From: Azotosporobacter soli
Lineage (GTDB): Bacteria > Bacillota > Negativicutes > SG130
Assembly (NCBI RefSeq): GCF_030542965.1
Contig: NZ_JAUAOA010000007.1
Span: 1 to 64,000 of the forward strand
Direction: 5' to 3'
Length of the DNA stretch: 64,000 bases
Made by a program: the position numbers and the translations under genes. Positions within the stretch are counted from its first letter, which is position 1; each line of letters opens with the position of its first letter. Below are positions 1 through 64,000 of this stretch, piece by piece. The notes below the pieces were generated by a model. That model was given only the letters and a program-made list of their open reading frames with translations. It did no database searches and was not told the origin of the DNA.

Positions 1-49
1 CTAGGCGTGTGGTTCCGGAAAGCTTATAGCTATAAGTAGAAAAGAAAAG

Positions 50-104
50 CCTCCTTTGCTAGAATAAATGCAGGTTTGCCGACCGCATAAACTAACAAAG
101 GAGG
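50..104 (+). promoter_or_regulatory. Leader hairpin able to sequester the tnpA ribosome-binding site
   Basis: cctcctttg at 50-58 is the exact reverse complement of caaaggagg at 96-104, which contains the tnpA Shine-Dalgarno sequence. In an mRNA beginning upstream of 50 the two arms would form a 9-bp stem hiding the site. The same kind of translational block is known for IS200 of enterobacteria. The pairing is seen directly; the function is inferred. Confidence 0.65.
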
Positions 105-114
105 AGTATCCAAA

Positions 115-585
115 ATGGATAACAGCAGTTTAGCACACACAAAATGGAAATGCAAATACCATATAGTTTTCGCACCGAAATACAGAAGACAAATCATATA
201 TGGGAAAATAAAAAGTGATATCGGAGTTATACTGAGAAAGCTATGCGAACATAAAGGTGTTGAAATTATAGAAGCAAGTGCTTGCCCGGATCACGTTCAC
301 ATGTTGGTAAGCATACCGCCGAAAATAAGCGTGTCAAGTTTTGTGGGGTATCTAAAAGGAAAGAGTTCATTAATGATATTTGATAGGCATGCGAACTTGA
401 AATATCGATATGGCAATCGACAGTTTTGGTGTAAAGGATACTATGTAGATACAGTAGGTCGAAATAAAAAAGCAATTGAAGAGTATATCAAAAATCAGTT
501 AAAAGACGATGTGATCGCCGAGCAACTTACTTTGAAAGAGCTAGTTGACCCGTTCACGGGTGAGCCAGCAAAAAAGTCGAAATAA
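115..585 (+). CDS. tnpA: IS200-type Y1 HUH transposase TnpA
   Basis: 156 residues, the usual length for an IS200 single-domain transposase that moves single-stranded DNA through a 5'-phosphotyrosine intermediate. The metal-binding HUH motif is H60-V-H62 in CPDHVHMLV. The conserved FWCKGYYVDTVG stretch is at residues 104-115, and the likely nucleophile is Y124 in EEYIKNQ with Q128 following. The gene looks intact, with no frameshift. The ATG at 115 is preceded by a strong site, caaaggagg (96-104), which an upstream complement can pair with. AT-rich compared with the neighbouring genes, as expected for a mobile gene. Confidence 0.93.
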   Translation: MDNSSLAHTKWKCKYHIVFAPKYRRQIIYGKIKSDIGVILRKLCEHKGVEIIEASACPDHVHMLVSIPPKISVSSFVGYLKGKSSLMIFDRHANLKYRYGNRQFWCKGYYVDTVGRNKKAIEEYIKNQLKDDVIAEQLTLKELVDPFTGEPAKKSK

Positions 586-684
586 GACCCCTTTAGGGGT
601 AGACTGAAAAGGCTATGCGGTTGGCGAACTATTCAGCGAGTCTTGAGACTCAGCCAGTATTATGCCCTTATAAGGCTAAAGCAA

Positions 685-705
685 ACCACCCGTTAGACGG
701 GTGGT
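685..705 (+). repeat. Right-end hairpin of the IS200 element
   Basis: accacccgt (685-693) and acgggtggt (697-705) form a perfect 9-bp stem around a 3-nt loop. Such subterminal hairpins are the TnpA recognition structures of this family. It may also act as a transcription stop between the convergent tnpA and the glycosyltransferase gene. Confidence 0.65.
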
Positions 706-719
706 CCTGATTTATTGCC

Positions 720-2306
720 TTATGGCTGTCGATAAAAAAGTCGCATATCTTTCGTCTTCGCAATTTCTTTAAACATATCACGATATGACACGTGGTCAAA
801 GTCCGAAATATTTTTCGTTCGAACGATAATGTATTGCGGTCGATCGCTTGCCAAGAATGCCGCCGCACTCTGGGTCGGCATCGTGTATTTCCCTGCCCAG
901 ATATCCCGTTCAGGATTTTTCGCTTCTGCTAGGCGGACTATTTTTTGATTGCCATAAAAAACAGCGGAGGTCGGGTAATCGCCATAGCAGGCGATTAGCG
1001 CCCGTTCTGTTTCTGCCGGGAAATATGGCGCAATGTCTTTCGCCGAACGGCTTTGAACGAGCGGCGCAATCAGGCAAAATAGCGTGACTAAGACCATTGC
1101 CGTATTCGATATAACCGCCACCGGAACGAACATCGTTCGCTTTCCTCTTGCCTGCTGCCAGACACTGAGCATCAGGCAAAGCGCGAGGACCGAATAAAGC
1201 AGCGCAGGCTGCTGCACTTCGATTCTTCCGGCCGCGACAGCAAACGTTATCGCTTGAAGCCCGAGCGGTATAGTAAGCCAAAGCCATTCGCGCCGTCCAG
1301 ACCATGCCTGCGCCATCTCTTCGATGCGCTGGCCAATCAAAATCGCCGCCGGAAACAAAGCCGGGAAAGCATATGTCGCGTACTTGGTCGCCATTAACGA
1401 GTAAAAAAAGATGATTACCCCAAGCCAAAGCCAGAGAAAAAGTCCATTACTGGCCCGCGTATGACGGATTCGCATCAAGCAACGCAGAAAAATGCCGCTC
1501 CAGGGCAACAACGCAATCGGCATGAGCAGCAAATAATAGTACCAGACATTGTCCTGCGGATGTTCTGATACCGTGGCACGAACATAATTGTGCAACCCAA
1601 GAAAAGTTTGCACGAACGCGTCACCATGCAACGAATACATCGCCAAATACCAGGGCGTCACAACGAACGTGAAACAAGCGACTCCCCGCAATAACGCCCA
1701 CGGCCTCAGCCAACCCCACTGCTTGCTTTGCAGTGAAAACAACAGAATGATTAAACCGGGCAGAACCAGACCGACCGGCCCTTTCGTCAGGACAGACAAC
1801 CCCGATGCGACAAATGCGAGATCAAGCCAATACTGTTCTCGTTCACTCCACCATTGATAAAAGGCAGCTAACGTCAAACTGGCAAAGAGCATTAGAACCG
1901 CATCTGTTATTATGCCTCTGGCAACAATCCAAAACTGTAACGCAGTTGCCAGTACAAGCGCCGCATACAGTGCCCCTTGGCGATGCCGATACAGTTTCAA
2001 ACTAAACCAATAGGCCAGCATGACCGTAGCTGCACTCGATAAGGCGGCAGGCAAACGAGCGGCAAACTCGGTAAGACCGAAAACTTTAAAGGAAGCTGCG
2101 ATAAGCCAATAAATCATAATCGGCTTATCAAACCAAACCTGCCCATAAATTTGCGGCGACAGCCAATTTCCCGTCAGCAACATTTCCTTCGCCGTCAACG
2201 CATAATTTGATTCTACCGGATCCGTCACCGGCAATATATCGTTGCAGGCCATATTAAACAGCAATGTTCCCGCAAATAACAGAAACATTATCGCTCGATT
2301 CGACAT
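720..2306 (-). CDS. ArnT/GT39-like membrane glycosyltransferase, copy 2
   Basis: 528-residue polytopic membrane protein of the PMT_2/ArnT superfamily, which transfers a sugar from a polyprenyl-phosphate donor to an acceptor on the outer face of the inner membrane. The catalytic first periplasmic loop is recognisable: D29-P-V-E32 followed by NYALTAKEML, then FDKPIMIYWL at 59-68. About ten hydrophobic segments follow, and a soluble tail closes the protein. It lies 12 bp after a related 513-residue gene and is the last gene of a four-gene operon; the IS200 element ends just past its stop. The exact donor sugar and acceptor cannot be told from sequence. Confidence 0.85.
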   Translation of the reverse strand: MSNRAIMFLLFAGTLLFNMACNDILPVTDPVESNYALTAKEMLLTGNWLSPQIYGQVWFDKPIMIYWLIAASFKVFGLTEFAARLPAALSSAATVMLAYWFSLKLYRHRQGALYAALVLATALQFWIVARGIITDAVLMLFASLTLAAFYQWWSEREQYWLDLAFVASGLSVLTKGPVGLVLPGLIILLFSLQSKQWGWLRPWALLRGVACFTFVVTPWYLAMYSLHGDAFVQTFLGLHNYVRATVSEHPQDNVWYYYLLLMPIALLPWSGIFLRCLMRIRHTRASNGLFLWLWLGVIIFFYSLMATKYATYAFPALFPAAILIGQRIEEMAQAWSGRREWLWLTIPLGLQAITFAVAAGRIEVQQPALLYSVLALCLMLSVWQQARGKRTMFVPVAVISNTAMVLVTLFCLIAPLVQSRSAKDIAPYFPAETERALIACYGDYPTSAVFYGNQKIVRLAEAKNPERDIWAGKYTMPTQSAAAFLASDRPQYIIVRTKNISDFDHVSYRDMFKEIAKTKDMRLFYRQP

Positions 2307-2318
2307 AGCGCCTCCCTA

Positions 2319-3860
2319 TTAGCGGCTTTTTTCCAATAGAATTTTGTCATCGACATCCGCTAAGACTTTGGTTTGAATACGCAAGGCATCCGGCAAATGA
2401 GAATACTCTGACTTGCGTATCAGATAGTAGGCTTTCCCCTCTTTGCCGAGCGCCTCCTGCAACTCAGACTCCGTCTTGATTTCAGAGCCATACAGACCGC
2501 TGTAAAAACTGACGCCGGGACGGAGAAATTTAATGACGTAAAGTGAACTTTTTCCATCGTATTGCCGCGTCAGTTCTGTTGCAATGTCTTTACTTGTAAA
2601 CAACGGCGCAGCGATAGGGAACATCACGCCAACCAAAATGATCGCAAAAGCAGTCATCGCAGTTACTTTTACCCCAACAGCCCACGCGTAGTCCTTTCGC
2701 CAGACAAACCACCAGACTGCTGCCATCATCGCAACCAATACGCTGAGTTGCATATAAACGCCGTGTGCAAGCTGCGGCATCTCTTTTAAGCCAAAAAGCA
2801 TGCCGCCCCCCAATAAAACGCTCATGACGGTCAAACCGATAGCCCAACAATAGGGGCGCGGTTTCGGATACTGTTCGCTTAACTGTGCAATATACCAGCC
2901 CACCAAAATTGCTAATGGCGGATACATCGGCAAGATATAAGAAACCAGCTTCGTCTGCGAGACGGAAAAAAACAAAAAGATAAAGCTTGCCCAGATCGTC
3001 AAGAAGAGCATCAATTGCCCTTTTTCACCCCGTGTGTCAATTGCCCGCCATAAAGCCTGCGGCAGCAATGCAATCCACGGAAAAAAACCAAGCACTAATA
3101 CCGGAATATAATAATACCACAGCACCCCTTCCGGATGTTCCGGCGAAGTGAATCGCGTGACATTATGAAATCCGATAAAAGTGTCAATAAATGCATTGCC
3201 ATGCATTTTATACATAAACCAATACCAGGGCAGCGCGACAATGGAATACACCAGCATGCCGCTACCCAATTTCATGCGTAAAAGCAAGCCAAATTCACGT
3301 GACAATAACAAATAACAAGCCAAAATTCCGCCTGGGAACAGCAAACCAATCGGCCCCTTCGCCAACGTCGCCAACCCAGCAAAAAAATAGGCCCAATAAT
3401 AACGTTTATCCCAAAAGCAAAGCAGCGCAAACGTTAAACAGCTGACTAACGTAATATCGGTTACTGCCGCTTTGGCCAAATAGAAATATTCAATGCTGGT
3501 CGCCAATACCAATCCGGAAAAAATCGCCGCACGATCACCAAGCCAGCGCCTGGTAAAAACATAGACCGCTGCTGCAGAAACAACAGCCAACAATGCGGAA
3601 GGAAAGCGCGCCGCAAATTCGTTAACGCCAAATAATTTATACGATCCGGCTACCAACCAATAATAAAGCGGCGGCTTATCGTACCAGTATTCGCCATAGA
3701 TACGAGGCGACATAAATTCATTGTATTGGAACATTTCCTTTGGCGTCTCCGCATAAACAGGTTCATCCGGATCCAACAAGGGTATTGCGCCTAAGTTGAA
3801 AAAATTGATAACCACCGACAACAAGATGACCAATAACATTCCTTTATCAAACCTGATCAC
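2319..3860 (-). CDS. ArnT/GT39-like membrane glycosyltransferase, copy 1
   Basis: 513 residues, paralogous to the following gene across its whole length. The loop D30-P-D-E33 with VYAETPKEMF and the downstream YDKPPLYYWL (60-69) match the ArnT active-site loop. Multiple membrane helices fill the first 420 residues and a small periplasmic tail ends the protein. The GTG start at 3860 has ggaggg 8 nt upstream. It sits 15 bp after the epimerase gene, in one operon with it. A role in modifying lipid A, core sugar or another envelope glycan is inferred from the family; the specificity is unknown. Confidence 0.87.
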   Translation of the reverse strand: MIRFDKGMLLVILLSVVINFFNLGAIPLLDPDEPVYAETPKEMFQYNEFMSPRIYGEYWYDKPPLYYWLVAGSYKLFGVNEFAARFPSALLAVVSAAAVYVFTRRWLGDRAAIFSGLVLATSIEYFYLAKAAVTDITLVSCLTFALLCFWDKRYYWAYFFAGLATLAKGPIGLLFPGGILACYLLLSREFGLLLRMKLGSGMLVYSIVALPWYWFMYKMHGNAFIDTFIGFHNVTRFTSPEHPEGVLWYYYIPVLVLGFFPWIALLPQALWRAIDTRGEKGQLMLFLTIWASFIFLFFSVSQTKLVSYILPMYPPLAILVGWYIAQLSEQYPKPRPYCWAIGLTVMSVLLGGGMLFGLKEMPQLAHGVYMQLSVLVAMMAAVWWFVWRKDYAWAVGVKVTAMTAFAIILVGVMFPIAAPLFTSKDIATELTRQYDGKSSLYVIKFLRPGVSFYSGLYGSEIKTESELQEALGKEGKAYYLIRKSEYSHLPDALRIQTKVLADVDDKILLEKSR

Positions 3861-3875
3861 GCTGTAAGCCCTCCA

Positions 3876-4796
3876 TTATCCTTTTCCCGCCAACGCGGCA
3901 TATGTTTTGGCCAGCCCTTCAGCCAATGTTGTTTTTGGTTGCCAAGACAACGCATCTTTGGCAGCCGCATGTGAAAGACAGGAACGATAAATATCTCCTT
4001 CACGAATCGCACAATATTCTCGTGTTGCTGCAACACCGGAGACGCTCTCCATTTGCGCAAGCAACTCATTCACGCTGACTTCGCTTTGTGTGCTTATATT
4101 ATAGATGCCGTGTCCGACTGCAGTATTCAATCCCAGCCAGTTTGCTTCAGCAACATCGCCAACATAAATGAAATCGCGCGTTTGGCTACCGTCGCCAAAT
4201 ATTTTAAGCGCTTCGTTCTCGGCTAACTTACGTGAAAAGATGCTTACAACGCCGCCTTCCCCGCTGTCGCCCTGCCGTTCACCATATACATTTGCGTAAC
4301 GAAAGATGATGGTCTCCATGCCATAGCATTGATGATATAACGCCAGATAGCGCTCGCCAACTAATTTGCTTAGGCCATAAAAGGAGGCGGGTTCGGTCCT
4401 GGCCGTTTCCAATACGGGCAATTCTCCGACATCGCCGTAAACGGCTGCCGTCGACGGGAAGAGAACGCGCCGGACACCGCCTAAACGGCAGGCTTCCAAT
4501 ACATTGACCAATCCCATAACATTGACGCTGCAATCTTCATCCGGGTACTGCAACGATAGGGGAACTTTCGTCTGTGCTGCCAGATGAATCAGCGCATCAA
4601 ACTTACCGTTCGCAACCACGCCACGCAACGCCGCATCGCGGATATCCATTTCAACCAACTTCACTTCTTCCGGCAGATTATCACGCGATCCGGTACTCAA
4701 ATCATCAACAACAACAATCTCACACTTTTCCCTCAACAATCGTTCTACAATATGTGAACCAATGAATCCGGCTCCGCCCGTCACTAATACCTTCAC
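3876..4796 (-). CDS. NAD-dependent sugar-nucleotide epimerase/dehydratase
   Basis: 306-residue extended short-chain dehydrogenase. The Rossmann motif GGAGFIG is at residues 7-13, the NAD-ribose-binding DDLSTG at 31-36, and the catalytic Y140-x3-K144 in FYGLSKLVGERY, with the S-T pair in FPSTAAVYG (113-121). Closest in layout to UDP-glucose 4-epimerase-like proteins, but related decarboxylases and dehydratases cannot be excluded. The GTG start at 4796 follows ggagg by about 8 nt. It lies between the deacetylase and two membrane glycosyltransferases, so it probably makes the nucleotide sugar they ultimately use. Confidence 0.85.
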   Translation of the reverse strand: MKVLVTGGAGFIGSHIVERLLREKCEIVVVDDLSTGSRDNLPEEVKLVEMDIRDAALRGVVANGKFDALIHLAAQTKVPLSLQYPDEDCSVNVMGLVNVLEACRLGGVRRVLFPSTAAVYGDVGELPVLETARTEPASFYGLSKLVGERYLALYHQCYGMETIIFRYANVYGERQGDSGEGGVVSIFSRKLAENEALKIFGDGSQTRDFIYVGDVAEANWLGLNTAVGHGIYNISTQSEVSVNELLAQMESVSGVAATREYCAIREGDIYRSCLSHAAAKDALSWQPKTTLAEGLAKTYAALAGKG

Positions 4797-4820
4797 AAAA
4801 CGTTCCTCCTCTTTTCCCGT

Positions 4821-5657
4821 TTAAAAACTCTGCAAGCAGATCTGCTCCTTCTCTATTAAAGAGCGAATATCTGAGCTACATACGGCCGCCAGCTCACTTT
4901 CCCAGCTATACGGCCAGCCAAACGCAGCTTGCAATATTTTATTGTCACAGCCAGGATGCATCATGATTTCGCTGCACCCTGACGGCAGAGCACTAATAAT
5001 TCGCTGCAATGACGTTTCTGTCATGTTTCCGCCAGCCAGCATGCCAAAAAACGAATCAGTCGTCCGCAAACCGCGCTGTGTTGCCAAACGTCGAGCGCGC
5101 TCCGCCAAGAAAGTCAGCGCACAGCGCCCCCCCCAACGGCCAAGCGTATATGGGTAGCCGCCGCTAAAAAAGTAAGGTTCGGCCGGAATTCGTAGCGCCG
5201 GAATCGCATAGCGTTCGGCCAGATTCAAAACAATCTCCAAAATGCCGGGAAAAACATGCAAATGCTGATGACTATCCAAGTGCGTAATGCAAATGCCGCT
5301 TCCAGCTACCTTTTCAATTTGCGCCGCCAATTCCAGCATTATTTCAGCCCGTGAAATCCGCCCCTGCAGATATCGTTGCAAGAACTGAGGATACTGGCGG
5401 GGAAAAGAGCCGGTTTCATCCAGTAGGCTACGCACGCTTTCAGCCGCCGCTACCGGCTGTTCTCCAACTAACGTCAAATGAACGCCAACGCCAAGCTGCG
5501 GTAACTCTTTAGCCACTAGAACCGCATCATCAAAGGCGGGCGCGCCCGCCATGATTGTTGTACTGGTAATAATCCCTTTTTGATGCCCAATGCGAATCGC
5601 TTGGTTGACTTTTTCGTGCAAGCCAAAATCATCGGCATTTATAATTAATCGTCTCAT
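4821..5657 (-). CDS. ChbG/HpnK (YdjC) family carbohydrate deacetylase
   Basis: 278 residues. The family signature NADDFG is at 7-12, the metal and catalytic histidines are in GVGVHLTL (H60) and HLDSHQHLH (126-134), and MMHPG lies near the C-terminus. Members remove an acetyl group from chitooligosaccharides (ChbG) or from N-acetylglucosaminyl lipids in hopanoid loci (HpnK). No hopanoid gene is nearby. As first gene of an operon with an epimerase and two ArnT-like transferases, a role in deacetylating a lipid-linked sugar is the best guess. A promoter lies directly upstream (5679-5707). Confidence 0.85.
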   Translation of the reverse strand: MRRLIINADDFGLHEKVNQAIRIGHQKGIITSTTIMAGAPAFDDAVLVAKELPQLGVGVHLTLVGEQPVAAAESVRSLLDETGSFPRQYPQFLQRYLQGRISRAEIMLELAAQIEKVAGSGICITHLDSHQHLHVFPGILEIVLNLAERYAIPALRIPAEPYFFSGGYPYTLGRWGGRCALTFLAERARRLATQRGLRTTDSFFGMLAGGNMTETSLQRIISALPSGCSEIMMHPGCDNKILQAAFGWPYSWESELAAVCSSDIRSLIEKEQICLQSF

Positions 5658-5678
5658 TTATTTACACCTCGGATATAT

Positions 5679-5707
5679 ATGGTATCATGCCTAAAACATT
5701 CTGGCAA
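5679..5707 (-). promoter_or_regulatory. Sigma-A type promoter of the envelope-sugar operon
   Basis: On the minus strand, -35 TTGCCA (5702-5707) and -10 TACCAT (5679-5684) are 17 bp apart, about 20 bp upstream of the deacetylase start and between it and the end of folE2. Confidence 0.5.
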
Positions 5708-5776
5708 ATGGCCCGCTTTAGAAATGACGCCAAAAAGAGCTTAGCGTCTATGGCCAAGCTCTCCGTTACCCCTCGA

Positions 5777-6565
5777 TTACTTTTGAACCCTTTCGACATG
5801 TCTGGCATACGCGCTATGATTATGGATTGATTCATAATTCTCACACTCCACCGCAAACCACGCAATTCCAGGTTCTTGGCGCAATGCCAATACTAAATCC
5901 CGCAGAATGTCCTCAACAAATTTCGGATTTTCATACGCTTGCTCCGTAACATATTTTTCATCTTCTCTCTTCAAGAGTGGAAAAATAGGACAACTGGCTT
6001 GAGCTTCCAGAAGGGAAACCAAATCTTCCAGCCAAATAAAATGCCCTGCCTCATGCTTGACCTGTACACGCATTATCCCTCGCTGATTATGCGCTCCGTA
6101 AGCGGAAATCTCTTTACTGCACGGGCAAAGGGACGTAAACGGAACCGAAACGCCTAGCGTAAATTCGACCGCATGATCTTCTTCTAATCGAGCCGAAAAA
6201 AGACAATCTACATCCAACATGCTTTTCAATTTACTAACCGGCGCTTCTTTTTCAATAAAATATTTAAACTCGATATCAAGTTGCGCACTTGGCGCATCGA
6301 GTCGCTGTACAGTCTCTTGCAAGATGGTGGCCATTTCGCGGCTCGAAACCGGCTTTTGGCTCCATTCGCTGAGAATTTCCACAAAACGGCTCATATGCGT
6401 TCCCTTATAAGCTCCCGGCAATTCAACGGTGAGTTTTATATTGGCCAGTACGGATTGAAAAGATCGGCTCTTTGTTTTAATCAAAAACGGTAAATGAACA
6501 TTGCTAATCCCAACATTTTGAATCGCAATACCCCGCTCATCCGCTATATTTTGTACATCTTTCAC
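5777..6565 (-). CDS. folE2: GTP cyclohydrolase FolE2 (type IB)
   Basis: 262 residues, full length for the FolE2/MptA family, which converts GTP to 7,8-dihydroneopterin triphosphate without the strict zinc need of FolE. Visible signatures: GTHMSRF (55-61) and the active-site cysteine region LCPCSKEIS (146-154). The GTG start at 6565 follows a ggag site. It lies 12 bp after queC, so it most likely feeds the 7-deazaguanine (queuosine) pathway, although folate supply is equally possible for the enzyme. queD and queE are not in the window. Confidence 0.93.
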   Translation of the reverse strand: MKDVQNIADERGIAIQNVGISNVHLPFLIKTKSRSFQSVLANIKLTVELPGAYKGTHMSRFVEILSEWSQKPVSSREMATILQETVQRLDAPSAQLDIEFKYFIEKEAPVSKLKSMLDVDCLFSARLEEDHAVEFTLGVSVPFTSLCPCSKEISAYGAHNQRGIMRVQVKHEAGHFIWLEDLVSLLEAQASCPIFPLLKREDEKYVTEQAYENPKFVEDILRDLVLALRQEPGIAWFAVECENYESIHNHSAYARHVERVQK

Positions 6566-6577
6566 TACGGTTCACTC

Positions 6578-7252
6578 CTACTTTTCTTGGTACGGAATCG
6601 GATCTTTCATTCCCGCCTCGGTAAATCCTTTTAAACGCAATAAACAGCTATCGCAGACGCCACAAGCCACTGCACCGCCATTATAGCAACTCGTAGTAAA
6701 TTGCAGCGGAGCATTCAACTTCACGCCCAGTTCCACGACGTCTTTTTTTCCTAAGTGCAACAGCGGCGTCTCCATGACGATTCGGCGCTTATCCTGCACG
6801 GCAGCCTTCGTACTATAATCCGCCAATTGCTGAAAAAGTTCAATGAATTCTGGCCGACAATCCGGATAGCCCGAATAATCCAAGGCATTGACACCAATAT
6901 AGATACGATCGGCGCCAACTACCTCCGCATAACCTAACGCATAGCTAAGAAAAATAAGATTGCGAGCCGGCACATACGTCACCGGTATCTCCTGTTGCGC
7001 AATATCGCCTTCTGGAACACTGATATTCACGTCAGTCAATGCGCTGCCGCCCATATCATTTAAATTAGTCTCAATAACCAAGTGCTTTTCGACCTGATAA
7101 TATTCAGCTACCTTTCGAGCACTCTCAAGCTCCCGGCAATGCCGCTGATGATAGTTAAAACTAATTGGAAACAATTCATAGCCCGCCTGCTTTGCAACTG
7201 CCATACAGACTGTTGAATCCAGACCACCTGACAATAATACTACTGCTTTCAT
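6578..7252 (-). CDS. queC: 7-cyano-7-deazaguanine synthase QueC
   Basis: ATP-dependent enzyme converting 7-carboxy-7-deazaguanine to preQ0. The PP-loop SGGLDS is at residues 8-13, and the zinc-binding cysteines C189, C197, C200 and C203 lie in the C-terminal CYNGG...CGVCDSC segment. 224 residues from the ATG at 7252, which has ggag about 12 nt upstream; a TTG at 7270 would add six residues but has no ribosome-binding site. It follows the HD-GYP gene by 24 bp and precedes folE2 by 12 bp, so all three are probably co-transcribed. Confidence 0.95.
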   Translation of the reverse strand: MKAVVLLSGGLDSTVCMAVAKQAGYELFPISFNYHQRHCRELESARKVAEYYQVEKHLVIETNLNDMGGSALTDVNISVPEGDIAQQEIPVTYVPARNLIFLSYALGYAEVVGADRIYIGVNALDYSGYPDCRPEFIELFQQLADYSTKAAVQDKRRIVMETPLLHLGKKDVVELGVKLNAPLQFTTSCYNGGAVACGVCDSCLLRLKGFTEAGMKDPIPYQEK

Positions 7253-7276
7253 TGTTGTTTCACGCTCCAAGTCTAC

Positions 7277-8371
7277 TCAAGTCTGTACTAAATCCATAAT
7301 ACTGATATTTTTGTTTTTTTCCAAATCAACAAATTCACCATCCGCAGTTCGCACCGTAGGTCGCGAAGCCGTAATCGGGCTGATATAAACCACTTCCGCT
7401 TGACGCCCATCGCTTAATTCTACAATATTCCCGACGAAATAGTCACGTACATTATTTAAAAAAACGGTGCAAATTTCAGGATCCAGTTTGTTATACATTT
7501 CCTCCAGCATTGTTTCCACCACTTTAAAGGGACTAACCTTTGCTTTATAAACACGGTCCGACGTCATTGCATCGTAGGTGTCAGCAACCGCAATGATCTT
7601 GGCAAAGCGATGTATTCTGTCTTTCGGCAGCTGCAACGGATACCCTGTTCCATCAACCCGTTCATGATGCTGTAAGATCCCTTGCGCAATATTGGTAGAA
7701 ATGCTTTTGCGATCCTTTACCATTTGATAGCCAAGCACGGTATGCGTCCGGACAACTTTCATCTCTTCTGGCGTAAGCGGACCCGGCTTATTTATGATTT
7801 TTGCATCGATCTGCGCATTGCCGATATCATGCAACAGCCCCGCCATAATCAGCTCTTGCAACTCCGCTCCTGTAATCCCAAGCCACTTACCTAGCACACC
7901 GCACATAACCGCAACATTCACCGAATGATGAAACTGATACTCATTGTCACGGTCCACCATATGCAGATAATTCACTACGCCAGTCGATTCCAAGAGAGGC
8001 TGAACGCCATCTTTCATTAATTCGTTCATCTGTACAATCGGCACTTCATTAAAGGCACGTATCGTCTCGAAGGCTTTTTTTACTTTATCCATCGTATGAT
8101 GATAGGAACCAGAAAACTGCTGTTGCGCCGAACTCACCGAACGTTCGATTTTAGCAGCTGTCGGCGTCGTCTCTTTTTCAGACTCTTCAACAAGTTCTCG
8201 AATTTCCACTGTGCTTATATCCCAGAACTGCAACCCCTCGATCATCGTTTCATTCAGAATAACACCATTACTCAAGATGACCTGGCCATCTTCATTTAAA
8301 ACGTCTTTGCCGATTTCCATGCCCGGAACAACATCGAAACTGCTGTACTTTTTCATTGTGTATGCAGCCAT
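7277..8371 (-). CDS. HD-GYP domain cyclic-di-GMP phosphodiesterase 1
   Basis: 364 residues. The N-terminal 110 or so residues form a small domain shared with the second HD-GYP protein in this window; residues 145-330 form the HD-GYP hydrolase. Catalytic residues are all present: HH at 148-149, H181-D182 in LLHDIGN, H210, the pair H235-H236 in QHHERVDGTGYP with GYP at 243-245, and D264. Expected to hydrolyse c-di-GMP. No membrane segment or signal peptide, so cytoplasmic. ggggaaa precedes the ATG. First gene of an operon with queC and folE2, driven by a sigma-H-like promoter at 8421-8447. Confidence 0.92.
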   Translation of the reverse strand: MAAYTMKKYSSFDVVPGMEIGKDVLNEDGQVILSNGVILNETMIEGLQFWDISTVEIRELVEESEKETTPTAAKIERSVSSAQQQFSGSYHHTMDKVKKAFETIRAFNEVPIVQMNELMKDGVQPLLESTGVVNYLHMVDRDNEYQFHHSVNVAVMCGVLGKWLGITGAELQELIMAGLLHDIGNAQIDAKIINKPGPLTPEEMKVVRTHTVLGYQMVKDRKSISTNIAQGILQHHERVDGTGYPLQLPKDRIHRFAKIIAVADTYDAMTSDRVYKAKVSPFKVVETMLEEMYNKLDPEICTVFLNNVRDYFVGNIVELSDGRQAEVVYISPITASRPTVRTADGEFVDLEKNKNISIMDLVQT

Positions 8372-8420
8372 CGCTCTTTCCCCTTTTCTTTTCCGGATAG
8401 TAATACGTCCATTAGAAATT

Positions 8421-8447
8421 ATTCACCCAAAGCGTTTTTTTTCCTGC
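8421..8447 (-). promoter_or_regulatory. Sigma-H (Spo0H) type promoter of HD-GYP 1
   Basis: On the minus strand gcaggaaaa (8439-8447), N11, ggtgaat (8421-8427) fits the Bacillus sigma-H consensus RNAGGAWWW-N11/12-RNNGAAT at every specified position. It lies 50 bp upstream of the ATG and just past the terminator hairpin of the preceding gene. No comparable sigma-A promoter was seen here. Confidence 0.65.
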
Positions 8448-8503
8448 AGTAAATCAAACTTTTCTTACCAGAATTCACTACTCATGTTCTTTAGATATGC
8501 AAA

Positions 8504-8527
8504 GACAGCATACGATTGTATGCTGTC
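8504..8527 (-). terminator. Hairpin after HD-GYP 2
   Basis: gacagcata (8504-8512) and tatgctgtc (8519-8527) form a perfect 9-bp stem with a 6-nt loop just beyond the stop codon of HD-GYP 2. The following U tract is short, so termination strength is uncertain. Confidence 0.5.
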
Positions 8528-8533
8528 CATTCT

Positions 8534-9589
8534 CTATGATGCCACACCAACAATGTTTAGCTTTGTCTCACGTAGTAAATTCAGCTCGCCTTGCTGCGTC
8601 TGTATCCACGGGCGTTTCAAATTGCTCGTATTTAAACGAACGACCTTGCCCCATAAACCATTGTCGAGACGTACGTTCTCGCCGATCGAATAAGGAATCG
8701 CCACTTTCTGAAAAGCCTGTAACACCTTTTCATCAAACTGAATGCCCGCTCCAGCCTGAATAATTTGAATGGCTTCTGATGAAGTCATCTTAGTTCGATA
8801 CACACGATCTGTCGTTAACGCATCGTACACATCTGCAACCGCAACAATCTTCGCCAGCGGGTGTATCTGTGCCCCCAAAATTCCCCAGGGATAACCGCTA
8901 CCGTTGCATCGTTCATGATGTTGCAAAGCCATCAACATGATTCGATGATCCATGCTTTCATCGGTTCGCAGCAGATTATAGCCCAATAACGCATGCTCCT
9001 TGACGGCTTTAAATTCCCTAAACGACAAGGCCGTCTCTTTATTCAAAATTTCTGCATCGATCCGTACTTTTCCCAGATCATGCAGCAAGCCGCCCATCCC
9101 CAGCAAATAAAGTTCCTGTCGACTCAAGCCCATCGCCATACCGATAGCGATAGAAAACAAACCAACATGAGCGCTATGCACAAACAAGTAATCTCCCATC
9201 CAGTCCATTTGTTCCAGATGGATCAAGACATTAGAGCGTTTACTCAGTTCTTGTATAATCTGCCAAACCTGACGTTCCAGTTGCGAAAAAACTTCAGGAA
9301 AAGCGTTGCCATCAGCAAAAGCGGCCCCCACGCATTCCAGTAGTTTGCCTCGAATCTCGGCGCCAACCAGACTCACCGGTTGGTAAATTTCATCACTCGT
9401 AATTAGCGGGACAACATTTTCTTGCACGGCTATCCTTGCTACGCTATAGCGCGGCAAGGAATTGATGATCTCACGATTCAGAGACTTTCCCGCTGCAATC
9501 AGCACTCGACCAGATTGATCAAATACATCTTGTGCAACAATCATTTCTTCGTCTAATTCAGCAATCGTTACGTACCGGATAAATCTCAC
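8534..9589 (-). CDS. HD-GYP domain cyclic-di-GMP phosphodiesterase 2
   Basis: 351 residues, paralogue of HD-GYP 1 with the same layout: small N-terminal domain, then HD-GYP (about 130-320) with H170-D171 in LLHDLGK, H199, H224-H225 in QHHERCNGSGYP and GYP at 232-234, so active-site residues are kept. The start is unclear: the GTG at 9589 directly abuts the ggagg, which is too close, while the in-frame codon at good distance is ATC three codons later. Own terminator and own sigma-H-like promoter, so it is a single-gene unit, divergent from the 77-residue gene. Confidence 0.9.
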   Translation of the reverse strand: MRFIRYVTIAELDEEMIVAQDVFDQSGRVLIAAGKSLNREIINSLPRYSVARIAVQENVVPLITSDEIYQPVSLVGAEIRGKLLECVGAAFADGNAFPEVFSQLERQVWQIIQELSKRSNVLIHLEQMDWMGDYLFVHSAHVGLFSIAIGMAMGLSRQELYLLGMGGLLHDLGKVRIDAEILNKETALSFREFKAVKEHALLGYNLLRTDESMDHRIMLMALQHHERCNGSGYPWGILGAQIHPLAKIVAVADVYDALTTDRVYRTKMTSSEAIQIIQAGAGIQFDEKVLQAFQKVAIPYSIGENVRLDNGLWGKVVRLNTSNLKRPWIQTQQGELNLLRETKLNIVGVAS

Positions 9590-9624
9590 CTCCGTGCGCG
9601 GACAAAATTCTACATCTTATCCAT

Positions 9625-9651
9625 ATTCTACACATACGCTGTTTTTCCTCC
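9625..9651 (-). promoter_or_regulatory. Sigma-H type promoter of HD-GYP 2
   Basis: Minus strand ggaggaaaa (9643-9651), N11, gtagaat (9625-9631) matches RNAGGAWWW-N11-RNNGAAT exactly, about 35 bp upstream of the start codon. Confidence 0.65.
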
Positions 9652-9664
9652 TCTACTTTTCCTT

Positions 9665-9684
9665 TTTTGAACAACTGTTCAAAA
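9665..9684. promoter_or_regulatory. Inverted-repeat operator candidate between divergent genes
   Basis: ttttgaaca and tgttcaaaa are perfect 9-bp arms around a 2-bp spacer. The repeat lies between HD-GYP 2 and the 77-residue gene, just upstream of both promoters, so a bound regulator could act on either. The shape suits a dimeric TetR- or MarR-type repressor, but none is encoded beside it. Confidence 0.5.
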
Positions 9685-9702
9685 GTATTTTTTTCATCAC
9701 GC

Positions 9703-9732
9703 ATGACACAGAATAAATTATTTCGTTATAAT
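9703..9732 (+). promoter_or_regulatory. Sigma-A type promoter of the 77-residue gene
   Basis: -35-like ATGACA (9703-9708) and a perfect -10 TATAAT (9727-9732) are 18 bp apart. The ribosome-binding site aaggagg (9758-9764) lies 7 nt before the GTG start. Confidence 0.6.
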
Positions 9733-9771
9733 ATACATATAAAGGTCTGATGCTAAAAAGGAGGCGTTTTA

Positions 9772-10005
9772 GTGGAAAAATTAAAAGTTTCCGTTACGTA
9801 TTCCAACGGCGAATCCATCGAGTATTTCTTAAACGCAAGCCTCGTCGTCCTTAATGACGCATTGCGCGATAACGGCATCTTGCGCGTACTTCGTATTCGC
9901 GACGGCATCACCGTGCCGACCTATGTCAATTTCTCTCACGTGTCGAGCGTCGAGTTGCTCGATTATGCCGGAAAAAACTGGGATGAGGTCAAACGAAGTC
10001 AGTAA
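9772..10005 (+). CDS. Conserved-looking small protein of unknown function
   Basis: 77 residues from a GTG start with a strong aaggagg site and its own promoter and terminator, so it is expressed as a single gene. Family not recognised. The sequence alternates beta-like stretches (KVSVTYSNGESIEYFL, VLRVLRIRDGITVPTYVNF) with no cysteines, signal peptide or membrane segment, suggesting a small cytoplasmic beta-rich domain. It diverges from the HD-GYP 2 gene across a palindromic operator, which hints at, but does not prove, a shared role. Confidence 0.8.
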   Translation: MEKLKVSVTYSNGESIEYFLNASLVVLNDALRDNGILRVLRIRDGITVPTYVNFSHVSSVELLDYAGKNWDEVKRSQ

Positions 10006-10029
10006 AAGATTGAATGATTTTTAAAATCG

Positions 10030-10075
10030 AAAAAGGGTGGTGAAAACGTATTGCTACGTATTCACCACCCTTTTT
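10030..10075. terminator. Bidirectional terminator
   Basis: Stem arms around aaaaagggtggtgaa and its complement ttcaccacccttttt enclose an inner acgta/tacgt stem. A runs on one side and T runs on the other let it serve both the 77-residue gene (plus) and the RND operon (minus). Confidence 0.85.
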
Positions 10076-10080
10076 CAGTT

Positions 10081-13000
10081 TTATTCTTGACCTTGTTCAA
10101 GTATTTTTTTGCTTTTTCCTCGATAGCGGCTCCGCCAATTTTGCAGATTGTCCATAAAGATATACATTTGCGGCACGACAATCAACGTCAAAATAGTAGA
10201 GGTGATCAACCCGCCGACGACGACAACCCCCATTGACGATCGCAATTCCGCTCCTGCGCCCCAGCCGAATGCAACTGGCAACATACCAAGTACCATCGCA
10301 GCGGTCGTCATCAATATTGGTCTGAGACGCACCGTTCCAGCTTCGAGCAGCGCCTCTTCTCTAGAGAGCCCATCACGTTCCCGCAGCGTATTTGCATAAT
10401 CCACCAGCAATATAGCATTTTTCGCCACCAAGCCCATCAACATGATGATACCGATCAAGCTCATAATGTTAACGGTTTTGGCGCTGATCAACAAGCCTAA
10501 AATCGCCCCGATCATCGCAAACGGCAACGACAGCATAATCGTCAACGGATGAATAAAGCTTTCAAACTGCGCTGCCAGCACCATATAAATTAGGATAACC
10601 GCAATTAACAGTGCACGTCCGATTTCCTTGAAGGAGTCGTTCATGCTGCGCGTCTGCCCGACGAACTTGTAATGGTAGCCAAACGGGATATTCATCTGCG
10701 CAATTTCATTTTGCGCCGCCGTGATGATTTCGCCAGCGGAAACGCCAACATTATTGGCATATACGATAATTTCACGTTGACGATCTTCACGATCGATCTG
10801 GGTCGGTCCAGATGTGAATTTAACTTGCGCAATATCGCCTATTCGAACCTGTCCGCCAAATTTACTGGTCACGCGGATATTGGCGACATCGTCCGGTTTA
10901 GTTCGCAGCTCATCCTTGAGCCGTACCCGAATATCATAATCCTTATCACCAACCCGGTAACGGTTTCCCGTAGTGTTGCCGGCAAACGCAGTTTGCACAA
11001 TCGCGCCTACGGAATCGACGTTGACTCCCGCCTGCCCTGCTTTCATCCGATCGACAACGACCTGAACCTCCGGTTGATAATCGCTGGCCGACGTATCGAC
11101 GTCGGCAGAACCTGGAATCTGGCGCAAGCGTTCAGCAAGTTCTTGCGATAGTTGCTTCAATACGCTCATGTCACTGCCCTGAAAACCGACTTGAACGGCC
11201 CGGTTATCGCCGCGCCCGCCTGAAGTGGATGCCGCAACGACCGAAATTTTCATGCCGGTATAATTACGAAACTTCATTCGCAAGGCATCCATGATTTCCA
11301 TCATCGTCCGGTCACGTTGATCGATGTCTTTTAGTTTTACCCCAATCATCGCCTTATTGACCGGATTGCGTGAATAGCCGATATTGAGAAAAGCCGCCCG
11401 TTTTTCCGGCAAAGCCAGTACCTCTTGCTCGACCGGTTTTGCCAACTCTTGCATTTTCTCAATGGATGTTCCCGGCGGCGCCGTCATAAAAATATTGAAT
11501 TCTCCCGAATCATAGGTTGGTTGAAATTCAAAACCTAAGAGCGGAATGAAAAAGACATTCACGACAAGCGAAAGAACGGCCACGCCGACAATGAGCCACG
11601 GATGATGCAGCGCCCACTGCAAAAACTGCCGATACGCATCGCGAATAAATAAAAAGCCAGCTTCCCACTTGTCGAGCCCTCGCTCAATAAAACGATTAAA
11701 TGCAGCAATTACAGTGGGCCGTTTTGGCGGCTCTTCATCGTGCGGCCTTAGCCAACGCGCCGACAACATGGGCGCGAGCGTCAACGCAACAAAAAGCGAG
11801 AAGGCCACCGCAAAGGCCACCGTCAGGCCAAACTGACGAAAAAACATGCCGATAATTTCTCCCATTGAACCAACCGGCACAAAAACGGCCAGAATCGACA
11901 ATGTCGTCGCCAATACAGCCAGCGAAATTTCCACAGTGCCAGAAAACGCACCGTCCGCCGGCGAAGCGCCCTCCTCAATATGGCGATGGATATTTTCTAC
12001 AACGACAATCGCATCGTCAATCAATATTCCGACCGCCAGACTTAAGCCCATCAAAGACATGTTGTTCAAGGTAAAGCCGCCGACCTTCATCAGGCTAAAC
12101 GTCGCGATAACGGATGTCGGAATCGCCAACGCGCCAATTAAGGTCGCCCGTGTATCACGCAAAAACAAGAAAACAATAACAACAGCCAAGAAACCGCCAA
12201 TAATCAAAGAATTGGCCACATCTTCCACATTGCTCTTGATATATAGCGAACCGTCACGAACAATCGTTACCTTGACGTCTTTGGGAAGTTCTTTTTGGAT
12301 CTTGTCCATTTCGGCCTTAACGGCATCGGCAACCGCAACCGTATTCGTACCGGATTGCTTTTGTACGGATACCACGACGGAAGGAGTACCATCCGTGCGT
12401 GCGTAAGTACGTTCTTCCGAAAATGAATCTTTGACTTCCGCCACGTCCGTCAAATAAAGGACTCGATTGTTTTGATTCGCAACTGCAATCGTACCGATTT
12501 CTTCAACCGTCTTATATTGTCCCAGCGTGCGAACAATCATCTCAAACCCTTTTTCCTTAACGTAGCCGCCGGGAACATTGGCATTTGCGCTGTTAACCGC
12601 CGAAAGGATTTGATCCATCGTCAGTCCATAAGCATCCAGTTTACGCGGATCGATTCGCACCTGAATTTCACGGTCACTACCGCCGTTAATTCCGACATCG
12701 CCGACGCCATCGATTTGTTGCAACCTCTCTTTTATGACATCATTGGCCATCTTGCGGATTTCACCGCGCGGTCGCTGATCTGACGCCAAACTGAAATAAA
12801 CAACGGAGGAAGCCGTAATGTCATAGCGCTGCGTCACCGGCTCATCAATCTGGTCCGGTAAAGTGCGACGTACACCGCCTACTTTTTCACGCACGTCAGC
12901 CGCCGCCATACGAGGATCGACGCCGAGTATGAATTCAATCGTAACCTGAGAAACGCCTTCCTTCGACAAGGACGTGATCGTCTTGATGCCGGCGACGGAA

Positions 13001-13215
13001 CTCACCGCATCCTCGATCGGTTTTGTGACCAAACTTTCCATTTCTTCCGGCGAAGCGCCTTTCCAGGTCACCAGTACCGAAACAAGCGGATATTCGACAT
13101 CCGGCATTAAATCGATGCCCAGTTTAGGCAATGATGACAAACCAAATACGACCAGTACAAATACCAGCATGGTCGTAAAAACCGGTCGACGAATAAAAAT
13201 CCTTAGAAAATTCAT
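10081..13215 (-). CDS. RND (HAE1/AcrB-type) multidrug efflux transporter
   Basis: 1044 residues, normal for a homotrimeric proton-driven inner-membrane exporter of the AcrB/MdtB class. After the first helix come two periplasmic repeats. TM4 carries the paired aspartates in GILIDDAIVVVENI, and TM10 the relay lysine in LMGLVAKNAILLVDYAN. The start overlaps the end of the adaptor gene by 4 bp (ATGA), so the two are translationally coupled. An outer-membrane TolC-like factor is not in the window and must come from elsewhere. An RND pump with adaptor supports a diderm envelope. Substrates cannot be predicted. Confidence 0.95.
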   Translation of the reverse strand: MNFLRIFIRRPVFTTMLVFVLVVFGLSSLPKLGIDLMPDVEYPLVSVLVTWKGASPEEMESLVTKPIEDAVSSVAGIKTITSLSKEGVSQVTIEFILGVDPRMAAADVREKVGGVRRTLPDQIDEPVTQRYDITASSVVYFSLASDQRPRGEIRKMANDVIKERLQQIDGVGDVGINGGSDREIQVRIDPRKLDAYGLTMDQILSAVNSANANVPGGYVKEKGFEMIVRTLGQYKTVEEIGTIAVANQNNRVLYLTDVAEVKDSFSEERTYARTDGTPSVVVSVQKQSGTNTVAVADAVKAEMDKIQKELPKDVKVTIVRDGSLYIKSNVEDVANSLIIGGFLAVVIVFLFLRDTRATLIGALAIPTSVIATFSLMKVGGFTLNNMSLMGLSLAVGILIDDAIVVVENIHRHIEEGASPADGAFSGTVEISLAVLATTLSILAVFVPVGSMGEIIGMFFRQFGLTVAFAVAFSLFVALTLAPMLSARWLRPHDEEPPKRPTVIAAFNRFIERGLDKWEAGFLFIRDAYRQFLQWALHHPWLIVGVAVLSLVVNVFFIPLLGFEFQPTYDSGEFNIFMTAPPGTSIEKMQELAKPVEQEVLALPEKRAAFLNIGYSRNPVNKAMIGVKLKDIDQRDRTMMEIMDALRMKFRNYTGMKISVVAASTSGGRGDNRAVQVGFQGSDMSVLKQLSQELAERLRQIPGSADVDTSASDYQPEVQVVVDRMKAGQAGVNVDSVGAIVQTAFAGNTTGNRYRVGDKDYDIRVRLKDELRTKPDDVANIRVTSKFGGQVRIGDIAQVKFTSGPTQIDREDRQREIIVYANNVGVSAGEIITAAQNEIAQMNIPFGYHYKFVGQTRSMNDSFKEIGRALLIAVILIYMVLAAQFESFIHPLTIMLSLPFAMIGAILGLLISAKTVNIMSLIGIIMLMGLVAKNAILLVDYANTLRERDGLSREEALLEAGTVRLRPILMTTAAMVLGMLPVAFGWGAGAELRSSMGVVVVGGLITSTILTLIVVPQMYIFMDNLQNWRSRYRGKSKKILEQGQE

Positions 13216-14339
13216 AACTGACCAGCCTCCCGTGTCGCAGCCACTTTAACTCTGGCGCCGTCACGCACGGTATTCTGTCCGGCTACAACAATCAACTCGC
13301 CTGGCTTCAGGCCATCCAGTACTTCCGCATAACCGTCGCCGACATAGCCGATTTTCAGTTTACGTTGCACCACTTGGTCTTCTGACAACACAAACACTGT
13401 GCGTTGGTCTTCAAAAAGAACCAGAGCCGCTTCCGGCACAACCATCGCATCTGGATGAATTTTACCATTGACAAGCACCTTGGCTGTCAAACCGGCCAGG
13501 AGAGTATTATCAGCATTATCAATACTGACTTCGATCGTAAACGTCCGTGTCGGCACCGCCGCCGCCGGAACGATTTTTGTAATTTTACCGATAAAAGGTT
13601 GCGTTGATAGAGCTTCCACCAAAACTTGTGCCATATCGCCCAGTTTCAATTGCGTAATTTGTCCTTCTCCAACCGTCGCCTTAGCCAACATCACGCTGGT
13701 GTCCGCCACGGTCACAATAGCCGTACCTGCTTTCGCATAATCACCGGTTTGTAAATAACGGTTCAAAATCACGCCGCGATGCGGCGTAGTCACATTGGTG
13801 TTTTCCAGCCGCGCTTCCTGATATCCGACGTTGCCTCTATTCGCACGAACCAGACCTTCCAGATTGGCAACCTTAGCACCGGCAGCATCGAGTTGTTGCT
13901 GTGAAATCGCCCCCTGCGCAAATAAGCTCTGCGCTCTCGACAAATCGACACGCGCTTGCGACAGATCCGCCGCAGAAGCATATAAGGTTCCTTGCGCCTG
14001 CGAAACCTGCGCACCAAATTCGCCATTCTCCAGCGTCGCCAGGGATTGCCCCGCCGTTACCCATTGGCCTTCTTCAACAAACAGAGCGCCAATCCGTCCA
14101 TCCAGTTTAGGACTGATATCTGAACGCCACACCGGATCTAATGACGCCGTAAGTGTGAAAGTTGGCGTAATACTCTTTTTGAAAACCGGCATCACTTCAA
14201 CTGTCGCGATTCGACCTTTCCCCATGGCAGCCGCTTTGTCTTTAGCCGTTTGTATATTACTGTAAATTTTAAAACCGATAAGTGCTGCCATAATTATAAG
14301 TGCAATGCTGATTCCATATACTAATTTTTTCCGTTTCAC
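13212..14339 (-). CDS. RND efflux periplasmic adaptor (membrane fusion protein)
   Basis: 375 residues. A single N-terminal membrane anchor (about residues 6-25) is followed by the split barrel-sandwich hybrid domain (around 70-105 and 180-215), an alpha-hairpin (about 105-170) rich in Gln and Ala, and beta-barrel plus membrane-proximal domains. It has no lipobox cysteine, so it is anchored by the helix. The GTG start at 14339 follows aaaggg by 8 nt. First gene of the pump operon. The upstream 279 bp hold a sigma-H-like promoter about 200 bp away and no convincing regulator gene. Confidence 0.93.
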   Translation of the reverse strand: MKRKKLVYGISIALIIMAALIGFKIYSNIQTAKDKAAAMGKGRIATVEVMPVFKKSITPTFTLTASLDPVWRSDISPKLDGRIGALFVEEGQWVTAGQSLATLENGEFGAQVSQAQGTLYASAADLSQARVDLSRAQSLFAQGAISQQQLDAAGAKVANLEGLVRANRGNVGYQEARLENTNVTTPHRGVILNRYLQTGDYAKAGTAIVTVADTSVMLAKATVGEGQITQLKLGDMAQVLVEALSTQPFIGKITKIVPAAAVPTRTFTIEVSIDNADNTLLAGLTAKVLVNGKIHPDAMVVPEAALVLFEDQRTVFVLSEDQVVQRKLKIGYVGDGYAEVLDGLKPGELIVVAGQNTVRDGARVKVAATREAGQL

Positions 14340-14538
14340 TTAAGTCGCCCTTTCTCTTTTCCAATTCTCTAAAAAAGTCGAAGCTTTTACTCTTTTCGGC
14401 TGCTGAAGTGCAACAAGGTTATCTTCCTGTTTTGAGAATCGTATTGATATTGCACATCGCTGACCGTATGACTATATCTACTGTAAAAACAACTTTCTTT
14501 CGCCCTCCTTCTGCGTTATCTCGACATCTTTCACTCTT

Positions 14539-14565
14539 ATTCTCTCTCTTTACACATTTTCCTGT
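14539..14565 (-). promoter_or_regulatory. Sigma-H type promoter upstream of the RND operon
   Basis: Minus strand acaggaaaa (14557-14565), N11, agagaat (14539-14545) matches the sigma-H consensus at all specified positions. It begins right after the aroB terminator, as expected for the start of a new transcription unit. Confidence 0.55.
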
Positions 14566-14570
14566 CAGAA

Positions 14571-14599
14571 AAAAAGGTAAAGTGGCCAAAAGCCACTTT
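14571..14599 (-). terminator. Rho-independent terminator of the aroC-aroK-aroB unit
   Basis: aaagtggc (14579-14586) and gccacttt (14592-14599) form an 8-bp stem with a 5-nt loop, followed on the minus strand by a T-rich tract, 20 bp after the aroB stop. Confidence 0.85.
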
Positions 14600-14618
14600 A
14601 AATTTAAGTAAATTGTAA

Positions 14619-15704
14619 TTATTTTATAATTTCAGCCAACGTCTTTTCCACCAAACCTAACGCAACGTCATCTCTAATCTTTATACATCCCGGTTTTTCT
14701 AGAAGAATCCAACGCACTGCGCCATCGAGTACTTTTTTATCATGCGCAATAAAGCCAAGTAATTCTTTACTTTGACAACCTTCTACTTGCGTCGGCAATC
14801 CAAAAGAAGAAAGCAGCTTTTCTGTTCGCTGATAGAGCTCACGCTTCGCCAGCCCGAGACGACAGCTCAAAATTAATGCGCCACAAAGGCCGATTGCCAC
14901 CGCCTCGCCATGATTGTATCGCTTGAATCCGCCCCAGGCTTCGACACTGTGACCGATCGTGTGCCCCAGATTCAAAACCATGCGCAAATCATTTTCCGTC
15001 TCGTCAGCTTCTACCACCTTAGCCTTGGCAGCGCAAGAACGTCCGATTAATTCCGCCAGGATGTCGGGTTGCCGTTTCTTTATTTCATCTTGGTTCTTTT
15101 CAAGCCATAACATAAAATCATCTTCGGCCAGCAAACCATATTTGACAACCTCCGCCAAACCAGCTGAAAATTCACGTTCCGACAACGTCTGCAGCACTTG
15201 ACTGTCAATGAACACCGCTCGCGGTTGATGAAACGCGCCAATCAAATTCTTGCCTTCCGGGTGATTCACTGCCACTTTCCCGCCAACACTCGAATCCACC
15301 TGGGCCAACAACGAAGTCGGGATTTGAATGAAAGGAACGCCGCGCAAATAGGTCGCTGCAACAAACCCGGTAAGATCACCGACAACACCGCCGCCAAGCG
15401 CAACAAAAGCCGACTTTCTATCGAGCCCAAAACGAATTGCCGCCGAATAAATTTCCATCGCAGTCGCCAATGATTTTGCGCCTTCCCCGGCAGTTACGAC
15501 ATAAAGTTCCACTATAAAATCGGCAGCAGTCAACGCGTCTAGAACCGTCTTTGCATAAAGTGGTGCGACATGTTCATCGGATACGACAATAACCTTTCTG
15601 CCGATTTTCATTTTTCTCATTTCCTGGTCTAGCGTTGCCAGAAGTCCCGGCAAAATCCGAATCGTATAACTACGGTCGCCTAGGTGCACTGTTATATCGG
15701 CCAC
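14619..15704 (-). CDS. aroB: 3-dehydroquinate synthase AroB
   Basis: Second step of the shikimate pathway: converts DAHP to 3-dehydroquinate using NAD and a metal. The nucleotide motif GGGVVGDLTGFVAATYLRG and the metal-site histidines in NLGHTIGHSVE and YNHGEAVAIG are all present. 361 residues from the GTG at 15704 (VADITVHLG), chosen because aaggggg lies 7 nt upstream; an upstream in-frame ATG at 15746 has no such site and would run deep into aroK. The start lies inside the aroK end (35-bp overlap), so it is coupled to aroC-aroK. Confidence 0.95.
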   Translation of the reverse strand: MADITVHLGDRSYTIRILPGLLATLDQEMRKMKIGRKVIVVSDEHVAPLYAKTVLDALTAADFIVELYVVTAGEGAKSLATAMEIYSAAIRFGLDRKSAFVALGGGVVGDLTGFVAATYLRGVPFIQIPTSLLAQVDSSVGGKVAVNHPEGKNLIGAFHQPRAVFIDSQVLQTLSEREFSAGLAEVVKYGLLAEDDFMLWLEKNQDEIKKRQPDILAELIGRSCAAKAKVVEADETENDLRMVLNLGHTIGHSVEAWGGFKRYNHGEAVAIGLCGALILSCRLGLAKRELYQRTEKLLSSFGLPTQVEGCQSKELLGFIAHDKKVLDGAVRWILLEKPGCIKIRDDVALGLVEKTLAEIIK

Positions 15705-16218
15705 GAAGATATCCCCCTTGCTGCAAAAAATCCATAATTTTTTCAACGACTTGCGGCGGCGACAGTTTCGTCGTATCCACTACGCAATCCGCCTGTTGGT
15801 AGCGTTCGATGCGGCCATTCAGTAACTCTCGCACCGTCTTTTCCCGCTCCCCCTTGTTCAAGAGCGGTCTAACATCCTTGCGTGACGTACGAGCCAAAAT
15901 CATATCGAGTTCTGCCGTCAAAGCAATGATCACGCCATGTTGGCGTAAGCGAAACATATTTTCCTCCAGCAAAACGACACCGCCGCCCGTGGCAATCACC
16001 GCGTGCCGGTAACGGGCTAAGCGTGCAATTGCCTCCTGTTCGCACTGACGAAAATAAGCTTCTCCGTGTTGAGCAAACATTTCTTTAATCGTCATGCCAT
16101 GCCACATTTCAATTTTTTTATCGCTATCAACAAACGGACGCCCCAGTCGTCTCGCCAAAAGCCGGCCAACGGTGCTCTTACCAGTCCCCATAAAACCGAT
16201 GAGTACTATATTTTTCAT
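15670..16218 (-). CDS. aroK: Shikimate kinase AroK
   Basis: 182 residues. P-loop GFMGTGKST is at 8-16, the shikimate-binding D31-S-D33 follows in FVDSDKKIE, and the TGGGVV loop sits near 77. It phosphorylates shikimate at the 3-hydroxyl. The start overlaps the aroC stop by 4 bp (ATGA), and the C-terminus overlaps the aroB start. Confidence 0.95.
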   Translation of the reverse strand: MKNIVLIGFMGTGKSTVGRLLARRLGRPFVDSDKKIEMWHGMTIKEMFAQHGEAYFRQCEQEAIARLARYRHAVIATGGGVVLLEENMFRLRQHGVIIALTAELDMILARTSRKDVRPLLNKGEREKTVRELLNGRIERYQQADCVVDTTKLSPPQVVEKIMDFLQQGGYLRGRYNSAPRRP

Positions 16219-17369
16219 CCCCGCGCCACCCGCGCGCGGTACTGTTCCATATTTGCCAATAGATCAGCTAAGCAGGCACCGCCAAACATCTCAAGCACCG
16301 CCTCTGCCAGTACACTGGCGACCATAGCTTCACCAACAACTGCCGCCGCAGTAACCGCGCAAACGTCACTACGTTCCGTACTTGCTTCCACCGGCTGGTG
16401 CGTCCGGATATCGACCGTACGCAGCGGGGACATCAGCGTCGGTATCGGCTTCATGACTGCACGTGCAATTAAGGCTTCTCCATTACTCATGCCGCCCTCT
16501 ACGCCGCCTGCACGATTAGTTTCCCGATAATAACCACGCTCTGGTTGATAAAAAATCTCATCATGCGCTTGCCGACCTGATAATGAACCATAAGCAAAGC
16601 CCGCTCCAAGCTCCACACCTTTAATTGCGGGAATTGACATCAACGCCGCTGCCAAGCGGCCATCCAGTCGTCGATCCCATTGAACATGACTGCCTAATCC
16701 TGGCGGCAACCCTTGCGCTAAGACTTCAAAGCAACCGCCGAGCGTATCTCCCGCTATTCCCGCTTGGCGAATCGCCTCCTTCATTGCCGTCTCTGCTTCG
16801 GGATCCATGCAGGCCAGTTCCGAACGTTGAAATAATCCCTCTAATTCTGTTGCCGACTTCACTTCTACCGTACTTTTCACGCCGCCAATTTCTATCACAT
16901 GTGATGCCAGAGTGATGCCGCAAACCGCCAACAACTGCCTTGCCACCGCTCCTACCGCAACGCGGGCGGCTGTTTCCCTTGCACTGGCCCGTTCCAAAAT
17001 GTCTCTAACATCTTCACGCTCATACTTCAATATCCCCGTCAAATCGGCATGGCCTGGACGGGCTGCCGTCACTGCTTCGCCGCTTTGCGGCCCATACGCC
17101 GACATCCGTTCCTCCCAGTTGACCCAATCTTTGTTGCGGATCAGCAGCGTCAACGGACTGCCCAGCGTTTCGCCAAAACGCATCCCCGATAAAACTTCTG
17201 CGCGATCTTTTTCAATCTTCATTCGCCCGCCGCGTCCATACCCTTGCTGACGACGCGCCAAGTCCTCCTGGATTGCGTCCAACGAAAGAGGTATCCCTGC
17301 CGGCATACCGTCAATAATGGCAATCAAACCCTGACCATGTGATTCTCCTGCTGTCATGAATCGGAACAT
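16215..17369 (-). CDS. aroC: Chorismate synthase AroC
   Basis: 384 residues, typical of the bifunctional or monofunctional FMN-dependent enzyme making chorismate from EPSP. Signatures GESHGQG (8-14), the RRQQGYGRGGRMKIE region and GETLGSP are clear. It starts 18 bp after the pilO stop with no room for a separate promoter in the gap, so it is probably read through from the pilus operon unless a promoter lies inside pilO. aroE lies at the far end of the pilus operon; aroA and the first-step enzyme are not in the window. Confidence 0.96.
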   Translation of the reverse strand: MFRFMTAGESHGQGLIAIIDGMPAGIPLSLDAIQEDLARRQQGYGRGGRMKIEKDRAEVLSGMRFGETLGSPLTLLIRNKDWVNWEERMSAYGPQSGEAVTAARPGHADLTGILKYEREDVRDILERASARETAARVAVGAVARQLLAVCGITLASHVIEIGGVKSTVEVKSATELEGLFQRSELACMDPEAETAMKEAIRQAGIAGDTLGGCFEVLAQGLPPGLGSHVQWDRRLDGRLAAALMSIPAIKGVELGAGFAYGSLSGRQAHDEIFYQPERGYYRETNRAGGVEGGMSNGEALIARAVMKPIPTLMSPLRTVDIRTHQPVEASTERSDVCAVTAAAVVGEAMVASVLAEAVLEMFGGACLADLLANMEQYRARVARG

Positions 17370-17387
17370 GTATATCTCCCCTATCTC

Positions 17388-17963
17388 TTATGAATTCGTG
17401 TTTGCTGCTGTAATGCTCGGTTCTCCTGTCCCGAAACTGTAAATATGCACCATTAGCTTTGTCATTAATAGACCGCTTTGCATTTGCACGGCCGCTTTAT
17501 CGATTGCAGTAAAACGGTTTGCCCCCTCAACGCGACGCAAAAAATCGAGTAACGAAAAATAATCACCTCGTACCTGAACTTCCAGTGCAATATCCAGATA
17601 GCCATTCTTGTTTAACGGCATGCCTGGTTTCACATTGCTAAGCCGTACTTTGCTCTCACCTGCCAAACGTTCCAATTCGAGCATAAATACTGCGACTTCC
17701 GTTTGCTCAGGCAATAAATTCATCAACACACTCTGCCGCTGTTCTAATTCTTGCAAATAGCGTTCTGAATCAGGATGCTGTCCGCTAAAAACGGTTATCC
17801 TACGATTACGTTCTTCCTCCTCGCGGCAGCGATTTTCCAGGAGGAGAATTTCCTCGTCTTGCGGCAATAAGACAACGTGCCAAAAGAACAGGGTAGCTCC
17901 AATTATAAATACCATTGTAAGCGCGAGTTGTTGTACGCATTTTAATTTTCTCCACCATTTCAC
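17388..17963 (-). CDS. pilO: Type IV pilus inner-membrane alignment protein PilO
   Basis: 191 residues: short cytoplasmic N-terminus, one membrane helix (about 14-34), a coiled-coil stretch (38-75), and a ferredoxin-like periplasmic domain with VRGDYFSLLDFLRRVEG. PilO pairs with PilN in the pilus alignment subcomplex. It overlaps pilN by 4 bp. The usual next genes pilP and pilQ are missing; aroC follows instead. Confidence 0.85.
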   Translation of the reverse strand: MKWWRKLKCVQQLALTMVFIIGATLFFWHVVLLPQDEEILLLENRCREEEERNRRITVFSGQHPDSERYLQELEQRQSVLMNLLPEQTEVAVFMLELERLAGESKVRLSNVKPGMPLNKNGYLDIALEVQVRGDYFSLLDFLRRVEGANRFTAIDKAAVQMQSGLLMTKLMVHIYSFGTGEPSITAANTNS

Positions 17964-18502
17964 GGCGACAGCCCCTTGATCTTAACAATTATTTCAAATC
18001 TAGCACCGGCTTCAACGCCGTCATCCTGACTGACGGTCAGGATATTCGGTTGGCTAAATAAATTATCCTTTTCTAAAAGTTGAACAAACTTCAATATCTC
18101 CGGCGAAGTAGCCGCCCTTCCTTTAATGGAAATCACTCCACTATCGCCGCTATTGACTTCAGTCAGATAAATCGCCGGTGGCACTACAGCACCCAAATGC
18201 GCCAATACCGCATGCCATGATACACGCTCTTTAGACAAATTCAATAAGACTTGATCACGCATTTGTATCTTCAGCCACTTGTCTTCTGCCGCCGTCATCA
18301 CAAGCTCACTACTACGCAGGATTTGATATTTCTGCGTCGTCGCACGCAGTTCTTCTTCAAGCAGGTTTTTGCAATATAAGCCATGACCATATTTTGCGAG
18401 AATAAACAAAACACAAAACATGATTAGCAGAAATACACAGCGCTGCGACAAAGCGGCGTTCGGACGCTCTTGCGGAGCCAGTAGATTGACGCTCAGTCTC
18501 AA
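17960..18502 (-). CDS. pilN: Type IV pilus assembly protein PilN
   Basis: 180 residues. The short N-terminal segment VNLLAPQERP is the PilN tail that binds the groove of PilM. One helix (about 21-42), then a coiled coil and an alpha/beta periplasmic domain. It overlaps pilM and pilO by 4 bp each, a tightly coupled MNO cassette. Confidence 0.85.
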   Translation of the reverse strand: MRLSVNLLAPQERPNAALSQRCVFLLIMFCVLFILAKYGHGLYCKNLLEEELRATTQKYQILRSSELVMTAAEDKWLKIQMRDQVLLNLSKERVSWHAVLAHLGAVVPPAIYLTEVNSGDSGVISIKGRAATSPEILKFVQLLEKDNLFSQPNILTVSQDDGVEAGARFEIIVKIKGLSP

Positions 18503-19515
18503 CCGCCTTCACCTCCCCGCAACGCCAAACCAATCGCAACGGCCAGTTGTGGCGCTGTCTGCTGAAGTTGCCGCGGATCGAGAACCGGCGAAAACACTAC
18601 GTTCTCTAAAGGGTTATGCAATGAAACAGGTAAATCCAACTGAAGCGATAACTGTTCCAACAGATTTTCCATTCGAGCAGCTCCGCCGCAGACAAAGACG
18701 CGCTCTAGCAGCGCCTGCGCATTGTGCATTCGGTAGTATTCAATCGTTCGCAACACTTCCGTCGACAATTTTTCAATTAATACTGCAAAATTTAAGTTAC
18801 CGACTGCATCTTCCCCTGCTTTGCCCAACGGATTCAACGCTCGCTTTTCTTTTGGAATCGCCTCTAAACTCCGCTCCAACACAGGGCAGCCATTTTGATA
18901 GAGAAATAGTTTAGATGCTTTGCTGCTAAGATCAAGCACCGCAAAATTTTCATCCGTCAAAACAGTGCGCACTAATGCCAGTGACTCGATCTCTGCCGCA
19001 AAAGGAATCAGTCCGACATTTTTAATAATTTTTGTCATATAATCAACGCTCCGCCTCGGAATCGCAACCAACAGCACGATTTGCTCGGCTACCGCTTCCT
19101 TCGCTGGCAAGACTGCAAAATCATAATAATATTCGTCCGCTTGATACGGAACATATTTTTCTAAATCCCAGCGGATAGCTTCCTTCAACTCCCGTAACGG
19201 CATAGGCGGATACGCTATTTGTCGTACAAAATGGTTCCGCCCGCCAATTGAAAAAACAGCCTGCCTTCCCTTGACGCCCGCTGAAAGCAATAACTGTTTA
19301 AGCCGATCCGTCAAAACTTCTTCCTCTCCATCCTTCGAGAAAAGATGTTCAATAGATCCGCTTGCCTGCAAACAAGGTTTGTTTTTGCGCCAGACAACCT
19401 CTGCAACCTTGATAGCCGTAGTGCCAAAATCGATTCCGACTAAGGGGCCGTTTCTTTTCTTAATAAGCGTCTTCAGTGCTTTGATGGGGTTCAATCCGTT
19501 TTTCTCCCTGTTCAT
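18499..19515 (-). CDS. pilM: Type IV pilus actin-like ATPase PilM
   Basis: Actin-fold cytoplasmic protein that binds PilN and links the motor to the inner-membrane complex. GIDFGTTAIKVAEV is the phosphate-1 loop; VFVCGGAARMENL is the adenosine motif. The ATG at 19515 gives 338 residues but has a poor site; a TTG at 19494 has agggag about 9 nt upstream and may be the true start. A longer frame extends upstream only as overlap with comFB, whose last 56 bp this gene overlaps. Confidence 0.9.
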   Translation of the reverse strand: MNREKNGLNPIKALKTLIKKRNGPLVGIDFGTTAIKVAEVVWRKNKPCLQASGSIEHLFSKDGEEEVLTDRLKQLLLSAGVKGRQAVFSIGGRNHFVRQIAYPPMPLRELKEAIRWDLEKYVPYQADEYYYDFAVLPAKEAVAEQIVLLVAIPRRSVDYMTKIIKNVGLIPFAAEIESLALVRTVLTDENFAVLDLSSKASKLFLYQNGCPVLERSLEAIPKEKRALNPLGKAGEDAVGNLNFAVLIEKLSTEVLRTIEYYRMHNAQALLERVFVCGGAARMENLLEQLSLQLDLPVSLHNPLENVVFSPVLDPRQLQQTAPQLAVAIGLALRGGEGG

Positions 19516-19777
19516 GCCGCGGTTTTCCGCTGACAATAATGGCCGCATTGGTGATGGCTGACAAAATGTCAATATTAAATTGCTGCTCCAGCTCCTTAAC
19601 CTTGGTAAACATTTCCCCTTGGTGGCTAACAACATAACGCGGCGGCAAAAAGTTCAGCGCTAAAGCAACGACATCATAGCGACAATGCTCGCACCGACAT
19701 AAGTTTTTCTGACAGTCAATCACCTCATCTACTTTTTCCCAAACCAAGTCTTCCATAAAGTTCTTTACCTGCATCAT
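19460..19777 (-). CDS. ComFB-family protein
   Basis: 105 residues resembling late-competence protein ComFB: MEDLVWEKVDEV start, then a cysteine cluster (C24, C28, C30, C33 in DCQKNLCRCEHCRYDVV) followed by LALNFLPPRYV. ComFB proteins of cyanobacteria and Bacillus have been reported to bind c-di-GMP and to affect type IV pili or competence. Located between the pseudopilin genes and pilM, so it is likely a pilus regulator. Start MMQVKNF lies 14 bp after the pseudopilin gene with ggaggt upstream. Confidence 0.8.
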   Translation of the reverse strand: MMQVKNFMEDLVWEKVDEVIDCQKNLCRCEHCRYDVVALALNFLPPRYVVSHQGEMFTKVKELEQQFNIDILSAITNAAIIVSGKPRHEQGEKRIEPHQSTEDAY

Positions 19778-19791
19778 CTGACCTCCTTCAC

Positions 19792-20280
19792 CTACTCTTG
19801 CACCTTTACTGCCGAGTGCAAGGAAAATATCTGATCACGACCAGGTTTAGACCAAGCCGTCACACGCAAGTCAATCTCGACAATTCCATCGCTCTGTTCA
19901 AACTGCAATTCACTTTTTGTCGAAGCCAGCCCATAGCCGCTCATAGGCTGTGCGCCGCTGCCGTCACCGCTGTCACGACGCAAGATGCCATCGGCATCAG
20001 CCAGGTAATAGATTACAGCAGCATTACTGCCTTGTCGCCAAAGGTCTAAGCGTTTTCCATTATTGCTGACCAAGGCGCGTCGGCAGTTTTTTGCGTCCTT
20101 AATGATATTTTCCATTCCATAGCGAGCCGTTTGCTGCGCTTCAATCCGGCATATAATATCTTGCCCCCATTTTATTTGCGCAGCAAAAAATGGTGCTGAC
20201 GCTGCCAGCAAAATGACGCCTATCGTCATTGCCGCCAATAACTCCGCAAGGAATATCCCTTTCTGATTCCACATAAGCAT
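19792..20280 (-). CDS. Type IV pilus minor pseudopilin (PilW/PulJ-like)
   Basis: 162 residues with an N-terminal class III signal: QKG, cleavage, IFLAELLAAMTIG, with Glu at mature position 5 and then the hydrophobic helix. The +1 residue is Ile rather than Phe, acceptable for minor pilins. The rest is a soluble beta-rich domain. It starts 3 bp after the preceding pseudopilin gene. Confidence 0.75.
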   Translation of the reverse strand: MLMWNQKGIFLAELLAAMTIGVILLAASAPFFAAQIKWGQDIICRIEAQQTARYGMENIIKDAKNCRRALVSNNGKRLDLWRQGSNAAVIYYLADADGILRRDSGDGSGAQPMSGYGLASTKSELQFEQSDGIVEIDLRVTAWSKPGRDQIFSLHSAVKVQE

Positions 20281-20283
20281 CCG

Positions 20284-20682
20284 TTAGTCCTGCCTCCGTA
20301 ATGCAGCAATTTTAAGCTGACACATTTCTTTTCTGTTCAGAGGATCACTCCAGCGCACCGTAATGTCCACCTGGCATAGATGCAAACTCGAAAGCGAAAA
20401 TGGTCTTTTTTCTCGAATCACTCTATATTCTGCACCGCCACGCATCAACACGCGCTCGTCATTTTCCTTTAAAAGTTGAAGTACAGCCGGAGCTTTCAGC
20501 TTTTCCTGCTCAGCCTGCGCCAGTTGAAGCGCAATCGTCCGGCAGCCTGCCGCAGTAGAACTTCGCCCAGCCTGTTGGAACAGTAACGCCATCGCCGGAA
20601 CTGACAGGCTGAGAATCAGGATCGCCAACAATGCTTCAAGCAGTAAAAAACCACCTTGTTTTTTGCGGGACAGCGTATTCAT
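20284..20682 (-). CDS. Type IV pilus minor pseudopilin (PilV/PulI-like)
   Basis: 132 residues. Prepilin signal RKKQGG, cleavage, FLLLEALLAILIL, with Glu at mature position 5. Short globular part with two cysteines more than 20 residues apart. It overlaps the upstream pseudopilin by 4 bp. Confidence 0.78.
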   Translation of the reverse strand: MNTLSRKKQGGFLLLEALLAILILSLSVPAMALLFQQAGRSSTAAGCRTIALQLAQAEQEKLKAPAVLQLLKENDERVLMRGGAEYRVIREKRPFSLSSLHLCQVDITVRWSDPLNRKEMCQLKIAALRRQD

Positions 20683-21107
20683 CCAGCCCCCTCCGTAACT
20701 CGAATGCGTCCGACAAAATCAATGATCAAATGCCTAGTATATTTACCGCAATGCAAGATAATCCGTCTCCCTTTTGAAGGGAAACCATTGCTGCCGAACG
20801 TCAAGGGCTCACTCTCCGTCTCAACAACCTGTACCGGATCGAGTGTCCTAAATCGGATTATCTTGCCTCCGGCACGTAAATAATAGCCATACGGTTTGAT
20901 ATAAGAAAAAGCGATCTGTGTAAACGCACCGTCGCCGCCATTCATCGATTTCATTTGCACCAAGCGCATGTCAGCAACCAATTCACTTGTCGCCTGGTCC
21001 AAACGATAACGATCTAACTTGTCAATCGCAATCAGACAAACGCCAGCTGTAAAAAAACCAATCAATGCTACGGTCAATAAGCATTCCACCAGCATGCTTC
21101 CTCGCAC
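20679..21107 (-). CDS. Type IV pilus minor pseudopilin (GspH/FimT-like)
   Basis: The start is set at the GTG at 21107 because aaggagg lies 7 nt upstream. That yields VRG, cleavage, SMLVECLLTVALIGFF, a three-residue leader with Glu at mature position 5 and 142 residues in total. A longer frame from 21167 would overlap the peptidase gene. The C-terminal part (IIDFVGRIRVTEG) resembles the GspH fold. The leader is unusually short for a prepilin, so processing needs testing. Confidence 0.72.
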   Translation of the reverse strand: MRGSMLVECLLTVALIGFFTAGVCLIAIDKLDRYRLDQATSELVADMRLVQMKSMNGGDGAFTQIAFSYIKPYGYYLRAGGKIIRFRTLDPVQVVETESEPLTFGSNGFPSKGRRIILHCGKYTRHLIIDFVGRIRVTEGAG

Positions 21108-21123
21108 TTTATAGCCTCCTTGT

Positions 21124-21897
21124 TCAGGCAAAAAGAACCCAATACCACGCCATAATTTGTTTTCCATACACGTACGTCAGCCAAAGTCCCAACGTCAAAA
21201 ACGGTCCAAAAGGAATCAAGTCTTTGCGGTCCTTGCAGCCGAAAAAGATCAATGCACAGGCAATTAATCCGCCACTGCTAAATGCAATAAACAGCATCAG
21301 TATCATCTGCTGCCAGCTTAGCCAAATACCGGCAGCAGCAGCAAATTTCACATCGCCTAGCCCTAAACCGCCGTGACTGGCCAGCGCAATGCTCAAAAGG
21401 CAAATTGCGCCGATGCTCACAGCTGCACCATGCTCACTCAGCATCCATTGCCAGCTTTCAGCCTGAAAAGACCCTATCATTATCCCGCTGATTGCAAAGG
21501 CAATGACAACTTTGTCGTAAATAATCTGCCAATCATAGTCAATGATCGCAATCAACAATACAAACGCCGACAACGTAAATATTGCCAAAACATTTCTCAA
21601 ATCAGCACCATTCAAGGCAGAAAATCCGCCAAACCCTGCCATTGCCACTTCAACTATGGGGTAACGACTGCTAATTGTCCTGTCACAATACCGACAGCGC
21701 CCTCGATTCCACAAATATCCGATAAGCGGAATCAGTTCAATCCAACTTAGCGATGTCGAACAGCTCGGGCAGTGTGAGCGGGGAAAAAGAAGTGATACTT
21801 GCCTTGGAATCCGATAAACGCAAACATTAATAAAGCTGCCAATTACGGCGCCGAATACCATCCAGAAAATAAGAAAAGTAATCTTGTGTTCCATCAC
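21124..21897 (-). CDS. pilD: Prepilin peptidase / N-methyltransferase PilD
   Basis: 257 residues. The N-terminal methyltransferase domain has the four zinc cysteines CPSC and CRYC (residues around 41-72). The peptidase aspartates are in IIDYDWQIIYDK and GLGLGDVKF, within eight or so helices. It processes and methylates the pilins encoded around it. It starts 1 bp before the end of the neighbouring PilX-like gene. Confidence 0.93.
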   Translation of the reverse strand: MMEHKITFLIFWMVFGAVIGSFINVCVYRIPRQVSLLFPRSHCPSCSTSLSWIELIPLIGYLWNRGRCRYCDRTISSRYPIVEVAMAGFGGFSALNGADLRNVLAIFTLSAFVLLIAIIDYDWQIIYDKVVIAFAISGIMIGSFQAESWQWMLSEHGAAVSIGAICLLSIALASHGGLGLGDVKFAAAAGIWLSWQQMILMLFIAFSSGGLIACALIFFGCKDRKDLIPFGPFLTLGLWLTYVYGKQIMAWYWVLFA

Positions 21898-21898
21898 T

Positions 21899-22342
21899 TT
21901 AATGCTCCCATTGTGATAGTATGCTCATCGTTCTTCCCGCTTCGCTTTGCGTCTCTTGCACCGCCACTTCTAATACCCGCAGGGCACCGCTCGGCATTGC
22001 AGCGCTAGATTTTATCCAGTGTTGATTCGGTTCTCTTACTTCTCTACCATCGGGAAGTTTTTTGCAGTTCATTTTTATTTCAAGCGAAAAATTTCCCGCG
22101 CTGCCCGCCAGGCTTAAGTTATTCAAACGGTTTGGCATCATTTGCTCTGCCTGCCTCACTTCCAGGAGTCGACAGGCATATACAATCCCTGCTTCCGCCA
22201 GATAACGCGCCGCAATCCCCTCTTCTTCCTCTTTCGCAATAGCCAATTCCGTACGGCTAACGTTGCTGACCAGGCTGCCAAACAACAGTAGCACCGTTGC
22301 CATTACCAAGATAATAATTGAAATCGAACCACGTTCTTTCAT
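21899..22342 (-). CDS. PilX/GspK-like minor pilus protein
   Basis: 147 residues. MKERGSISIIILVMATVLLLFGSL resembles a prepilin leader (cleavage after RG), but mature position 5 is Ile/Ser rather than Glu, as in GspK/PilX subunits that cap pili. A helix with SRTELAIAKEEEEGIAARYLAEAGI is typical of the PilX N-terminus. Predicted role: initiation or tip complex together with the three other minor pilins. Confidence 0.65.
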   Translation of the reverse strand: MKERGSISIIILVMATVLLLFGSLVSNVSRTELAIAKEEEEGIAARYLAEAGIVYACRLLEVRQAEQMMPNRLNNLSLAGSAGNFSLEIKMNCKKLPDGREVREPNQHWIKSSAAMPSGALRVLEVAVQETQSEAGRTMSILSQWEH

Positions 22343-22379
22343 TACGAATTCACTGTCCTTTGCGAAATGTAACGTTTTC

Positions 22380-22862
22380 CTACTTTTTGAAAACAGCGCC
22401 GCTGCCTAGCGCTTCCGCCGTATATGAACCGGCAATCGTATCCGCCGCAGACCCGCCGGATGTAGCATCCACTTTAATTACCGCACGTCCATCGACAACC
22501 ATATATGCTGTTGTCGGTGAATTGCACTTGTAGCTGATTTTTCCTACCATAAAAGTTTGCGTACCTGATGCGCCGGCCGCAAATGGTGCAGGTGAAGCCG
22601 ATAAGTTATCCAGCACGCTCTGCGGCAGCGAGGCTCCGTCCGCCACATCTTTCCCCTGAGCCTTGGCCATTTGAATCGCCGAATCGATCGTTGCCAAGTC
22701 AGCTTGAATTTTCCCGCCTCGCGCCGAATCTGTCGCATTTGCAAACTTGGGAACTGCGATGGCAGCCAACACTCCGATAATTGAAATAACAACCATAAGC
22801 TCCACCAAAGTAAAACCGGCTTCATTTTTTCGCTTTTTCCCGCCTATTTGCGTTATCCCCAC
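22380..22862 (-). CDS. pilA: Major type IV pilin (PilA/ComGC-like)
   Basis: The GTG at 22862 is chosen for ggagg 8 nt upstream; this gives a 16-residue leader ending KNEAG before FTLVELMVVISIIGVLA, the canonical class III signal with Glu5. 160 residues. Small globular domain with Gly/Ala/Ser-rich loops and a single cysteine. It is the most canonical pilin here and the likely main subunit. It follows pilC directly. Confidence 0.88.
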   Translation of the reverse strand: MGITQIGGKKRKNEAGFTLVELMVVISIIGVLAAIAVPKFANATDSARGGKIQADLATIDSAIQMAKAQGKDVADGASLPQSVLDNLSASPAPFAAGASGTQTFMVGKISYKCNSPTTAYMVVDGRAVIKVDATSGGSAADTIAGSYTAEALGSGAVFKK

Positions 22863-22885
22863 CGCTAACGCCTCCATCTTCAATA

Positions 22886-24103
22886 TTATTGCCCAAGATT
22901 CATCGTCAAATCAAAAAGAGGCAACATGACCGACATTACGATTCCTCCTATAAGTACGCCAAGAAAAATGATAAGCATCGGCTCAATCAATGTACTCAAT
23001 CGCCGAACAGTCTCATCCACCTCCGTCTCATAAAACTCACTGATCTTTTCCAACATGGACTCCAACTCTCCCGCCTCTTCGCCGACGCTTATCATTTGAA
23101 TCACCATGACCGGGAAAAATTGTTGCTTCGATAATGCTGTCGCGAACATCTCGCCTTGCTTCACATTGTTTTTCGCCGTCTCCAAAATTTGCAGCATATA
23201 GTGATTAGCGGTAGTTTGTCTGGCCATTTCTAACGCAGTCAAAATGGATAATCCGCTACGCATCAGGATAGCCAAAGTATGCGTGAAGCGAGCAATTGCA
23301 AGGTTTCGCATCAGCACACCGAATAACGGAGTCTTAAGTGCTACGGTATCCATAATATAACGCACGTTCTGACTTCGGATCCCTATAGACAACAAGGGTA
23401 AGGCAGAAAGGACGATCAAAAGTGTCCCCAACCAGTGCAATTGGCAAAACAGGCTTATCGAGATCACCAGTTTTGTAATCGCCGGAAGTTCTATCTTACT
23501 GCCGTCAAATATTCTTGTAAACGTGGGCAATACAAAGCTCAGTATGAACAAAACCATTCCGCCCCCCAGAAACGTAACAAGTAACGGATACGCAAGCGCG
23601 GATTTCACTTTTTCTTTTGCCTTATACTCTTTTTCAAACAAAACAGCCAGTCGTTGCAATATGACATCCAATACGCCGCCAGTTTCTCCCGCCTCAACCA
23701 TTCCCACCATTAATTCCGGAAAAATTTTCGAATGGTTCCTCATCGCCTTTGCCAATGTTTCGCCTTCACTAACTCGCTTATAAATATCGCTTACAGCCTG
23801 TTTAAGGCGAGGATGCTCCATTTGCTCTTGTAAAATCGCAAGACACTTGACGAAAGAAACACCTGCTCCGCTTAGAGTGGCAAACAAGCGGCAAAATATC
23901 GCCAACTCTTTAACGCCAACCGTTTTAAAATTACGCAGATCAATATTAAAATCACGCAACCGTTGCTGTTCTTTTATTTGAGTAACAAACCAACCCTTAT
24001 CACGGATAAACGCAGCCACTGCCGACTGGCTATCGGCAACAATGTTTCCGCTTAGACGCTGCCCTTGAATATCGCGCGCTTTATATGAAAACGTCTTTGC
24101 CAT
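22886..24103 (-). CDS. pilC: Type IV pilus inner-membrane platform protein PilC
   Basis: 405 residues from the ATG at 24103 (MAKTFSYKARD), which has aaggagg 6 nt upstream. Two GspF domains (about 70-190 and 270-395), each followed by membrane helices; LVEAGETGG and SVGEEAGEL are the repeated glycine motifs. Platform on which PilB and PilT act. Ends 24 bp before the pilA start. Confidence 0.95.
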   Translation of the reverse strand: MAKTFSYKARDIQGQRLSGNIVADSQSAVAAFIRDKGWFVTQIKEQQRLRDFNIDLRNFKTVGVKELAIFCRLFATLSGAGVSFVKCLAILQEQMEHPRLKQAVSDIYKRVSEGETLAKAMRNHSKIFPELMVGMVEAGETGGVLDVILQRLAVLFEKEYKAKEKVKSALAYPLLVTFLGGGMVLFILSFVLPTFTRIFDGSKIELPAITKLVISISLFCQLHWLGTLLIVLSALPLLSIGIRSQNVRYIMDTVALKTPLFGVLMRNLAIARFTHTLAILMRSGLSILTALEMARQTTANHYMLQILETAKNNVKQGEMFATALSKQQFFPVMVIQMISVGEEAGELESMLEKISEFYETEVDETVRRLSTLIEPMLIIFLGVLIGGIVMSVMLPLFDLTMNLGQ

Positions 24104-24113
24104 ATGCGCCTCC

Positions 24114-25166
24114 TTATCGCAAATGCAATAAAGTTTCCGGATCATTAACCCGGACGCCTATTTCTGACTCGCTGATTTTTCCGCTGCGATATAAATCAGA
24201 CAACGCTTTATCCATCGATTGCATTTGCCACTTCCCTCCCGTTTGTATTGCCGACGCAATTTGGTGAGTCTTTCCCTCACGCACCAGATTACGCACGGCA
24301 GGCGTGGCAATAAGGATTTCAAACGCCGCGATTCGCCCGCTCTCGTCAATGCGTTTTATAAGTTGCTGCGCTACGACTCCCTGCAGAGTCAAGGAAAGCT
24401 GTAAGCGAACTTGCGCTTGTTGCTGCGGAGAAAATGCATCGATGATACGGTCTATTGTTTGCGCTGCATCGGCAGTATGCAAAGTCGCCAAAACAAGGTG
24501 TCCCGTTTCCGCTGCGGTAATCGCAGTGGCGATCGTTTCTGCATCACGCATTTCGCCTAGCAAAATGACATCCGGGTCTTCCCTGAGCGCCGCACGCAAC
24601 GCACTGGCGAACGAACGCGAATCGATAGTAATTTCGCGTTGATTGACAATGCTGGAGCGATGCGCATGCAGATATTCAATCGGGTCTTCCAACGTAATGA
24701 TGTGACAGCGTCGTTCTTCATTAATCAGATTAACCATTGCCGCCAATGTTGTCGATTTGCCGCTGCCGCTGGGCCCTGTAACCAAGACAAGCCCTCTTGT
24801 CTTGCGCGCAAGCGTTTTTACTGCTTCAGGATGTCCGAACTCATCAAGTGTCGGCACCCGCTCAGTTAGTATCCGAATCGCCAGCGCTACAAAACTGCGC
24901 TGTTTAAACGCGTTCACCCTAAAGCGCCGTTCCTTGAGGCAGGTAAATGAAAAATCGATTTCTCCGCACTTGGCAAAGTCAGCCAGTTGCTCCGGCTTGG
25001 CAATTTCCTTCAAGATACGTTCTACCTGCTCAGGCATCAGTGCATTCGTATCCGAAAGCGCCTGCAGTTCACCATTGATGCGCACTATCGGAGGAATTCC
25101 GACCGTAATATGCAAATCGGAGGCTTTCTTCGTCAATGCCCTTTCTAATAATTGTTCCAACTGCAT
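24114..25166 (-). CDS. pilT: Type IV pilus retraction ATPase PilT
   Basis: 350 residues. Walker A GPSGSGKST at 131-139, Asp box ITLEDPIEYLH, Walker B VILLGEMRDAET, His box HLVLATLHT, and the N-terminal SDLH start typical of PilT. The AIRIL segment used in retraction is replaced at the C-terminus by a shorter tail. Its presence implies retractile pili and so twitching, adhesion or DNA uptake. Confidence 0.93.
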   Translation of the reverse strand: MQLEQLLERALTKKASDLHITVGIPPIVRINGELQALSDTNALMPEQVERILKEIAKPEQLADFAKCGEIDFSFTCLKERRFRVNAFKQRSFVALAIRILTERVPTLDEFGHPEAVKTLARKTRGLVLVTGPSGSGKSTTLAAMVNLINEERRCHIITLEDPIEYLHAHRSSIVNQREITIDSRSFASALRAALREDPDVILLGEMRDAETIATAITAAETGHLVLATLHTADAAQTIDRIIDAFSPQQQAQVRLQLSLTLQGVVAQQLIKRIDESGRIAAFEILIATPAVRNLVREGKTHQIASAIQTGGKWQMQSMDKALSDLYRSGKISESEIGVRVNDPETLLHLR

Positions 25167-25191
25167 GGCTCCCCCGCCCTCTCCTTGGAAT

Positions 25192-26874
25192 TTATACTTC
25201 TATATAGGCAACGCGCATCACTTCACTCACTGTCGTTTTTCCCTGACACGCCTTATCAATCCCATCTCTCAGCATAGAAATCATCCCATCCTGCAGCGCA
25301 AAAGCAGCTACCTCATGTCCTGTTGCTCCACGGCATACTTTTTCCCGTAAAGCAGCACTAAGCGGCATCACTTCATGAATGGCCATTCTACCTCTGAAAC
25401 CGCTGTGATTACAACGTGCGCAACCTCGTCCCTTGTAGAAGCGACGCTCCTCAATACCGAGCCGGCTTAAAAAAGCCCGTTCCAGGCCATGTTCAGGCAG
25501 GATATATTCCTCGCGGCACTCCTGACAAATCACGCGTACTAAACGCTGCGCCACAACGCCCAGGAGCGAAGATGCAATCAAAAAAGGTTCCACTTCCATA
25601 TCGATCAAGCGGGCGATCGCTCCGACAGCATCATTGGTGTGCAACGTGCTAAGCACCAAATGCCCCGTCATTGCTGCACGGACGGCTATGTCAGCCGTTT
25701 CTCCGTCTCTTACTTCACCTACCATGATGATATTGGGATCCTGACGCAAAATGGAACGCAACCCACTGGCAAAACTCATGCCCGCCTTGACATTGACCTG
25801 AACTTGATTAATGCCTGCCAGCAAATATTCAACCGGATCTTCAACCGTTATGATATTGCAGCCCGGGTCATTCAATTCCGTTAGTGTGGAATATAAGGTT
25901 GTCGTCTTGCCTGATCCCGTTGGCCCTGTAACGAGAATCATACCATATGATTGCGCGTAGAGTTTTCGATAACGTCGCAGATTGTCATCGGAAAACCCCA
26001 GCTGCGCGACATCCAAGATAACCGCTTTTTGATCAAGTATTCGCAATACCACTTTTTCACCACGAATCGTCGGTAGCGTCGAAGTGCGAATATCGATTTC
26101 ACGTCCCTGCTCTTTCACCTTAATCCGCCCATCTTGGGGTACTCTCCGTTCCGCAATGTTCATGCCACTGATAATCTTAATCCTCGACACAATCGCCGCA
26201 TGTGTGTGCATTGGAAAAGTTGCAACATCATGCAAGATCCCGTCGGCCCTAAACCTCACCCGGACCGCATCCTCCGTCCTTTCAATATGAATATCACTGA
26301 CCGTCTCACGGATAGCCTGACTAATCAGGGAATTGACAATGCTGATAATCGGCGCATCATCGGCCATTTGAAATTTAGCTGCCTCCGGCAAAGAAGGTTC
26401 CTCGCGTTTTAACTGACTTACCGCCTTTTCCACCAGTTCCGTCACACCATAGCACTGCTGAATGGCACGCAAAATATCCGATTCAGCGGCAAGAGCCGGT
26501 TCTATCTCATAGCCAGAAGCCATTCTGACGTCATCAATGGCAAAAAAATTAGTAGGATCCGCCATCGCGACTCTTAGCCGTCCTTCATGACAAGCAACCG
26601 GTATCAATTTATAACGCTCTGCCAAACTGACCGGTATCGAAATGGCTGCTGTCCGGTCGATTTGAATTTGCATGAAATCAACGCGCGAAATGCCTAATTG
26701 TTCTTCCAGTGCATCGACAATTTCCCACTCCTTAACGCAGCCAAGCTCAATTAAACTTTCGCCAAGCCGTCTTCCCGTCTGTCGCTGTTTCTCCAAAGCC
26801 GCTTCCAACTGCTGTTCAGTTATCCGTCCTTTTTCAACTAATAACTCGCCTAATCGCTGCCGCTTTCGTTTCAT
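25192..26874 (-). CDS. pilB: Type IV pilus extension ATPase PilB with MshEN domain
   Basis: 560 residues from the second of two adjacent ATGs (aggtg upstream). Residues 7-30 and 36-59 each fit the 24-residue MshEN motif RLG-x2-hydrophobic pair-x2-G ending L-x2-Q, separated by five residues, the arrangement that binds c-di-GMP in MshE. The T2SSE ATPase follows: GPTGSGKTT, VEDPVEYLL, MVGEVRDGET and HLVLSTLHT. The zinc-type tetracysteine CQEC/CARC is near 455-490. First gene of the pilus operon; its leader holds a terminator and a sigma-H-like promoter. Confidence 0.94.
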   Translation of the reverse strand: MKRKRQRLGELLVEKGRITEQQLEAALEKQRQTGRRLGESLIELGCVKEWEIVDALEEQLGISRVDFMQIQIDRTAAISIPVSLAERYKLIPVACHEGRLRVAMADPTNFFAIDDVRMASGYEIEPALAAESDILRAIQQCYGVTELVEKAVSQLKREEPSLPEAAKFQMADDAPIISIVNSLISQAIRETVSDIHIERTEDAVRVRFRADGILHDVATFPMHTHAAIVSRIKIISGMNIAERRVPQDGRIKVKEQGREIDIRTSTLPTIRGEKVVLRILDQKAVILDVAQLGFSDDNLRRYRKLYAQSYGMILVTGPTGSGKTTTLYSTLTELNDPGCNIITVEDPVEYLLAGINQVQVNVKAGMSFASGLRSILRQDPNIIMVGEVRDGETADIAVRAAMTGHLVLSTLHTNDAVGAIARLIDMEVEPFLIASSLLGVVAQRLVRVICQECREEYILPEHGLERAFLSRLGIEERRFYKGRGCARCNHSGFRGRMAIHEVMPLSAALREKVCRGATGHEVAAFALQDGMISMLRDGIDKACQGKTTVSEVMRVAYIEV

Positions 26875-26914
26875 CATTTCACCTACACACGTTTTGTGAA
26901 TCATAATAATCCGT

Positions 26915-26958
26915 AAAAAAAGCAAGCCCTTGCATCATAAAATGAAAAGCTTGCTTTT
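26915..26958 (-). terminator. Terminator in the pilB leader, downstream of aroE
   Basis: aaaagcaagc (26918-26927) and gcttgctttt (26949-26958) form a 10-bp stem followed on the minus strand by a run of seven Ts. It lies after aroE but also after the sigma-H-like promoter at 27002-27028, so pilus transcripts must pass it. Confidence 0.8.
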
Positions 26959-27001
26959 AATCGAACGAAGATAAACGCTCTGTTCCGTATCTAATTTTTA
27001 T

Positions 27002-27028
27002 ATTCGCATGCCTGCAGTTTTTTCCTGC
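27002..27028 (-). promoter_or_regulatory. Sigma-H like promoter of the pilus operon
   Basis: Minus strand gcaggaaaa (27020-27028), N11, tgcgaat (27002-27008): all specified positions of the sigma-H consensus match except the purine at the first place of RNNGAAT. It lies in the gap between aroE and pilB, about 130 bp upstream of the pilB start. Confidence 0.5.
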
Positions 27029-27071
27029 ATAAATTTTGAAAATTTTATCATTTATCCCAGTTGAATTTATT

Positions 27072-27911
27072 TCATTCTTTTTCTTCCATTGCCTTGCGCA
27101 TTGCAGCACGACAATCCGCTCTTCCAGTCCAAAGTGCAAACGCCAATGCCCCTTGTTCAATCAACATGCCCGCGCCATTTAGAACGCGCTGCCCACGCTC
27201 CCGGCCGTAACGTAAAAACGGTGTTTCTTTAGGATTATAAATTAAATCATAAAGCATCGCGTCGGTAGCGATTACGCTCCAATCGAGAGGCAAAATTTGT
27301 TCGGCTTGGCCATGCATCCCGACCGGCGTCGAGTTGATAATGATGTTCGCTTGCTCACTAACTTCAGCAAATTTTTTTTCTTCCCAGCCGCAAGCTGCCA
27401 CTTTCACTAAAGGAAAAAGCTGCGCCAGTTCGACCGCTTTATCGCGTCGCCGCGCCGCTATTGTCACATTAGCGCCAACACCAAGCATGCCTGCAACAAC
27501 CGCGCGTGCTGCGCCGCCTGCACCGAGCAGCAGCACGTTCGCTCCGTTTGCTTCAACGCCAAACGCTGCCAGCGATCCCATAAACCCGCCGACATCGGTA
27601 TTATAGCCGATTGAGCGCCCTTCTTCAAACACGATGGTATTCACCGCTCCAGCCAAACGAGCCGATTCATCCAGTTGCGTCAAATGTTGCATCACAGCAA
27701 CCTTGTGCGGTATCGTCACATTGACGCCGCGAAATCCCATCTGTGGCAGCGCCGCAATCACACTTGCTAATGCATCCGCCTGAACCGGTAAAGGCACATA
27801 TGCATAATCCAGATCTAATTCTCTAAACGCGGCATTATGCATCTGCGGCGAAAAAGAATGTCCTATAGGCCAACCGATAATGCCCGTCAATCGAGTCGTT
27901 CCTTTAATCAT
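27072..27911 (-). CDS. aroE: Shikimate dehydrogenase AroE
   Basis: 279 residues. Shikimate-binding GWPIGHSFSPQMHN is near the N-terminus, NVTIPHKV with the catalytic Lys at about 66, the NADP motif GAGGAARAV, and NSTPVGMHG downstream. Reduces 3-dehydroshikimate. It overlaps yqeG by 8 bp. Separated from aroC-aroK-aroB by the whole pilus operon. Confidence 0.94.
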   Translation of the reverse strand: MIKGTTRLTGIIGWPIGHSFSPQMHNAAFRELDLDYAYVPLPVQADALASVIAALPQMGFRGVNVTIPHKVAVMQHLTQLDESARLAGAVNTIVFEEGRSIGYNTDVGGFMGSLAAFGVEANGANVLLLGAGGAARAVVAGMLGVGANVTIAARRRDKAVELAQLFPLVKVAACGWEEKKFAEVSEQANIIINSTPVGMHGQAEQILPLDWSVIATDAMLYDLIYNPKETPFLRYGRERGQRVLNGAGMLIEQGALAFALWTGRADCRAAMRKAMEEKE

Positions 27912-28476
27912 CTGTCCTTCCCCTTTCCGGCGGCAGCATTCCCCGCACCGCTAAACGCCGCAGCACAAACCGTTCCAAACAACGTGTAATCTTTGTCCCG
28001 GCGAATTCGCGCGCCGCAATGGGTCTGACCCATATCGTATGCATGCCAAGGCGATTGCCGCCCAACATATCCGTAAACAACTGATCGCCAATCACGGCAA
28101 TCGCCGCAAGTGGCAGGCGCATCGCCGCTGCAACGCTGCGAAATCCTTTGGAGCTCGGCTTATACGCACGACAGGCATAGGGCGCGTTCAGCGGTTTCGC
28201 AACCATCGCCACCCGTTTGCGTTGGTTATTGGAGACCATCCCCAGCTCAAACCCCTGCGCTTGCAACTGTTGCAGCCATATTTTCACCTTTTCTGGAACC
28301 ACTTCACTATCCCATGGCAACAGCGTATTATCCAGATCAAGAATTAAGCCCCTAAGGCCCCGTTGCCACAACTCTTGCGGACAAATATCGGTCACACAGC
28401 GATATCGCTCATTCGGTGTAATGAGTTTATAAAAAGAGCACCTTCTTTTTTCTTTACGCAGCAGCTCAAATAGCAT
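27904..28476 (-). CDS. YqeG-family HAD phosphatase
   Basis: 190 residues. HAD motif I DLDNTLLPWD, motif II VSNNQ, motif III Lys in YKPSSKGF and motif IV GDQLFTD are present, matching YqeG (HAD-IIIA). A phosphatidylglycerophosphate phosphatase role is known for some relatives; here unproven. The ATG at 28476 overlaps the sseB-like stop as TGATG, so it is coupled; an upstream in-frame ATG at 28494 is less likely. Confidence 0.88.
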   Translation of the reverse strand: MLFELLRKEKRRCSFYKLITPNERYRCVTDICPQELWQRGLRGLILDLDNTLLPWDSEVVPEKVKIWLQQLQAQGFELGMVSNNQRKRVAMVAKPLNAPYACRAYKPSSKGFRSVAAAMRLPLAAIAVIGDQLFTDMLGGNRLGMHTIWVRPIAAREFAGTKITRCLERFVLRRLAVRGMLPPERGRTDD

Positions 28477-29168
28477 CAAAAAATGCCCAGCCACTTTTTC
28501 TTATAAAAAGGTTCCACCGCTTCCGTAATGCGGTCGGCCAGCTCCGACGATCCGGCATGAACCAGCTCAAACGGCGTTTTTTGCCCGATGGCAGCTTTGA
28601 TTAACCAATCCGCCTTGCCGCGTATTTCCTCATACTCATATTCATCACAAGAAATGGCGACGGCCAAACGACCGTCCTTCATTTGCGCCAGATACGCTTT
28701 TTTCACTCGTGCGTCTTTTTTAAAACAAGTTGCAAGTTCCTCCTCTATGGCCTGCGGATCAACAGAGTTCGCTTCTTCAGCCTGCAACTGAATATTCATT
28801 CGTTGCGCGCCTTGCAGCAAAGAGGCAATTGCATCCGGTGGGAATTCACAGCCGCCTTCCGTCGTCGCATCAAGCATGACATAACTTCCATTGACAATCG
28901 CCAATAAGTCAAGACAAGAAATCGTCATATAGGGTGTATCCTCTTTCACCGAAGCCAGCATACACTCAAGGCTCGAATATATAGGCACCACCGGCGTACC
29001 GTCCTCCTTTTCCCAGGTTGCAAAAGCAATCTTTGCATCCCCCTGCGTCGACTGTTCGCGCCCATCCGTAATGACGAACACCGTCGTCTGGCGCAATGGT
29101 TCATACCACTGCGTCACAGCGGCGGGGTCGTTTATCGCAGTCTCCAGCAATTCTTTTAACGTATTCAT
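28476..29168 (-). CDS. SseB-like protein
   Basis: 230 residues: N-terminal SseB domain (about 8-115; VFVITDGREQ, PVVPIYSSLE) and a C-terminal SseB_C-like domain (120-230; VKKAYLAQMKDGRLAVAI, ELVHAGSSELADRI). SseB proteins are linked to serine sensitivity in E. coli, but the molecular function is not established. Cytoplasmic, no signal peptide. First gene before yqeG and aroE. Confidence 0.75.
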   Translation of the reverse strand: MNTLKELLETAINDPAAVTQWYEPLRQTTVFVITDGREQSTQGDAKIAFATWEKEDGTPVVPIYSSLECMLASVKEDTPYMTISCLDLLAIVNGSYVMLDATTEGGCEFPPDAIASLLQGAQRMNIQLQAEEANSVDPQAIEEELATCFKKDARVKKAYLAQMKDGRLAVAISCDEYEYEEIRGKADWLIKAAIGQKTPFELVHAGSSELADRITEAVEPFYKKKWLGIF

Positions 29169-29287
29169 AGGCCCTCCCGCTCAGAATATATTCTCTAAAA
29201 GAAAATGATACCACATAGTTATCGAAAAGCATACCACCCTCTTTTCACTGATAAAAACTCTTTTCTCCAAACAGGTGCGCTATTGAT

Positions 29288-29310
29288 AAAAAAAGCGCCC
29301 CGGCGGGCGC
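29288..29310 (-). terminator. Terminator after the 79-residue gene
   Basis: gcgccc (29295-29300), cggc loop, gggcgc (29305-29310), then seven Ts on the minus strand. Confidence 0.85.
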
Positions 29311-29329
29311 AACTGCTTACATATAAATA

Positions 29330-29569
29330 TTATGATAGCAAACCGTAATATTGATCTTGCAAGTCAGAGAATTCTTCATATTGCTGCTCGGCAAGTTCCA
29401 ACCAAACAATACTGAATTCACAGGAACCAGGAGGAAAACAAAACCAACGTCCATATGGATGCTCAATACTGCACAACCACTCGACAAAACCTTGTGCCAA
29501 TGTCGCACTAAAGTGATGGGTTCCGTAGACGATACCGACTCCGGACTCGACCGACACTTGCGCGCCCAT
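29330..29569 (-). CDS. Small protein of unknown function
   Basis: 79 residues, rich in aromatic residues (GRWFCFPPGSCEFSIVWLELAEQQYEEF), with two cysteines. Family not recognised. Support for a real gene: an excellent aaaggaggg site 6 nt before the ATG and a clean terminator after the stop. No signal peptide or membrane helix. It sits next to the decayed comM copy, in a part of the window with more turnover than elsewhere. Confidence 0.7.
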   Translation of the reverse strand: MGAQVSVESGVGIVYGTHHFSATLAQGFVEWLCSIEHPYGRWFCFPPGSCEFSIVWLELAEQQYEEFSDLQDQYYGLLS

Positions 29570-29585
29570 TACCAGCCCTCCTTTA

Positions 29586-29621
29586 TTATTTTTTCTCCTG
29601 TTCTTTTTCGTCGTCAGGCAT
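29586..29621 (-). CDS. Possible 11-residue charged leader peptide
   Basis: ATG at 29619-29621 with agggaag just upstream encodes MPDDEKEQEKK and stops 16 bp before the 79-residue gene. Too short to judge on coding grounds; it could be chance or a translated leader. Confidence 0.2.
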   Translation of the reverse strand: MPDDEKEQEKK

Positions 29622-29746
29622 CACTTCCCTGCAAAAAAACCTAGCAGAAGCATGACAAATGCCTGACACTTTCGCTTTGATTAATTCATACGAATCGCTT
29701 TAAAACCGCAAGCGGAATTTTAAAACGATCTCCATTTTTATTAGCT

Positions 29747-30036
29747 CTAGATATCCTTCAAACTCATCCGCAACTCACGCTGCGCTGCATCGATGGTTTC
29801 CGTTCCGGCCACCAGATCGGTGATAGTATTGCCGACTTTCATCAGGCGATAGAGCATCGTAGCCAAAGCATATCACTCCGATTGGGAGGTTAACCCGACT
29901 CGGAAGTACCCCTGCTATTTTCTTCACGTAGCTCCGCTGTTACAAATACCTAGACAGGCAGATCCTAGGTAGCGATTTTAGCAACACACGCGGGAGTATG
30001 ACATCTCTGCATTTATGCGCGAAATTATCACCACCC
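29747..30036 (-). pseudogene. Decayed partial copy of the comM 3' half
   Basis: Two pieces match the intact comM gene nearby in the same order and strand. 29747-29872 encodes YRLMKVGNTITDL...GTETIDAAQ...SLKDI, the counterpart of the ComM C-terminus (DRLLKVGRTIADLAGTEMIDEAQ...SLKDV), with a frameshift after GYD. About 29915-30036 resembles the part of comM coding for KKISGPL and the upstream INATISRVNAS-like segment. An internal stretch of roughly 200-250 bp is missing between the pieces. The rest of 29622-29746 and 30037-30112 holds nothing I can assign. Confidence 0.75.
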
Positions 30037-30112
30037 CAACTTCGGGCCGATTACACTTGCTCGCGTTTAGGTTATTCTTTCTTAATAGCATTTATCTCAT
30101 TTACCTCAACTG

Positions 30113-30652
30113 TTAATCTATCTTTTTAAGTTCTGCATCCTTATCTTTACTGAAAATCTCCTTCCACTCCATTAATAAATCTTCTTGAATTTGCCATTCA
30201 ATAGGCGCGCGTTCTCTAAATATAAAACAAACAGTAACCTTTTTTGCTGAAGCTATCTTTTTTAATTCCCTATCCGACTTTGTTTCATAATATATATGTG
30301 AGGAATATTTAGGAGAACCATTCTTGTTTTTTGTTGTATTTTCAGATATGCTATACGCCGTTAATTGTAACGGTTTCTCACTATCATCAACATATATTCC
30401 TGTTTTAGGTAATAAGCCGCAAGAATTTTCAATACTTGTTAAATCGAATCGTAGATAACAATATGTTTTATACCCATCTTGAAAATCGATTGTTGCGTAT
30501 GTATTAACCCTAATATCCTTTACCTGGTTATCATTCGATGCAGAATAAACTACTTGATGACCTTTTATATTTATTTCTTTAGATACTCCGGCAAAAACCG
30601 ATGACGAATTTAACAAACACATTAAAACAGTGCCCAGTAATACTTTTTTCAT
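30113..30652 (-). CDS. AT-rich gene for a secreted protein of unknown function
   Basis: 179 residues. A clear Sec signal peptide ends VFA at residue 21, so it is exported to the periplasm or beyond. The mature part is beta-rich with three cysteines (65, 78, 142) and a charged helical tail ending KDKDAELKKID. Family not recognised. Codon use and base composition are much more AT-rich than its neighbours, and it sits between the decayed and intact copies of comM, both signs of horizontal acquisition. Own sigma-A type promoter upstream. Confidence 0.75.
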   Translation of the reverse strand: MKKVLLGTVLMCLLNSSSVFAGVSKEINIKGHQVVYSASNDNQVKDIRVNTYATIDFQDGYKTYCYLRFDLTSIENSCGLLPKTGIYVDDSEKPLQLTAYSISENTTKNKNGSPKYSSHIYYETKSDRELKKIASAKKVTVCFIFRERAPIEWQIQEDLLMEWKEIFSKDKDAELKKID

Positions 30653-30723
30653 TTTATCAAAACCTTTCTGATATATTTATCACAGTATCTGCCGTAACGT
30701 CTGTCAGAAATCATATGGCGCAG

Positions 30724-30752
30724 ATTAAACCATTCTGCCTTAAATATGTCAC
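30724..30752 (-). promoter_or_regulatory. Sigma-A type promoter of the secreted-protein gene
   Basis: Minus strand -35 GTGACA (30747-30752) and -10 TTTAAT (30724-30729), 17 bp apart, each with one mismatch to consensus. It lies between the comM stop and the gene, leaving a leader of about 65 nt. Confidence 0.5.
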
Positions 30753-30774
30753 CGAACTCCGCTTACTAAACGCC

Positions 30775-32304
30775 TCAACTCCACACATCCTTCAAACTCG
30801 TCCGCAGCTGTATCGCCTCCGCGACCTGCGCTTCGTCGATCATTTCCGTTCCAGCCAAGTCGGCGATCGTCCGGCCTACTTTCAGCAAACGGTCATAGCC
30901 GCGTGCGCTCAAATTCAGACGGTCAAATGCTTGCTTCAGAAGTTCCTGCGCTTCTCCGGTCATTTGACACGTCGCTTTGACGTGCCGATGTCCCATCTGT
31001 CCATTCGCGCTGAGTCCGTATTTTTGCAGTCTCTCCTGTTGCAAAGTGCGTGCCTGCTGCACGCGCAAACGGATAGCCGTCGAAGATTCCGCCGGTTGCT
31101 GCGTAACCATATCCGAATATTCAAGGCGCGGTACACCGATTTGGATGTCGATGCGATCTAAAAGCGGCCCGGATATTTTCTTCACATAACGCCGCCGCTC
31201 CTGCTCACTGCAGGTACATTGACGGCCGGGATCCGTGAAAAATCCGCAGGGGCACGGATTCATCGAACTGATTAATAAAACACGCGCGGGATAGGAAAGC
31301 GACGCATTGACGCGCGAAATCGTCACCGCGCCGTCTTCGAGCGGTTGGCGCAGCACTTCGAGCACACTTTTCGGAAACTCCGGCAGTTCATCGAGAAACA
31401 GTACACCCTGATGGCTTAATGTGACTTCGCCTGGTTTTGGAATGCTGCCGCCGCCAGCCATTCCGGCGCTCGAGATTGTATGATGCGGACTGCGAAACGG
31501 ACGAACGCGCACCAAGCCGCCGCGCGATCCCGGCAGCAGTCCGGCGACGCTGTATATCTTCGTCACTTCGAGCGCTTCCGGATCCGACAGCAGTGGCAGA
31601 ATCGACGGCACGCGCCGGGCGAGCATCGTCTTGCCGGATCCAGGCGGCCCGACCATCAGCAGATTATGTCCACCGGCTGCAGCAATTTCGAGTGCGCGCT
31701 TTGCGGCAAACTGTCCCTGCACTTCGGCAAAATCATCCCATATCAACGAGTTTGGCGCATCATCCGACGAAAAATCAGCCGGTTTTAACAACGTTTCGCC
31801 GCGCAGATGGAATACTAGTTGTTGCAGACTTTCCGGCGTATGAACAGTAATCCCTTTTACCAGATAGGCCTCCGGCCCGTTATCGAGGGCAGTATAAAGG
31901 CGCAGACAACCATGTTCTTTTGCCGCCATCGCCATTGGCAGTGCACCTTTTAGGCCACGCAACTTCCCCTCGAGTGACAATTCGCCAATGAATAAGCTGT
32001 CTTGGCACGACGCATCAGGAATTTGACCGCTCGCAGCCAGGATGCCAAGCGCGATCGGCAGATCCAATCCAGCGCTGTCTTTTTTCAGCTCGGCAGGAGC
32101 CAAGTTCACGGTAATACGCCGAGCTGGAAACTCCAGCCCGGCATTCTTGATTGCAGCGCGCACCCGCTCTTTCGATTCGCGCACCGCCGTATCCGGCAGA
32201 CCGACAATGTCAAAGGCAGGTAATCCATTGCCAATATCGACTTCTACGCTGATAATCATTCCTTGCAAACCAACCGTTGTCGAGCCCAATGTCTGTGAAA
32301 ACAC
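30775..32304 (-). CDS. comM: YifB/ComM-family magnesium-chelatase-like AAA ATPase
   Basis: 509 residues. N-terminal ChlI-like domain (LPAFDIVGLPDTAVRESKERV), AAA core with Walker A GPPGSGKTM and Walker B GVLFLDELPEF, a zinc-type loop NPCPCGFFTDPGRQCTCS, and the C-terminal Mg-chelatase domain. ComM is a hexameric branch-migration helicase that promotes recombination of incoming DNA during transformation. The gene is intact; a broken copy of its 3' half lies about 750 bp downstream. comM is a known insertion site for genomic islands in several bacteria. No dprA beside it. Confidence 0.93.
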   Translation of the reverse strand: MFSQTLGSTTVGLQGMIISVEVDIGNGLPAFDIVGLPDTAVRESKERVRAAIKNAGLEFPARRITVNLAPAELKKDSAGLDLPIALGILAASGQIPDASCQDSLFIGELSLEGKLRGLKGALPMAMAAKEHGCLRLYTALDNGPEAYLVKGITVHTPESLQQLVFHLRGETLLKPADFSSDDAPNSLIWDDFAEVQGQFAAKRALEIAAAGGHNLLMVGPPGSGKTMLARRVPSILPLLSDPEALEVTKIYSVAGLLPGSRGGLVRVRPFRSPHHTISSAGMAGGGSIPKPGEVTLSHQGVLFLDELPEFPKSVLEVLRQPLEDGAVTISRVNASLSYPARVLLISSMNPCPCGFFTDPGRQCTCSEQERRRYVKKISGPLLDRIDIQIGVPRLEYSDMVTQQPAESSTAIRLRVQQARTLQQERLQKYGLSANGQMGHRHVKATCQMTGEAQELLKQAFDRLNLSARGYDRLLKVGRTIADLAGTEMIDEAQVAEAIQLRTSLKDVWS

Positions 32305-32327
32305 TTCGGTCCCTCCTCAATCCGCCG

Positions 32328-32882
32328 TCAGCCCTGCCAACGGGGAAACAATTGATGCTCAATGCCTAGACTATCACAAATTTTCCCTACCATCATGTCG
32401 ATCACTTCATTTAATGATTCCGGTCTATGGTAAAAACCGGGACACGCCGGTAAAACCCGCACGCCAAGGCGAGCCAAGCGCAACATGTTCTCCAAATGTA
32501 TCGCACTAAGTGGGGTTTCGCGTGGCACAATCACGAGTTTTCGCCCTTCTTTCAGCATCACATCCGCCGCACGCAAAACCAGATTATCGGCGATGCCAGC
32601 TGCAATCGAACCAAGCGTTCGCATCGAGCAAGGCGCTATCACCATAGCCTCCGTCAAAAAAGAGCCGCTGGCAATACTGGCACCGACATGCTCCACTTCG
32701 TGCAGAACCGTTGCCAGTTCCCTAATCTCTTTGCGCCCGATTGCGCATTCGTGTTCCAATACTTCCCACCCGTGCGCCGATACAACTACATGCGTCTCGT
32801 GACCTGCTTGCTGCAATACTTCAAGCAGGCGTTTGCCATAAATGGCGCCGCTGGCGCCGGTGATTGCTACGACGATTCTCAC
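32328..32882 (-). CDS. ubiX: UbiX-like flavin prenyltransferase
   Basis: 184 residues. GASGAIYGKRLLEVL at the N-terminus, CSMRTLGSIAAGIADNL (the CSMKT-type motif), VPRETPLSAIHLENM and PGFYHRPESL match the dodecameric UbiX/Pad1 enzymes that make prenylated FMN. The client UbiD-type decarboxylase is not in the window. It follows the comM start by 23 bp on the same strand. Confidence 0.92.
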   Translation of the reverse strand: MRIVVAITGASGAIYGKRLLEVLQQAGHETHVVVSAHGWEVLEHECAIGRKEIRELATVLHEVEHVGASIASGSFLTEAMVIAPCSMRTLGSIAAGIADNLVLRAADVMLKEGRKLVIVPRETPLSAIHLENMLRLARLGVRVLPACPGFYHRPESLNEVIDMMVGKICDSLGIEHQLFPRWQG

Positions 32883-32943
32883 CGCTGCATCCTCCTGCCC
32901 TTAATGATAATTGATGGTCTTAACACGATTTCTCTTTCTAACG

Positions 32944-33303
32944 CTAGCTGATAAATGCATTTATAATGTGATGGACTTCCAAGCGATTTTTCTCATCGAG
33001 CAGCACTTCGATCACATCAAAGCGGCAAGGTTGATTCCACTGCTTTGTCTGTTGCAGATAGCATTCCGCCATGCGCAAAATTCGGCGTTGTTTCGCTACC
33101 GTTACCGCTTCAGACGGGTGCCCATACCCAAGTCCGCTGCGACTTTTCACTTCAACAAAGACCAGACTTTCCCGCGCTATCGCAATAATATCAATTTCAC
33201 CGACTCGATTTCTATAGCCGCGCGCAAGGATCTGATATCCTTTGTTCTGTAAAAATTGCGCCGCCGCTTCTTCTCCTGCCGCCCCTAATTCTTTACCGCG
33301 CAA
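32944..33303 (-). CDS. YraN-family (UPF0102) nuclease-like protein
   Basis: 119 residues: GxxGEEAAAQFLQNKGYQIL, then GEIDIIA, VFVEVKSRS and the C-terminal RFDVIEVL. This is the restriction-endonuclease-like core with D, E-x-K catalytic positions. Function is unproven in the family. Lies 6 bp after the FlhB-like gene in an operon with rnhB. Confidence 0.9.
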   Translation of the reverse strand: MRGKELGAAGEEAAAQFLQNKGYQILARGYRNRVGEIDIIAIARESLVFVEVKSRSGLGYGHPSEAVTVAKQRRILRMAECYLQQTKQWNQPCRFDVIEVLLDEKNRLEVHHIINAFIS

Positions 33304-33309
33304 GAAAAT

Positions 33310-33603
33310 CTACCCCTTCCCAATAAACCGTTTATCCAACTGGTAGATATAGGAAAGCACTTCAGCCACCGCCTGATAGAGCTCCGGGGGGATTTCGCGA
33401 TCGAGTTCCAGTGCCATCAGCATACTGGTCAGCGTCTTATTTTGATATACCGGGACGGCATTCTTACGCGCTGCAGCCAAAATCTGATCCGCAATGTAGC
33501 CTGCACCCTTCGCTACGATGCGCGGCGCCCGGTCATCATTTACACTGTAGCGAAGCGCTACCGCCTTCCTATTGATATCCGGCCGTTCTTCTTCCTCCGC
33601 CAT
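33310..33603 (-). CDS. FlhB C-terminal domain-like protein (FhlB/YlqH)
   Basis: 97 residues like the cytoplasmic domain of FlhB: KAVALRYSVNDDRAPRIVAKGAGYIADQI, then ARKNAVPVYQNKTLTSMLMALELDREIPPELYQAVAEVL. The autocleavage motif NPTH is absent, as in other stand-alone copies. Found by itself next to rnhB in many Firmicutes; role unclear, possibly substrate handling in flagellar export. Confidence 0.85.
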   Translation of the reverse strand: MAEEEERPDINRKAVALRYSVNDDRAPRIVAKGAGYIADQILAAARKNAVPVYQNKTLTSMLMALELDREIPPELYQAVAEVLSYIYQLDKRFIGKG

Positions 33604-33606
33604 GTA

Positions 33607-34395
33607 CTAATCACCTTCTTTTGCCAGCATCGATTTAACCGGCTCAAAACTACATCGATGAATCGGACAGGGCCCATATTCACGAATAGCGGCCATATGC
33701 TCCGGTGTGCCGTACCCCTTATGTTTGGCAAAGCCATATTCCGGATATTGAAGATCGGCCTTTAGCATCAGACGGTCCCGTTCCACTTTTGCAATGATGG
33801 AAGCAGCTGCGATGGAAGCGCTGCGCGCATCGCCGCCAATAATCGACTCATTGGGAAACGTCAAATCTGGCAGCGGCACAGCATCGATCAAAACGCCATC
33901 CGCCTGCGGCTTTAGAGCGCGGACCGCTTGGTACATGCCTTGAATGGTCGCTTGATAAATATTCAGCGTATCAATCATCTCAATACCGATCACGATGCTG
34001 CTGACGGCAATTGCTTTTTCCTTCACCTGATCATACAATCGCTCGCGTTGTTGTGCAGACAATTTTTTTGAATCGTTCAGCATCATCAATCGGCAGTCCT
34101 GCGGTAAAATAACCGCTGCAACGACTAAAGGTCCGGCTAGTGGGCCGCGCCCGGCTTCGTCCATACCGGCGATCAGGCAGCAGCCCGCTTCCTTTAGTTT
34201 CCTTTCATAAGAAAACATCGCCTCTAAACGCTCCATTTCTTCGCGTTCCTTCGCCTGACGTTTTTGCCATTGCTGCAGCAATTTTATCACAGAAGCTCTG
34301 GAGTCTTGCTCTAGGCTTGTCAATTCTTCAAGCGAGAATTCCGCGGCCTCAAGGCGTTGGCGAATTTGAGGTATCGTCAGTTTTGCAGCGTCCAA
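33607..34395 (-). CDS. rnhB: Ribonuclease HII
   Basis: 262 residues. The catalytic DEDD set is visible in AGMDEAGRGPLAGP, the following VIGIE, VLIDAVPLPD and GDARSASIAAASIIAKV. It removes RNA from RNA-DNA hybrids and single ribonucleotides from DNA. A helical N-terminal extension of about 70 residues is present, as in Bacillus RnhB. TTG start at 34395 with aaggaggaattaat upstream. Confidence 0.95.
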   Translation of the reverse strand: MDAAKLTIPQIRQRLEAAEFSLEELTSLEQDSRASVIKLLQQWQKRQAKEREEMERLEAMFSYERKLKEAGCCLIAGMDEAGRGPLAGPLVVAAVILPQDCRLMMLNDSKKLSAQQRERLYDQVKEKAIAVSSIVIGIEMIDTLNIYQATIQGMYQAVRALKPQADGVLIDAVPLPDLTFPNESIIGGDARSASIAAASIIAKVERDRLMLKADLQYPEYGFAKHKGYGTPEHMAAIREYGPCPIHRCSFEPVKSMLAKEGD

Positions 34396-34463
34396 ATTAA
34401 TTCCTCCTTAACTTCTACCTAGTGATATTCTTGAAAATACCGTCAATCCCTGTTGGTAGATAG

Positions 34464-34493
34464 AAAAAAACCGGCGAACATTGCTGTCGCCGG
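34464..34493 (-). terminator. Terminator after rbgA
   Basis: ccggcga (34471-34477) and tcgccgg (34487-34493) form a 7-bp stem; seven Ts follow on the minus strand, right after the rbgA stop. Confidence 0.85.
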
Positions 34494-34499
34494 GATTTT

Positions 34500-35360
34500 T
34501 TATTCGGTCGGATAATCGAGCGTAAACGCGCCCAGCTTTCCGCCACGAAATTCATTGAGAATCAAGCGCATGGCCTTTTCACAGTCAACTACACCGCCAC
34601 TACGCAGACAGCCGCGTTTTGCGCCGATCCGTTCAAGCAAATGAACATTTTCTTCCGGCAGAGGCAAGTCAAGACGATAGCGTTCGATCAAGCGTTCTTC
34701 ATAACGCGGTCTAAGCAAAGCCAAAAACTGAACAATCGCCTGCTCCAAATCATAGACCTCATCCTTAATTGCGCCGGTCATCGCCAGTTTCAAAGCGACT
34801 TCCGGATCCTCAAACTTAGGCCAAAGTACGCCCGGCGTATCCAACAATTCCAAGTTTCGTCCGATCTTGATCCATTGTTTACCGCGCGTAACGCCAGGTC
34901 TGTCCGCCGTGCGCACAGTATGCGTACCCAGCAAGCAATTGATCAGAGACGATTTGCCGACGTTCGGAATGCCGAGAATCATTGCGCGCACCGCACGCGG
35001 CCGGATACCTTTAGCGACCAGCTTGGCAATCGTTTCACTGCCGGCCTGTTCTAAAAGTGAAACCAGCGTCTTTGCACCTTTGCCTCCGGTGGCTTCGAGC
35101 GGAATGGCCTTGACCCCTTGCGCCTTGAAGTGATCCATCCAGGCTTTTGTCCAACTAGGTTCTGCCAGGTCAGCCTTATTTAGCGCTACGATGCGCGGTT
35201 TACCCTCCAGTACGTCATTGATCATGGGATTGGCGCTACTGTAAGGTATCCTTGCGTCAAGGAGTTCCACGACCACATCGACTAGCTTTAAATGTTCGCG
35301 AATCGTGCGATGGGCTTTGGCCATATGGCCGGGAAACCAATTGATATGCATTTGTTCCAT
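34500..35360 (-). CDS. rbgA: Ribosome biogenesis GTPase RbgA (YlqF)
   Basis: 286 residues. Circularly permuted GTPase: G4 NKAD (about 58-61) comes before G1 GIPNVGKSS (about 131-139) and G3 DTPG. C-terminal ANTAR-like helical domain binds rRNA. Needed for late 50S assembly. Next to lepB and rplS, the usual Firmicutes order. Confidence 0.95.
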   Translation of the reverse strand: MEQMHINWFPGHMAKAHRTIREHLKLVDVVVELLDARIPYSSANPMINDVLEGKPRIVALNKADLAEPSWTKAWMDHFKAQGVKAIPLEATGGKGAKTLVSLLEQAGSETIAKLVAKGIRPRAVRAMILGIPNVGKSSLINCLLGTHTVRTADRPGVTRGKQWIKIGRNLELLDTPGVLWPKFEDPEVALKLAMTGAIKDEVYDLEQAIVQFLALLRPRYEERLIERYRLDLPLPEENVHLLERIGAKRGCLRSGGVVDCEKAMRLILNEFRGGKLGAFTLDYPTE

Positions 35361-35373
35361 ACTATTATCTCAC

Positions 35374-35901
35374 TCAAGGCAAAGTCTTCAATTGATCAAA
35401 TGGCCAGAATACCAACATGGCTTTCCCTTTAATCAAATCACGGGATACAAATCCGACATCCCTGAACCGGCTGTCTTCGGAATTGTTGCGATTATCTCCC
35501 ATGACGAAAATCGTGCCCTCCGGCACGGTGACTAACGGATAAGAACCACGGGTCTTTTCCAGGATATATGTCTCATTCTGGAGCTGGCCGTTGAGAAATA
35601 CTTTGCCATCCTTTATTTCTATGGTATCGCCAGGTACGCCGATAACACGCTTAATGAAATCGCGGCTCGTATCCCGAGGATATTGAAAGACCAATACATC
35701 GCCCCGCTCGGGCGCCTTAAATCGATAGATAAACTTATTGACAACCAAACGTTCGGCATTAAGCAGCGTTGGTCGCATCGAAGGGCCTTCTACCATGTAC
35801 AATTCGACAATGAAATAACGGATAAAGAAGGCTAAAACCACAGCAACCAGGATCGAAACGATCCAATCCTTTATTTCTTGATTCCAATCAGTGGTCGACA
35901 C
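35374..35901 (-). CDS. lepB: Signal peptidase I
   Basis: 175 residues from the GTG at 35901, chosen because aggaggg lies 6 nt upstream; a TTG at 35919 sits inside that site. One membrane helix (about 12-33), catalytic Ser41 in VEGPSMRPTL, Lys84 in RDFIKRVIGVPGD, and the C-terminal GDNRNNSEDSR box. Short, Gram-positive-like form with a single N-terminal anchor. Confidence 0.94.
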   Translation of the reverse strand: MSTTDWNQEIKDWIVSILVAVVLAFFIRYFIVELYMVEGPSMRPTLLNAERLVVNKFIYRFKAPERGDVLVFQYPRDTSRDFIKRVIGVPGDTIEIKDGKVFLNGQLQNETYILEKTRGSYPLVTVPEGTIFVMGDNRNNSEDSRFRDVGFVSRDLIKGKAMLVFWPFDQLKTLP

Positions 35902-35928
35902 AGAAATCCCTCCTGCCAAATGAAGAAA

Positions 35929-35948
35929 AGGGACTGAAAACAGTCCCT
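35929..35948 (-). terminator. Terminator between rplS and lepB
   Basis: agggactg and cagtccct form an 8-bp stem with an aaaa loop, followed by a TTTTCTT tract on the minus strand. It lies about 28 bp before the lepB start, so lepB expression may rely on partial read-through. Confidence 0.75.
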
Positions 35949-35954
35949 AATGTC

Positions 35955-36296
35955 CTAGCGTTTTTCTCTAATACGAGCTGCTTTACCGGTGAGGTTACGC
36001 AGATAGTAGAGTTTTGCTCTGCGGACGATACCGCGACGCATGACTTCAATCTTTTCCAAGCGAGGGGAATGTACTGCGAAAGTACGTTCAACGCCGACGT
36101 TGTAAGAGATACGTCTTACGGTGAAGTTTTCACGTACGCCGCCGCTCTTGCGGGTGATGACCAGACCTTCGAATACCTGGATACGCTCACGAGTACCCTC
36201 GACAACCTTTACGTGTACACGTACGGTGTCTCCCGGACGAAAATCAGGAATGTCCTTGCGAAGCTGTTCTTGTTCTAAGGCTTGAATAATGTTCAT
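35955..36296 (-). CDS. rplS: Ribosomal protein bL19
   Basis: 113 residues, full length. [25 protein letters not shown] and [18 protein letters not shown] are the classic L19 signatures. It sits at the 30S-50S interface. Own consensus promoter upstream with a leader of about 65 nt. Confidence 0.97.
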
Positions 36297-36363
36297 TATG
36301 AAATCCCCCTTAATCTAGACGTTCTTACCTTATGGCAGCGGACCGCCCGTTTTATGCTTTTGA

Positions 36364-36392
36364 ATTATAACACATCTGTCCTGCGCTGACAA
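36364..36392 (-). promoter_or_regulatory. Promoter of rplS
   Basis: Minus strand -35 TTGTCA (36387-36392) and -10 TATAAT (36364-36369) with 17-bp spacing. The leader (about 36297-36357) holds a GC-rich gggcggtccgctgcc element, which may be an L19 autoregulatory leader of the type known in Firmicutes; this is not certain. Confidence 0.75.
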
Positions 36393-36406
36393 GGATTAGT
36401 TATGTT

Positions 36407-36985
36407 TTACGCCTTTGTCCACCAAGACTCTCCGAGCAAACGGTCAAGAATAATCGCCACAGCGGCTCGAACCGGCAAATGATTATAATCCGATGGTCCG
36501 TAAATCGGCTCTAGGATGCTGTCGAAGGCCGCCATCGTTTCCTTCTCTATTCCCCAACCAGTTCCGAAGAGCAACAGTACCGGCTCATCGCCTTGACTGA
36601 TCTGTTCGCGTACCTTGGCATAGGAAACGGTATTGGGAAAGATTCGCGCATCAGTCGTAACAACACGCGGACGTTTTCCCTCACGCTTCTCAATTTCGGC
36701 AATCGTCGACTCAATGCTGGCCGCGACCTCCACCACTCGGAATGCTTCCTGGCGATCCGGATTATACTGCGCGCCGCCGCCCTGCTGCCAATGTTCCATG
36801 ATTTCGTTCGCTAACTGTGCCTGCGCTTCATGCGGATGAATCAGGAAATAGGTCGCAATGCCGTACGTTCGCGTTGTCCGTGCTATATCATGAATATCAA
36901 AATTAGTAATCGCGGTCGCGACCACCTGTTCATGTTTATTATAGATTGGATAATGAACCAATCCCACATATACATTAGCTGCCAC
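36407..36985 (-). CDS. SPOUT-like RNA methyltransferase (Methyltrn_RNA_4 family)
   Basis: 192 residues. [32 protein letters not shown] at the N-terminus and [13 protein letters not shown] with [27 protein letters not shown] at the C-terminus match the predicted SAM-dependent RNA methyltransferases often encoded beside trmD. Target not known. GTG start at 36985, inside the trmD end (overlap 11 bp). Confidence 0.8.
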
Positions 36986-37733
36986 TTACATCGGCCTGCC
37001 TTTCCGCCTTGATTTCCGTTAACAGCTTGGCATCTTCCTTGGAGAGTTCACGGCCGGCCAACAGATCCGGTCGCCTCTCCAATGTATTTTTCAAGGATTG
37101 TTTGCGCCGCCAGCGATCAATCTTGGCATGATCGCCGGACACCAACACCTCCGGGACTTCCAAGCCTTCAAACTCGCGCGGCCTTGTATACTGCGGATGC
37201 TCGAGCAGTCCTTCATAAAAAGAATCATGCGGCGCGGAGCTACTCGAGCCCAGAACGCCCGGCAGCATGCGCGCCACAGCATCCGTAAGCACCATCGCCG
37301 GTAATTCGCCTCCGGTAAGCACATAATCTCCAATCGATACCACTTCATCAACCAGATGGGTACGTACACGTTCATCGACGCCTTCATAATGGCCGCAAAG
37401 CAAGATTAGCTGTTCATATGCAGCCAGTTCCTTCACCTTATCCTGCGTCAACGCTGTGCCGCCGGGGCACAGCAAAACGATTCGCCGGCGCAAAAAAGAC
37501 TTCTGTTCCGTAACATAAGCCACCGCTCGAAATAACGGTTCCGGTTTCATAACCATGCCTGCGCCGCCGCCGAACGGATAATCGTCGACGATTTTGTGTT
37601 TATCAAAGGCAAAGTCACGCGGGTTCGTGATGCCAATTGACAACAATTCGGCATCTTTCGCCCGCTTGATAATACTGTGTCCAAACGGCCCATCAAACAT
37701 TTCCGGAAATAGCGAGATGATATCAACTCGCAT
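36975..37733 (-). CDS. trmD: tRNA (guanine37-N1)-methyltransferase TrmD
   Basis: 252 residues from the ATG at 37733, just after the rimM stop. [13 protein letters not shown] start, [12 protein letters not shown], the knotted SAM site [12 protein letters not shown] and [14 protein letters not shown] are all present. Methylates G37 next to the anticodon, preventing frameshifts. Confidence 0.96.
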
Positions 37734-37735
37734 CG

Positions 37736-38236
37736 CTAATCCCATTCTTCCTGCAGTTCAACCGTCATCCTGCCTGCCGACAGATCGATCTTATGAACCA
37801 CTTGCTTTAGCGCTGGGACTAAGAGAGGCTGCTCCGCCTCACGTTCAACCACATAAACATCGTTGCTGCCGGTGTGCAGGACTTCACTGATCTTACCCAA
37901 GCGAGCTCCAGATAGATCATACACTTCCAATCCAACAATATCAAAAATGTAATAGCGGCCATCCGGTAACGGCATCAAATCTTTCTTATCAATGGAAATC
38001 AATTTATTCTTCAAGAGTTCCACCTGATCGCGATCATCCAGGCCGTCAAACTTAAGAATAACAAATTGTTTGTGATAGCGAACGCGCGAAATGGTTAGAG
38101 TGGATCCCTCTCCTACATATACGGTTTTCAAACGCTCGAAACGTTCAGGAAAGTCGGTCTGGGGCGTGACTCTGACTTCTCCTTTTACGCCATGCGGTGC
38201 GCCGATTTGTCCAACGATGATTCGCTCTTTTTTCAT
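37736..38236 (-). CDS. rimM: 16S rRNA maturation factor RimM
   Basis: 166 residues. N-terminal beta-barrel ([18 protein letters not shown]) and C-terminal PRC-barrel ([36 protein letters not shown]). It binds ribosomal protein S19 and helps 30S head maturation. The ATG at 38236 directly follows a GTG at 38239; no strong site is visible, suggesting coupling with ylqD. Confidence 0.93.
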
Positions 38237-38240
38237 CACA

Positions 38241-38648
38241 TTAAGACCGCAGCGCTACGACCTTGCCGTCTTCCAGGAGAATTTCCGTAGCCATATATTT
38301 GTGCAGATCATCGCCCACCTTGACCGTCACAATTTGTTCGAGCGTTCCTTGAACGATTTCAGATCCGATTTCAAGTTCAGCCGTATCTTTAAGTTTATCC
38401 GTCATATGCTGTTTGAATTCTAGACGTTTTTGTTTTTCGCCCTCGATTTGCTGGCGCAACGAAATTAAGCCCTGCGCATCCATTTTCGCCTGTTCCGACA
38501 AAACACGCTTCGCATGGAATTCGATTTGCTGCAACTCCATATCCGCTTTTTTCAGCCCGTCTTGGATTTCAGCCGCCATCGTCTTTTTCAATTCTTCCGT
38601 CACGCGCGCCTTAATCGTCACCGGACATTTTAATGTAATGCTATCCAT
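38241..38648 (-). CDS. YlqD-family protein
   Basis: 135 residues from the ATG at 38648 (aaggtgg upstream). Begins MDSITLKCPVTIKARVTEELK, then a coiled coil (about 20-95) and a beta-rich end (GTLEQIVTVKVGDDLHKYMATEILLEDGKVVALRS). Conserved between khpA and rimM in Firmicutes; function unknown. Confidence 0.85.
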   Translation of the reverse strand: MDSITLKCPVTIKARVTEELKKTMAAEIQDGLKKADMELQQIEFHAKRVLSEQAKMDAQGLISLRQQIEGEKQKRLEFKQHMTDKLKDTAELEIGSEIVQGTLEQIVTVKVGDDLHKYMATEILLEDGKVVALRS

Positions 38649-38674
38649 TGTTCTTCCACCTTTCGCCGTGTGCT

Positions 38675-38711
38675 GCAAAAGGTTCACCAGCAATGCCGAT
38701 GAACCTTTTGC
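38675..38711 (-). other. 12-bp intercistronic hairpin between khpA and ylqD
   Basis: gcaaaaggttca (38675-38686) and tgaaccttttgc (38700-38711) pair perfectly around a 13-nt loop. No T tract follows, so it is more likely an mRNA processing or stability element than a terminator. Confidence 0.6.
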
Positions 38712-38738
38712 GTCTTAGATATTCATTTACAAAGTCGC

Positions 38739-38966
38739 TTAGAGAATCTCGACTGTCACTTTTTTGCGCTTCTTCGTAGCCCCAGCCTTCACGACGGTAC
38801 GGATCGCCTTGGCAATACGCCCCTGCTTTCCAATGACCTTACCCATGTCATCCGGCGCTACACGCAGTTCGTATACAGAGATGTTCTCATCATTCAACTC
38901 GGTAACACTGACCTGATCAGGGTTTTTGACTAGCGATTTGGCGATAATTCCCACGAGTTCTTTCAT
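38739..38966 (-). CDS. khpA: KH-domain RNA-binding protein KhpA
   Basis: 75 residues, a single KH domain with the VIGKQGRIAKAIRTVVKA (GxxG) loop. Forms a dimer with KhpB in other Firmicutes and influences cell-wall and sRNA biology. 20 bp after rpsP, standard operon order. Confidence 0.93.
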   Translation of the reverse strand: MKELVGIIAKSLVKNPDQVSVTELNDENISVYELRVAPDDMGKVIGKQGRIAKAIRTVVKAGATKKRKKVTVEIL

Positions 38967-38986
38967 GTTGATTACGCCCCTCTTGA

Positions 38987-39259
38987 TTACTTAGAACGCT
39001 TCATCTCGTCCCATTTTGTCATGATGCCAGCCTTACTGAACAGTGCTCGTACAGTATCGGTGGGTTGAGCACCTTTCTGCATCCAGCTGATGGCCTTTTC
39101 TTCGTCAAGCTTAACGATAGCCGGTTCCACAGTCGAGTCGTAATGGCCAATGTTTTCGATGAAACGACCATCACGAGGAAAACGGGAATCAGCAACAACT
39201 ACACGGTAGAAAGGACTTTTCTTAGCGCCCATGCGCTTCAAACGGATTTTTACAGCCAC
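38987..39259 (-). CDS. rpsP: Ribosomal protein bS16
   Basis: 90 residues from the GTG at 39259 ([11 protein letters not shown]), with aaaggaggtg 6 nt upstream; a GTG at 39268 overlaps that site and is rejected. Signatures [23 protein letters not shown] and ENIGHYDS are clear. 35 bp after ffh. Confidence 0.96.
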
Positions 39260-39294
39260 ATTTTTCACCTCCTTTAAAGGATATCGTTGAAAAT

Positions 39295-40644
39295 CTATTG
39301 CATGAACGGCAATTTCATTCCGCCAAGGAACTTGCGACCGCTCTTTTGCATATCTTTGAATCGTTTCATCATCTTGCGCGCTTCTTCAAACTGCTTGAGC
39401 AGTTTATTCACTTCCTGAATGCGCGTACCGCTACCGATGGCAATCCTTTTACGCCGACTGCCATTAATGATGCTAGGGTTAAGTCTTTCCTTACGCGTCA
39501 TCGAACGTATGATCGCTTCGACTCGGGCCACTTCTTTCTCGTCGATCTTGACATCCTTCATCTGCTTTAGGTTGCCCATACCAGGCAACATGCCGAGAAG
39601 ATCCTCAAGCGGGCCCAATTTCTTGACCTGCTGCATCTGTTCCAAAAAGTCATCGAGATTGAAGTCGTCCTTGCGCATCTTGCGCTCCATTGCTTTCGCC
39701 TGCTCGAGATCAAACGCGCTCTCCGCTTTTTCAATCAAGCTGAGCACATCGCCCATTCCGAGAATACGCGATGCCATTCGGTCGGGATGAAACGGCTCAA
39801 GCGCCTCCAATTTTTCACCCATACCAACATATTTTATCGGACACCCGGTAACCGCTTTAATGGATAAAGCGGCGCCGCCTCTTGCATCACCGTCAAGTTT
39901 TGTAAGAATGACGCCATCCAATCCAAGGTCGGCATTGAATGACTCCGCGACGTTCACCGCATCCTGTCCTGTCATCGCATCGACGACCAGTAAGATCTCA
40001 TGCGGCTTCACAGTCGCTTTTACCCGTTTCAGTTCACCCATCAATTCTTCATTGATATGCAGGCGACCGGCGGTGTCAATAATCACGACGTCTCTCGCAT
40101 GGGTCTGCGCATATTCCATCGCCTGCTCGGCAATCTCAACCGGATTCAGGTTGTTCTCCAGCGTAAAAACAGGCAAATCCAGTTGCTCGCCAAGAACCTG
40201 AAGCTGCTTGATAGCGGCCGGACGGTACACATCGGCTGCGACCAAGAGCGGACGTTTGCTTTGTTTCTTGAGTTGATAAGCCAGTTTTCCGGCTGTCGTC
40301 GTCTTGCCGGCGCCTTGCAAACCAACCAGCATCACGACCGTCGGCGGCCGCGAAGAAATCGTCAGACGGCTTTGCGTCCCGCCCATCAGCGCGGTCAGTT
40401 CATCGTTGACGATCTTGATCACAAACTGTGCCGGGGTCAAACTGCTCAGCACTTCTTGCCCAATTGCACGTTCCTTGACTTTGGCAACGAAGTCCTTGAC
40501 CACTTTAAAGTTAACGTCAGCTTCAAGCAAAGCCATCCGGACCTCGCGTAATGCTTCGGTTACGTCTTGTTCTGTTAATTTGCCGCGTCCACGCAGCTTT
40601 TTAAACGTCTGTTGCAGTTTATCGGCTAAGCCTTCAAAAACCAT
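39295..40644 (-). CDS. ffh: Signal recognition particle protein Ffh
   Basis: 449 residues: N domain, GTPase with [37 protein letters not shown], and the Met-rich M domain with the RNA-binding [16 protein letters not shown]. Targets membrane proteins with FtsY. It starts 2 bp after ylxM. Confidence 0.97.
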
Positions 40645-40646
40645 GA

Positions 40647-41006
40647 CTACACCTCATCCGGTAATTCTAGCAATTTTTGTATCCGCTTGGCCGCTTCTAT
40701 GATCCGTCCATCCGTCTTCAGCGCTTCGGGAAGATCCGCCAGCAGTGAAGCCGTTTGTTGCAACAGTGCCAACTGGCGCTGCTGCCGATTCACAAGACCA
40801 AGTTTATCTTCATATTCCTGCAATTGCAGTTCGGAACGTTTCAGCATATCATGCACCGCTTGGCGCGAGACATTCAACTGCTCGGCAATCTCACCTAACG
40901 ACAAATCCTGATCATAATGAAGTTCCAGGCAAAGTTGCTGACGCTCCGTCAATAACGATCCATAGGCATCGACCAGTTTTCCCAGCCACAATATTCTTTC
41001 CAACAT
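40647..41006 (-). CDS. ylxM: YlxM/p13-like SRP-associated protein
   Basis: 119 residues from the ATG at 41006 (aggagg 7 nt upstream). Winged-helix resembling sigma region 4: TERQQLCLELHYDQDLSLGEIAEQLNVSRQAVHDMLKRSE. It binds SRP in streptococci and stimulates Ffh. First gene of the ffh operon behind a perfect consensus promoter. Confidence 0.93.
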   Translation of the reverse strand: MLERILWLGKLVDAYGSLLTERQQLCLELHYDQDLSLGEIAEQLNVSRQAVHDMLKRSELQLQEYEDKLGLVNRQQRQLALLQQTASLLADLPEALKTDGRIIEAAKRIQKLLELPDEV

Positions 41007-41047
41007 CTTCGATCCTCCTGACAAGGAGAAAACCTTTACCGTTAGCT

Positions 41048-41076
41048 ATTATAGCCCGCCCGTTAAACCTTGTCAA
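41048..41076 (-). promoter_or_regulatory. Perfect consensus sigma-A promoter of ylxM-ffh-rpsP
   Basis: Minus strand -35 TTGACA (41071-41076), 17 bp, -10 TATAAT (41048-41053). It lies between ftsY and ylxM, so the SRP-ribosomal operon has its own strong start. Confidence 0.85.
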
Positions 41077-41082
41077 GCATTT

Positions 41083-42000
41083 TTACTTGTCACCAAACAA
41101 AGCTCGAGAAAACTCTTTTGGATCAAACGGCCGTAGATCAGCGGCCGCTTCGCCGACACCGATCCATTTGACCGGCACATTTAATTCATTCTTGATTGCC
41201 ACAACAACGCCGCCTTTGGCTGTCCCATCGAGTTTTGTCAGAACAACTCCGCTCAGCTGCACCGCTTCGCCAAAAATCTTCGCCTGATTGACCGCATTCT
41301 GCCCGGTCGTCGCATCGAGCACCAATAATGTCTCATGCGGCGCAGACGGAATTTCACGCCCGATTACGCGATTGATCTTTTTCAATTCTTCCATCAGGTT
41401 CGATTTGGTATGCAAGCGACCAGCGGTATCAATGATAAGTATATCAACGCCGCGCGCCTTAGCCGACTGGACTGCATCAAATGCGACGGCAGCCGGATCC
41501 GCTCCTTCGCTGTGCTTAATCAGCTCTGCTCCGGTTCGCTCGGCCCATATTTCCAATTGATCAATCGCTGCCGCGCGAAAAGTGTCCCCGGCTGCAAGCA
41601 TAACCTTTTGTCCAGCTTCGCTGTAATACTGTCCCAGTTTACCGATCGTCGTCGTCTTGCCTACGCCGTTGACGCCAACAACAATAATGACTGTCGGACC
41701 TTCGGCCGCGACATTGAGCATATTGCTTCCCGTTTCCAGCATGGCACTGATCTTCGCCTGTAAAAAGGGCTGTAAATCTTCCGGCGTATTGATTTCCTTT
41801 GCCTTGATCCCCTTGCGAATTTCCGTCATCAGAGTCACGGTCGTCTTAACGCCAACATCAGCCGATAACAATACCGCTTCGACATCGTCAAGAAATTCAT
41901 CGTCAATCGTCGCATAACCGACGACTAACTGCTCAATTTTTTCCGTAAAACTTTTCCGTGTTTTTTCCAGTCCACTTTTTAAGCGATCAAAAAATCCCAT
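41083..42000 (-). CDS. ftsY: SRP receptor FtsY
   Basis: 305 residues, short form without the long acidic A domain. GTPase motifs GVNGVGKTTTIGK, DTAGRLHTK and TKLDGTAKGG. Receives SRP-ribosome complexes at the membrane and interacts with SecYEG. 22 bp after smc. Confidence 0.96.
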   Translation of the reverse strand: MGFFDRLKSGLEKTRKSFTEKIEQLVVGYATIDDEFLDDVEAVLLSADVGVKTTVTLMTEIRKGIKAKEINTPEDLQPFLQAKISAMLETGSNMLNVAAEGPTVIIVVGVNGVGKTTTIGKLGQYYSEAGQKVMLAAGDTFRAAAIDQLEIWAERTGAELIKHSEGADPAAVAFDAVQSAKARGVDILIIDTAGRLHTKSNLMEELKKINRVIGREIPSAPHETLLVLDATTGQNAVNQAKIFGEAVQLSGVVLTKLDGTAKGGVVVAIKNELNVPVKWIGVGEAAADLRPFDPKEFSRALFGDK

Positions 42001-42022
42001 TTGTGTTCCTCCATATTCATTA

Positions 42023-45000
42023 TCAAACAGCAGCCTTATCCATCAGTTTTACTGAAACCAGGCGAGAGACGCCCGACTCCTCAATTGTAATTCCGTGAAT
42101 AATATCCGCAGCTTCCATCGTGCCTTTACGATGCGTAACCACGATGAATTGCGTATCGCTGCCGTAGTTTCGCAAAAAACCGCTCAATCGATCGACATTG
42201 GCCTCGTCAAGTGCTGCATCGATTTCATCGACCACAACAAACGGCGCCGGACGATGCGTAAGCAACGCAAACAAAAGCGCGATAACGGTCAAAGCCCGTT
42301 CACCGCCTGACAGCAACACTAAGTTCTGCAGTTTTTTACCCGGCGGCTGCACAATAATTTCAACGCCGGTCTCCAGGACATTACCGGGTTCCACCATCTT
42401 GAGCGCCGCCTGACCGCCGCCGAACAGCTGTGCAAAGATTTCGCCAAAGTGACGATTGATTTCTTCAAACGCCTTGGCAAATCGCGTCGCCATCGTCCCG
42501 TCAATTTCTCTAATAACGCCAAGCAGATATTCCTGCGCCGTCAGCAAGTCCTGACTCTGTTGGCTAAGGAATTCATAGCGCTCCCGCACTCTGGCATATT
42601 CATCAATCGCCGCCGGATTAATCGGACCAAGTTGCGCAATTTCGCTTTCCAACTGGTGACTGCGCGCCAACAGCACTTTGCTGTCTTCCTCACGCACCAA
42701 CGGCCGAGCCGTTTCCTCCGTCAGACCAAACTGCTGCTCCAGCTGTTCATGGCAGACATTAATTTCGTAGCCGTATTTCGTATGAATTAACTGGCATTCA
42801 TGCAGCCGATTTTGAATATCCTGCTGCCGACGCCGCGTGTCCTTCAATTCTTTTTCCAGCTGTTGACTCTGCGCCAAGAGTTCCAAGCGTTCGCCTTGGA
42901 TCTTACGGCGCTCTTCTTCTTTTTCCTGACGCTGCAACTTGCCTTCTTCAATCTCGGTCGCAGCACTACGCAACGCAGCTTGTGCCGCCGCAGTTTCATC
43001 ACGCTGCGCATCACGCTCGCTTCCGAGCGCCAAGTAACGTTCCTGCAAAGCATCCTGCTGCGCCTGCAATTGCTGCAAACCAAGCTGCAATGAGGTCAAT
43101 TCCTGTTCGCCTGCGCCGATGCGAACTTTATGCTCCGTCAACTCGTTTTGCACCTGCTCGCGTTTGCTTTGCAGTTTGCTGAGTGAACTTTTCCAATCCT
43201 CCATCGCCTGCTGGTGTTGCGAGTCGCGTTGTTCCAGTTCTTTGATTCGCAGCGCAGCATTCTGGCGATTTTCCGTCAGACGTTCCCGTTCCGTAATAAA
43301 TCCGGCCACATCGTTGGCAACATTAGTTAGAGCCTGTTCGATGCGGCGTAATTCTCCTGTCAGCTTGCTTTGATGAACCGTGATTTCCGCTAGCTTTACG
43401 TCAAGGCCTTGTTTTTCCTGACGGCAGCTTTCGCTTTCCAGCGCCAGAGCTTCACTGGCAGTCGCCAGCTTCGTTAACTGCGTTTGAATGGCGTCAAGCT
43501 GTTCTTTTTCCTGCTGGATTTCAGCATCCAATCGCTTTATTTCCGGCCCCCGGCTTAACAGCCCCGCGTCTTTGCGTCCAAGACTACCGCCTGACAACGC
43601 GCCGCCAGGCTGAACCAGCTCGCCATCGAGCGTTACAATGCGTAGTGAAAAGCCGAATTCCTTTGCAATTCTAAGAGCATCGTTAATCGTCTCTGCAACA
43701 ATTGTCCGGCCAAGCAAAAATTCAACAACGCTGCGATACTTATCATCGCACTTCACGAGTTGGGCAGCCAGCCCCAATGATCCTGAGCGCTTTGCCGCCT
43801 GGATCTCGTTCTCCTTCGGCTTCAACGGACGAATAGTGTTCAGCGGCAGAAATGTGGCGCGCCCCAAATTCTGTTCTTTTAAAAAACGAATCGCGCCTTT
43901 CGCGATTTCATCACTTTCGACGACAAGATTCTGCAAAGCGCCGCCCATCGCGATTTCCATCGCCGTCAGATACCGCTCCGGCACATCCAGCAATTGTGCA
44001 ACTGCGCCGCAAATACCACTGCGCCAAGCTGCATTGCTTTTAAGCACGCCACGAATTCCACGCGAGAACCCTTCATATTCCTGTTCCATGCTGACAAGCA
44101 CGCGCTGTTTGGAAATGCGCTCCTGCAAACGTCCGGCACATTTTTTTTCATCCTGGCGCAAGACAAATTCCTGTTCCGTCAATTGACCGCGACGCGACGC
44201 AATATCTTGCTGCCGTTCGATTAAACTTTCCGCCTGTCTCTGCATCTCAGTCTGTTGCCGTTCCAGTTGGCCAAGCTGCTCTGTTTCGACTCGTTGCTGT
44301 TCTTTTATCGAATTTTCTTCCTGCCCGAGTTCCTGTTGTCTTTGCGCCAGACGAAAGATTTCTTTTTCCAAGTTAGCATGGCGGTTCTTTTCACCGACCA
44401 ATTCTTGCAGATAATCGAGCGTCTTATTCTTGTCGTTTTCCAGACGATGTTCCAATTCTTGACTCTCTGAGCTAAGCGCATCACAACGTTGTTGGCGATC
44501 CGCAGCCTGAAAACGCATCGATTCCAATTGCAAGCGTTTTTCGCGGATGACGCTTTGCGCGTCCTGACGTTTCTTCTCCAATTCGCTTTGCTGACGCTTC
44601 AGTCCGCTCGCTTCGTTACTCAGACGTTCTTCAGTCTTTGAACCATGATTGATCCGTTCCTGAAGCACCGCTACTTTGCCCTGCAAACGCTCCAGTTCCG
44701 TATCAGCCTGACTGATCGCCTCGGACAGAGCGGTCGTCGCCCGTTCATTTTCACTTAGTGCACCAACCATAACGTCACGCTGATTTTCCTTTTGCAATAA
44801 AGCCGTAGAAAAAGCAATGTCATCTTCCGCCAGCTGCGTCTGTTGCAGCGTAGCGCTTTCCACCATCTTGGCCGCCTTTTCTAAACGATGCAAGAGCACA
44901 GTGACCTGGCATGCTTTTAATTCACCATACAATTCATTGTACTGACGCGTCCGGCGTGAACTTTCTTCCAACGGTCCGAGTTGTCCGTCAAGTTCGTTAA

Positions 45001-45589
45001 TAATATCGCTCACACGCGTCAAGTTTTGATTTGCATCATCCAAGCGGCGCAACGCATCTTTTTTCCGATTCTTATATTTAGTGATGCCCGCTGCTTCTTC
45101 TAAAAAGTTGCGCCGATCTTCCGGTTTGCTATTTAAAACTTCATCAACCTTATTTTGGCCGATGACGGTCATCGCGTCACGGCCGAGGCCCGTATCGGCC
45201 AGCAGTTCATGAATATCCTTCAAACGGCAGGCACTCTTATTGATGTAATACTCACTCTCGCCCGAACGAAATACTCGTCGCGTAATAATGACTTCATTAT
45301 AATCAATTGCCAACGAACCATCGGTATTGTCAAATATCAGCGATACCTCAGCAACGCCAAGCGGCCGGCGCCCAGAGCTGCCGGCAAAAATGACATCTTC
45401 CATCTTAGTGCCCCGCAAAGTACGAACGCTTTGTTCGCCCAATACCCAACGGATCGCATCGGAAATATTGCTTTTACCACTGCCATTAGGACCAACAATG
45501 GCGGTAATCCCCTTGCCGAATTCAATTTCCGTCTTATCTGCAAAGGATTTGAAGCCGTAAGCTTCTAATTTCCGCAGCAGCAAATTCAT
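42023..45589 (-). CDS. smc: Chromosome partition protein SMC
   Basis: 1188 residues from the ATG at 45589 (MNLLLRKLEAYGFKSFAD). Walker A GPNGSGKSN near the N-terminus, two long coiled coils around a hinge (about 510-660, with GALSGGSLGRKDAG), the signature VLLSGGERALT and Walker B VVDEIDAALDEANVD. ScpA/ScpB partners are not in the window. Own promoter after the spoVS terminator. Confidence 0.96.
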   Translation of the reverse strand: MNLLLRKLEAYGFKSFADKTEIEFGKGITAIVGPNGSGKSNISDAIRWVLGEQSVRTLRGTKMEDVIFAGSSGRRPLGVAEVSLIFDNTDGSLAIDYNEVIITRRVFRSGESEYYINKSACRLKDIHELLADTGLGRDAMTVIGQNKVDEVLNSKPEDRRNFLEEAAGITKYKNRKKDALRRLDDANQNLTRVSDIINELDGQLGPLEESSRRTRQYNELYGELKACQVTVLLHRLEKAAKMVESATLQQTQLAEDDIAFSTALLQKENQRDVMVGALSENERATTALSEAISQADTELERLQGKVAVLQERINHGSKTEERLSNEASGLKRQQSELEKKRQDAQSVIREKRLQLESMRFQAADRQQRCDALSSESQELEHRLENDKNKTLDYLQELVGEKNRHANLEKEIFRLAQRQQELGQEENSIKEQQRVETEQLGQLERQQTEMQRQAESLIERQQDIASRRGQLTEQEFVLRQDEKKCAGRLQERISKQRVLVSMEQEYEGFSRGIRGVLKSNAAWRSGICGAVAQLLDVPERYLTAMEIAMGGALQNLVVESDEIAKGAIRFLKEQNLGRATFLPLNTIRPLKPKENEIQAAKRSGSLGLAAQLVKCDDKYRSVVEFLLGRTIVAETINDALRIAKEFGFSLRIVTLDGELVQPGGALSGGSLGRKDAGLLSRGPEIKRLDAEIQQEKEQLDAIQTQLTKLATASEALALESESCRQEKQGLDVKLAEITVHQSKLTGELRRIEQALTNVANDVAGFITERERLTENRQNAALRIKELEQRDSQHQQAMEDWKSSLSKLQSKREQVQNELTEHKVRIGAGEQELTSLQLGLQQLQAQQDALQERYLALGSERDAQRDETAAAQAALRSAATEIEEGKLQRQEKEEERRKIQGERLELLAQSQQLEKELKDTRRRQQDIQNRLHECQLIHTKYGYEINVCHEQLEQQFGLTEETARPLVREEDSKVLLARSHQLESEIAQLGPINPAAIDEYARVRERYEFLSQQSQDLLTAQEYLLGVIREIDGTMATRFAKAFEEINRHFGEIFAQLFGGGQAALKMVEPGNVLETGVEIIVQPPGKKLQNLVLLSGGERALTVIALLFALLTHRPAPFVVVDEIDAALDEANVDRLSGFLRNYGSDTQFIVVTHRKGTMEAADIIHGITIEESGVSRLVSVKLMDKAAV

Positions 45590-45621
45590 CACCACACCGT
45601 TCTTTCATGATAGCCATTCAA

Positions 45622-45650
45622 ATTGTACCATGGGTGTTTTTTTTCGACAA
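45622..45650 (-). promoter_or_regulatory. Promoter of smc-ftsY
   Basis: Minus strand -35 TTGTCG (45645-45650) and -10 TACAAT (45622-45627), 17-bp spacing, about 30 bp before the smc start and just after the spoVS terminator. Confidence 0.6.
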
Positions 45651-45662
45651 CTATACTAAAGT

Positions 45663-45692
45663 AAAAAAACCTGTCTGCCTCGCAAACAGGTT
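45663..45692 (-). terminator. Terminator of spoVS
   Basis: aacctgt (45668-45674) and acaggtt (45686-45692) form the stem; a run of seven Ts follows on the minus strand. Confidence 0.85.
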
Positions 45693-45717
45693 CTTCTTTA
45701 TGCATAATTCCGTTTGA

Positions 45718-45978
45718 CTACCTCGGCTCAACAATAAAACGAATTGCAGTGCGTTCCTCGCCATCAATGGCAATTTCAGCAAAGGCCGGAATGGAAATCA
45801 AGTCAATGCCATTCGGTGCGACAAAACCTCGTGCAATGGCCACAGCTTTGATCGCCTGATTGACTGCACCGGCCCCGACTGCTTGAACCTCTGCAGTTCC
45901 TTGTTCCCGTAAAACCGCTGCTAACGCCCCTGCTACAGATTTCGGATTGGATTGTGCAGATACTTTGAGAACATCCAC
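45718..45978 (-). CDS. spoVS: Stage V sporulation protein S
   Basis: 86 residues, full length and very typical: VLKVSAQSNPKSVAGALAAVLRE, QAVGAGAVNQAIKAVAIARG, GIDLISIPAFAEI. An Alba-like fold that acts on septation and coat assembly in sporulation; homologues also occur in non-sporulating bacteria. GTG start at 45978 with aaaaggagg upstream. Own sigma-H-type promoter and terminator, so monocistronic. Confidence 0.96.
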   Translation of the reverse strand: MDVLKVSAQSNPKSVAGALAAVLREQGTAEVQAVGAGAVNQAIKAVAIARGFVAPNGIDLISIPAFAEIAIDGEERTAIRFIVEPR

Positions 45979-46029
45979 TTAGAAAACCTCCTTTTATCGT
46001 TTAAGGGCTGCGTGGTACTTGTCATAAGT

Positions 46030-46057
46030 ATTCTGCCTTCTTCCTGATAATTCCTTC
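46030..46057 (-). promoter_or_regulatory. Sigma-H type promoter of spoVS
   Basis: Minus strand gaaggaatt (46049-46057), N12, gcagaat (46030-46036) fits RNAGGAWWW-N12-RNNGAAT exactly. spoVS is a known sigma-H gene in Bacillus subtilis, which makes this the best-supported of the five such promoters here. Confidence 0.8.
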
Positions 46058-46071
46058 TTTTACATATAAAG

Positions 46072-47133
46072 TTATTTAATATTTTTTTTATTTATTACAT
46101 AACGCCAATCGTCAATTTTCGCCAATAGCTGACCTTTGGGGGTTTTCGTTTCGTACATAATTATTTTACCAATATTATATCTCTTTTGCAAACATTGGAT
46201 ATTATTATTTTTATTGCCTCTAATTTGCGAAACATCTTTCGCATGGTGACCTAACTCCAAACAACGAATCAAACCAAACTGTCGTTCATGTTGACCACAT
46301 AAATCACTAAGCACCTGCTGAAACAAATGACTTTCTACCATTTCACCAAACGCCGCATGAAACGGCCCAGCAACGATTCGTCCTACTTGACGCAACTCAC
46401 TGCTGTCTTGTAAGCCGATGCGAATGACAGGAATTCCCTCACGCTGAAAGATTGCTTTCGCATAAGCAGCCCTCTCTACGGCCTCATGCAGCAGCAAGGG
46501 GCGGTACTCTCCTTTACTATAAAGCTTTTCGAGTTCCGTTCCTGCAAGAACAATAGTCGGATAGATACGGATAAAATCCGGCCTGATTCGGCATGTTTCC
46601 TGAACCGTCTTAAGCCAGCTTTTCCAATCTTCTCCCGGCAAGCCCAACAACAATTGAAAACCGCAACGAATAGAGCTCGCGCGCAAACGCAGTCTCGCTT
46701 CCTGCGCCGCCTCTGCAGCATGACCGCGCTGTGCTAATTGCAACACTGTAGCATCCAAGCTTTGCACTCCGATTTCGACCGTGTTTACGCCATAACGCCT
46801 AAGTCGCTCAATCACAGCATCATTCAAATAATCCGGCCTTGTCGATAATCGAACTCCTTGCACTTTTCCTGTGGTAACATAGCGCGCCGCCAGTGCGAGA
46901 AATTTTTCCTGCTGCTCACCCGGAAGTCCCGTAAAACTGCCGCCATAAAAAGCAATTTCTACCGCTTGCTCGACCGTTTTTCGTTTCCAGCTCAGCTGCT
47001 CATCGATAATCCGTTCCCCTTCCGCCACACTCATCGGGCACGTTATTCCCGTCAGTGTTCTCTGATTGCAAAAACTGCAGGTATGCGGACAGCCCTGATG
47101 TGGAATGAAGAGAGGAATGATAAATGGACTCAT
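46072..47133 (-). CDS. Radical SAM protein (Elp3-like core)
   Basis: 353 residues. The Fe-S cluster motif C-x4-C-x2-C lies in QGCPHTCSFCNQR near the N-terminus. AFYGGSFTGLP and LLLGLPGED follow, the Elp3/MiaB radical SAM core. The C-terminus (LELGHHAKDVSQIRG, YETKTPKGQLL) is short and has no acetyltransferase domain. Conserved between rnc and smc in many Firmicutes; substrate unknown. A hairpin separates it from rnc. Confidence 0.85.
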   Translation of the reverse strand: MSPFIIPLFIPHQGCPHTCSFCNQRTLTGITCPMSVAEGERIIDEQLSWKRKTVEQAVEIAFYGGSFTGLPGEQQEKFLALAARYVTTGKVQGVRLSTRPDYLNDAVIERLRRYGVNTVEIGVQSLDATVLQLAQRGHAAEAAQEARLRLRASSIRCGFQLLLGLPGEDWKSWLKTVQETCRIRPDFIRIYPTIVLAGTELEKLYSKGEYRPLLLHEAVERAAYAKAIFQREGIPVIRIGLQDSSELRQVGRIVAGPFHAAFGEMVESHLFQQVLSDLCGQHERQFGLIRCLELGHHAKDVSQIRGNKNNNIQCLQKRYNIGKIIMYETKTPKGQLLAKIDDWRYVINKKNIK

Positions 47134-47160
47134 GTACTCCGTTCTCCTTTCTATATAGTA

Positions 47161-47186
47161 AAAGACAGGCGCTCTTCGCCTGTCTT
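47161..47186 (-). terminator. Hairpin after rnc
   Basis: aagacaggcg (47162-47171) and cgcctgtctt (47177-47186) form a 10-bp stem with a 5-nt loop and a short T run, 2 bp after the rnc stop. Probably terminates or trims the fab-rnc transcript. Confidence 0.7.
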
Positions 47187-47187
47187 C

Positions 47188-47913
47188 CTATTCGGCCCGC
47201 AAGACATCGAGTTGCATTAGCGCTTGACGCGCAGCCTGCTGTTCCGCCTCTTTCTTGCTTTTTCCATTGCCGCAACCCAATTGATTGCCGTTTATTTGAA
47301 CCGCCGCTTCAAAACTTTTATTATGATCCGGGCCCGAGGCCGTAACGATTTCATAATGAATGCTTACTTCGCCTTGCCGCTGCACGGTTTCCTGCAACAA
47401 GGTCTTGTAATCCTTGCCGTAGCGTCCATCCTTAACCTGGCACAAAAAAGAATCCAGATGGCAAAGGACAAAACTGCGCGCCGCTTCAATTCCGCCGTCA
47501 AGATACAACGCACCGATGACGGCTTCAAACGCATCTGCCAAAATGGAGGCGCGTTGCCGGCCGCCAGTGACTTCTTCTCCACGTCCTAGATACAGCACAG
47601 AGCCTAGTTTTATTTTGACCGCCGCTTTAGCCAGCGTCGTTTCGCATACAATGAAAGCGCGCGCCTTCGTAAGCTCCCCCTCTGGCAACTGCTTCAATAT
47701 GGAAAAAAGACGTTCACTGATAATCAAATCCAAAACTGCATCGCCAAGGAACTCCAGTCGTTCATTATGATCGCCCTGTCCTTGACGGCACTCGTTGGCA
47801 TATGAACTGTGCGTAAGCGCTTGATGCAACAACCGCCAGTCTGCAAACTGCAGACCGGCGTCTTGTCCCCATTGAATCAATTGTTGCTGCCTAACCAGAC
47901 ATACTCCAGCCAT
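47188..47913 (-). CDS. rnc: Ribonuclease III
   Basis: 241 residues from the ATG at 47913, just inside the fabF end; longer in-frame starts would lie deep in fabF. Catalytic signature NERLEFLGDAVLDLIIS and a C-terminal double-stranded RNA-binding domain (YKTLLQETVQRQG to KKEAEQQAARQAL). Processes rRNA and structured RNA. Confidence 0.96.
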   Translation of the reverse strand: MAGVCLVRQQQLIQWGQDAGLQFADWRLLHQALTHSSYANECRQGQGDHNERLEFLGDAVLDLIISERLFSILKQLPEGELTKARAFIVCETTLAKAAVKIKLGSVLYLGRGEEVTGGRQRASILADAFEAVIGALYLDGGIEAARSFVLCHLDSFLCQVKDGRYGKDYKTLLQETVQRQGEVSIHYEIVTASGPDHNKSFEAAVQINGNQLGCGNGKSKKEAEQQAARQALMQLDVLRAE

Positions 47914-47917
47914 CTTA

Positions 47918-49159
47918 TTAGCCTTGATACTTCCGGAACAGGACGGTGGCATTATGGCCGCCGAATCCAAACGAGTTGGATATCGCGACATTAACTTCCC
48001 TTTGACGGGCCGTATTTGGCACATAGTCTAAATCCATCTCTTCATCCGGAGTCTCATAGTTAATGGTCGGCGGAACCATGCTCTCGGTAATGGCTAGGAT
48101 AGAAGCGATTGCTTCAATACCGCCGGCTGCTCCCAGCAGGTGTCCGGTCATCGACTTGGTTGAGCTGACCGCCAACTTAGCGGCGTGTTCGCCAAACAAA
48201 GCTTTGATTGCCATCGTTTCGTTTTTGTCATTCAGGCCAGTCGACGTACCATGTGCATTGATGTAGTCAACATCACTTGGTTCAATGCCCGCATCGCGTA
48301 TCGCCTGTTCCATACAGCGAGCCGCTTGAACGCCGCCCGGTGCAACAGCCGTAATGTGATACGCATCTGCATTCGTGCCGTAACCGCTGATTTCAGCATA
48401 TATTTTTGCGCCGCGCGCCATTGCATGCTCCAAGGATTCCAGTACAAGGATGCCGGCGCCTTCGCCCATGACAAAACCATCACGGTCTTTGTCAAACGGA
48501 CGGGAAGCTTTTAAGGGATCATCATTGCGAGTGGACATCGCTTTCATCGAACAAAAACCAGCCATCGCAATCGGCGAAATAGCCGCTTCCGTACCGCCTG
48601 CCAACATAACATCGGCATCACCGCGTTCAATAATCTTAAACGCGTCGCCAATTGCATTGGTACCGCTGGCGCAGGCTGTGACCACGCAACTACAAGGCCC
48701 TTGCAGCCCGAAAGAAATCGAGGTTTGCCCAGCTGCCATATTGCCAATCATCATCGGTACGAAGAAAGGACTAACACGCCCCGGCCCTTTTTCAAACAAA
48801 GTCCGAAACTGATCGTTTAAAGTATCCATACCGCCAATGCCTGCGCCGATCATCGTACCGATTCGGGTACGATCTTCCTGCTCCAACTCGATGCCGCAAT
48901 CTTCAAGCGCCATCTTACTGGCAGCCACGGCAAATTGCGTAAAACGGTCCATCCGTTTTGCTTCTTTTTTATCAATATACAATGATGGGTCAAAATCTTT
49001 TACTTCACCGGCAATTTGAGTGCTAAAATCAGTAGCATCAAAGCGGGTAATCGGACCAATCCCCGATTTTCCGGCAAGTAAGGCCTGCCAATATGCATCT
49101 TTACCGATACCAATCGGAGTCACCGCGCCTAAGCCGGTTACAACAACGCGTTTATTCAC
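47918..49159 (-). CDS. fabF: 3-oxoacyl-ACP synthase II FabF
   Basis: 413 residues from the GTG at 49159 ([11 protein letters not shown]) with gaggtg 6 nt upstream. Cys-His-His triad in [22 protein letters not shown] and [12 protein letters not shown]. Elongates acyl chains, including unsaturated ones. Follows the FabK-like gene by 18 bp. Confidence 0.96.
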
Positions 49160-49177
49160 TGGGATCACCTCACGAAC

Positions 49178-50131
49178 TTATTTTACCGCAGCAACCTCTG
49201 TCATCAATTGCTGGAAGATTTCCTTTACGGAAAGAATTTCTTTTATTTTATGGATGTACTCACCGGTAAAGACCAGTCCCGATTCTACATCACCTTGTTG
49301 TGCGCGAATCAACGCCTTGATAATGCAGAACGTCTTTTCGCAATGCTTCAAACACGCATCGCAGGAATCGGGCTGCGGAACAGTACCATCCAGAATTTTC
49401 TCAGCAAAGGGGTTTGTCAGCGCACGTCCCGGCAAACCTACCGGACTATGTATCAGAACCACATCTTCAAGCCCAGCTTTCAGATAGAATTCTTTCAACG
49501 CAGGCGCTGCATTAGACTCCTCGCTCGCCGCAAACCGTGTACCCATCTGCACACCGTCGGCACCTAAGCTGAAAGCGTCTACTATATCTTGACCGGTCAT
49601 GACGCCACCGGCTGCAATCACCGGTATGTCCACCGCTTTCTTTATATCCGGAACCAGGATTTTCATCGACTGGTCCGTGCCTAAATGGCCGCCTGCTTCC
49701 TTGCCCTCGACAATAACCGCCGACGCACCCAAGGTTTGCGAAATGCGCGCCAGTTTTACTGAAGAGACAATGGGAACGATTGGCGTACCCGATTCTTTAC
49801 CCAATGCAAACATATCCCGGGAGAATCCAGCTCCCGCTACAACAAGATCAATACCTTCTTCAATGGCGGTTTTAACCAGGCCGGCAAATTCGCGGGCCGC
49901 AACCATTGCATTAATACCTATGATACCTTTTGTCATTGAACGAGCCATACGTATTTCTTTCCGCAATTCATCAAAACTCATGCCCGATGCGGCAATCAGG
50001 CCAATACCGCCTTCCTCGGCGACAGCCGCTGCCAGTCGGGACGTCGATATACGAATCGCCATGCCGCCCTGGACAACAGGAATTTTTGCAATCAGTTTTC
50101 CTATTTTAAGTTCCGGAAGATTCAAGGCCAT
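49178..50131 (-). CDS. FabK / nitronate monooxygenase-like flavoprotein with Cys-rich tail
   Basis: 317 residues, FMN TIM barrel. PVVQGGMAIRIS, AGAGFSRDM, EGKEAGGHLGT, AAGGVMTGQDIVDAFSLGADGVQMGTRF are shared with FabK. A C-terminal segment with DSCDACLKHCEKTFC (about 274-288) is absent from the canonical FabK and could bind metal or undergo thiol chemistry. It lies between acpP and fabF, so an acyl-related role is likely but unproven; 2-nitropropane dioxygenase activity is an alternative. Confidence 0.82.
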   Translation of the reverse strand: MALNLPELKIGKLIAKIPVVQGGMAIRISTSRLAAAVAEEGGIGLIAASGMSFDELRKEIRMARSMTKGIIGINAMVAAREFAGLVKTAIEEGIDLVVAGAGFSRDMFALGKESGTPIVPIVSSVKLARISQTLGASAVIVEGKEAGGHLGTDQSMKILVPDIKKAVDIPVIAAGGVMTGQDIVDAFSLGADGVQMGTRFAASEESNAAPALKEFYLKAGLEDVVLIHSPVGLPGRALTNPFAEKILDGTVPQPDSCDACLKHCEKTFCIIKALIRAQQGDVESGLVFTGEYIHKIKEILSVKEIFQQLMTEVAAVK

Positions 50132-50163
50132 ATTCCTCCATTCACACTGCTTTGCCTTTAAGA

Positions 50164-50193
50164 AAGTCCCGCGAAACTAAGTTCACGGGACTT
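50164..50193 (-). terminator. Hairpin between acpP and the FabK-like gene
   Basis: aagtcccg (50164-50171) and cgggactt (50186-50193) form an 8-bp stem. The downstream T tract is weak, so it may only attenuate transcription and raise acpP relative to later genes. Confidence 0.55.
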
Positions 50194-50216
50194 CTTCTGT
50201 TCATAGCACCGATTGA

Positions 50217-50453
50217 TTAGGCTTGCTTTTCTTTTTCGATGTATTCAACAGCATCTTTTACAGCTTTGATTTTTTCGGCAATTTCATCAGGAATCTCAAT
50301 GCCGAATTCTTCTTCAAAAGCCATGATCAGCTCAACGATATCCAGAGAATCAGCACCCAGATCATCGATGAAAGTCGAATCCATGTTTACATCAGCTTCT
50401 TCAACGCCAAGTTGCTCTACAGCGATTTGTTTTACTTTTTCGAACGTTGTCAC
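50217..50453 (-). CDS. acpP: Acyl carrier protein
   Basis: 78 residues from the GTG at 50453, chosen because aaggaggtg lies 6 nt upstream; the GTG at 50462 is part of that site. Phosphopantetheine serine in [19 protein letters not shown]. Highly acidic, as usual. Confidence 0.97.
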
Positions 50454-50490
50454 AAGTTTCACCTCCTTCCAAAGGCTCTTTTCTTATTCA

Positions 50491-51234
50491 TTACATTACC
50501 ATGCCGCCATCGACATTCAATGTTTGACCAGTGATGTAAGCAGCAGAGTCCGACGCAAGAAAGAGCGCCGCCGCAGCTATATCTTCCGGCGCCCCCAGGC
50601 GTCCGGCAGGAATTTTCTCCGCCATTTCGGTACGGATCTGCTCAGACAAGACCGCCGTCATGTCGGTAGCGATATAACCAGGAGCAATCGCATTCACGGT
50701 GATACTGCGCGAAGCCAGTTCCTTTGCCATGGATTTCGTGAAGCCAATGACGCCAGCCTTGGCAGCCGCATAATTAGCCTGCCCGGCATTGCCCATGATC
50801 CCGACGACGGATGTCATATTGATAATTCGGCCATAGCGTTGCTTCATCATGATGCGTGAAACAGCCTTCGTGCAGTGGAAGACGCCTTTTAAATTCGTAT
50901 CCATAACCGCATCCCAGTCGTCTTCTTTCATTCGCATCAACAAACCATCGCGCGTAATGCCCGCATTATTCACTAGGATGTCAATCCGACCAAAAGTATC
51001 CATTGCCTGTTTTACTAAAACCTCTACCGCTTCGCCATTTGCCACATCAGCCTGCACGGCAATTGCCGCTCCGCCGTTACTTTCAATCGCGTTCACAACT
51101 TCTTGCGCCGCTGCCGCATTGCCTGCATAGTTGATAACAACTTTAGCTCCGGCACCAGCCAATTCAAGCGCAACCGCCCTACCGATGCCGCGCGAACCGC
51201 CAGTTACAAGGGCCACTTTTCCGTCTAAAAGCAT
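50491..51234 (-). CDS. fabG: 3-oxoacyl-ACP reductase FabG
   Basis: 247 residues from the ATG at 51234. TGGSRGIGRAVA cofactor loop, NNAGITRDGLLMRMK, catalytic S-Y-K in MTSVVGIMGNAGQANYAAAKAG. NADPH-dependent reduction of 3-oxoacyl-ACP. Begins 1 bp before the fabD stop, with aaggagg inside fabD. Confidence 0.96.
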   Translation of the reverse strand: MLLDGKVALVTGGSRGIGRAVALELAGAGAKVVINYAGNAAAAQEVVNAIESNGGAAIAVQADVANGEAVEVLVKQAMDTFGRIDILVNNAGITRDGLLMRMKEDDWDAVMDTNLKGVFHCTKAVSRIMMKQRYGRIINMTSVVGIMGNAGQANYAAAKAGVIGFTKSMAKELASRSITVNAIAPGYIATDMTAVLSEQIRTEMAEKIPAGRLGAPEDIAAAALFLASDSAAYITGQTLNVDGGMVM

Positions 51235-51235
51235 T

Positions 51236-52183
51236 TTAGCGAACCTCCTTGAAATAATCAAGGGTTTTTTCTAGCGAAGCGAGATCTTCAACATTAAGAT
51301 TTTCTACTTCTTTGTCGATTTTTTTTGTAAAACCGGACAAGACTTTACCCGGACCAACTTCAATGAAGAGATTTGCGCCAAAGGACGTCATGCCAGCTAC
51401 GCAATCTTCCCAAAGCACGGGGCTATCCGCCTGTTTCACCAAAGATGCTTTGATTTCTGCGCCTTTTTCCACGATTTTACCATGAATGTTGGCAATAACC
51501 GGAATTTCAGCATCGGACACTGTAATCGCATCGAGTTCCGTCGACAGTCGCTCAGCTGCCGGTTGCATCAAACTGCTGTGAAACGGCGCACTGACCGGCA
51601 ACATAACGGCACGTTTAGCCCCAGCCGCCTTTAGATTTTCTGCTGCCTTTTCTACAGCTGCCTTTTCACCGGCAATGACGACCTGACCCGGGCAGTTGAA
51701 GTTGACGGCCTGAACTACGCCATGCCCCTCCGCTTCGATTTGTTGACAGATGCTGACTATTTTGTCGCGATCCATCCCCAATATGGCAGCCATGCTGCCT
51801 TGACCAAGCGGAACAGCTTCTTGCATGAACTGCCCGCGTTTGCGCACCAGTCTTACTGCATCAGCAAATTCGAGTACGCCAGCTGCCACCAACGCCGAAT
51901 ATTCGCCCAGACTATGTCCGGCCACAATTTGCGGCACAATCCCTTTTTCTCGTAAGACCGCATAGCAAGCCATGCTCACCGTGAGAATAGCCGGCTGCGT
52001 ATTATACGTTTTGCGCAGCTCTTCTTCTGGCCCTTGAAAACACAACTCCGTAATCGAAAAACCAAGCGCCGCATCCGCTTCTTCAAATACCCGTCTGGCA
52101 ACCGGAAAAGCCTCATATAAATCTTTGCCCATACCGACTACTTGGGATCCTTGTCCCGGAAAGACAAATGCTATTTTTTGCAT
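51236..52183 (-). CDS. fabD: Malonyl-CoA:ACP transacylase FabD
   Basis: 315 residues from the ATG at 52183 (gggggat upstream). FPGQGSQVVGMG and the nucleophile serine in AGHSLGEYSALVAAG, catalytic His in SAPFHSSLM. 14 bp after fabK. Confidence 0.96.
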   Translation of the reverse strand: MQKIAFVFPGQGSQVVGMGKDLYEAFPVARRVFEEADAALGFSITELCFQGPEEELRKTYNTQPAILTVSMACYAVLREKGIVPQIVAGHSLGEYSALVAAGVLEFADAVRLVRKRGQFMQEAVPLGQGSMAAILGMDRDKIVSICQQIEAEGHGVVQAVNFNCPGQVVIAGEKAAVEKAAENLKAAGAKRAVMLPVSAPFHSSLMQPAAERLSTELDAITVSDAEIPVIANIHGKIVEKGAEIKASLVKQADSPVLWEDCVAGMTSFGANLFIEVGPGKVLSGFTKKIDKEVENLNVEDLASLEKTLDYFKEVR

Positions 52184-52197
52184 GGCTCTTATCCCCC

Positions 52198-53148
52198 TTA
52201 TTGCTCCTTGCATGTCTGTTCAATCGCAGACAGCACGGCAGGAATTCCCTTTACCATTTCCTGAATTACTTCTTCTACTGATGAAACACAATCGATCATG
52301 CCGGCAATCTGACCAATCATAACCGAACCGCGCTCAACGTCACCTTCACGCGCCGCAGCACGCAATTTTCCGGCTCCCATTTCTTCGAGTTCCTCCGGGG
52401 TAGCGCCATTTTTTTCACGCTCGAGATATTCTCTGGTCAACTTGTTAGAAATGACGCGCACCGGATGTCCTGTCGATACGCCAGTGACAACAGTGGAGCG
52501 GTCTTTCGCTTTCAAAATTGCCTGTTTATAATTTTCATGCGCAATGCATTCTTTGGTCGCGACAAAGCGAGTACCGATCTGTACCGCTTGCGCGCCAAGC
52601 GCAAATGCTGCAATAATGCCGCGAGAGTCAGCAATGCCGCCTGCTGCGATGACCGGAATCTTCACCGCATCAACGATTTGCGGCACCAATGCCATCGTCG
52701 TGATTTCACCGACGTGACCGCCGCTTTCCATGCCTTCTGCAATCAGCGCATCAACGCCTGTACGTTCCAGCCGTTTAGCCAGTGCAACCGATGCTACAAC
52801 CGGGATCACCTTGCTGCCGATAGCCTTCAATGCCGGAATATACTCGCCAGGATTACCAGCCCCAGTTGTAACAACAGGAACTTTTTCTTCAATGACAACC
52901 TGCATAACTTCTTTGACAAACGGTGACATCAACATGACGTTGACGCCATAAACCTTATTAGTCAAAGCTTTCACCTTGCGAATTTCCGCCTGCAATGCAT
53001 CCGGCGGCATATGTCCGGCGCCAATTACGCCAAGACCACCTGCGTTGGATACCGCCGCCGCGAGTTCTGCGGTCGCTACCCATGCCATACCACCTTGTAC
53101 AATGGGATATTGAATATTGAGCAATTGACAAATTTTATTGTTAAACAA
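52198..53148 (-). CDS. fabK: Enoyl-ACP reductase II FabK
   Basis: 316 residues from a TTG at 53148, chosen for ggggagg 9 nt upstream. FMN enzyme: YPIVQGGMAWVATAELAAAVSNAGGLGVIG, GAGNPGEY, EGMESGGHVGE, AAGGIADSRGIIAAFALGAQAVQIGTRF. The only enoyl reductase type seen here. No fabI or fabZ in the window. Confidence 0.93.
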   Translation of the reverse strand: MFNNKICQLLNIQYPIVQGGMAWVATAELAAAVSNAGGLGVIGAGHMPPDALQAEIRKVKALTNKVYGVNVMLMSPFVKEVMQVVIEEKVPVVTTGAGNPGEYIPALKAIGSKVIPVVASVALAKRLERTGVDALIAEGMESGGHVGEITTMALVPQIVDAVKIPVIAAGGIADSRGIIAAFALGAQAVQIGTRFVATKECIAHENYKQAILKAKDRSTVVTGVSTGHPVRVISNKLTREYLEREKNGATPEELEEMGAGKLRAAAREGDVERGSVMIGQIAGMIDCVSSVEEVIQEMVKGIPAVLSAIEQTCKEQ

Positions 53149-53149
53149 T

Positions 53150-54160
53150 CTACAAATCCTCCCCACACCATTTCAGCACGCAAGACGCCCAGGTAAGGCC
53201 TGCACCGAAACCTACTACTACTACCACATCATTCTTCTTAACCTTACCGCTTTTTACCGCTTCATTCAACGCTATCGGTATCGATGCGGAAGAAGTATTG
53301 CCATATTTATCGACATTCACCATCACTTTATCCATCGGCATCTTCAAACGTTTAGCCGCCGATTGGATAATTCGGATGTTTGCCTGATGCGGAATCAGAC
53401 AATCAACATCTTCCGAGGACAATCCAGCATGCTCAAGCGCTTTTGCCGCCGCTTCGCCCATCACTTTCACGGCAAACTTAAATACATCATTGCCGCTCAT
53501 ATGGACATAATGAAGTCGATCGGCTACCGTTTGCGCCGATGCTGGCATACGGGAACCGCCCGCCGGCATTTTCAAAAGATCGCCGCCCGAACCATCCGCA
53601 CCTAACTCCACACCTAAGATGCCATACCCTTCTTCCACTTCGCCCAGTACTACCGCACCGGCGCCGTCGCCAAAGAGCACGCAAGTATTGCGATCGGTCC
53701 AATCAAGAATCTTTGATAGCGTCTCAGCGCCAATCACCAATACTTTTTTATAAGTTCCATTTTGAACGAACTGTGTACCAACCACGAGTCCATACGCAAA
53801 ACCGGAACAGCCTGCAGCCAGATCGAATGCCGCTGCTTTTGTCGCACCAATGCGGTTTTGCACCAAACAGGCCGTAGACGGGAAAAACATATCCGGAGTG
53901 GCCGTTGCAACAATGACCAAGTCGATTTCGTCCGCAGACACTTTTGCATCCGCCAACGCCTTGAGCGCAGCCTGATACGCCAAGTCAGACGTAGCCGTTT
54001 CTTGATCGGCAATCCGTCTTTCGCGGATGCCGGTCCGATCTACAATCCACTCATCAGACGTTTCTACTATCGCCTCTAAGTCCTTATTTGTCAATACCTT
54101 TTCAGGCACATGACTACCAATGCCAATGATTCCGACCGAACGTTTCTTCACTTCATTCAT
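53150..54160 (-). CDS. fabH: 3-oxoacyl-ACP synthase III FabH
   Basis: 336 residues from the ATG at 54160 (MNEVKKRSVGIIGIG). Catalytic Cys in AAGCSGFAYGL, His in LIPHQANIRI and Asn in KYGNTSSASIP. Starts chains from acetyl- or branched acyl-CoA. Overlaps plsX by 8 bp. Confidence 0.96.
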   Translation of the reverse strand: MNEVKKRSVGIIGIGSHVPEKVLTNKDLEAIVETSDEWIVDRTGIRERRIADQETATSDLAYQAALKALADAKVSADEIDLVIVATATPDMFFPSTACLVQNRIGATKAAAFDLAAGCSGFAYGLVVGTQFVQNGTYKKVLVIGAETLSKILDWTDRNTCVLFGDGAGAVVLGEVEEGYGILGVELGADGSGGDLLKMPAGGSRMPASAQTVADRLHYVHMSGNDVFKFAVKVMGEAAAKALEHAGLSSEDVDCLIPHQANIRIIQSAAKRLKMPMDKVMVNVDKYGNTSSASIPIALNEAVKSGKVKKNDVVVVVGFGAGLTWASCVLKWCGEDL

Positions 54161-55172
54161 GCATTGTTGCCCCTTCCTTGGCAATATTCTCTTTGATATG
54201 CTCTACCACTTTTTGTTCGTTAAATTCTTTTGCCACACGAATCGCATTGCGAATCGCCTTCGCCTTCGAACTGCCGTGACAAATAATAAAACCACCATTT
54301 ACCCCTAATAACGGCGCACCGCCGTATTCAGCATAATCAAGTTTTTTCTTTAACGGCCGTAGTGCCGGCAGAACTAAAAGTGAGGCCAGCTTAACAAGTA
54401 TATTGCTATTTTTAATTGATTCTTTCACCAAGTTCAAGATGACTTTAGCCAACCCCTCGCCCAATTTAAGAACCACATTACCAACAAAGCCATCGCAAAC
54501 AACAACATCCACCGTACCTCGCGGCACGTCACGCCCTTCCACGTTGCCAATGAAATTAACCATTTTCAATTGTTTTAAAAGCGGATATGTGGCTAGTGCT
54601 TGCTCATTTCCTTTTGTTTCCTCTTCGCCGATGTTCAAGAGTCCGACACGCGGATTTTCGACACCAAGCACATATTGTGCGTACATAGCTCCCATGACTG
54701 CGCTCTGGACGAGTTGGCTAGGTTTACTATCCACATTCGCACCGGAGTCGAGCACAATCGTCGTCCCCGTCAAATTAGGGATCGGCGTGGCAATCGTCGG
54801 ACGGTCAATGCCCGGGATACGCCCCAGGCCAAACAGTGCCGCAGCAACAGCCGCACCCGTACTTCCCGCCGAAATAACGGCGTCGCATTCACCCTCGCGC
54901 ACCAATCGAGTGGCAACGACGATCGAAGCATCTTTCTTTTTGCGCACTGCAGCGCCAGGATGTTCATGCATTTCAATATTTTCACTGGCATGTCGAAGTG
55001 TAATCCCACTTTGACGCCACTTAGGCACTTCTTTATCAAGGATTCGCTGCAAAACAACTTCATCGCCCACCAGGACAACATCACAGCCATACTGTTTCAC
55101 CGCCTGAGCTGCACCCAGGACAATTTCATGTGGAGCATGATCGCCCCCCATGGCATCAACGGCTATCTTCAT
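54153..55172 (-). CDS. plsX: Phosphate acyltransferase PlsX
   Basis: 339 residues. MKIAVDAMGGDHAPHEIV, SAGSTGAAVA, TPIPN, NIGEEETKGNE and VVCDGFVGNVVLK are diagnostic. Makes acyl-phosphate for phospholipid synthesis. Overlaps fapR by 4 bp. Confidence 0.96.
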   Translation of the reverse strand: MKIAVDAMGGDHAPHEIVLGAAQAVKQYGCDVVLVGDEVVLQRILDKEVPKWRQSGITLRHASENIEMHEHPGAAVRKKKDASIVVATRLVREGECDAVISAGSTGAAVAAALFGLGRIPGIDRPTIATPIPNLTGTTIVLDSGANVDSKPSQLVQSAVMGAMYAQYVLGVENPRVGLLNIGEEETKGNEQALATYPLLKQLKMVNFIGNVEGRDVPRGTVDVVVCDGFVGNVVLKLGEGLAKVILNLVKESIKNSNILVKLASLLVLPALRPLKKKLDYAEYGGAPLLGVNGGFIICHGSSKAKAIRNAIRVAKEFNEQKVVEHIKENIAKEGATMHE

Positions 55173-55741
55173 ATCTTATTCTCCCCGTATTCCATGGTCA
55201 CCATGATAAACTTGGCCCGGAATACTTCCTGCTTATCATTGCGGGTCTTTACCCAGACAAAATGTTTATTGCCGCGGCGGCGTATCACTTCCGCCTTGGC
55301 AATCAAACGTTCCCCCGCATGAATAGGCACTTTATATTTTATATTCGCTACGCCGGTCAACGCGCCCGGCGCATCAATCACTGCCAATGCTAATGAATTC
55401 GCTTGGGAAAAGACGTGATGCCCGCGCGCAATCTGGGTGCGGCCAAAGACCATCGCTTCGGTCACGGTCATTACTGAAATGCCGTGACGGCCCAGCTCCA
55501 GATCAATGAGCTCCCCGACAATATCTTCGCTGGCAATCGTCTTTGGCGTATGCCGTGCAGATTCCGCCATTTGCTTCGTCCGTTCACGCAACTCGCGAAT
55601 TCCAAGTTCCAGACGGTCTAGGCGAATTGTTTGCACACTGACCTTTAATTGCCCTGCCAATTCTTCATCCGTTAAAAACGGATTGCTCTTCAGTTTTTCC
55701 AGCAGCATTTCATGCCGAACTTTTTTATGCACACGTGCCAT
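55169..55741 (-). CDS. fapR: Fatty acid and phospholipid repressor FapR
   Basis: 190 residues from the ATG at 55741. N-terminal helix-turn-helix (LLEKLKSNPFLTDEELAGQLKVSVQTIRLDRLELGI), then a linker and a hot-dog domain binding malonyl-CoA or malonyl-ACP (GRTQIARGHHVFSQANSLALAVID). First gene of the fab operon and likely represses it; a matching box overlaps its promoter. Confidence 0.94.
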   Translation of the reverse strand: MARVHKKVRHEMLLEKLKSNPFLTDEELAGQLKVSVQTIRLDRLELGIRELRERTKQMAESARHTPKTIASEDIVGELIDLELGRHGISVMTVTEAMVFGRTQIARGHHVFSQANSLALAVIDAPGALTGVANIKYKVPIHAGERLIAKAEVIRRRGNKHFVWVKTRNDKQEVFRAKFIMVTMEYGENKI

Positions 55742-55767
55742 TTTTTCACTCAACGCCTGTCATATTC

Positions 55768-55784
55768 TTAGTAGTAACTATTAT
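55768..55784 (-). promoter_or_regulatory. FapR-type operator over the fapR promoter
   Basis: The plus strand reads ttagtagtaactattat, an imperfect 17-bp inverted repeat beginning with the TTAGTA half-site of known FapR boxes. It covers most of the -10 element, which supports autorepression. Confidence 0.6.
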
Positions 55785-55808
55785 AACCAGTTGCTATTTG
55801 AAATGCAA
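55780..55808 (-). promoter_or_regulatory. Promoter of the fapR-plsX-fab operon
   Basis: Minus strand -35 TTGCAT (55803-55808), 17 bp, -10 TATAAT (55780-55785), about 40 bp upstream of the ATG. Confidence 0.75.
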
Positions 55809-55810
55809 GC

Positions 55811-55857
55811 AAAAAACAATGAGCAAGGACGGACCGGTTGGTCTTCCTTGCTCATTG
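55811..55857 (-). terminator. Terminator of yceD-rpmF
   Basis: caatgagcaagga (55817-55829) and tccttgctcattg (55845-55857) form a 13-bp stem followed by six Ts on the minus strand. It separates rpmF from the fab operon. Confidence 0.9.
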
Positions 55858-55869
55858 AACATCCCATAG

Positions 55870-56046
55870 CTATTCTGCTGCAACAACGCTTTGCCCATTG
55901 TAATGACCACACTCAGGACATACACGATGAGGCATTTTCAGCTCGTGGCACTGCGGGCAGGCCACCAGACCGGGAGCAGTCAGTTTCCAGTTAGCACGAC
56001 GTTTGTCACGACGCGACTTGGACATCTTACGCTTTGGTACTGCCAT
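55870..56046 (-). CDS. rpmF: Ribosomal protein bL32
   Basis: 58 residues: [20 protein letters not shown] start, then the zinc form [17 protein letters not shown]. Encoded directly downstream of yceD, the normal arrangement. ggaggtg precedes the ATG. Ends ...NGQSVVAAE. Confidence 0.95.
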
Positions 56047-56100
56047 TTATTTACACCTCCTTAATCGAGTTCAGTTCCATGGCTATCTTTTTCAACAGCC

Positions 56101-56601
56101 TTACTTTAACAACTTTTGCAATCCGGCAAGTCGAGGATCCACAGTTTTTTGCTCACAAGAGCAAGTTCCATGGTTCAAATTGATGCCGCAGCGAGAACAA
56201 AGTCCTCGACAATCGTCCCGGCAGATAGGCTTCAATGGTTCTGACAAGATAATATGTTCGCGAATCATTTCGCTGATATCGATGTCATCTCCTTGATAGA
56301 ACAACCAGTCCGCGTCTGCTTCCTCCGGTTCGACGCCTTCTTGGAATATTTCCGAGAAAACACTCTCCAGAGTCAACGCAACCGCTTCTAAACACGCAGT
56401 ACACGCAAATGCAGCCGGGATTGAAATCGTTCCATTTACCTGCAAACCATTGCCAGTATTGGTCACCAATCCCGCCACCTGAACATCACCCTGTATCCAC
56501 GGTGCGGATTCCGCCAAATCCAATTGGAGAGGCGAACAGGCAAATGTAAAGGACGAACTGGCACCAAGTTGTTCCTTGATACCGGCAATTTGAATTTTCA
56601 T
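56101..56601 (-). CDS. yceD: YceD (DUF177) family protein, 23S rRNA accumulation
   Basis: 166 residues; the second of two ATGs (56601) has aggtgg at proper distance. CTACLEA pair and C-terminal CRDDCRGLCSRCGINLNHGTCSC with DPRLAGLQKLL. Linked to 23S rRNA levels in E. coli and plants. Driven by a perfect consensus promoter. Confidence 0.9.
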   Translation of the reverse strand: MKIQIAGIKEQLGASSSFTFACSPLQLDLAESAPWIQGDVQVAGLVTNTGNGLQVNGTISIPAAFACTACLEAVALTLESVFSEIFQEGVEPEEADADWLFYQGDDIDISEMIREHIILSEPLKPICRDDCRGLCSRCGINLNHGTCSCEQKTVDPRLAGLQKLLK

Positions 56602-56625
56602 CATTATCCACCTCAACCTTCATCT

Positions 56626-56654
56626 ATTATAGCGATGCCGCTAACCTTTGTCAA
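56626..56654 (-). promoter_or_regulatory. Perfect consensus sigma-A promoter of yceD-rpmF
   Basis: Minus strand TTGACA (56649-56654), 17 bp, TATAAT (56626-56631), 24 bp upstream of the start. Confidence 0.85.
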
Positions 56655-56679
56655 GAAAAGCTAATGCACATCACGATAA

Positions 56680-57132
56680 TTATCCGATTTCCCAGGCAAA
56701 AGGCGAAAAGCCGAGTTCCTGCCACAATTGACTATGCGCATGCTTCGCTACGCCTTCCACTCGCTTACGCAGTAAAAGTTTCCATTTGGACAGTGAAGAA
56801 AAGAAAAATTGCTGCGACGGATAAGGACTATTCTTCGCCGCTTGTTGATAAAACTGCACTGTTTTTTCCAACAGCCAGACAAGATTCAGTAGATCCATGG
56901 TCGTCCGCAGCGAATCGCTTTCCCACTCATCGTGAGGCATATGTTCCGCCCACTCTGCACTGAATTCCGGATACATACATTTTGCCGGATCTTTGTCCGC
57001 TAGCGTTTGCAGCAGCTTTACTATTTCTTCTTCTTTCTCGCTCAACCAATATAACGAAGCCGCCTGCCCAAGCCGCATCAGCTGTTCTATGACTTGCTTT
57101 TCCAATTCAACCGCTATCTGAATCGCTTTCAC
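56680..57132 (-). CDS. Helical protein of unknown function
   Basis: 150 residues from a GTG start behind gggggtg. Nearly all helix, without signal or membrane segments: ELEKQVIEQLMRLGQAASLYWLSEKEEEIVKLLQ, then LRTTMDLLNLVWLLEKTVQFYQQAAKN. The Glu/His spacing is loosely ferritin-like but no convincing di-iron set is visible, so no function is assigned. Same strand and spacing as a likely unit with the tautomerase gene upstream. Confidence 0.75.
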   Translation of the reverse strand: MKAIQIAVELEKQVIEQLMRLGQAASLYWLSEKEEEIVKLLQTLADKDPAKCMYPEFSAEWAEHMPHDEWESDSLRTTMDLLNLVWLLEKTVQFYQQAAKNSPYPSQQFFFSSLSKWKLLLRKRVEGVAKHAHSQLWQELGFSPFAWEIG

Positions 57133-57196
57133 CTTATCACCCCCGCCTAAAATCGGAAACGGACCACCCTGTTGAATGGCCCGTTCGTTTAATCGA

Positions 57197-57382
57197 TCAT
57201 TTGTCGGACATTAAGATGCCAGCTTTGGCAATATTTTGTTTGGATTCTTCTCGAATGATGATCGTGATTGCATCGGCCGGACATTTTGCCGTTTCCACGA
57301 TCACTTCGGTCAAACGTTTGGCCATTTCGCGTTTTTGTTCCAGAGTGCGGCCTTCGGCCATATCAATTTGTACGATTGGCAT
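57197..57382 (-). CDS. 4-oxalocrotonate tautomerase family protein
   Basis: 61 residues. MPIVQIDMAEGRTLEQKREMAKRLTEVIVE with the catalytic Pro2 exposed after Met removal, and a conserved Arg near 39. ATG at 57382 with tggaggg upstream. Substrate unknown; common as orphan genes. Confidence 0.9.
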   Translation of the reverse strand: MPIVQIDMAEGRTLEQKREMAKRLTEVIVETAKCPADAITIIIREESKQNIAKAGILMSDK

Positions 57383-57424
57383 GTAAAATCCCTCCATTTA
57401 TAACATCCTACTACTGCCTGTCTA

Positions 57425-58126
57425 TTATTCTCCGTCGCATCCGCGCTTCCCTGCCTCGATCGCTAAACGTTTTTTTCGTTTTCTCCACCATAGCCAAAGA
57501 TAAATTAAAATCACCACGGCAACAACGCTAATCAAACGCGTCATATTTTCACTCGCATACACCAAATCATGGCCGATCAGCACTTTAAATACGACCGGCG
57601 GAAACTTCCCCAACAAAGTCGCCAAGAAAAAATCACGAAAACTAATGCGGCTAATGGCCGCCACCGCCGTGATAATTCCAGACGGCGCAAGCGGCAACAG
57701 CCGCGCAATTAACAATGCTTTGAAGCCGTTTGCCGCACTGTAGTCATCTACTTGTTTCCAATATGGACTGCCGCCGATCCACTTTGCGACCAGCTTGCGA
57801 AAACAAACACGGGCAAAGAAAAACATCACTAGCGCACCGAGCACCTCTCCTAGCCAGGAAATCAAAACAGCGCCAAGAATCCCGTACATTATGGCCGCCG
57901 CACCGGATAAAATCATAAACGGAAAAACGATTGTGAAGGTCATGACAATGAACAGCAACAACGTAATGCCGATCGACCATCCGCCAAAACTGCGTAAAAA
58001 AGCTGCTAAACCAGCAATATCACCGCGTTCAATAAAATGATACGCGGTTGCAAAAAACTCCGGCTGCCACCAATACACCATCGCGCACAGGCCAAGCACT
58101 GCCGACCAGCCCCAGAAACGACTCAT
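57425..58126 (-). CDS. TVP38/TMEM64 (DedA-like VTT) membrane protein
   Basis: 233 residues with about six hydrophobic segments. VTT core: FPFMILSGAAAIMYGILGAVLISWLGEVLGALVMFFFAR and LLIARLLPLAPSGIITAVAAISRISFRDFFLATLLGKFPP. The family includes lipid scramblase-like and flippase proteins. C-terminal Lys/Arg tail. Confidence 0.88.
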   Translation of the reverse strand: MSRFWGWSAVLGLCAMVYWWQPEFFATAYHFIERGDIAGLAAFLRSFGGWSIGITLLLFIVMTFTIVFPFMILSGAAAIMYGILGAVLISWLGEVLGALVMFFFARVCFRKLVAKWIGGSPYWKQVDDYSAANGFKALLIARLLPLAPSGIITAVAAISRISFRDFFLATLLGKFPPVVFKVLIGHDLVYASENMTRLISVVAVVILIYLWLWWRKRKKRLAIEAGKRGCDGE

Positions 58127-58166
58127 AGTTTCCTCCTAATTGTTGCGGTAAAAATAAACTGTTTTC

Positions 58167-58195
58167 ACTATACTGCATCGCTACGTAAAACGCAA
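58167..58195 (-). promoter_or_regulatory. Promoter candidate of the VTT-family gene
   Basis: Minus strand TTGCGT (58190-58195), 17 bp, TATAGT (58167-58172), about 40 bp upstream of the ATG and right after the recG stop. Confidence 0.45.
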
Positions 58196-58199
58196 TTTC

Positions 58200-60257
<2,058 letters not shown>

Positions 60258-60294
60258 AAAACCACCTACATCACTTTGCTGTAACTGCGCCTCG

Positions 60295-60483
60295 TCACTT
60301 CAATTCATTCAATTCTTTCAATAGAGCCTTTACATCGATTTCATGCATTTTAGCTCCATTTTCCAAGGTCTCTGTCAACGATCCCATACACCCAATGCAG
60401 CCCATGCCGTGTTTAGCAAAAATTTCCCGGGCACGGGGGTGGCTGCGCAACACTTCAACAATCGGCGTCTCTTTGGTAATCAT
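60295..60483 (-). CDS. DUF1858 hydrid-cluster-associated redox disulfide protein
   Basis: 62 residues. MITKETPIVEVLRSHPRAREIFAKHGMGCIGCMG with the C-x2-C pair of this family, which often accompanies hybrid-cluster and anaerobic redox proteins. ggggga precedes the ATG. An imperfect sigma-H-like element lies upstream. Confidence 0.88.
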   Translation of the reverse strand: MITKETPIVEVLRSHPRAREIFAKHGMGCIGCMGSLTETLENGAKMHEIDVKALLKELNELK

Positions 60484-60565
60484 GATGCTACTCCCCCTTT
60501 TCTGCTATCTGTCTGTTTATTTTCCATAACCAGGCTTAAAAATCCTGCAAAATCAAACAAAGACC

Positions 60566-60595
60566 TTGCACAGTTTCATCGTTCTATGCTAAAAT
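60566..60595 (+). promoter_or_regulatory. Promoter of rpmB
   Basis: -35 TTGCAC (60566-60571) and -10 TAAAAT (60590-60595), spacing 18 bp. The leader then has a small aagga/tcctt stem. Confidence 0.6.
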
Positions 60596-60650
60596 ACTAC
60601 TGTTATCGTAAAAAGGATATTTTGTCCTTCAATTAAAGGAGGTGGAATAG

Positions 60651-60842
60651 ATGGCAACTGTTTGCGGAACTTGCGGCAAAGGTGAAGCTAGCGGCAACAA
60701 CGTCAGCCACTCTAACTTGAAAACCAAACGTACTTGGAAACCCAACATTCAAAGAGTTAGAGCATTGTTGGACGGTGAGGTAAAACGCATTAACGTTTGT
60801 ACCCGCTGCCTGCGCTCTGGTAAAATCCAACGGGCTATCTAA
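60651..60842 (+). CDS. rpmB: Ribosomal protein bL28
   Basis: 63 residues, zinc form with VCGTCGKG and [10 protein letters not shown], plus the [21 protein letters not shown] core. aaaggaggtgg precedes the ATG. The only plus-strand housekeeping gene in the window. Confidence 0.96.
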
Positions 60843-60867
60843 CTTGAACTCTTCAAGTTACACAGAT

Positions 60868-60895
60868 AAAGGACTGGGAATCTTCCCAGTCCTTT
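60868..60895. terminator. Terminator of rpmB, also usable by hslO
   Basis: aaaggactgggaa and ttcccagtccttt form a long stem with T runs on the plus side and A runs on the other. It lies between convergent rpmB and hslO. Confidence 0.85.
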
Positions 60896-60908
60896 TTACT
60901 ATGCTTTT

Positions 60909-61772
60909 TTATAATTCGTCTATGAGACATTGCAGTTCTTCACGTTTGAACGCGTAGGCTTCCGCACAGAAATGGCAAATAATCTCCGCCTCTTCTTCAT
61001 TGGCCATGTCCTCGAGTTCTTCCCGCCCCAGACTAATCAGCATATTGCTGACTTTATCCCGGCTGCAAGTGCAGCGAAAAGCCAGCGGCTGTTCCTCTTG
61101 AATCGTATACTCAAGCCCCGCAAATGCATGCTGGATGATATCGCTTGCCGCAAGCCCCGTCTTCACCAAGCTTGATATCGGTGCCAGCGCAGCCAGGTTT
61201 TTCTCAACTTGCGTGATCACACCCTCTTCAGCGCCAGGCATTACTTGAATGAAAAAACCGCCCGCTGCGGCAACAGTCGCATCCGGATTAACAAGAACGC
61301 CCAGTGCGACGCTCGATAGCGTCTGTTCGGACGAATACAGGTAGTGCGTGATATCCTCGGCAATTTCTCCGCTTACCAAGCTTGCATTGCCCGTAAACGG
61401 CTGCTTCATACCGGTAAATCGTGTAACATGGATATTGCCGTTGCCGACTGCGGCAGCAACGTCCAGTTTCCCTTCACGCAGCGGTAAATCGATTTGCGGC
61501 TGCTTCACATAACCGCGAACGGTACCCGCGCCATCGGCGTCGGCAATCACTTCGCCAATCGGCCCGTCCCCGGCAATCCGAATCGTGATTCGTTCCTGCG
61601 TCTTTAAGTCAGCCGCGAGCAAAAGCGCGCCCGTCATCGTTCTACCTAATGCAGCTGCCGCAACCGGATAACAATCGTGCCGCCGTCGCCCCTCTTCCAC
61701 TAACTGCGTCGTCACCGCGGCAAAAATCCTCACGCTGCCGGCAGCAACGCCCTTCACGATATGATCGTGCAT
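60909..61772 (-). CDS. hslO: 33 kDa redox-regulated chaperone Hsp33
   Basis: 287 residues from the ATG at 61772 (aggagg 8 nt upstream). MHDHIVKGVAAGSVRIFAAVTT, and the zinc switch CTCS plus CHFC near the C-terminus. Activated by oxidation. Own promoter upstream. Confidence 0.95.
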   Translation of the reverse strand: MHDHIVKGVAAGSVRIFAAVTTQLVEEGRRRHDCYPVAAAALGRTMTGALLLAADLKTQERITIRIAGDGPIGEVIADADGAGTVRGYVKQPQIDLPLREGKLDVAAAVGNGNIHVTRFTGMKQPFTGNASLVSGEIAEDITHYLYSSEQTLSSVALGVLVNPDATVAAAGGFFIQVMPGAEEGVITQVEKNLAALAPISSLVKTGLAASDIIQHAFAGLEYTIQEEQPLAFRCTCSRDKVSNMLISLGREELEDMANEEEAEIICHFCAEAYAFKREELQCLIDEL

Positions 61773-61810
61773 ATTCATCTCCTCCTCTGCAAAGTTTGCA
61801 CACAACACAA

Positions 61811-61833
61811 TAGGGCGGCTGATTGCCGCCCTA
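61811..61833 (-). other. 9-bp hairpin between ribH and hslO
   Basis: tagggcggc (61811-61819) and gccgcccta (61825-61833) pair around a 5-nt loop. On the minus strand no T run follows, and it lies in the likely hslO leader, so its role (ribH end or hslO leader) is unclear. Confidence 0.5.
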
Positions 61834-61862
61834 TCTTTTAAACTCTGCCAGCATATTCTTTC

Positions 61863-61886
61863 ATTACTATTATATATAATAGTAAT
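61863..61886. promoter_or_regulatory. 24-bp perfect AT-rich palindrome overlapping the hslO -10
   Basis: The sequence is its own reverse complement over 24 bp and contains TATAAT on both strands. With TTGAAA (minus strand, 16 bp upstream) it makes a plausible hslO promoter, with -10 at 61869-61874. Confidence 0.55.
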
Positions 61887-61921
61887 TTTTTTTCAACCGT
61901 TCTCGTTTTTCACTCGAAGTG

Positions 61922-62386
61922 TTAGCCGATGCTCTCTAAGAGATTCGCCATTTCAATCGCAGCCACGGCGGCTTCGAATCCTTTATTGCCTGCTTTAGTT
62001 CCGGCGCGCTCAATCGCCTGTTCAATGTTTTCGGTTGTCAGTACGCCAAATATCGTCGGCACGCCCGTTTCCATGCCGACATGCGCAACGCCTTTCGAGA
62101 CTTCGGCGCAGACATAGTCATAATGACTCGTACCGCCGCGAATTACGGTTCCCAAACAAATGACCGCCTGGTATTTGCCGCTGCGCGCCATCGCCTGGGC
62201 TACCATGGGGATTTCAAAAGCGCCGGGAACCCAAGCGACCTCAATATCATCGCCTTCGACGCCATGGCGTTGCAGCGCGTCCATAGCGCCGCCCAGCAGC
62301 TTACTGGTAATAAATTCATTGAATCTCGCTACGATAATGCCTACTTTCATTCCTTGGGCGGTTAATTTACCTTCATATACTCGCAT
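61922..62386 (-). CDS. ribH: 6,7-dimethyl-8-ribityllumazine synthase
   Basis: 154 residues. [27 protein letters not shown] and [23 protein letters not shown]-type motif ([16 protein letters not shown]). Makes the riboflavin precursor. ATG overlaps the ribBA stop as TAATG. Confidence 0.97.
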
Positions 62387-63609
62387 TACTTATTTTCCCC
62401 CTCGTATTGTTTTAACATATGACCCAATTTTGCTTTCTTAACCGACAGATAGCGTTGATTAAAGCGGTTCGCCTTGATTTCAAGCGGCACCCGCTCCGTA
62501 ATGGTGAGACCATACCCTTCCAACCCTGCCCGTTTGCGCGGATTATTCGTCAGCAGACGAATACTGGATAAGCCGAGATCAGTCAAGATTTGTGCGCCGA
62601 TGCCATAATCGCGCAGATCCGGCGCAAAACCAAGCAACTCATTCGCTTCTACCGTGTCTTTCCCTTGATCCTGGAGTGCATACGCTCTTATTTTATTAGC
62701 CAGGCCGATGCCTCGCCCCTCCTGGCGCATATACAAGAGAACGCCGCATCCCTCCTTCCCAATACGCTGCAGAGCAGCCTGCAATTGGTCTCCGCAGTCA
62801 CAGCGAAGCGAACCGAGAACGTCACCCGTCAAACATTCTGAATGCACCCTGACCAGGACATCTTCCTGCCCCGCCACATCGCCATGCACCATCGCCACAT
62901 GGCATTTATGGTCTAGCGTGCTCTCATAGCCAATAATCCTAAAATCTCCGTATTTAGTCGGCATCTTGGCTTCTGCACCGCGCAAAACAATTTTATCATT
63001 CGGGTCATGCTTTTTACGATATTTAATCAAATCGGCAATCGTAATCATCTTTAAACCGTGTTTAGCCGCAAATTCAAGAAGTTCTGGCACACGGGCCATC
63101 GTCCCGTCCTCGCTCATGATTTCGCAAATAACGCCCGCCGGATAGCGACCGGCCAACTTCGCCAGATCGACAGACGCTTCCGTATGGCCCGCACGGCGCA
63201 ACACGCCTCCGTCACAATAGCGAAGCGGGAAAACATGTCCCGGGCGGCGCAGGTCTTCCGCTTTCGTTTTAGGATCCAATACGGATAAAATCGTTTCCGC
63301 CCTTTCATGTGCGGAAATACCGGTCGTCGTGTTTTTGCCGTCAATCGAAACGGTAAATGCCGTGCAATGCAAATCGGTATTATCGCAGACCATCGCACCA
63401 ATACCTAGTTCATCGAGGCGCGAACCAATGACGGGCATGCAAATCAATCCGCGTCCGTAGGTAGCCATAAAGTTAATGGCCTCCGGCGTCACACGGTCAG
63501 CCGCCATCAGTAGGTCCCCTTCATTTTCCCGGTCCTCATCATCAACCACGATAACAATTTTCCCATCGTGGATATCCTTGATCGCATCTTCAATCGCATT
63601 GAATTTCAT
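62386..63609 (-). CDS. ribBA: Bifunctional DHBP synthase / GTP cyclohydrolase II RibBA
   Basis: 407 residues from the ATG at 63609. N-terminal RibB ([39 protein letters not shown]) and C-terminal RibA with zinc cysteines in [15 protein letters not shown], then [13 protein letters not shown]. Supplies both substrates' branches of riboflavin synthesis. Confidence 0.97.
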
Positions 63610-63631
63610 GACGCCAGCCTCCTCTTTCTCG

Positions 63632-64000
63632 TTACAGGAATCCATTTTTCTGCAACAGTTCCAAATTCAAACCGCTTTTATTCGGCTTCGTCGCCTGCTC
63701 ATCCGTCCGAGAAAGCAACTTTTCCACATACTTTCCGATAATATCGCCTTCCAAGTTGACTTTCCCGCCGACGCCTTTGTATCCGAGCGTCGTCAACGCC
63801 GCCGTATGAGGAATCAGTGACACGCTGAACCAGTCCGGCCCTAGCGCCACAATCGTCAAACTAATTCCGTCGATCGTAATTGAGCCCTTTTCCACCACAT
63901 AGCGCATGACTTCTTCAGGCGCTGCAATCGAAATCACAATCGCATTGTCATTTCGCTCCTTGCGGCGGATGCTGCCGACTCCATCGATATGACCGCTCAC
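63632..64000 (-). CDS. ribE: Riboflavin synthase alpha chain, C-terminal part (cut by window edge)
   Basis: The last 122 or so residues: [37 protein letters not shown] match the second lumazine-binding domain. The start lies beyond the right edge, so neither it nor any FMN riboswitch upstream can be seen. 22 bp before ribBA. Confidence 0.93.

Follow-up and report, generated by a model that had tools for sequence, protein, structure and literature searches.

Candidate SigH promoters of HD-GYP, efflux, pilus and spoVS genes in Azotosporobacter soli as part of a large predicted set in an apparently spore-less bacterium

Genes and promoter elements in the window

Two HD-GYP genes, an RND efflux operon, a type IV pilus operon and spoVS lie on the minus strand of the window, the whole 64,000-nucleotide stretch of A. 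soli DNA analysed here, and a short sigma-H-type element stands ahead of each of them. The features are listed below.

7277..8371, minus strand: HD-GYP protein 1 (Pfam HD_5, 102 bits; HDIG and HHERVDGTGYP motifs read from the sequence)
8421..8447, minus strand: candidate sigma-H-type promoter of HD-GYP 1 (no-mismatch fit to RNAGGAWWW-N11-RNNGAAT: GCAGGAAAA-N11-GGTGAAT)
8534..9589, minus strand: HD-GYP protein 2 (Pfam HD_5, 98 bits; motifs HDLGK and HHERCNGSGYP)
9625..9651, minus strand: candidate sigma-H-type promoter of HD-GYP 2 (no-mismatch fit to RNAGGAWWW-N11-RNNGAAT)
10081..13215, minus strand: RND efflux permease (Pfam ACR_tran, 967 bits)
13212..14339, minus strand: RND efflux periplasmic adaptor (TIGR01730, 237 bits, cut-off 94.9)
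14539..14565, minus strand: candidate sigma-H-type promoter of the RND efflux operon (no-mismatch fit to RNAGGAWWW-N11-RNNGAAT)
22380..22883, minus strand: pilin-like protein with a prepilin N-terminus (TIGR02532, 31.5 bits, cut-off 16.3)
22886..24145, minus strand: PilC/GspF-like inner membrane protein (TIGR02120, 363 bits, under the cut-off of 424)
24114..25166, minus strand: PilT-like ATPase of the pilus operon (Pfam T2SSE, 167 bits)
25192..26904, minus strand: PilB-type assembly ATPase with MshEN (Pfam T2SSE, 457 bits; MshEN, 73 bits)
26918..26958, minus strand: terminator-like hairpin with a T tract in the pilB leader (predicted fold, z-score -2.8; 3 of 200 shuffles as stable)
27002..27028, minus strand: candidate sigma-H-type promoter of the pilus operon (N11, one mismatch)
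45718..45978, minus strand: SpoVS (Pfam SpoVS, 131 bits)
46030..46057, minus strand: candidate sigma-H-type promoter of spoVS (exact N12 match)

HD-GYP protein 1, whose gene lies 49 bp from the 8421-8447 element, is likely a c-di-GMP phosphodiesterase, judging from its motifs. The HD-GYP consensus has D where the HHERCNGSGYP motif of HD-GYP protein 2 has N. The name PilT for the product of 24114..25166 is inferred from its size and place. Two RLGxx motifs stand in PilB ahead of the Pfam-matched stretch, and this protein may in fact start at ATG 26877, whose ribosome-binding site is the better one by sequence.

On re-reading, all five elements were found with exactly the coordinates and sequences reported in the earlier note. 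Its count of four elements with an N11 spacer also holds, three being exact and that at 27002-27028 carrying one mismatch, where T takes the place of R at the start of the -10 box. The highest score of the five with a matrix built from C. difficile SigH promoters, 23.2, belongs to the 9625-9651 element. The exact N11 pattern occurs 3 times in the window (0.07 expected), a number reached in 0 of 100 shuffles. The statement that the motif recurs only at unit starts was slightly too strong, as an extra N12 match at 18044-18071 lies within a gene; window matches with other spacers are found at 3716 (N10) and 44055 (N14). The elements had also been described as usually lying just after the previous terminator. 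This is clear only at 14539, where a terminator-like hairpin with a T tail (14578-14600) is directly upstream, and weak at 8421, where the nearby 8504-8527 hairpin has a weak tail on the minus strand. In scans of 8300-14700, 26800-27200 and 45550-46200, none of the elements at 9625, 27002 and 46030 had a minus-strand terminator listed immediately ahead of it; some 380 bp before 9625 there is a hairpin with a long loop, beyond the limits of the terminator scanner.

Motif placement across the genome and in relatives

The N11 pattern has 59 matches in the whole genome and its backwards control has 3; for N12 the figures are 32 and 6. Defining a unit start as a position at most 250 bp before a same-strand gene, 48 of the 59 N11 sites are at unit starts; random positions are there in 4.85% of cases (about 5% expected), under gene-caller settings slightly different from those of the 48/59 count. 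For N12 the fraction is 14 of the 30 sites analysed, or 15 counting spoVS, with two matches, on contigs C25 and C28, left out of the placement count. A tighter core, GCAGGAWW-N15/16-GAAT, lies at unit starts in 12 of 12 cases in 864 kb, and in 0 of 14 with the other spacers tried.

The genome scan with a sigma-H matrix that had been suggested as a check likewise favoured unit starts at spacers 11/12. At the top threshold, 21 of 39 matches with these spacers were at unit starts and 12 of 39 within genes on the same strand; the control spacers gave 1/17 (8/9) and 9/31 (14/15) at unit starts, in a comparison where the box finder of the matrix tilts slightly toward spacers 11/12. The matrix derives from 31 of the 40 C. 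difficile promoters in Table 3 of PMC7438776, 29 of which the script used; the 9 others, including spoVD and both low-score entries, were left out by eye. The consensus of the present genome leans more to GCAGGA and CGAAT than that of C. difficile.

Recurrence had been expected in related Sporomusaceae. Sites do recur in relatives. The genome belongs to the class Negativicutes but is the sole representative of its family in the comparison, which gives the Sporomusaceae label no support. Loci of relatives were taken as up to 30 best matches per protein search rather than every relative with a match. Among the matches listed, a site precedes SpoVS in 26/30 loci, PilB in 18/29, the RND adaptor in 18/29 and HD-GYP1 in 13/29, leaving 4/30, 11/29, 11/29 and 16/29, respectively, without a site at the threshold. 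Those HD-GYP1 best matches that fall under about 45% identity are possibly not orthologs, and at two HD-GYP1 loci the opposite strand carries the stronger site. For HD-GYP2, orthologs were sought in 8 loci, and both of the two found are preceded by a site.

A further site, inside dnaG and ahead of rpoD, is found in 15 of 18 relatives from 9 families, and the three relatives without it all belong to family f12. Protein conservation was considered as its origin; the Arg codon within the site, read by eye, is CGA, which makes up 9-10% of Arg codons and argues against this origin, though the genomes are related.

In family f25, two of three f4 genomes, and genomes G035 and G047, the ratio of motif to control matches stays below 3 although SigH is present. 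The RHVKSIDNALQRVKRKLE stretch of typical relatives is unchanged in the f4 SigH, and in f25 the region of this stretch differs slightly. From these sequences, a smaller regulon appears likelier in f4 and f25 than a changed SigH specificity. Genome G010 has neither Spo0A nor spoIVA over the cut-off, and has 47 sites. Of these, 41 were taken for an overlap test, and 40 had an ORF, with the best match among targets of the present genome for 8 (6 convincing), among sampled non-target genes, a set covering only part of the genome, for 8, and nowhere for 24. Three sites outside the test precede rpoD, spoVS and the RND adaptor; of the remaining three, one close to rpoD was taken as that of dnaG and two were left out.

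SigH, sporulation genes and the breadth of the set

Sigma-H is known above all as a switch in spore formation. A sigH gene, whose absence would have spoken against the assignment, is present in the genome (TIGR02859, 377.5 bits, cut-off 294.8; NF006148, 399 bits, cut-off 208), and a search with the SigH model matches only SigH and RpoD. The sporulation sigma factors F, E, G and K were approached through this same model, which gives 5-10 matches in 27 of the 28 genomes with spoIVA over the cut-off. Spo0A is present, and spoIVA was not detected in this assembly (98% complete, 39 contigs; B. subtilis control positive). The organism appears to have lost spore formation, and with Spo0A kept and spoIVA undetectable, SigH appears to have become uncoupled from spores. 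Of the four known SigH targets checked, spoVS, rpoD and minC have a site; spo0A, a target in C. difficile, has no good one, since the best match scores 9.8 and lies some 800 bp upstream of it.

The predicted set covers many functions. When 60 proteins downstream of sites were scanned and then grouped by eye, metabolic enzymes formed the largest group, followed by translation, replication and transcription proteins and by division and wall genes. Two further HD-GYP genes with sites lie elsewhere in the genome (L037, L045), and the GGDEF protein L014 also has a site, so both c-di-GMP synthesis and breakdown are covered; the idea that the set contains only c-di-GMP breakdown fails on this gene.

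The C. difficile SigH regulon (PMC7438776) has the same -35 and -10 boxes and spacers 11/12, and its mapped promoters share with the present set the target types spoVS, minC, EF-G, a sigA gene and a HIT protein. However, C. difficile forms spores, whereas the present organism seems not to, and Table 3 of that report labels nothing as RND efflux, HD-GYP or pilus, with 11 entries given as conserved hypothetical proteins. The spoVS1 and spoVS2 promoters of B. thuringiensis follow the same consensus (RNAGGAWWW, RNNGAATWW), and spoVS there depends on sigma-H; that host sporulates and the paper concerns spoVS (PMC8510167). Lactobacillus sakei likewise has sigma-H without sporulation, and its sigma-H activates com genes for a pseudopilus (PMC3364868). 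This is a small competence regulon of 25 genes, unlike the large, broad set with the classical consensus described here. Among the matches listed in a search of the open-access literature, we found no SigH regulon study in Negativicutes.

The pilus leader, c-di-GMP and the role of SigH

Among the matches listed, 9 of 29 relatives have a c-di-GMP-II riboswitch (RF01786) at the gathering threshold in the leader of pilB, and our own model detects the aptamer in 13/29. In 8 of these 9 loci a sigma-H-type site stands ahead of the riboswitch, and the aptamer starts 17-46 nt past that site, which fits a transcription start there. No c-di-GMP-II aptamer was found in the window, including between the promoter and pilB, in 800 kb of this genome, or in five HD-GYP1 and six RND loci of relatives. 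The C. difficile type IV pilus operon has the same riboswitch class and pilus target (PMC11477304), and these riboswitches are described as ON switches there; in the relatives, the riboswitch precedes pilB and mostly follows a sigma-H-type site, and the window differs in having no aptamer. Together with MshEN in PilB, an ON-class riboswitch in relatives means that falling c-di-GMP should oppose pili, which suggests that pili need c-di-GMP.

The five elements are very probably promoters read by the Spo0H-type SigH of this genome, within a large set. The sequence analysis itself shows that the genome has sigH and that the motif exists, keeps a fixed spacing, is placed at unit starts and recurs in relatives; that SigH RNA polymerase starts transcription at the elements, and when, we infer. 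Matches arising by chance, or from purine-rich ribosome-binding or coding sequence, would explain the AGGA-rich coding-sense matches that occur at other spacers, but this origin is extremely improbable given the unit-start bias and the recurrence in relatives, and shuffles, the backwards pattern, wrong spacers and random windows rule out chance. Another sigma factor or DNA-binding regulator with a site resembling SigH promoters could account for the lean to GCAGGA and CGAAT, the assignment being one from sequence. We consider this improbable, as the SigH model finds just SigH and RpoD, the fixed spacing and placement fit a promoter, and SigH targets in other bacteria include spoVS and a sigA gene (PMC8510167, PMC7438776).

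The earlier note had gone further, proposing a transition-state regulon in which SigH would bring c-di-GMP down and at the same time switch on pili and efflux. Its sigma-H assignment stands, and the pilus, efflux and HD-GYP units do share a predicted promoter that recurs in relatives, with L037 and L045 adding to the HD-GYP genes. As a description of the regulon it is too narrow, since most of the 60 downstream proteins have other roles, and the direction of c-di-GMP down, pili on is partly wrong in view of the GGDEF site, MshEN and the riboswitch of relatives. This narrow regulon is therefore unlikely.

With SigH as the reader of the elements, we propose that this sigma factor would serve growth and the transition state, with no spore programme attached. 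Its set would comprise at least about 60 promoters, among them those of rpoD, the elongation factors, genes for division and the wall, spoVS, the type IV pilus operon, RND efflux, numerous genes of metabolism and several c-di-GMP enzymes. In the case of the pili, initiation would depend on SigH, and c-di-GMP would gate output through MshEN of PilB and, in a third of the relatives examined, the riboswitch, while SigH-driven HD-GYP enzymes would limit it. More tentatively, SigH of Negativicutes might be a near-housekeeping factor for growth, division and envelope, with a regulon outliving sporulation and Spo0A, combined with a layered pilus circuit. In this circuit, the SigH promoter would feed both a c-di-GMP-II riboswitch and an assembly ATPase that binds c-di-GMP, and SigH would also make the phosphodiesterases that shut the circuit off, an incoherent feed-forward loop giving a pulse of pili.

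Studies of SigH treat it as the factor that opens the way to sporulation or competence. Finding a large SigH-type set in lineages where spoIVA is not detectable, and where Spo0A is often missing as well, would make its role without spores testable at named promoters, and would link this question to pili and c-di-GMP in the Negativicutes, bacteria with an outer membrane.

Sigma-H-type promoters and their placement

All five minus-strand, sigma-H-type elements that the earlier note placed before transcription units of the window are borne out in the sequence; they are listed here with a hairpin of the pilus leader.

8421-8447, minus strand, site before HD-GYP1
9625-9651, minus strand, site before HD-GYP2
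14539-14565, minus strand, site before the RND efflux unit
26918-26958, minus strand, strong hairpin resembling a terminator, located after the sigma-H-type site and before pilB, with no aptamer detected
27002-27028, minus strand, site before the pilus operon
46030-46057, minus strand, site before spoVS

Three elements match RNAGGAWWW-N11-RNNGAAT exactly (3 observed in the window vs 0.07 expected), the pilus element has one mismatch, and the spoVS element fits with an N12 spacer. Throughout the genome (3.78 Mb, 39 contigs), the N11 pattern occurs 59 times and its backwards-read control 3 times; for N12 the counts are 32 and 6. An additional exact N12 match at 18044-18071 (minus strand) lies within a gene and is probably due to chance.

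Placement was assessed on genes predicted with our own simple caller, a unit start being an intergenic position with the next gene beginning within 250 bp, in the same orientation. Genome-wide, 48 of the 59 N11 sites lie at unit starts, as do 14 of the 30 N12 sites analysed (15 with spoVS, a gene absent from the caller's output). A sample of 864 kb, made up of the window and two contig parts, has 4.85% of random positions and 9/11 N11 matches at unit starts; the core GCAGGAWW-N15/16-GAAT gave 12/12, and other spacers tried gave 0/14.

The same sample was scanned with a SigH matrix of 29 C. difficile promoters, drawn from a set of 31 that had been picked by eye out of 40 listed in Table 3 of PMC7438776. 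Matches with spacers 11/12 concentrate at unit starts, as the sigma-H proposal predicted: 21/39 at the top threshold, compared with 1/17 for spacers 8/9 and 9/31 for 14/15. At the lowest threshold the shares are 70/196, 20/129 and 40/163, those of the control spacers probably owing in part to AT-rich intergenic DNA. All five window sites score 12.3-23.2 with this matrix. The genome has the sigH gene, with one SigH above the cut-off of curated models. According to PMC8510167, B. thuringiensis spoVS genes are sigma-H-dependent, with the consensus of the window sites. The promoter finding is confirmed, and its sigma-H reading is strongly supported in silico.

Recurrence in relatives and predicted targets

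The sites recur in other families of the class. Within 350 bp upstream of best matches, a site (score at least 12) was found at 26/30 SpoVS, 18/29 PilB, 18/29 RND adaptor and 13/29 HD-GYP1 loci. Reverse strands gave 0, 0, 0 and 2, and 1.8% of 600 random 380-bp windows of the genome reached this score. HD-GYP2 has clear orthologs in 2 of 8 loci examined, both preceded by a site at a distance of 148 or 162 bp. A second spoVS copy of the window's genome (G000:C5:122796-123041, minus strand; locus L348) lies 82 bp downstream of a weaker N12 site, which scores 14.5.

On contig C22 (locus L049), one sigma-H-type site precedes dnaG and a second lies inside dnaG ahead of rpoD. The internal site recurs at this position in 15 of the 18 relatives chosen, from 9 families; the three lacking it all belong to family f12. 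Its Arg codon is CGA in 15/15, a codon that accounts for 9% of Arg codons in the window's genome and for 10% in a pair of genes from relatives. The site resembles P3, the sigma-H promoter of B. subtilis sigA. Relatedness among the genomes means that the recurrence counts given here do not represent independent events.

A chosen subset of 60 downstream proteins was scanned, and 50 matched Pfam (E 1e-6). Sorted by eye, metabolic enzymes form the largest group. Information processing is represented by rpoD, dnaG, EF-Tu, EF-G, a GyrA/ParC-type subunit, HU and a class II tRNA synthetase. Also downstream are an S30AE-type ribosome hibernation factor; MraZ, SepF, MinC and an FtsA/PilM-like protein; M23 and NlpC/P60 wall enzymes and an SLH protein; two DAHP synthases; and one GGDEF and two HD-GYP proteins beyond those of the window. 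A penicillin-binding protein, clipped by the locus end, has SpoVD as its best model, below cut-off. Target types in common with the mapped C. difficile SigH promoters of PMC7438776 include spoVS, minC, EF-G, a sigA gene and a HIT protein. Relative G010 has neither Spo0A nor spoIVA above cut-off; among 40 genes downstream of its sites, 8 have a target of the present genome as best hit, 6 convincingly.

Pili and c-di-GMP

PilB carries an MshEN domain (Pfam), a type that binds c-di-GMP according to PMC11731258. A c-di-GMP-II riboswitch (Rfam) occupies the pilB leader in 9 of 29 relatives and, in the eight of these with a sigma-H-type site, starts 17-46 nt past it. Riboswitches of this class are described as ON switches in C. 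difficile, where one precedes the type IV pilus operon (PMC11477304). Our own model R1, which derives from these nine leaders and captures mainly sequence, picks up an aptamer in four further leaders, weakly in two. Neither Rfam nor our model detects an aptamer in the window's pilB leader. At the pilus operon, the promoter's -35 region falls within an inverted repeat, TGCAGGAAAAAACTGCA, at 27013-27029.

The combination of site and riboswitch therefore suggests that SigH would enable transcription of the pilB operon in the relatives concerned, with c-di-GMP allowing read-through of the leader, which the SigH-driven HD-GYP enzymes would limit. The transition-state regulon of the earlier note is supported in part; its proposal that lower c-di-GMP accompanies pili being turned on is opposed by this read-through model.

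Sporulation and the extent of the promoter set

Spo0A is present in the window's genome and spoIVA has no match there; the SigH model matches SigH and RpoD only. In 27 of 28 genomes with spoIVA above cut-off, this model has 5-10 matches. The relative G023 (Pelosinus fermentans JBW45) shares only the class, Negativicutes, with the window's genome.

We surveyed the motif in 60 genomes, the window's own included and a few incomplete. N11 enrichment over control is 8.6-fold (14.5 per Mb) in the 29 genomes with spoIVA, one of them a fragment, 17.4-fold (16.8 per Mb) in the five with Spo0A only, and 7.3-fold (8.5 per Mb) in the 26 with neither. It falls below 3-fold in 7 of the 60 (3/3 of family f25, 2/3 of f4, G047 and G035). 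In f4 and f25, SigH is present and the motif hardly enriched, which suggests a shrunken SigH regulon. The wider and more interesting result would be the predicted retention of a large SigH-type promoter set without spores.

What the first reader, a model, noticed from the sequence alone, without database searches (positions are those of the whole stretch)
29747..30799. Decayed comM copy and a foreign gene next to intact comM
The C-terminal and middle parts of comM reappear as a frameshifted, deleted copy downstream, in the same order and strand. Between this and the intact gene is an AT-rich gene for a secreted protein. The 13-mer atccttcaaactc near the comM 3' end occurs in both (29753-29765 and 30787-30799). 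This looks like an element that integrated at comM and restored its 3' end, leaving the old end to decay. comM is a known island insertion site elsewhere.
Basis: partly seen in the sequence, partly recalled or inferred. Interest (0 to 1): 0.6.

Follow-up and report, generated by a model that had tools for sequence, protein, structure and literature searches.

The report
Decayed comM fragment beside intact comM
Next to a healthy copy of the DNA-uptake gene comM lies a broken-down duplicate of its last third, separated by one AT-rich foreign-looking gene: an old scar of DNA insertion at a gene already known as a favourite landing site for mobile DNA, with no sign of a working element left.

Summary
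Window 29741-30050 (minus strand) is a decayed, deleted, frameshifted copy of comM codons ~320-509, downstream of intact comM (30775-32304). A 31% GC gene for a small exported protein (30113-30652) sits between them. The remnant is closer to this genome's own comM than to any of 43 same-class loci, and nearly all changes are in the remnant. Eight same-class loci keep comM 27-68 bp from yqeG (empty site); here the gap is ~2.3 kb.

comM is an insertion hotspot in this class: serine-recombinase elements split it, often at the MNPCPCG codons. But the remnant straddles that site, no integrase is nearby, no att core is visible, and the 13-mer is conserved coding sequence. Another genome (G012) shows a fresher analogue: intact comM, 13.7 kb of hydrogenase genes with no recombinase found, then a second comM 3' part differing almost only synonymously. 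I favour recombination at comM of DNA carrying a second comM 3' end, with the spare end decaying. A lost site-specific element, or a tandem duplication plus later insertion, remain open. An ordinary scar at a known hotspot.

The parts
30775..32304 (-). intact comM (YifB-type Mg chelatase-like AAA ATPase), 509 aa
   Evidence: Pfam Mg_chelatase, ChlI and Mg_chelatase_C far above cut-off; single full copy in the genome
29741..30050 (-). decayed copy of comM codons ~320-509 with internal deletions and frameshifts
30113..30652 (-). AT-rich gene for a 179-aa protein with an apparent signal peptide; sparse Negativicutes-type family, no named family
30104..30111 (.). left copy of an 8-bp direct repeat (CCTCAACT) at the edge of the AT-rich block; weak clue only
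   Evidence: chance of such a match ~0.25 by shuffling
30773..30780 (.). right copy of the 8-bp direct repeat, overlapping the comM stop codon
29753..29765 (-).
   Evidence: family D2
30787..30799 (-).
   Evidence: family D2
29330..29569 (-). 79-aa gene between remnant and SseB; three paralogues elsewhere in the same genome
28476..29168 (-). SseB-like gene, overlapping the yqeG start; no relative in 40 same-class genomes
27904..28494 (-). yqeG (HAD phosphatase), ancestral downstream neighbour of comM
   Evidence: directly next to comM in eight same-class loci

Best explanation
The locus is an old scar of recombination at comM. DNA carrying a second comM 3' end together with a foreign AT-rich gene was joined to the chromosome within comM. 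One comM stayed complete; the other comM 3' part, cut off at about codon 320, was left downstream, is not translated, and is decaying. The most likely way is homologous recombination in comM at one side and illegitimate joining at the other (as in homology-facilitated illegitimate recombination), with no need for an integrase. Shown: the duplicate, its decay, its own-lineage origin, the derived state of the comM-yqeG gap, and the unusual composition of the gene. Inferred: the recombination route, the order of events, and that gene and duplicate arrived together. The remnant has no likely function now; comM keeps its own.
For: Remnant is nearest to own comM (alignment score 113.6, next best of 43 loci 70.6). 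At 35 differing sites with a class consensus, the host gene carries the consensus at 25, the remnant at 2, neither at 8. Empty site in relatives; no convincing own-comM remnant within 5 kb downstream of 43 other intact comM loci. G012 shows the same architecture fresher: intact comM, 13.7 kb of hydrogenase and hyp genes with no recombinase among the ten ORFs scanned, then comM aa 220-506 with 48 synonymous against 2 nonsynonymous codon differences over aa 220-402, homology ending at the stop codon. The two G012 copies therefore diverged as working genes before meeting. In the window the genes on both sides are core genes and no recombinase is among the ORFs in the gap.
Against: No donor lineage is known with the exported-protein gene next to comM. 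The window remnant is too old to show the synonymous signature (differences 24/20/32% by codon position). The C-terminal third of intact comM is not discordant, so an import could only have come from a close relative. The remnant is followed by SseB and the 79-aa gene, which needs at least one further event or older residents.
Confidence: 0.42

Rival explanations
1. A site-specific integrative element (island or phage) integrated in comM, supplied a new 3' end, left the old one to decay, and has since lost everything but one cargo gene.
For: comM is a recurrent recombinase target in this class: comM pieces meet at a core around TGTCCGTG in the MNPCPCG codons in G004 and G005, and G027/G037 halves end at the same codons; a 526-aa and a 595-aa serine recombinase lie at comM junctions of G005 and G029. 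Literature: PMC10083194, PMC4774983, PMC10293859. The mirror case G005 has a comM piece ending at the core (98-nt exact match to the intact copy) about 50 kb from an intact comM.
Against: No integrase remains; the remnant edge (~aa 320) is at no known site and the remnant spans the serine-recombinase site; the comM elements known split the gene and restore nothing; only one cargo gene; the 13-mer is ordinary coding homology.
Confidence: 0.25
2. Partial tandem duplication of the comM 3' third in the own genome, with the AT-rich gene inserted later and independently at the comM stop codon.
For: Remnant is own-lineage. Without the AT-rich block between the 8-bp repeats at 30104 and 30773 the order would be comM, about 55 bp, then the comM remnant: a plain tandem partial duplication.
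Against: An 8-bp match of this kind is expected in about 25% of shuffles. Needs two independent events at one place. The sequence after the comM stop and after the remnant stop is unlike, though decay could hide that.
Confidence: 0.25
3. The remnant is a left-over C-half of a comM once split by a serine-recombinase prophage, with comM later restored from outside.
For: Such splits, and intact comM in genomes that also hold broken halves, occur in the class (G156, G248, G133).
Against: The remnant contains sequence on both sides of the attachment codons (aa ~320-342 and ~361-509), so it cannot be a simple C-half of that kind. A G029-like cut at aa ~280 would fit but was seen once.
Confidence: 0.05

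Closest known systems
comM/YifB (Mg chelatase-like gene) as a target of large serine recombinases (PMC10083194: 12.4% of predicted site-specific LSRs)
   Same: Same gene; in this class several genomes show comM halves meeting at the MNPCPCG codons, with serine recombinases at some junctions
   Different: In the window comM is intact, no recombinase is present, and the remnant spans the attachment codons
Tn6022/AbaR-type and Tsy elements guided by TnsF to the Walker B codons of comM (PMC10293859); MGEs in comM of Aggregatibacter, Acinetobacter and others (PMC4774983)
   Same: Insertion at comM; the window remnant's edge (aa ~320) is near Walker B (aa 302-310)
   Different: Those elements split comM without a second 3' end; no transposase, TnsF or YRec gene recognised here
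Integrative elements that carry a replacement gene 3' end (icd and tRNA type; own knowledge)
   Same: Layout: complete gene, foreign DNA, displaced 3' end
   Different: No integrase, no att core; displaced part of ~190 codons
Homology-facilitated illegitimate recombination (defined in PMC3240628)
   Same: Predicts a complete hybrid gene, foreign DNA, and a truncated second copy without any recombinase gene
   Different: Not observed directly here; donor unknown

Membership tests
Site-specific integrative element in comM with 3'-end restoration | integrase or recombinase gene in or beside the insert | tested here: not met
   ORFs between comM and yqeG: exported protein, 79-aa gene, SseB, none a recombinase; further neighbours match core genes of relatives
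Site-specific integrative element in comM with 3'-end restoration | identical att core at both junctions | tested here: not met
   13-mer is part of 84%-identical coding repeats; 8-bp repeat at the block edges expected by chance in ~25%
Site-specific integrative element in comM with 3'-end restoration | complete gene followed by foreign DNA and a displaced, decaying 3' end of the same gene | tested here: met
Site-specific integrative element in comM with 3'-end restoration | empty site in relatives | tested here: met
   comM-yqeG gap 27-68 bp in L044, L051, L052, L053, L164, L165, L169, L178; same class only, no closer genome held
Serine-recombinase prophage in comM | junction in the MNPCPCG codons (aa 348-354) | tested here: not met
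   remnant holds comM sequence on both sides of those codons
Tn6022/Tsy-type element in comM | TnsF-like protein with transposase or tyrosine recombinase genes in the insert | tested here: not met
   no such gene among the three ORFs of the gap
Recombination of a second comM allele (HFIR-like) | two comM 3' parts whose divergence accumulated under selection in separate lineages | tested here: inconclusive
   met in the analogue G012 (48 synonymous, 2 nonsynonymous codons); window remnant too decayed
Recombination of a second comM allele (HFIR-like) | donor lineage with the cargo gene next to comM | tested here: not met
   only weak relatives of the exported protein in 380 class genomes; their places do not coincide with the comM places listed

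The most novel reading that the evidence does not exclude
In this class comM may be repeatedly broken by mobile DNA and repeatedly regained by recombination with a second comM allele, leaving scars such as this one and those in G012, G156 and G248. That would make comM, a helper of DNA uptake, a gene rescued through the process it serves.
Probability: 0.2. Interest if true: 0.55.

Novelty: new member of a known kind. Interest (0 to 1): 0.27.

Why it matters
By itself it is one more scar at a well known insertion hotspot. It matters modestly because comparison across about 380 genomes of the class shows that broken halves and extra pieces of comM recur there, and that at least one case (G012) carries two comM 3' parts diverged as working alleles. 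This bears on whether cells repair comM by recombination after mobile DNA breaks it, a possibility raised for Acinetobacter in PMC11472951.

Tried and rejected
Prophage C-half origin for the remnant: rejected for the aa 348-353 site because the remnant spans it. Remnant from a distant lineage: rejected. Replacement of the comM 3' third by a divergent allele: no signal. The 13-mer as att core: rejected. Phage, plasmid and viral-contig searches with the exported protein: nothing. Pfam, NCBIfam, PHROGs and PDB for that protein: nothing. Single-sequence structure: mean pLDDT 52.5, too low for a fold search. The genome-contig scan spent on comM returned mostly distant taxa. Phage, plasmid and viral hits of the comM 3' part were mostly unannotated or whole YifB genes and did not help.

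Full report
Observation. The window's comM (30775-32304, minus strand) is complete: 509 aa with the ChlI, Mg_chelatase and C-terminal domains, and the only full copy in the genome. Downstream on the same strand, collinear blocks at 29741-30050 match its 3' third (blastn E 6e-12, 1e-7, 5e-5). The local score lies about 20 standard deviations above dinucleotide shuffles. The blocks cover codons ~320-391 and ~472-509, broken by deletions and frameshifts, and homology stops at the stop codon. A test of the 5' edge finds an extension of 22 nt beyond the anchor and no more, which puts the detectable edge at codon ~320. Between the two copies is a 179-aa reading frame (30113-30652) with an apparent signal peptide and 31% GC, against 55% for comM.

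Which copy is old, and whose. The remnant scores 113.6 against the window's comM and at most 70.6 against 43 same-class loci, so it is an own-lineage copy. Where remnant and gene differ and relatives agree, the gene carries the class consensus at 25 sites and the remnant at 2, with neither at 8. Differences fall on all codon positions (24, 20, 32%). The remnant has drifted without constraint. The C-terminal third of the gene is no more divergent from relatives than expected from its N-terminal part (z -0.16), so a replacement by a distant allele is not seen; one from a close relative cannot be tested.

Empty site. In relatives of the same class the order is rplS-lepB-ylqF-rnhB-flhB-like-yraN-ubiX-comM-yqeG-aroE-pilB-pilT, with comM and yqeG 27-68 bp apart in eight loci. 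In the window about 2.3 kb lie between them: the exported-protein gene, the remnant, a 79-aa gene with three paralogues elsewhere in the genome, and an SseB-like gene with no relative in 40 class genomes. Among 43 other comM loci none shows a convincing own-comM remnant within 5 kb downstream; the few nucleotide hits in L143, L144, L147 and L148 had no support at protein level and I take them as compositional. No genome of the window's own family is held, so the event cannot be dated more closely.

comM as a hotspot. Several class genomes carry split comM. In G004 and G005 the comM pieces meet at a core around TGTCCGTG in the MNPCPCG codons. In G027 and G037 the N-half ends and the C-half begins at those same codons. 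G005 has a 526-aa and G029 a 595-aa serine recombinase at the comM junction, both with Resolvase and Recombinase domains. Published work already names this gene as a major target: 12.4% of predicted site-specific large serine recombinases (PMC10083194), Tn6022 and Tsy through TnsF (PMC10293859), and elements in comM of Aggregatibacter, Acinetobacter and others (PMC4774983). The hotspot is therefore known; the class-level detail is an extension.

Why the window case is not a plain prophage scar. The remnant contains comM sequence on both sides of the serine-recombinase site, so it is not the C-half of such a split. No recombinase is among the genes between comM and yqeG, and the further neighbours are core genes. 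The 13-mer lies inside 84%-identical coding repeats. An 8-bp repeat (AGTTGAGG in gene sense) flanks the AT-rich block and overlaps the comM stop codon, but a match that long is expected in about a quarter of shuffles.

A fresher analogue. G012 has intact comM in its native upstream context, then 13.7 kb holding rubrerythrin-like, cation efflux, NiFe hydrogenase and hyp genes (no recombinase among the ten ORFs scanned; not every small ORF was scanned), then comM aa 220-506 with a frameshift. The two 3' parts are 89% identical in DNA; over aa 220-402 they are 99% identical in protein, with 48 synonymous and 2 nonsynonymous codon differences, and homology ends at the stop codon. These copies diverged as working genes and were brought together later. 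By analogy I favour recombination of a second comM allele with attached DNA for the window too. For the window this is inference: its remnant is too old to carry the signature. The route proposed, homology at one end and illegitimate joining at the other, is a described process (PMC3240628).

The exported protein. It has weak relatives in ten of 380 class genomes, several of them small exported proteins by eye, and none in phages, plasmids or viral contigs. No named family matches and no solved structure. A single-sequence model is of low confidence (mean pLDDT 52.5), so its role stays open.

Assessment. Best reading 0.42, lost site-specific element 0.25, tandem duplication plus later insertion 0.25, prophage C-half 0.05. 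The locus is an ordinary scar at a known hotspot. The wider pattern of broken and regained comM is more interesting than the scar itself, and is only sketched here.

Noticed in passing
L038-L043, L045 (G004, G027, G037, G005): comM halves or pieces end at the MNPCPCG codons, with core around TGTCCGTG; in G027, G037 and G004 the C-half is preceded by GCACGTTTG, suggesting a shared phage arm
   Followed up: partly
L036 (G012 C8:76000-95999): Two comM 3' parts differing almost only synonymously flank 13.7 kb of NiFe hydrogenase and hyp genes in which no recombinase was found
   Followed up: partly
L226 (G156 C7), coordinates 2445-3968 and 10732-12470: Intact comM lies about 8 kb from a broken comM C-half in opposite orientation; a serine-recombinase-like frame sits just before the C-half
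   Followed up: no
G248 C1 and G133 C14: Genomes with an intact comM also hold one or more separate comM N-halves ending at aa ~351, some in pieces; suggests repeated breakage and regain
   Followed up: no
L228 (G320 C115:228000-246000): Two comM C-halves about 10 kb apart, each beside similar phage-like genes, as if a prophage end had been duplicated; G027 also has two C-halves about 10 kb apart
   Followed up: no
window 29330-29569 and G000 C20, C9, C32 (L183-L185): Small 79-aa gene family with four copies in the genome, resembling part of larger proteins in phage-like surroundings in G010 and G036 (weak VgrG3-like C-terminal match)
   Followed up: partly
window 28476-28494: SseB-like gene overlaps the start of yqeG and has no relative in 40 class genomes
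   Followed up: partly
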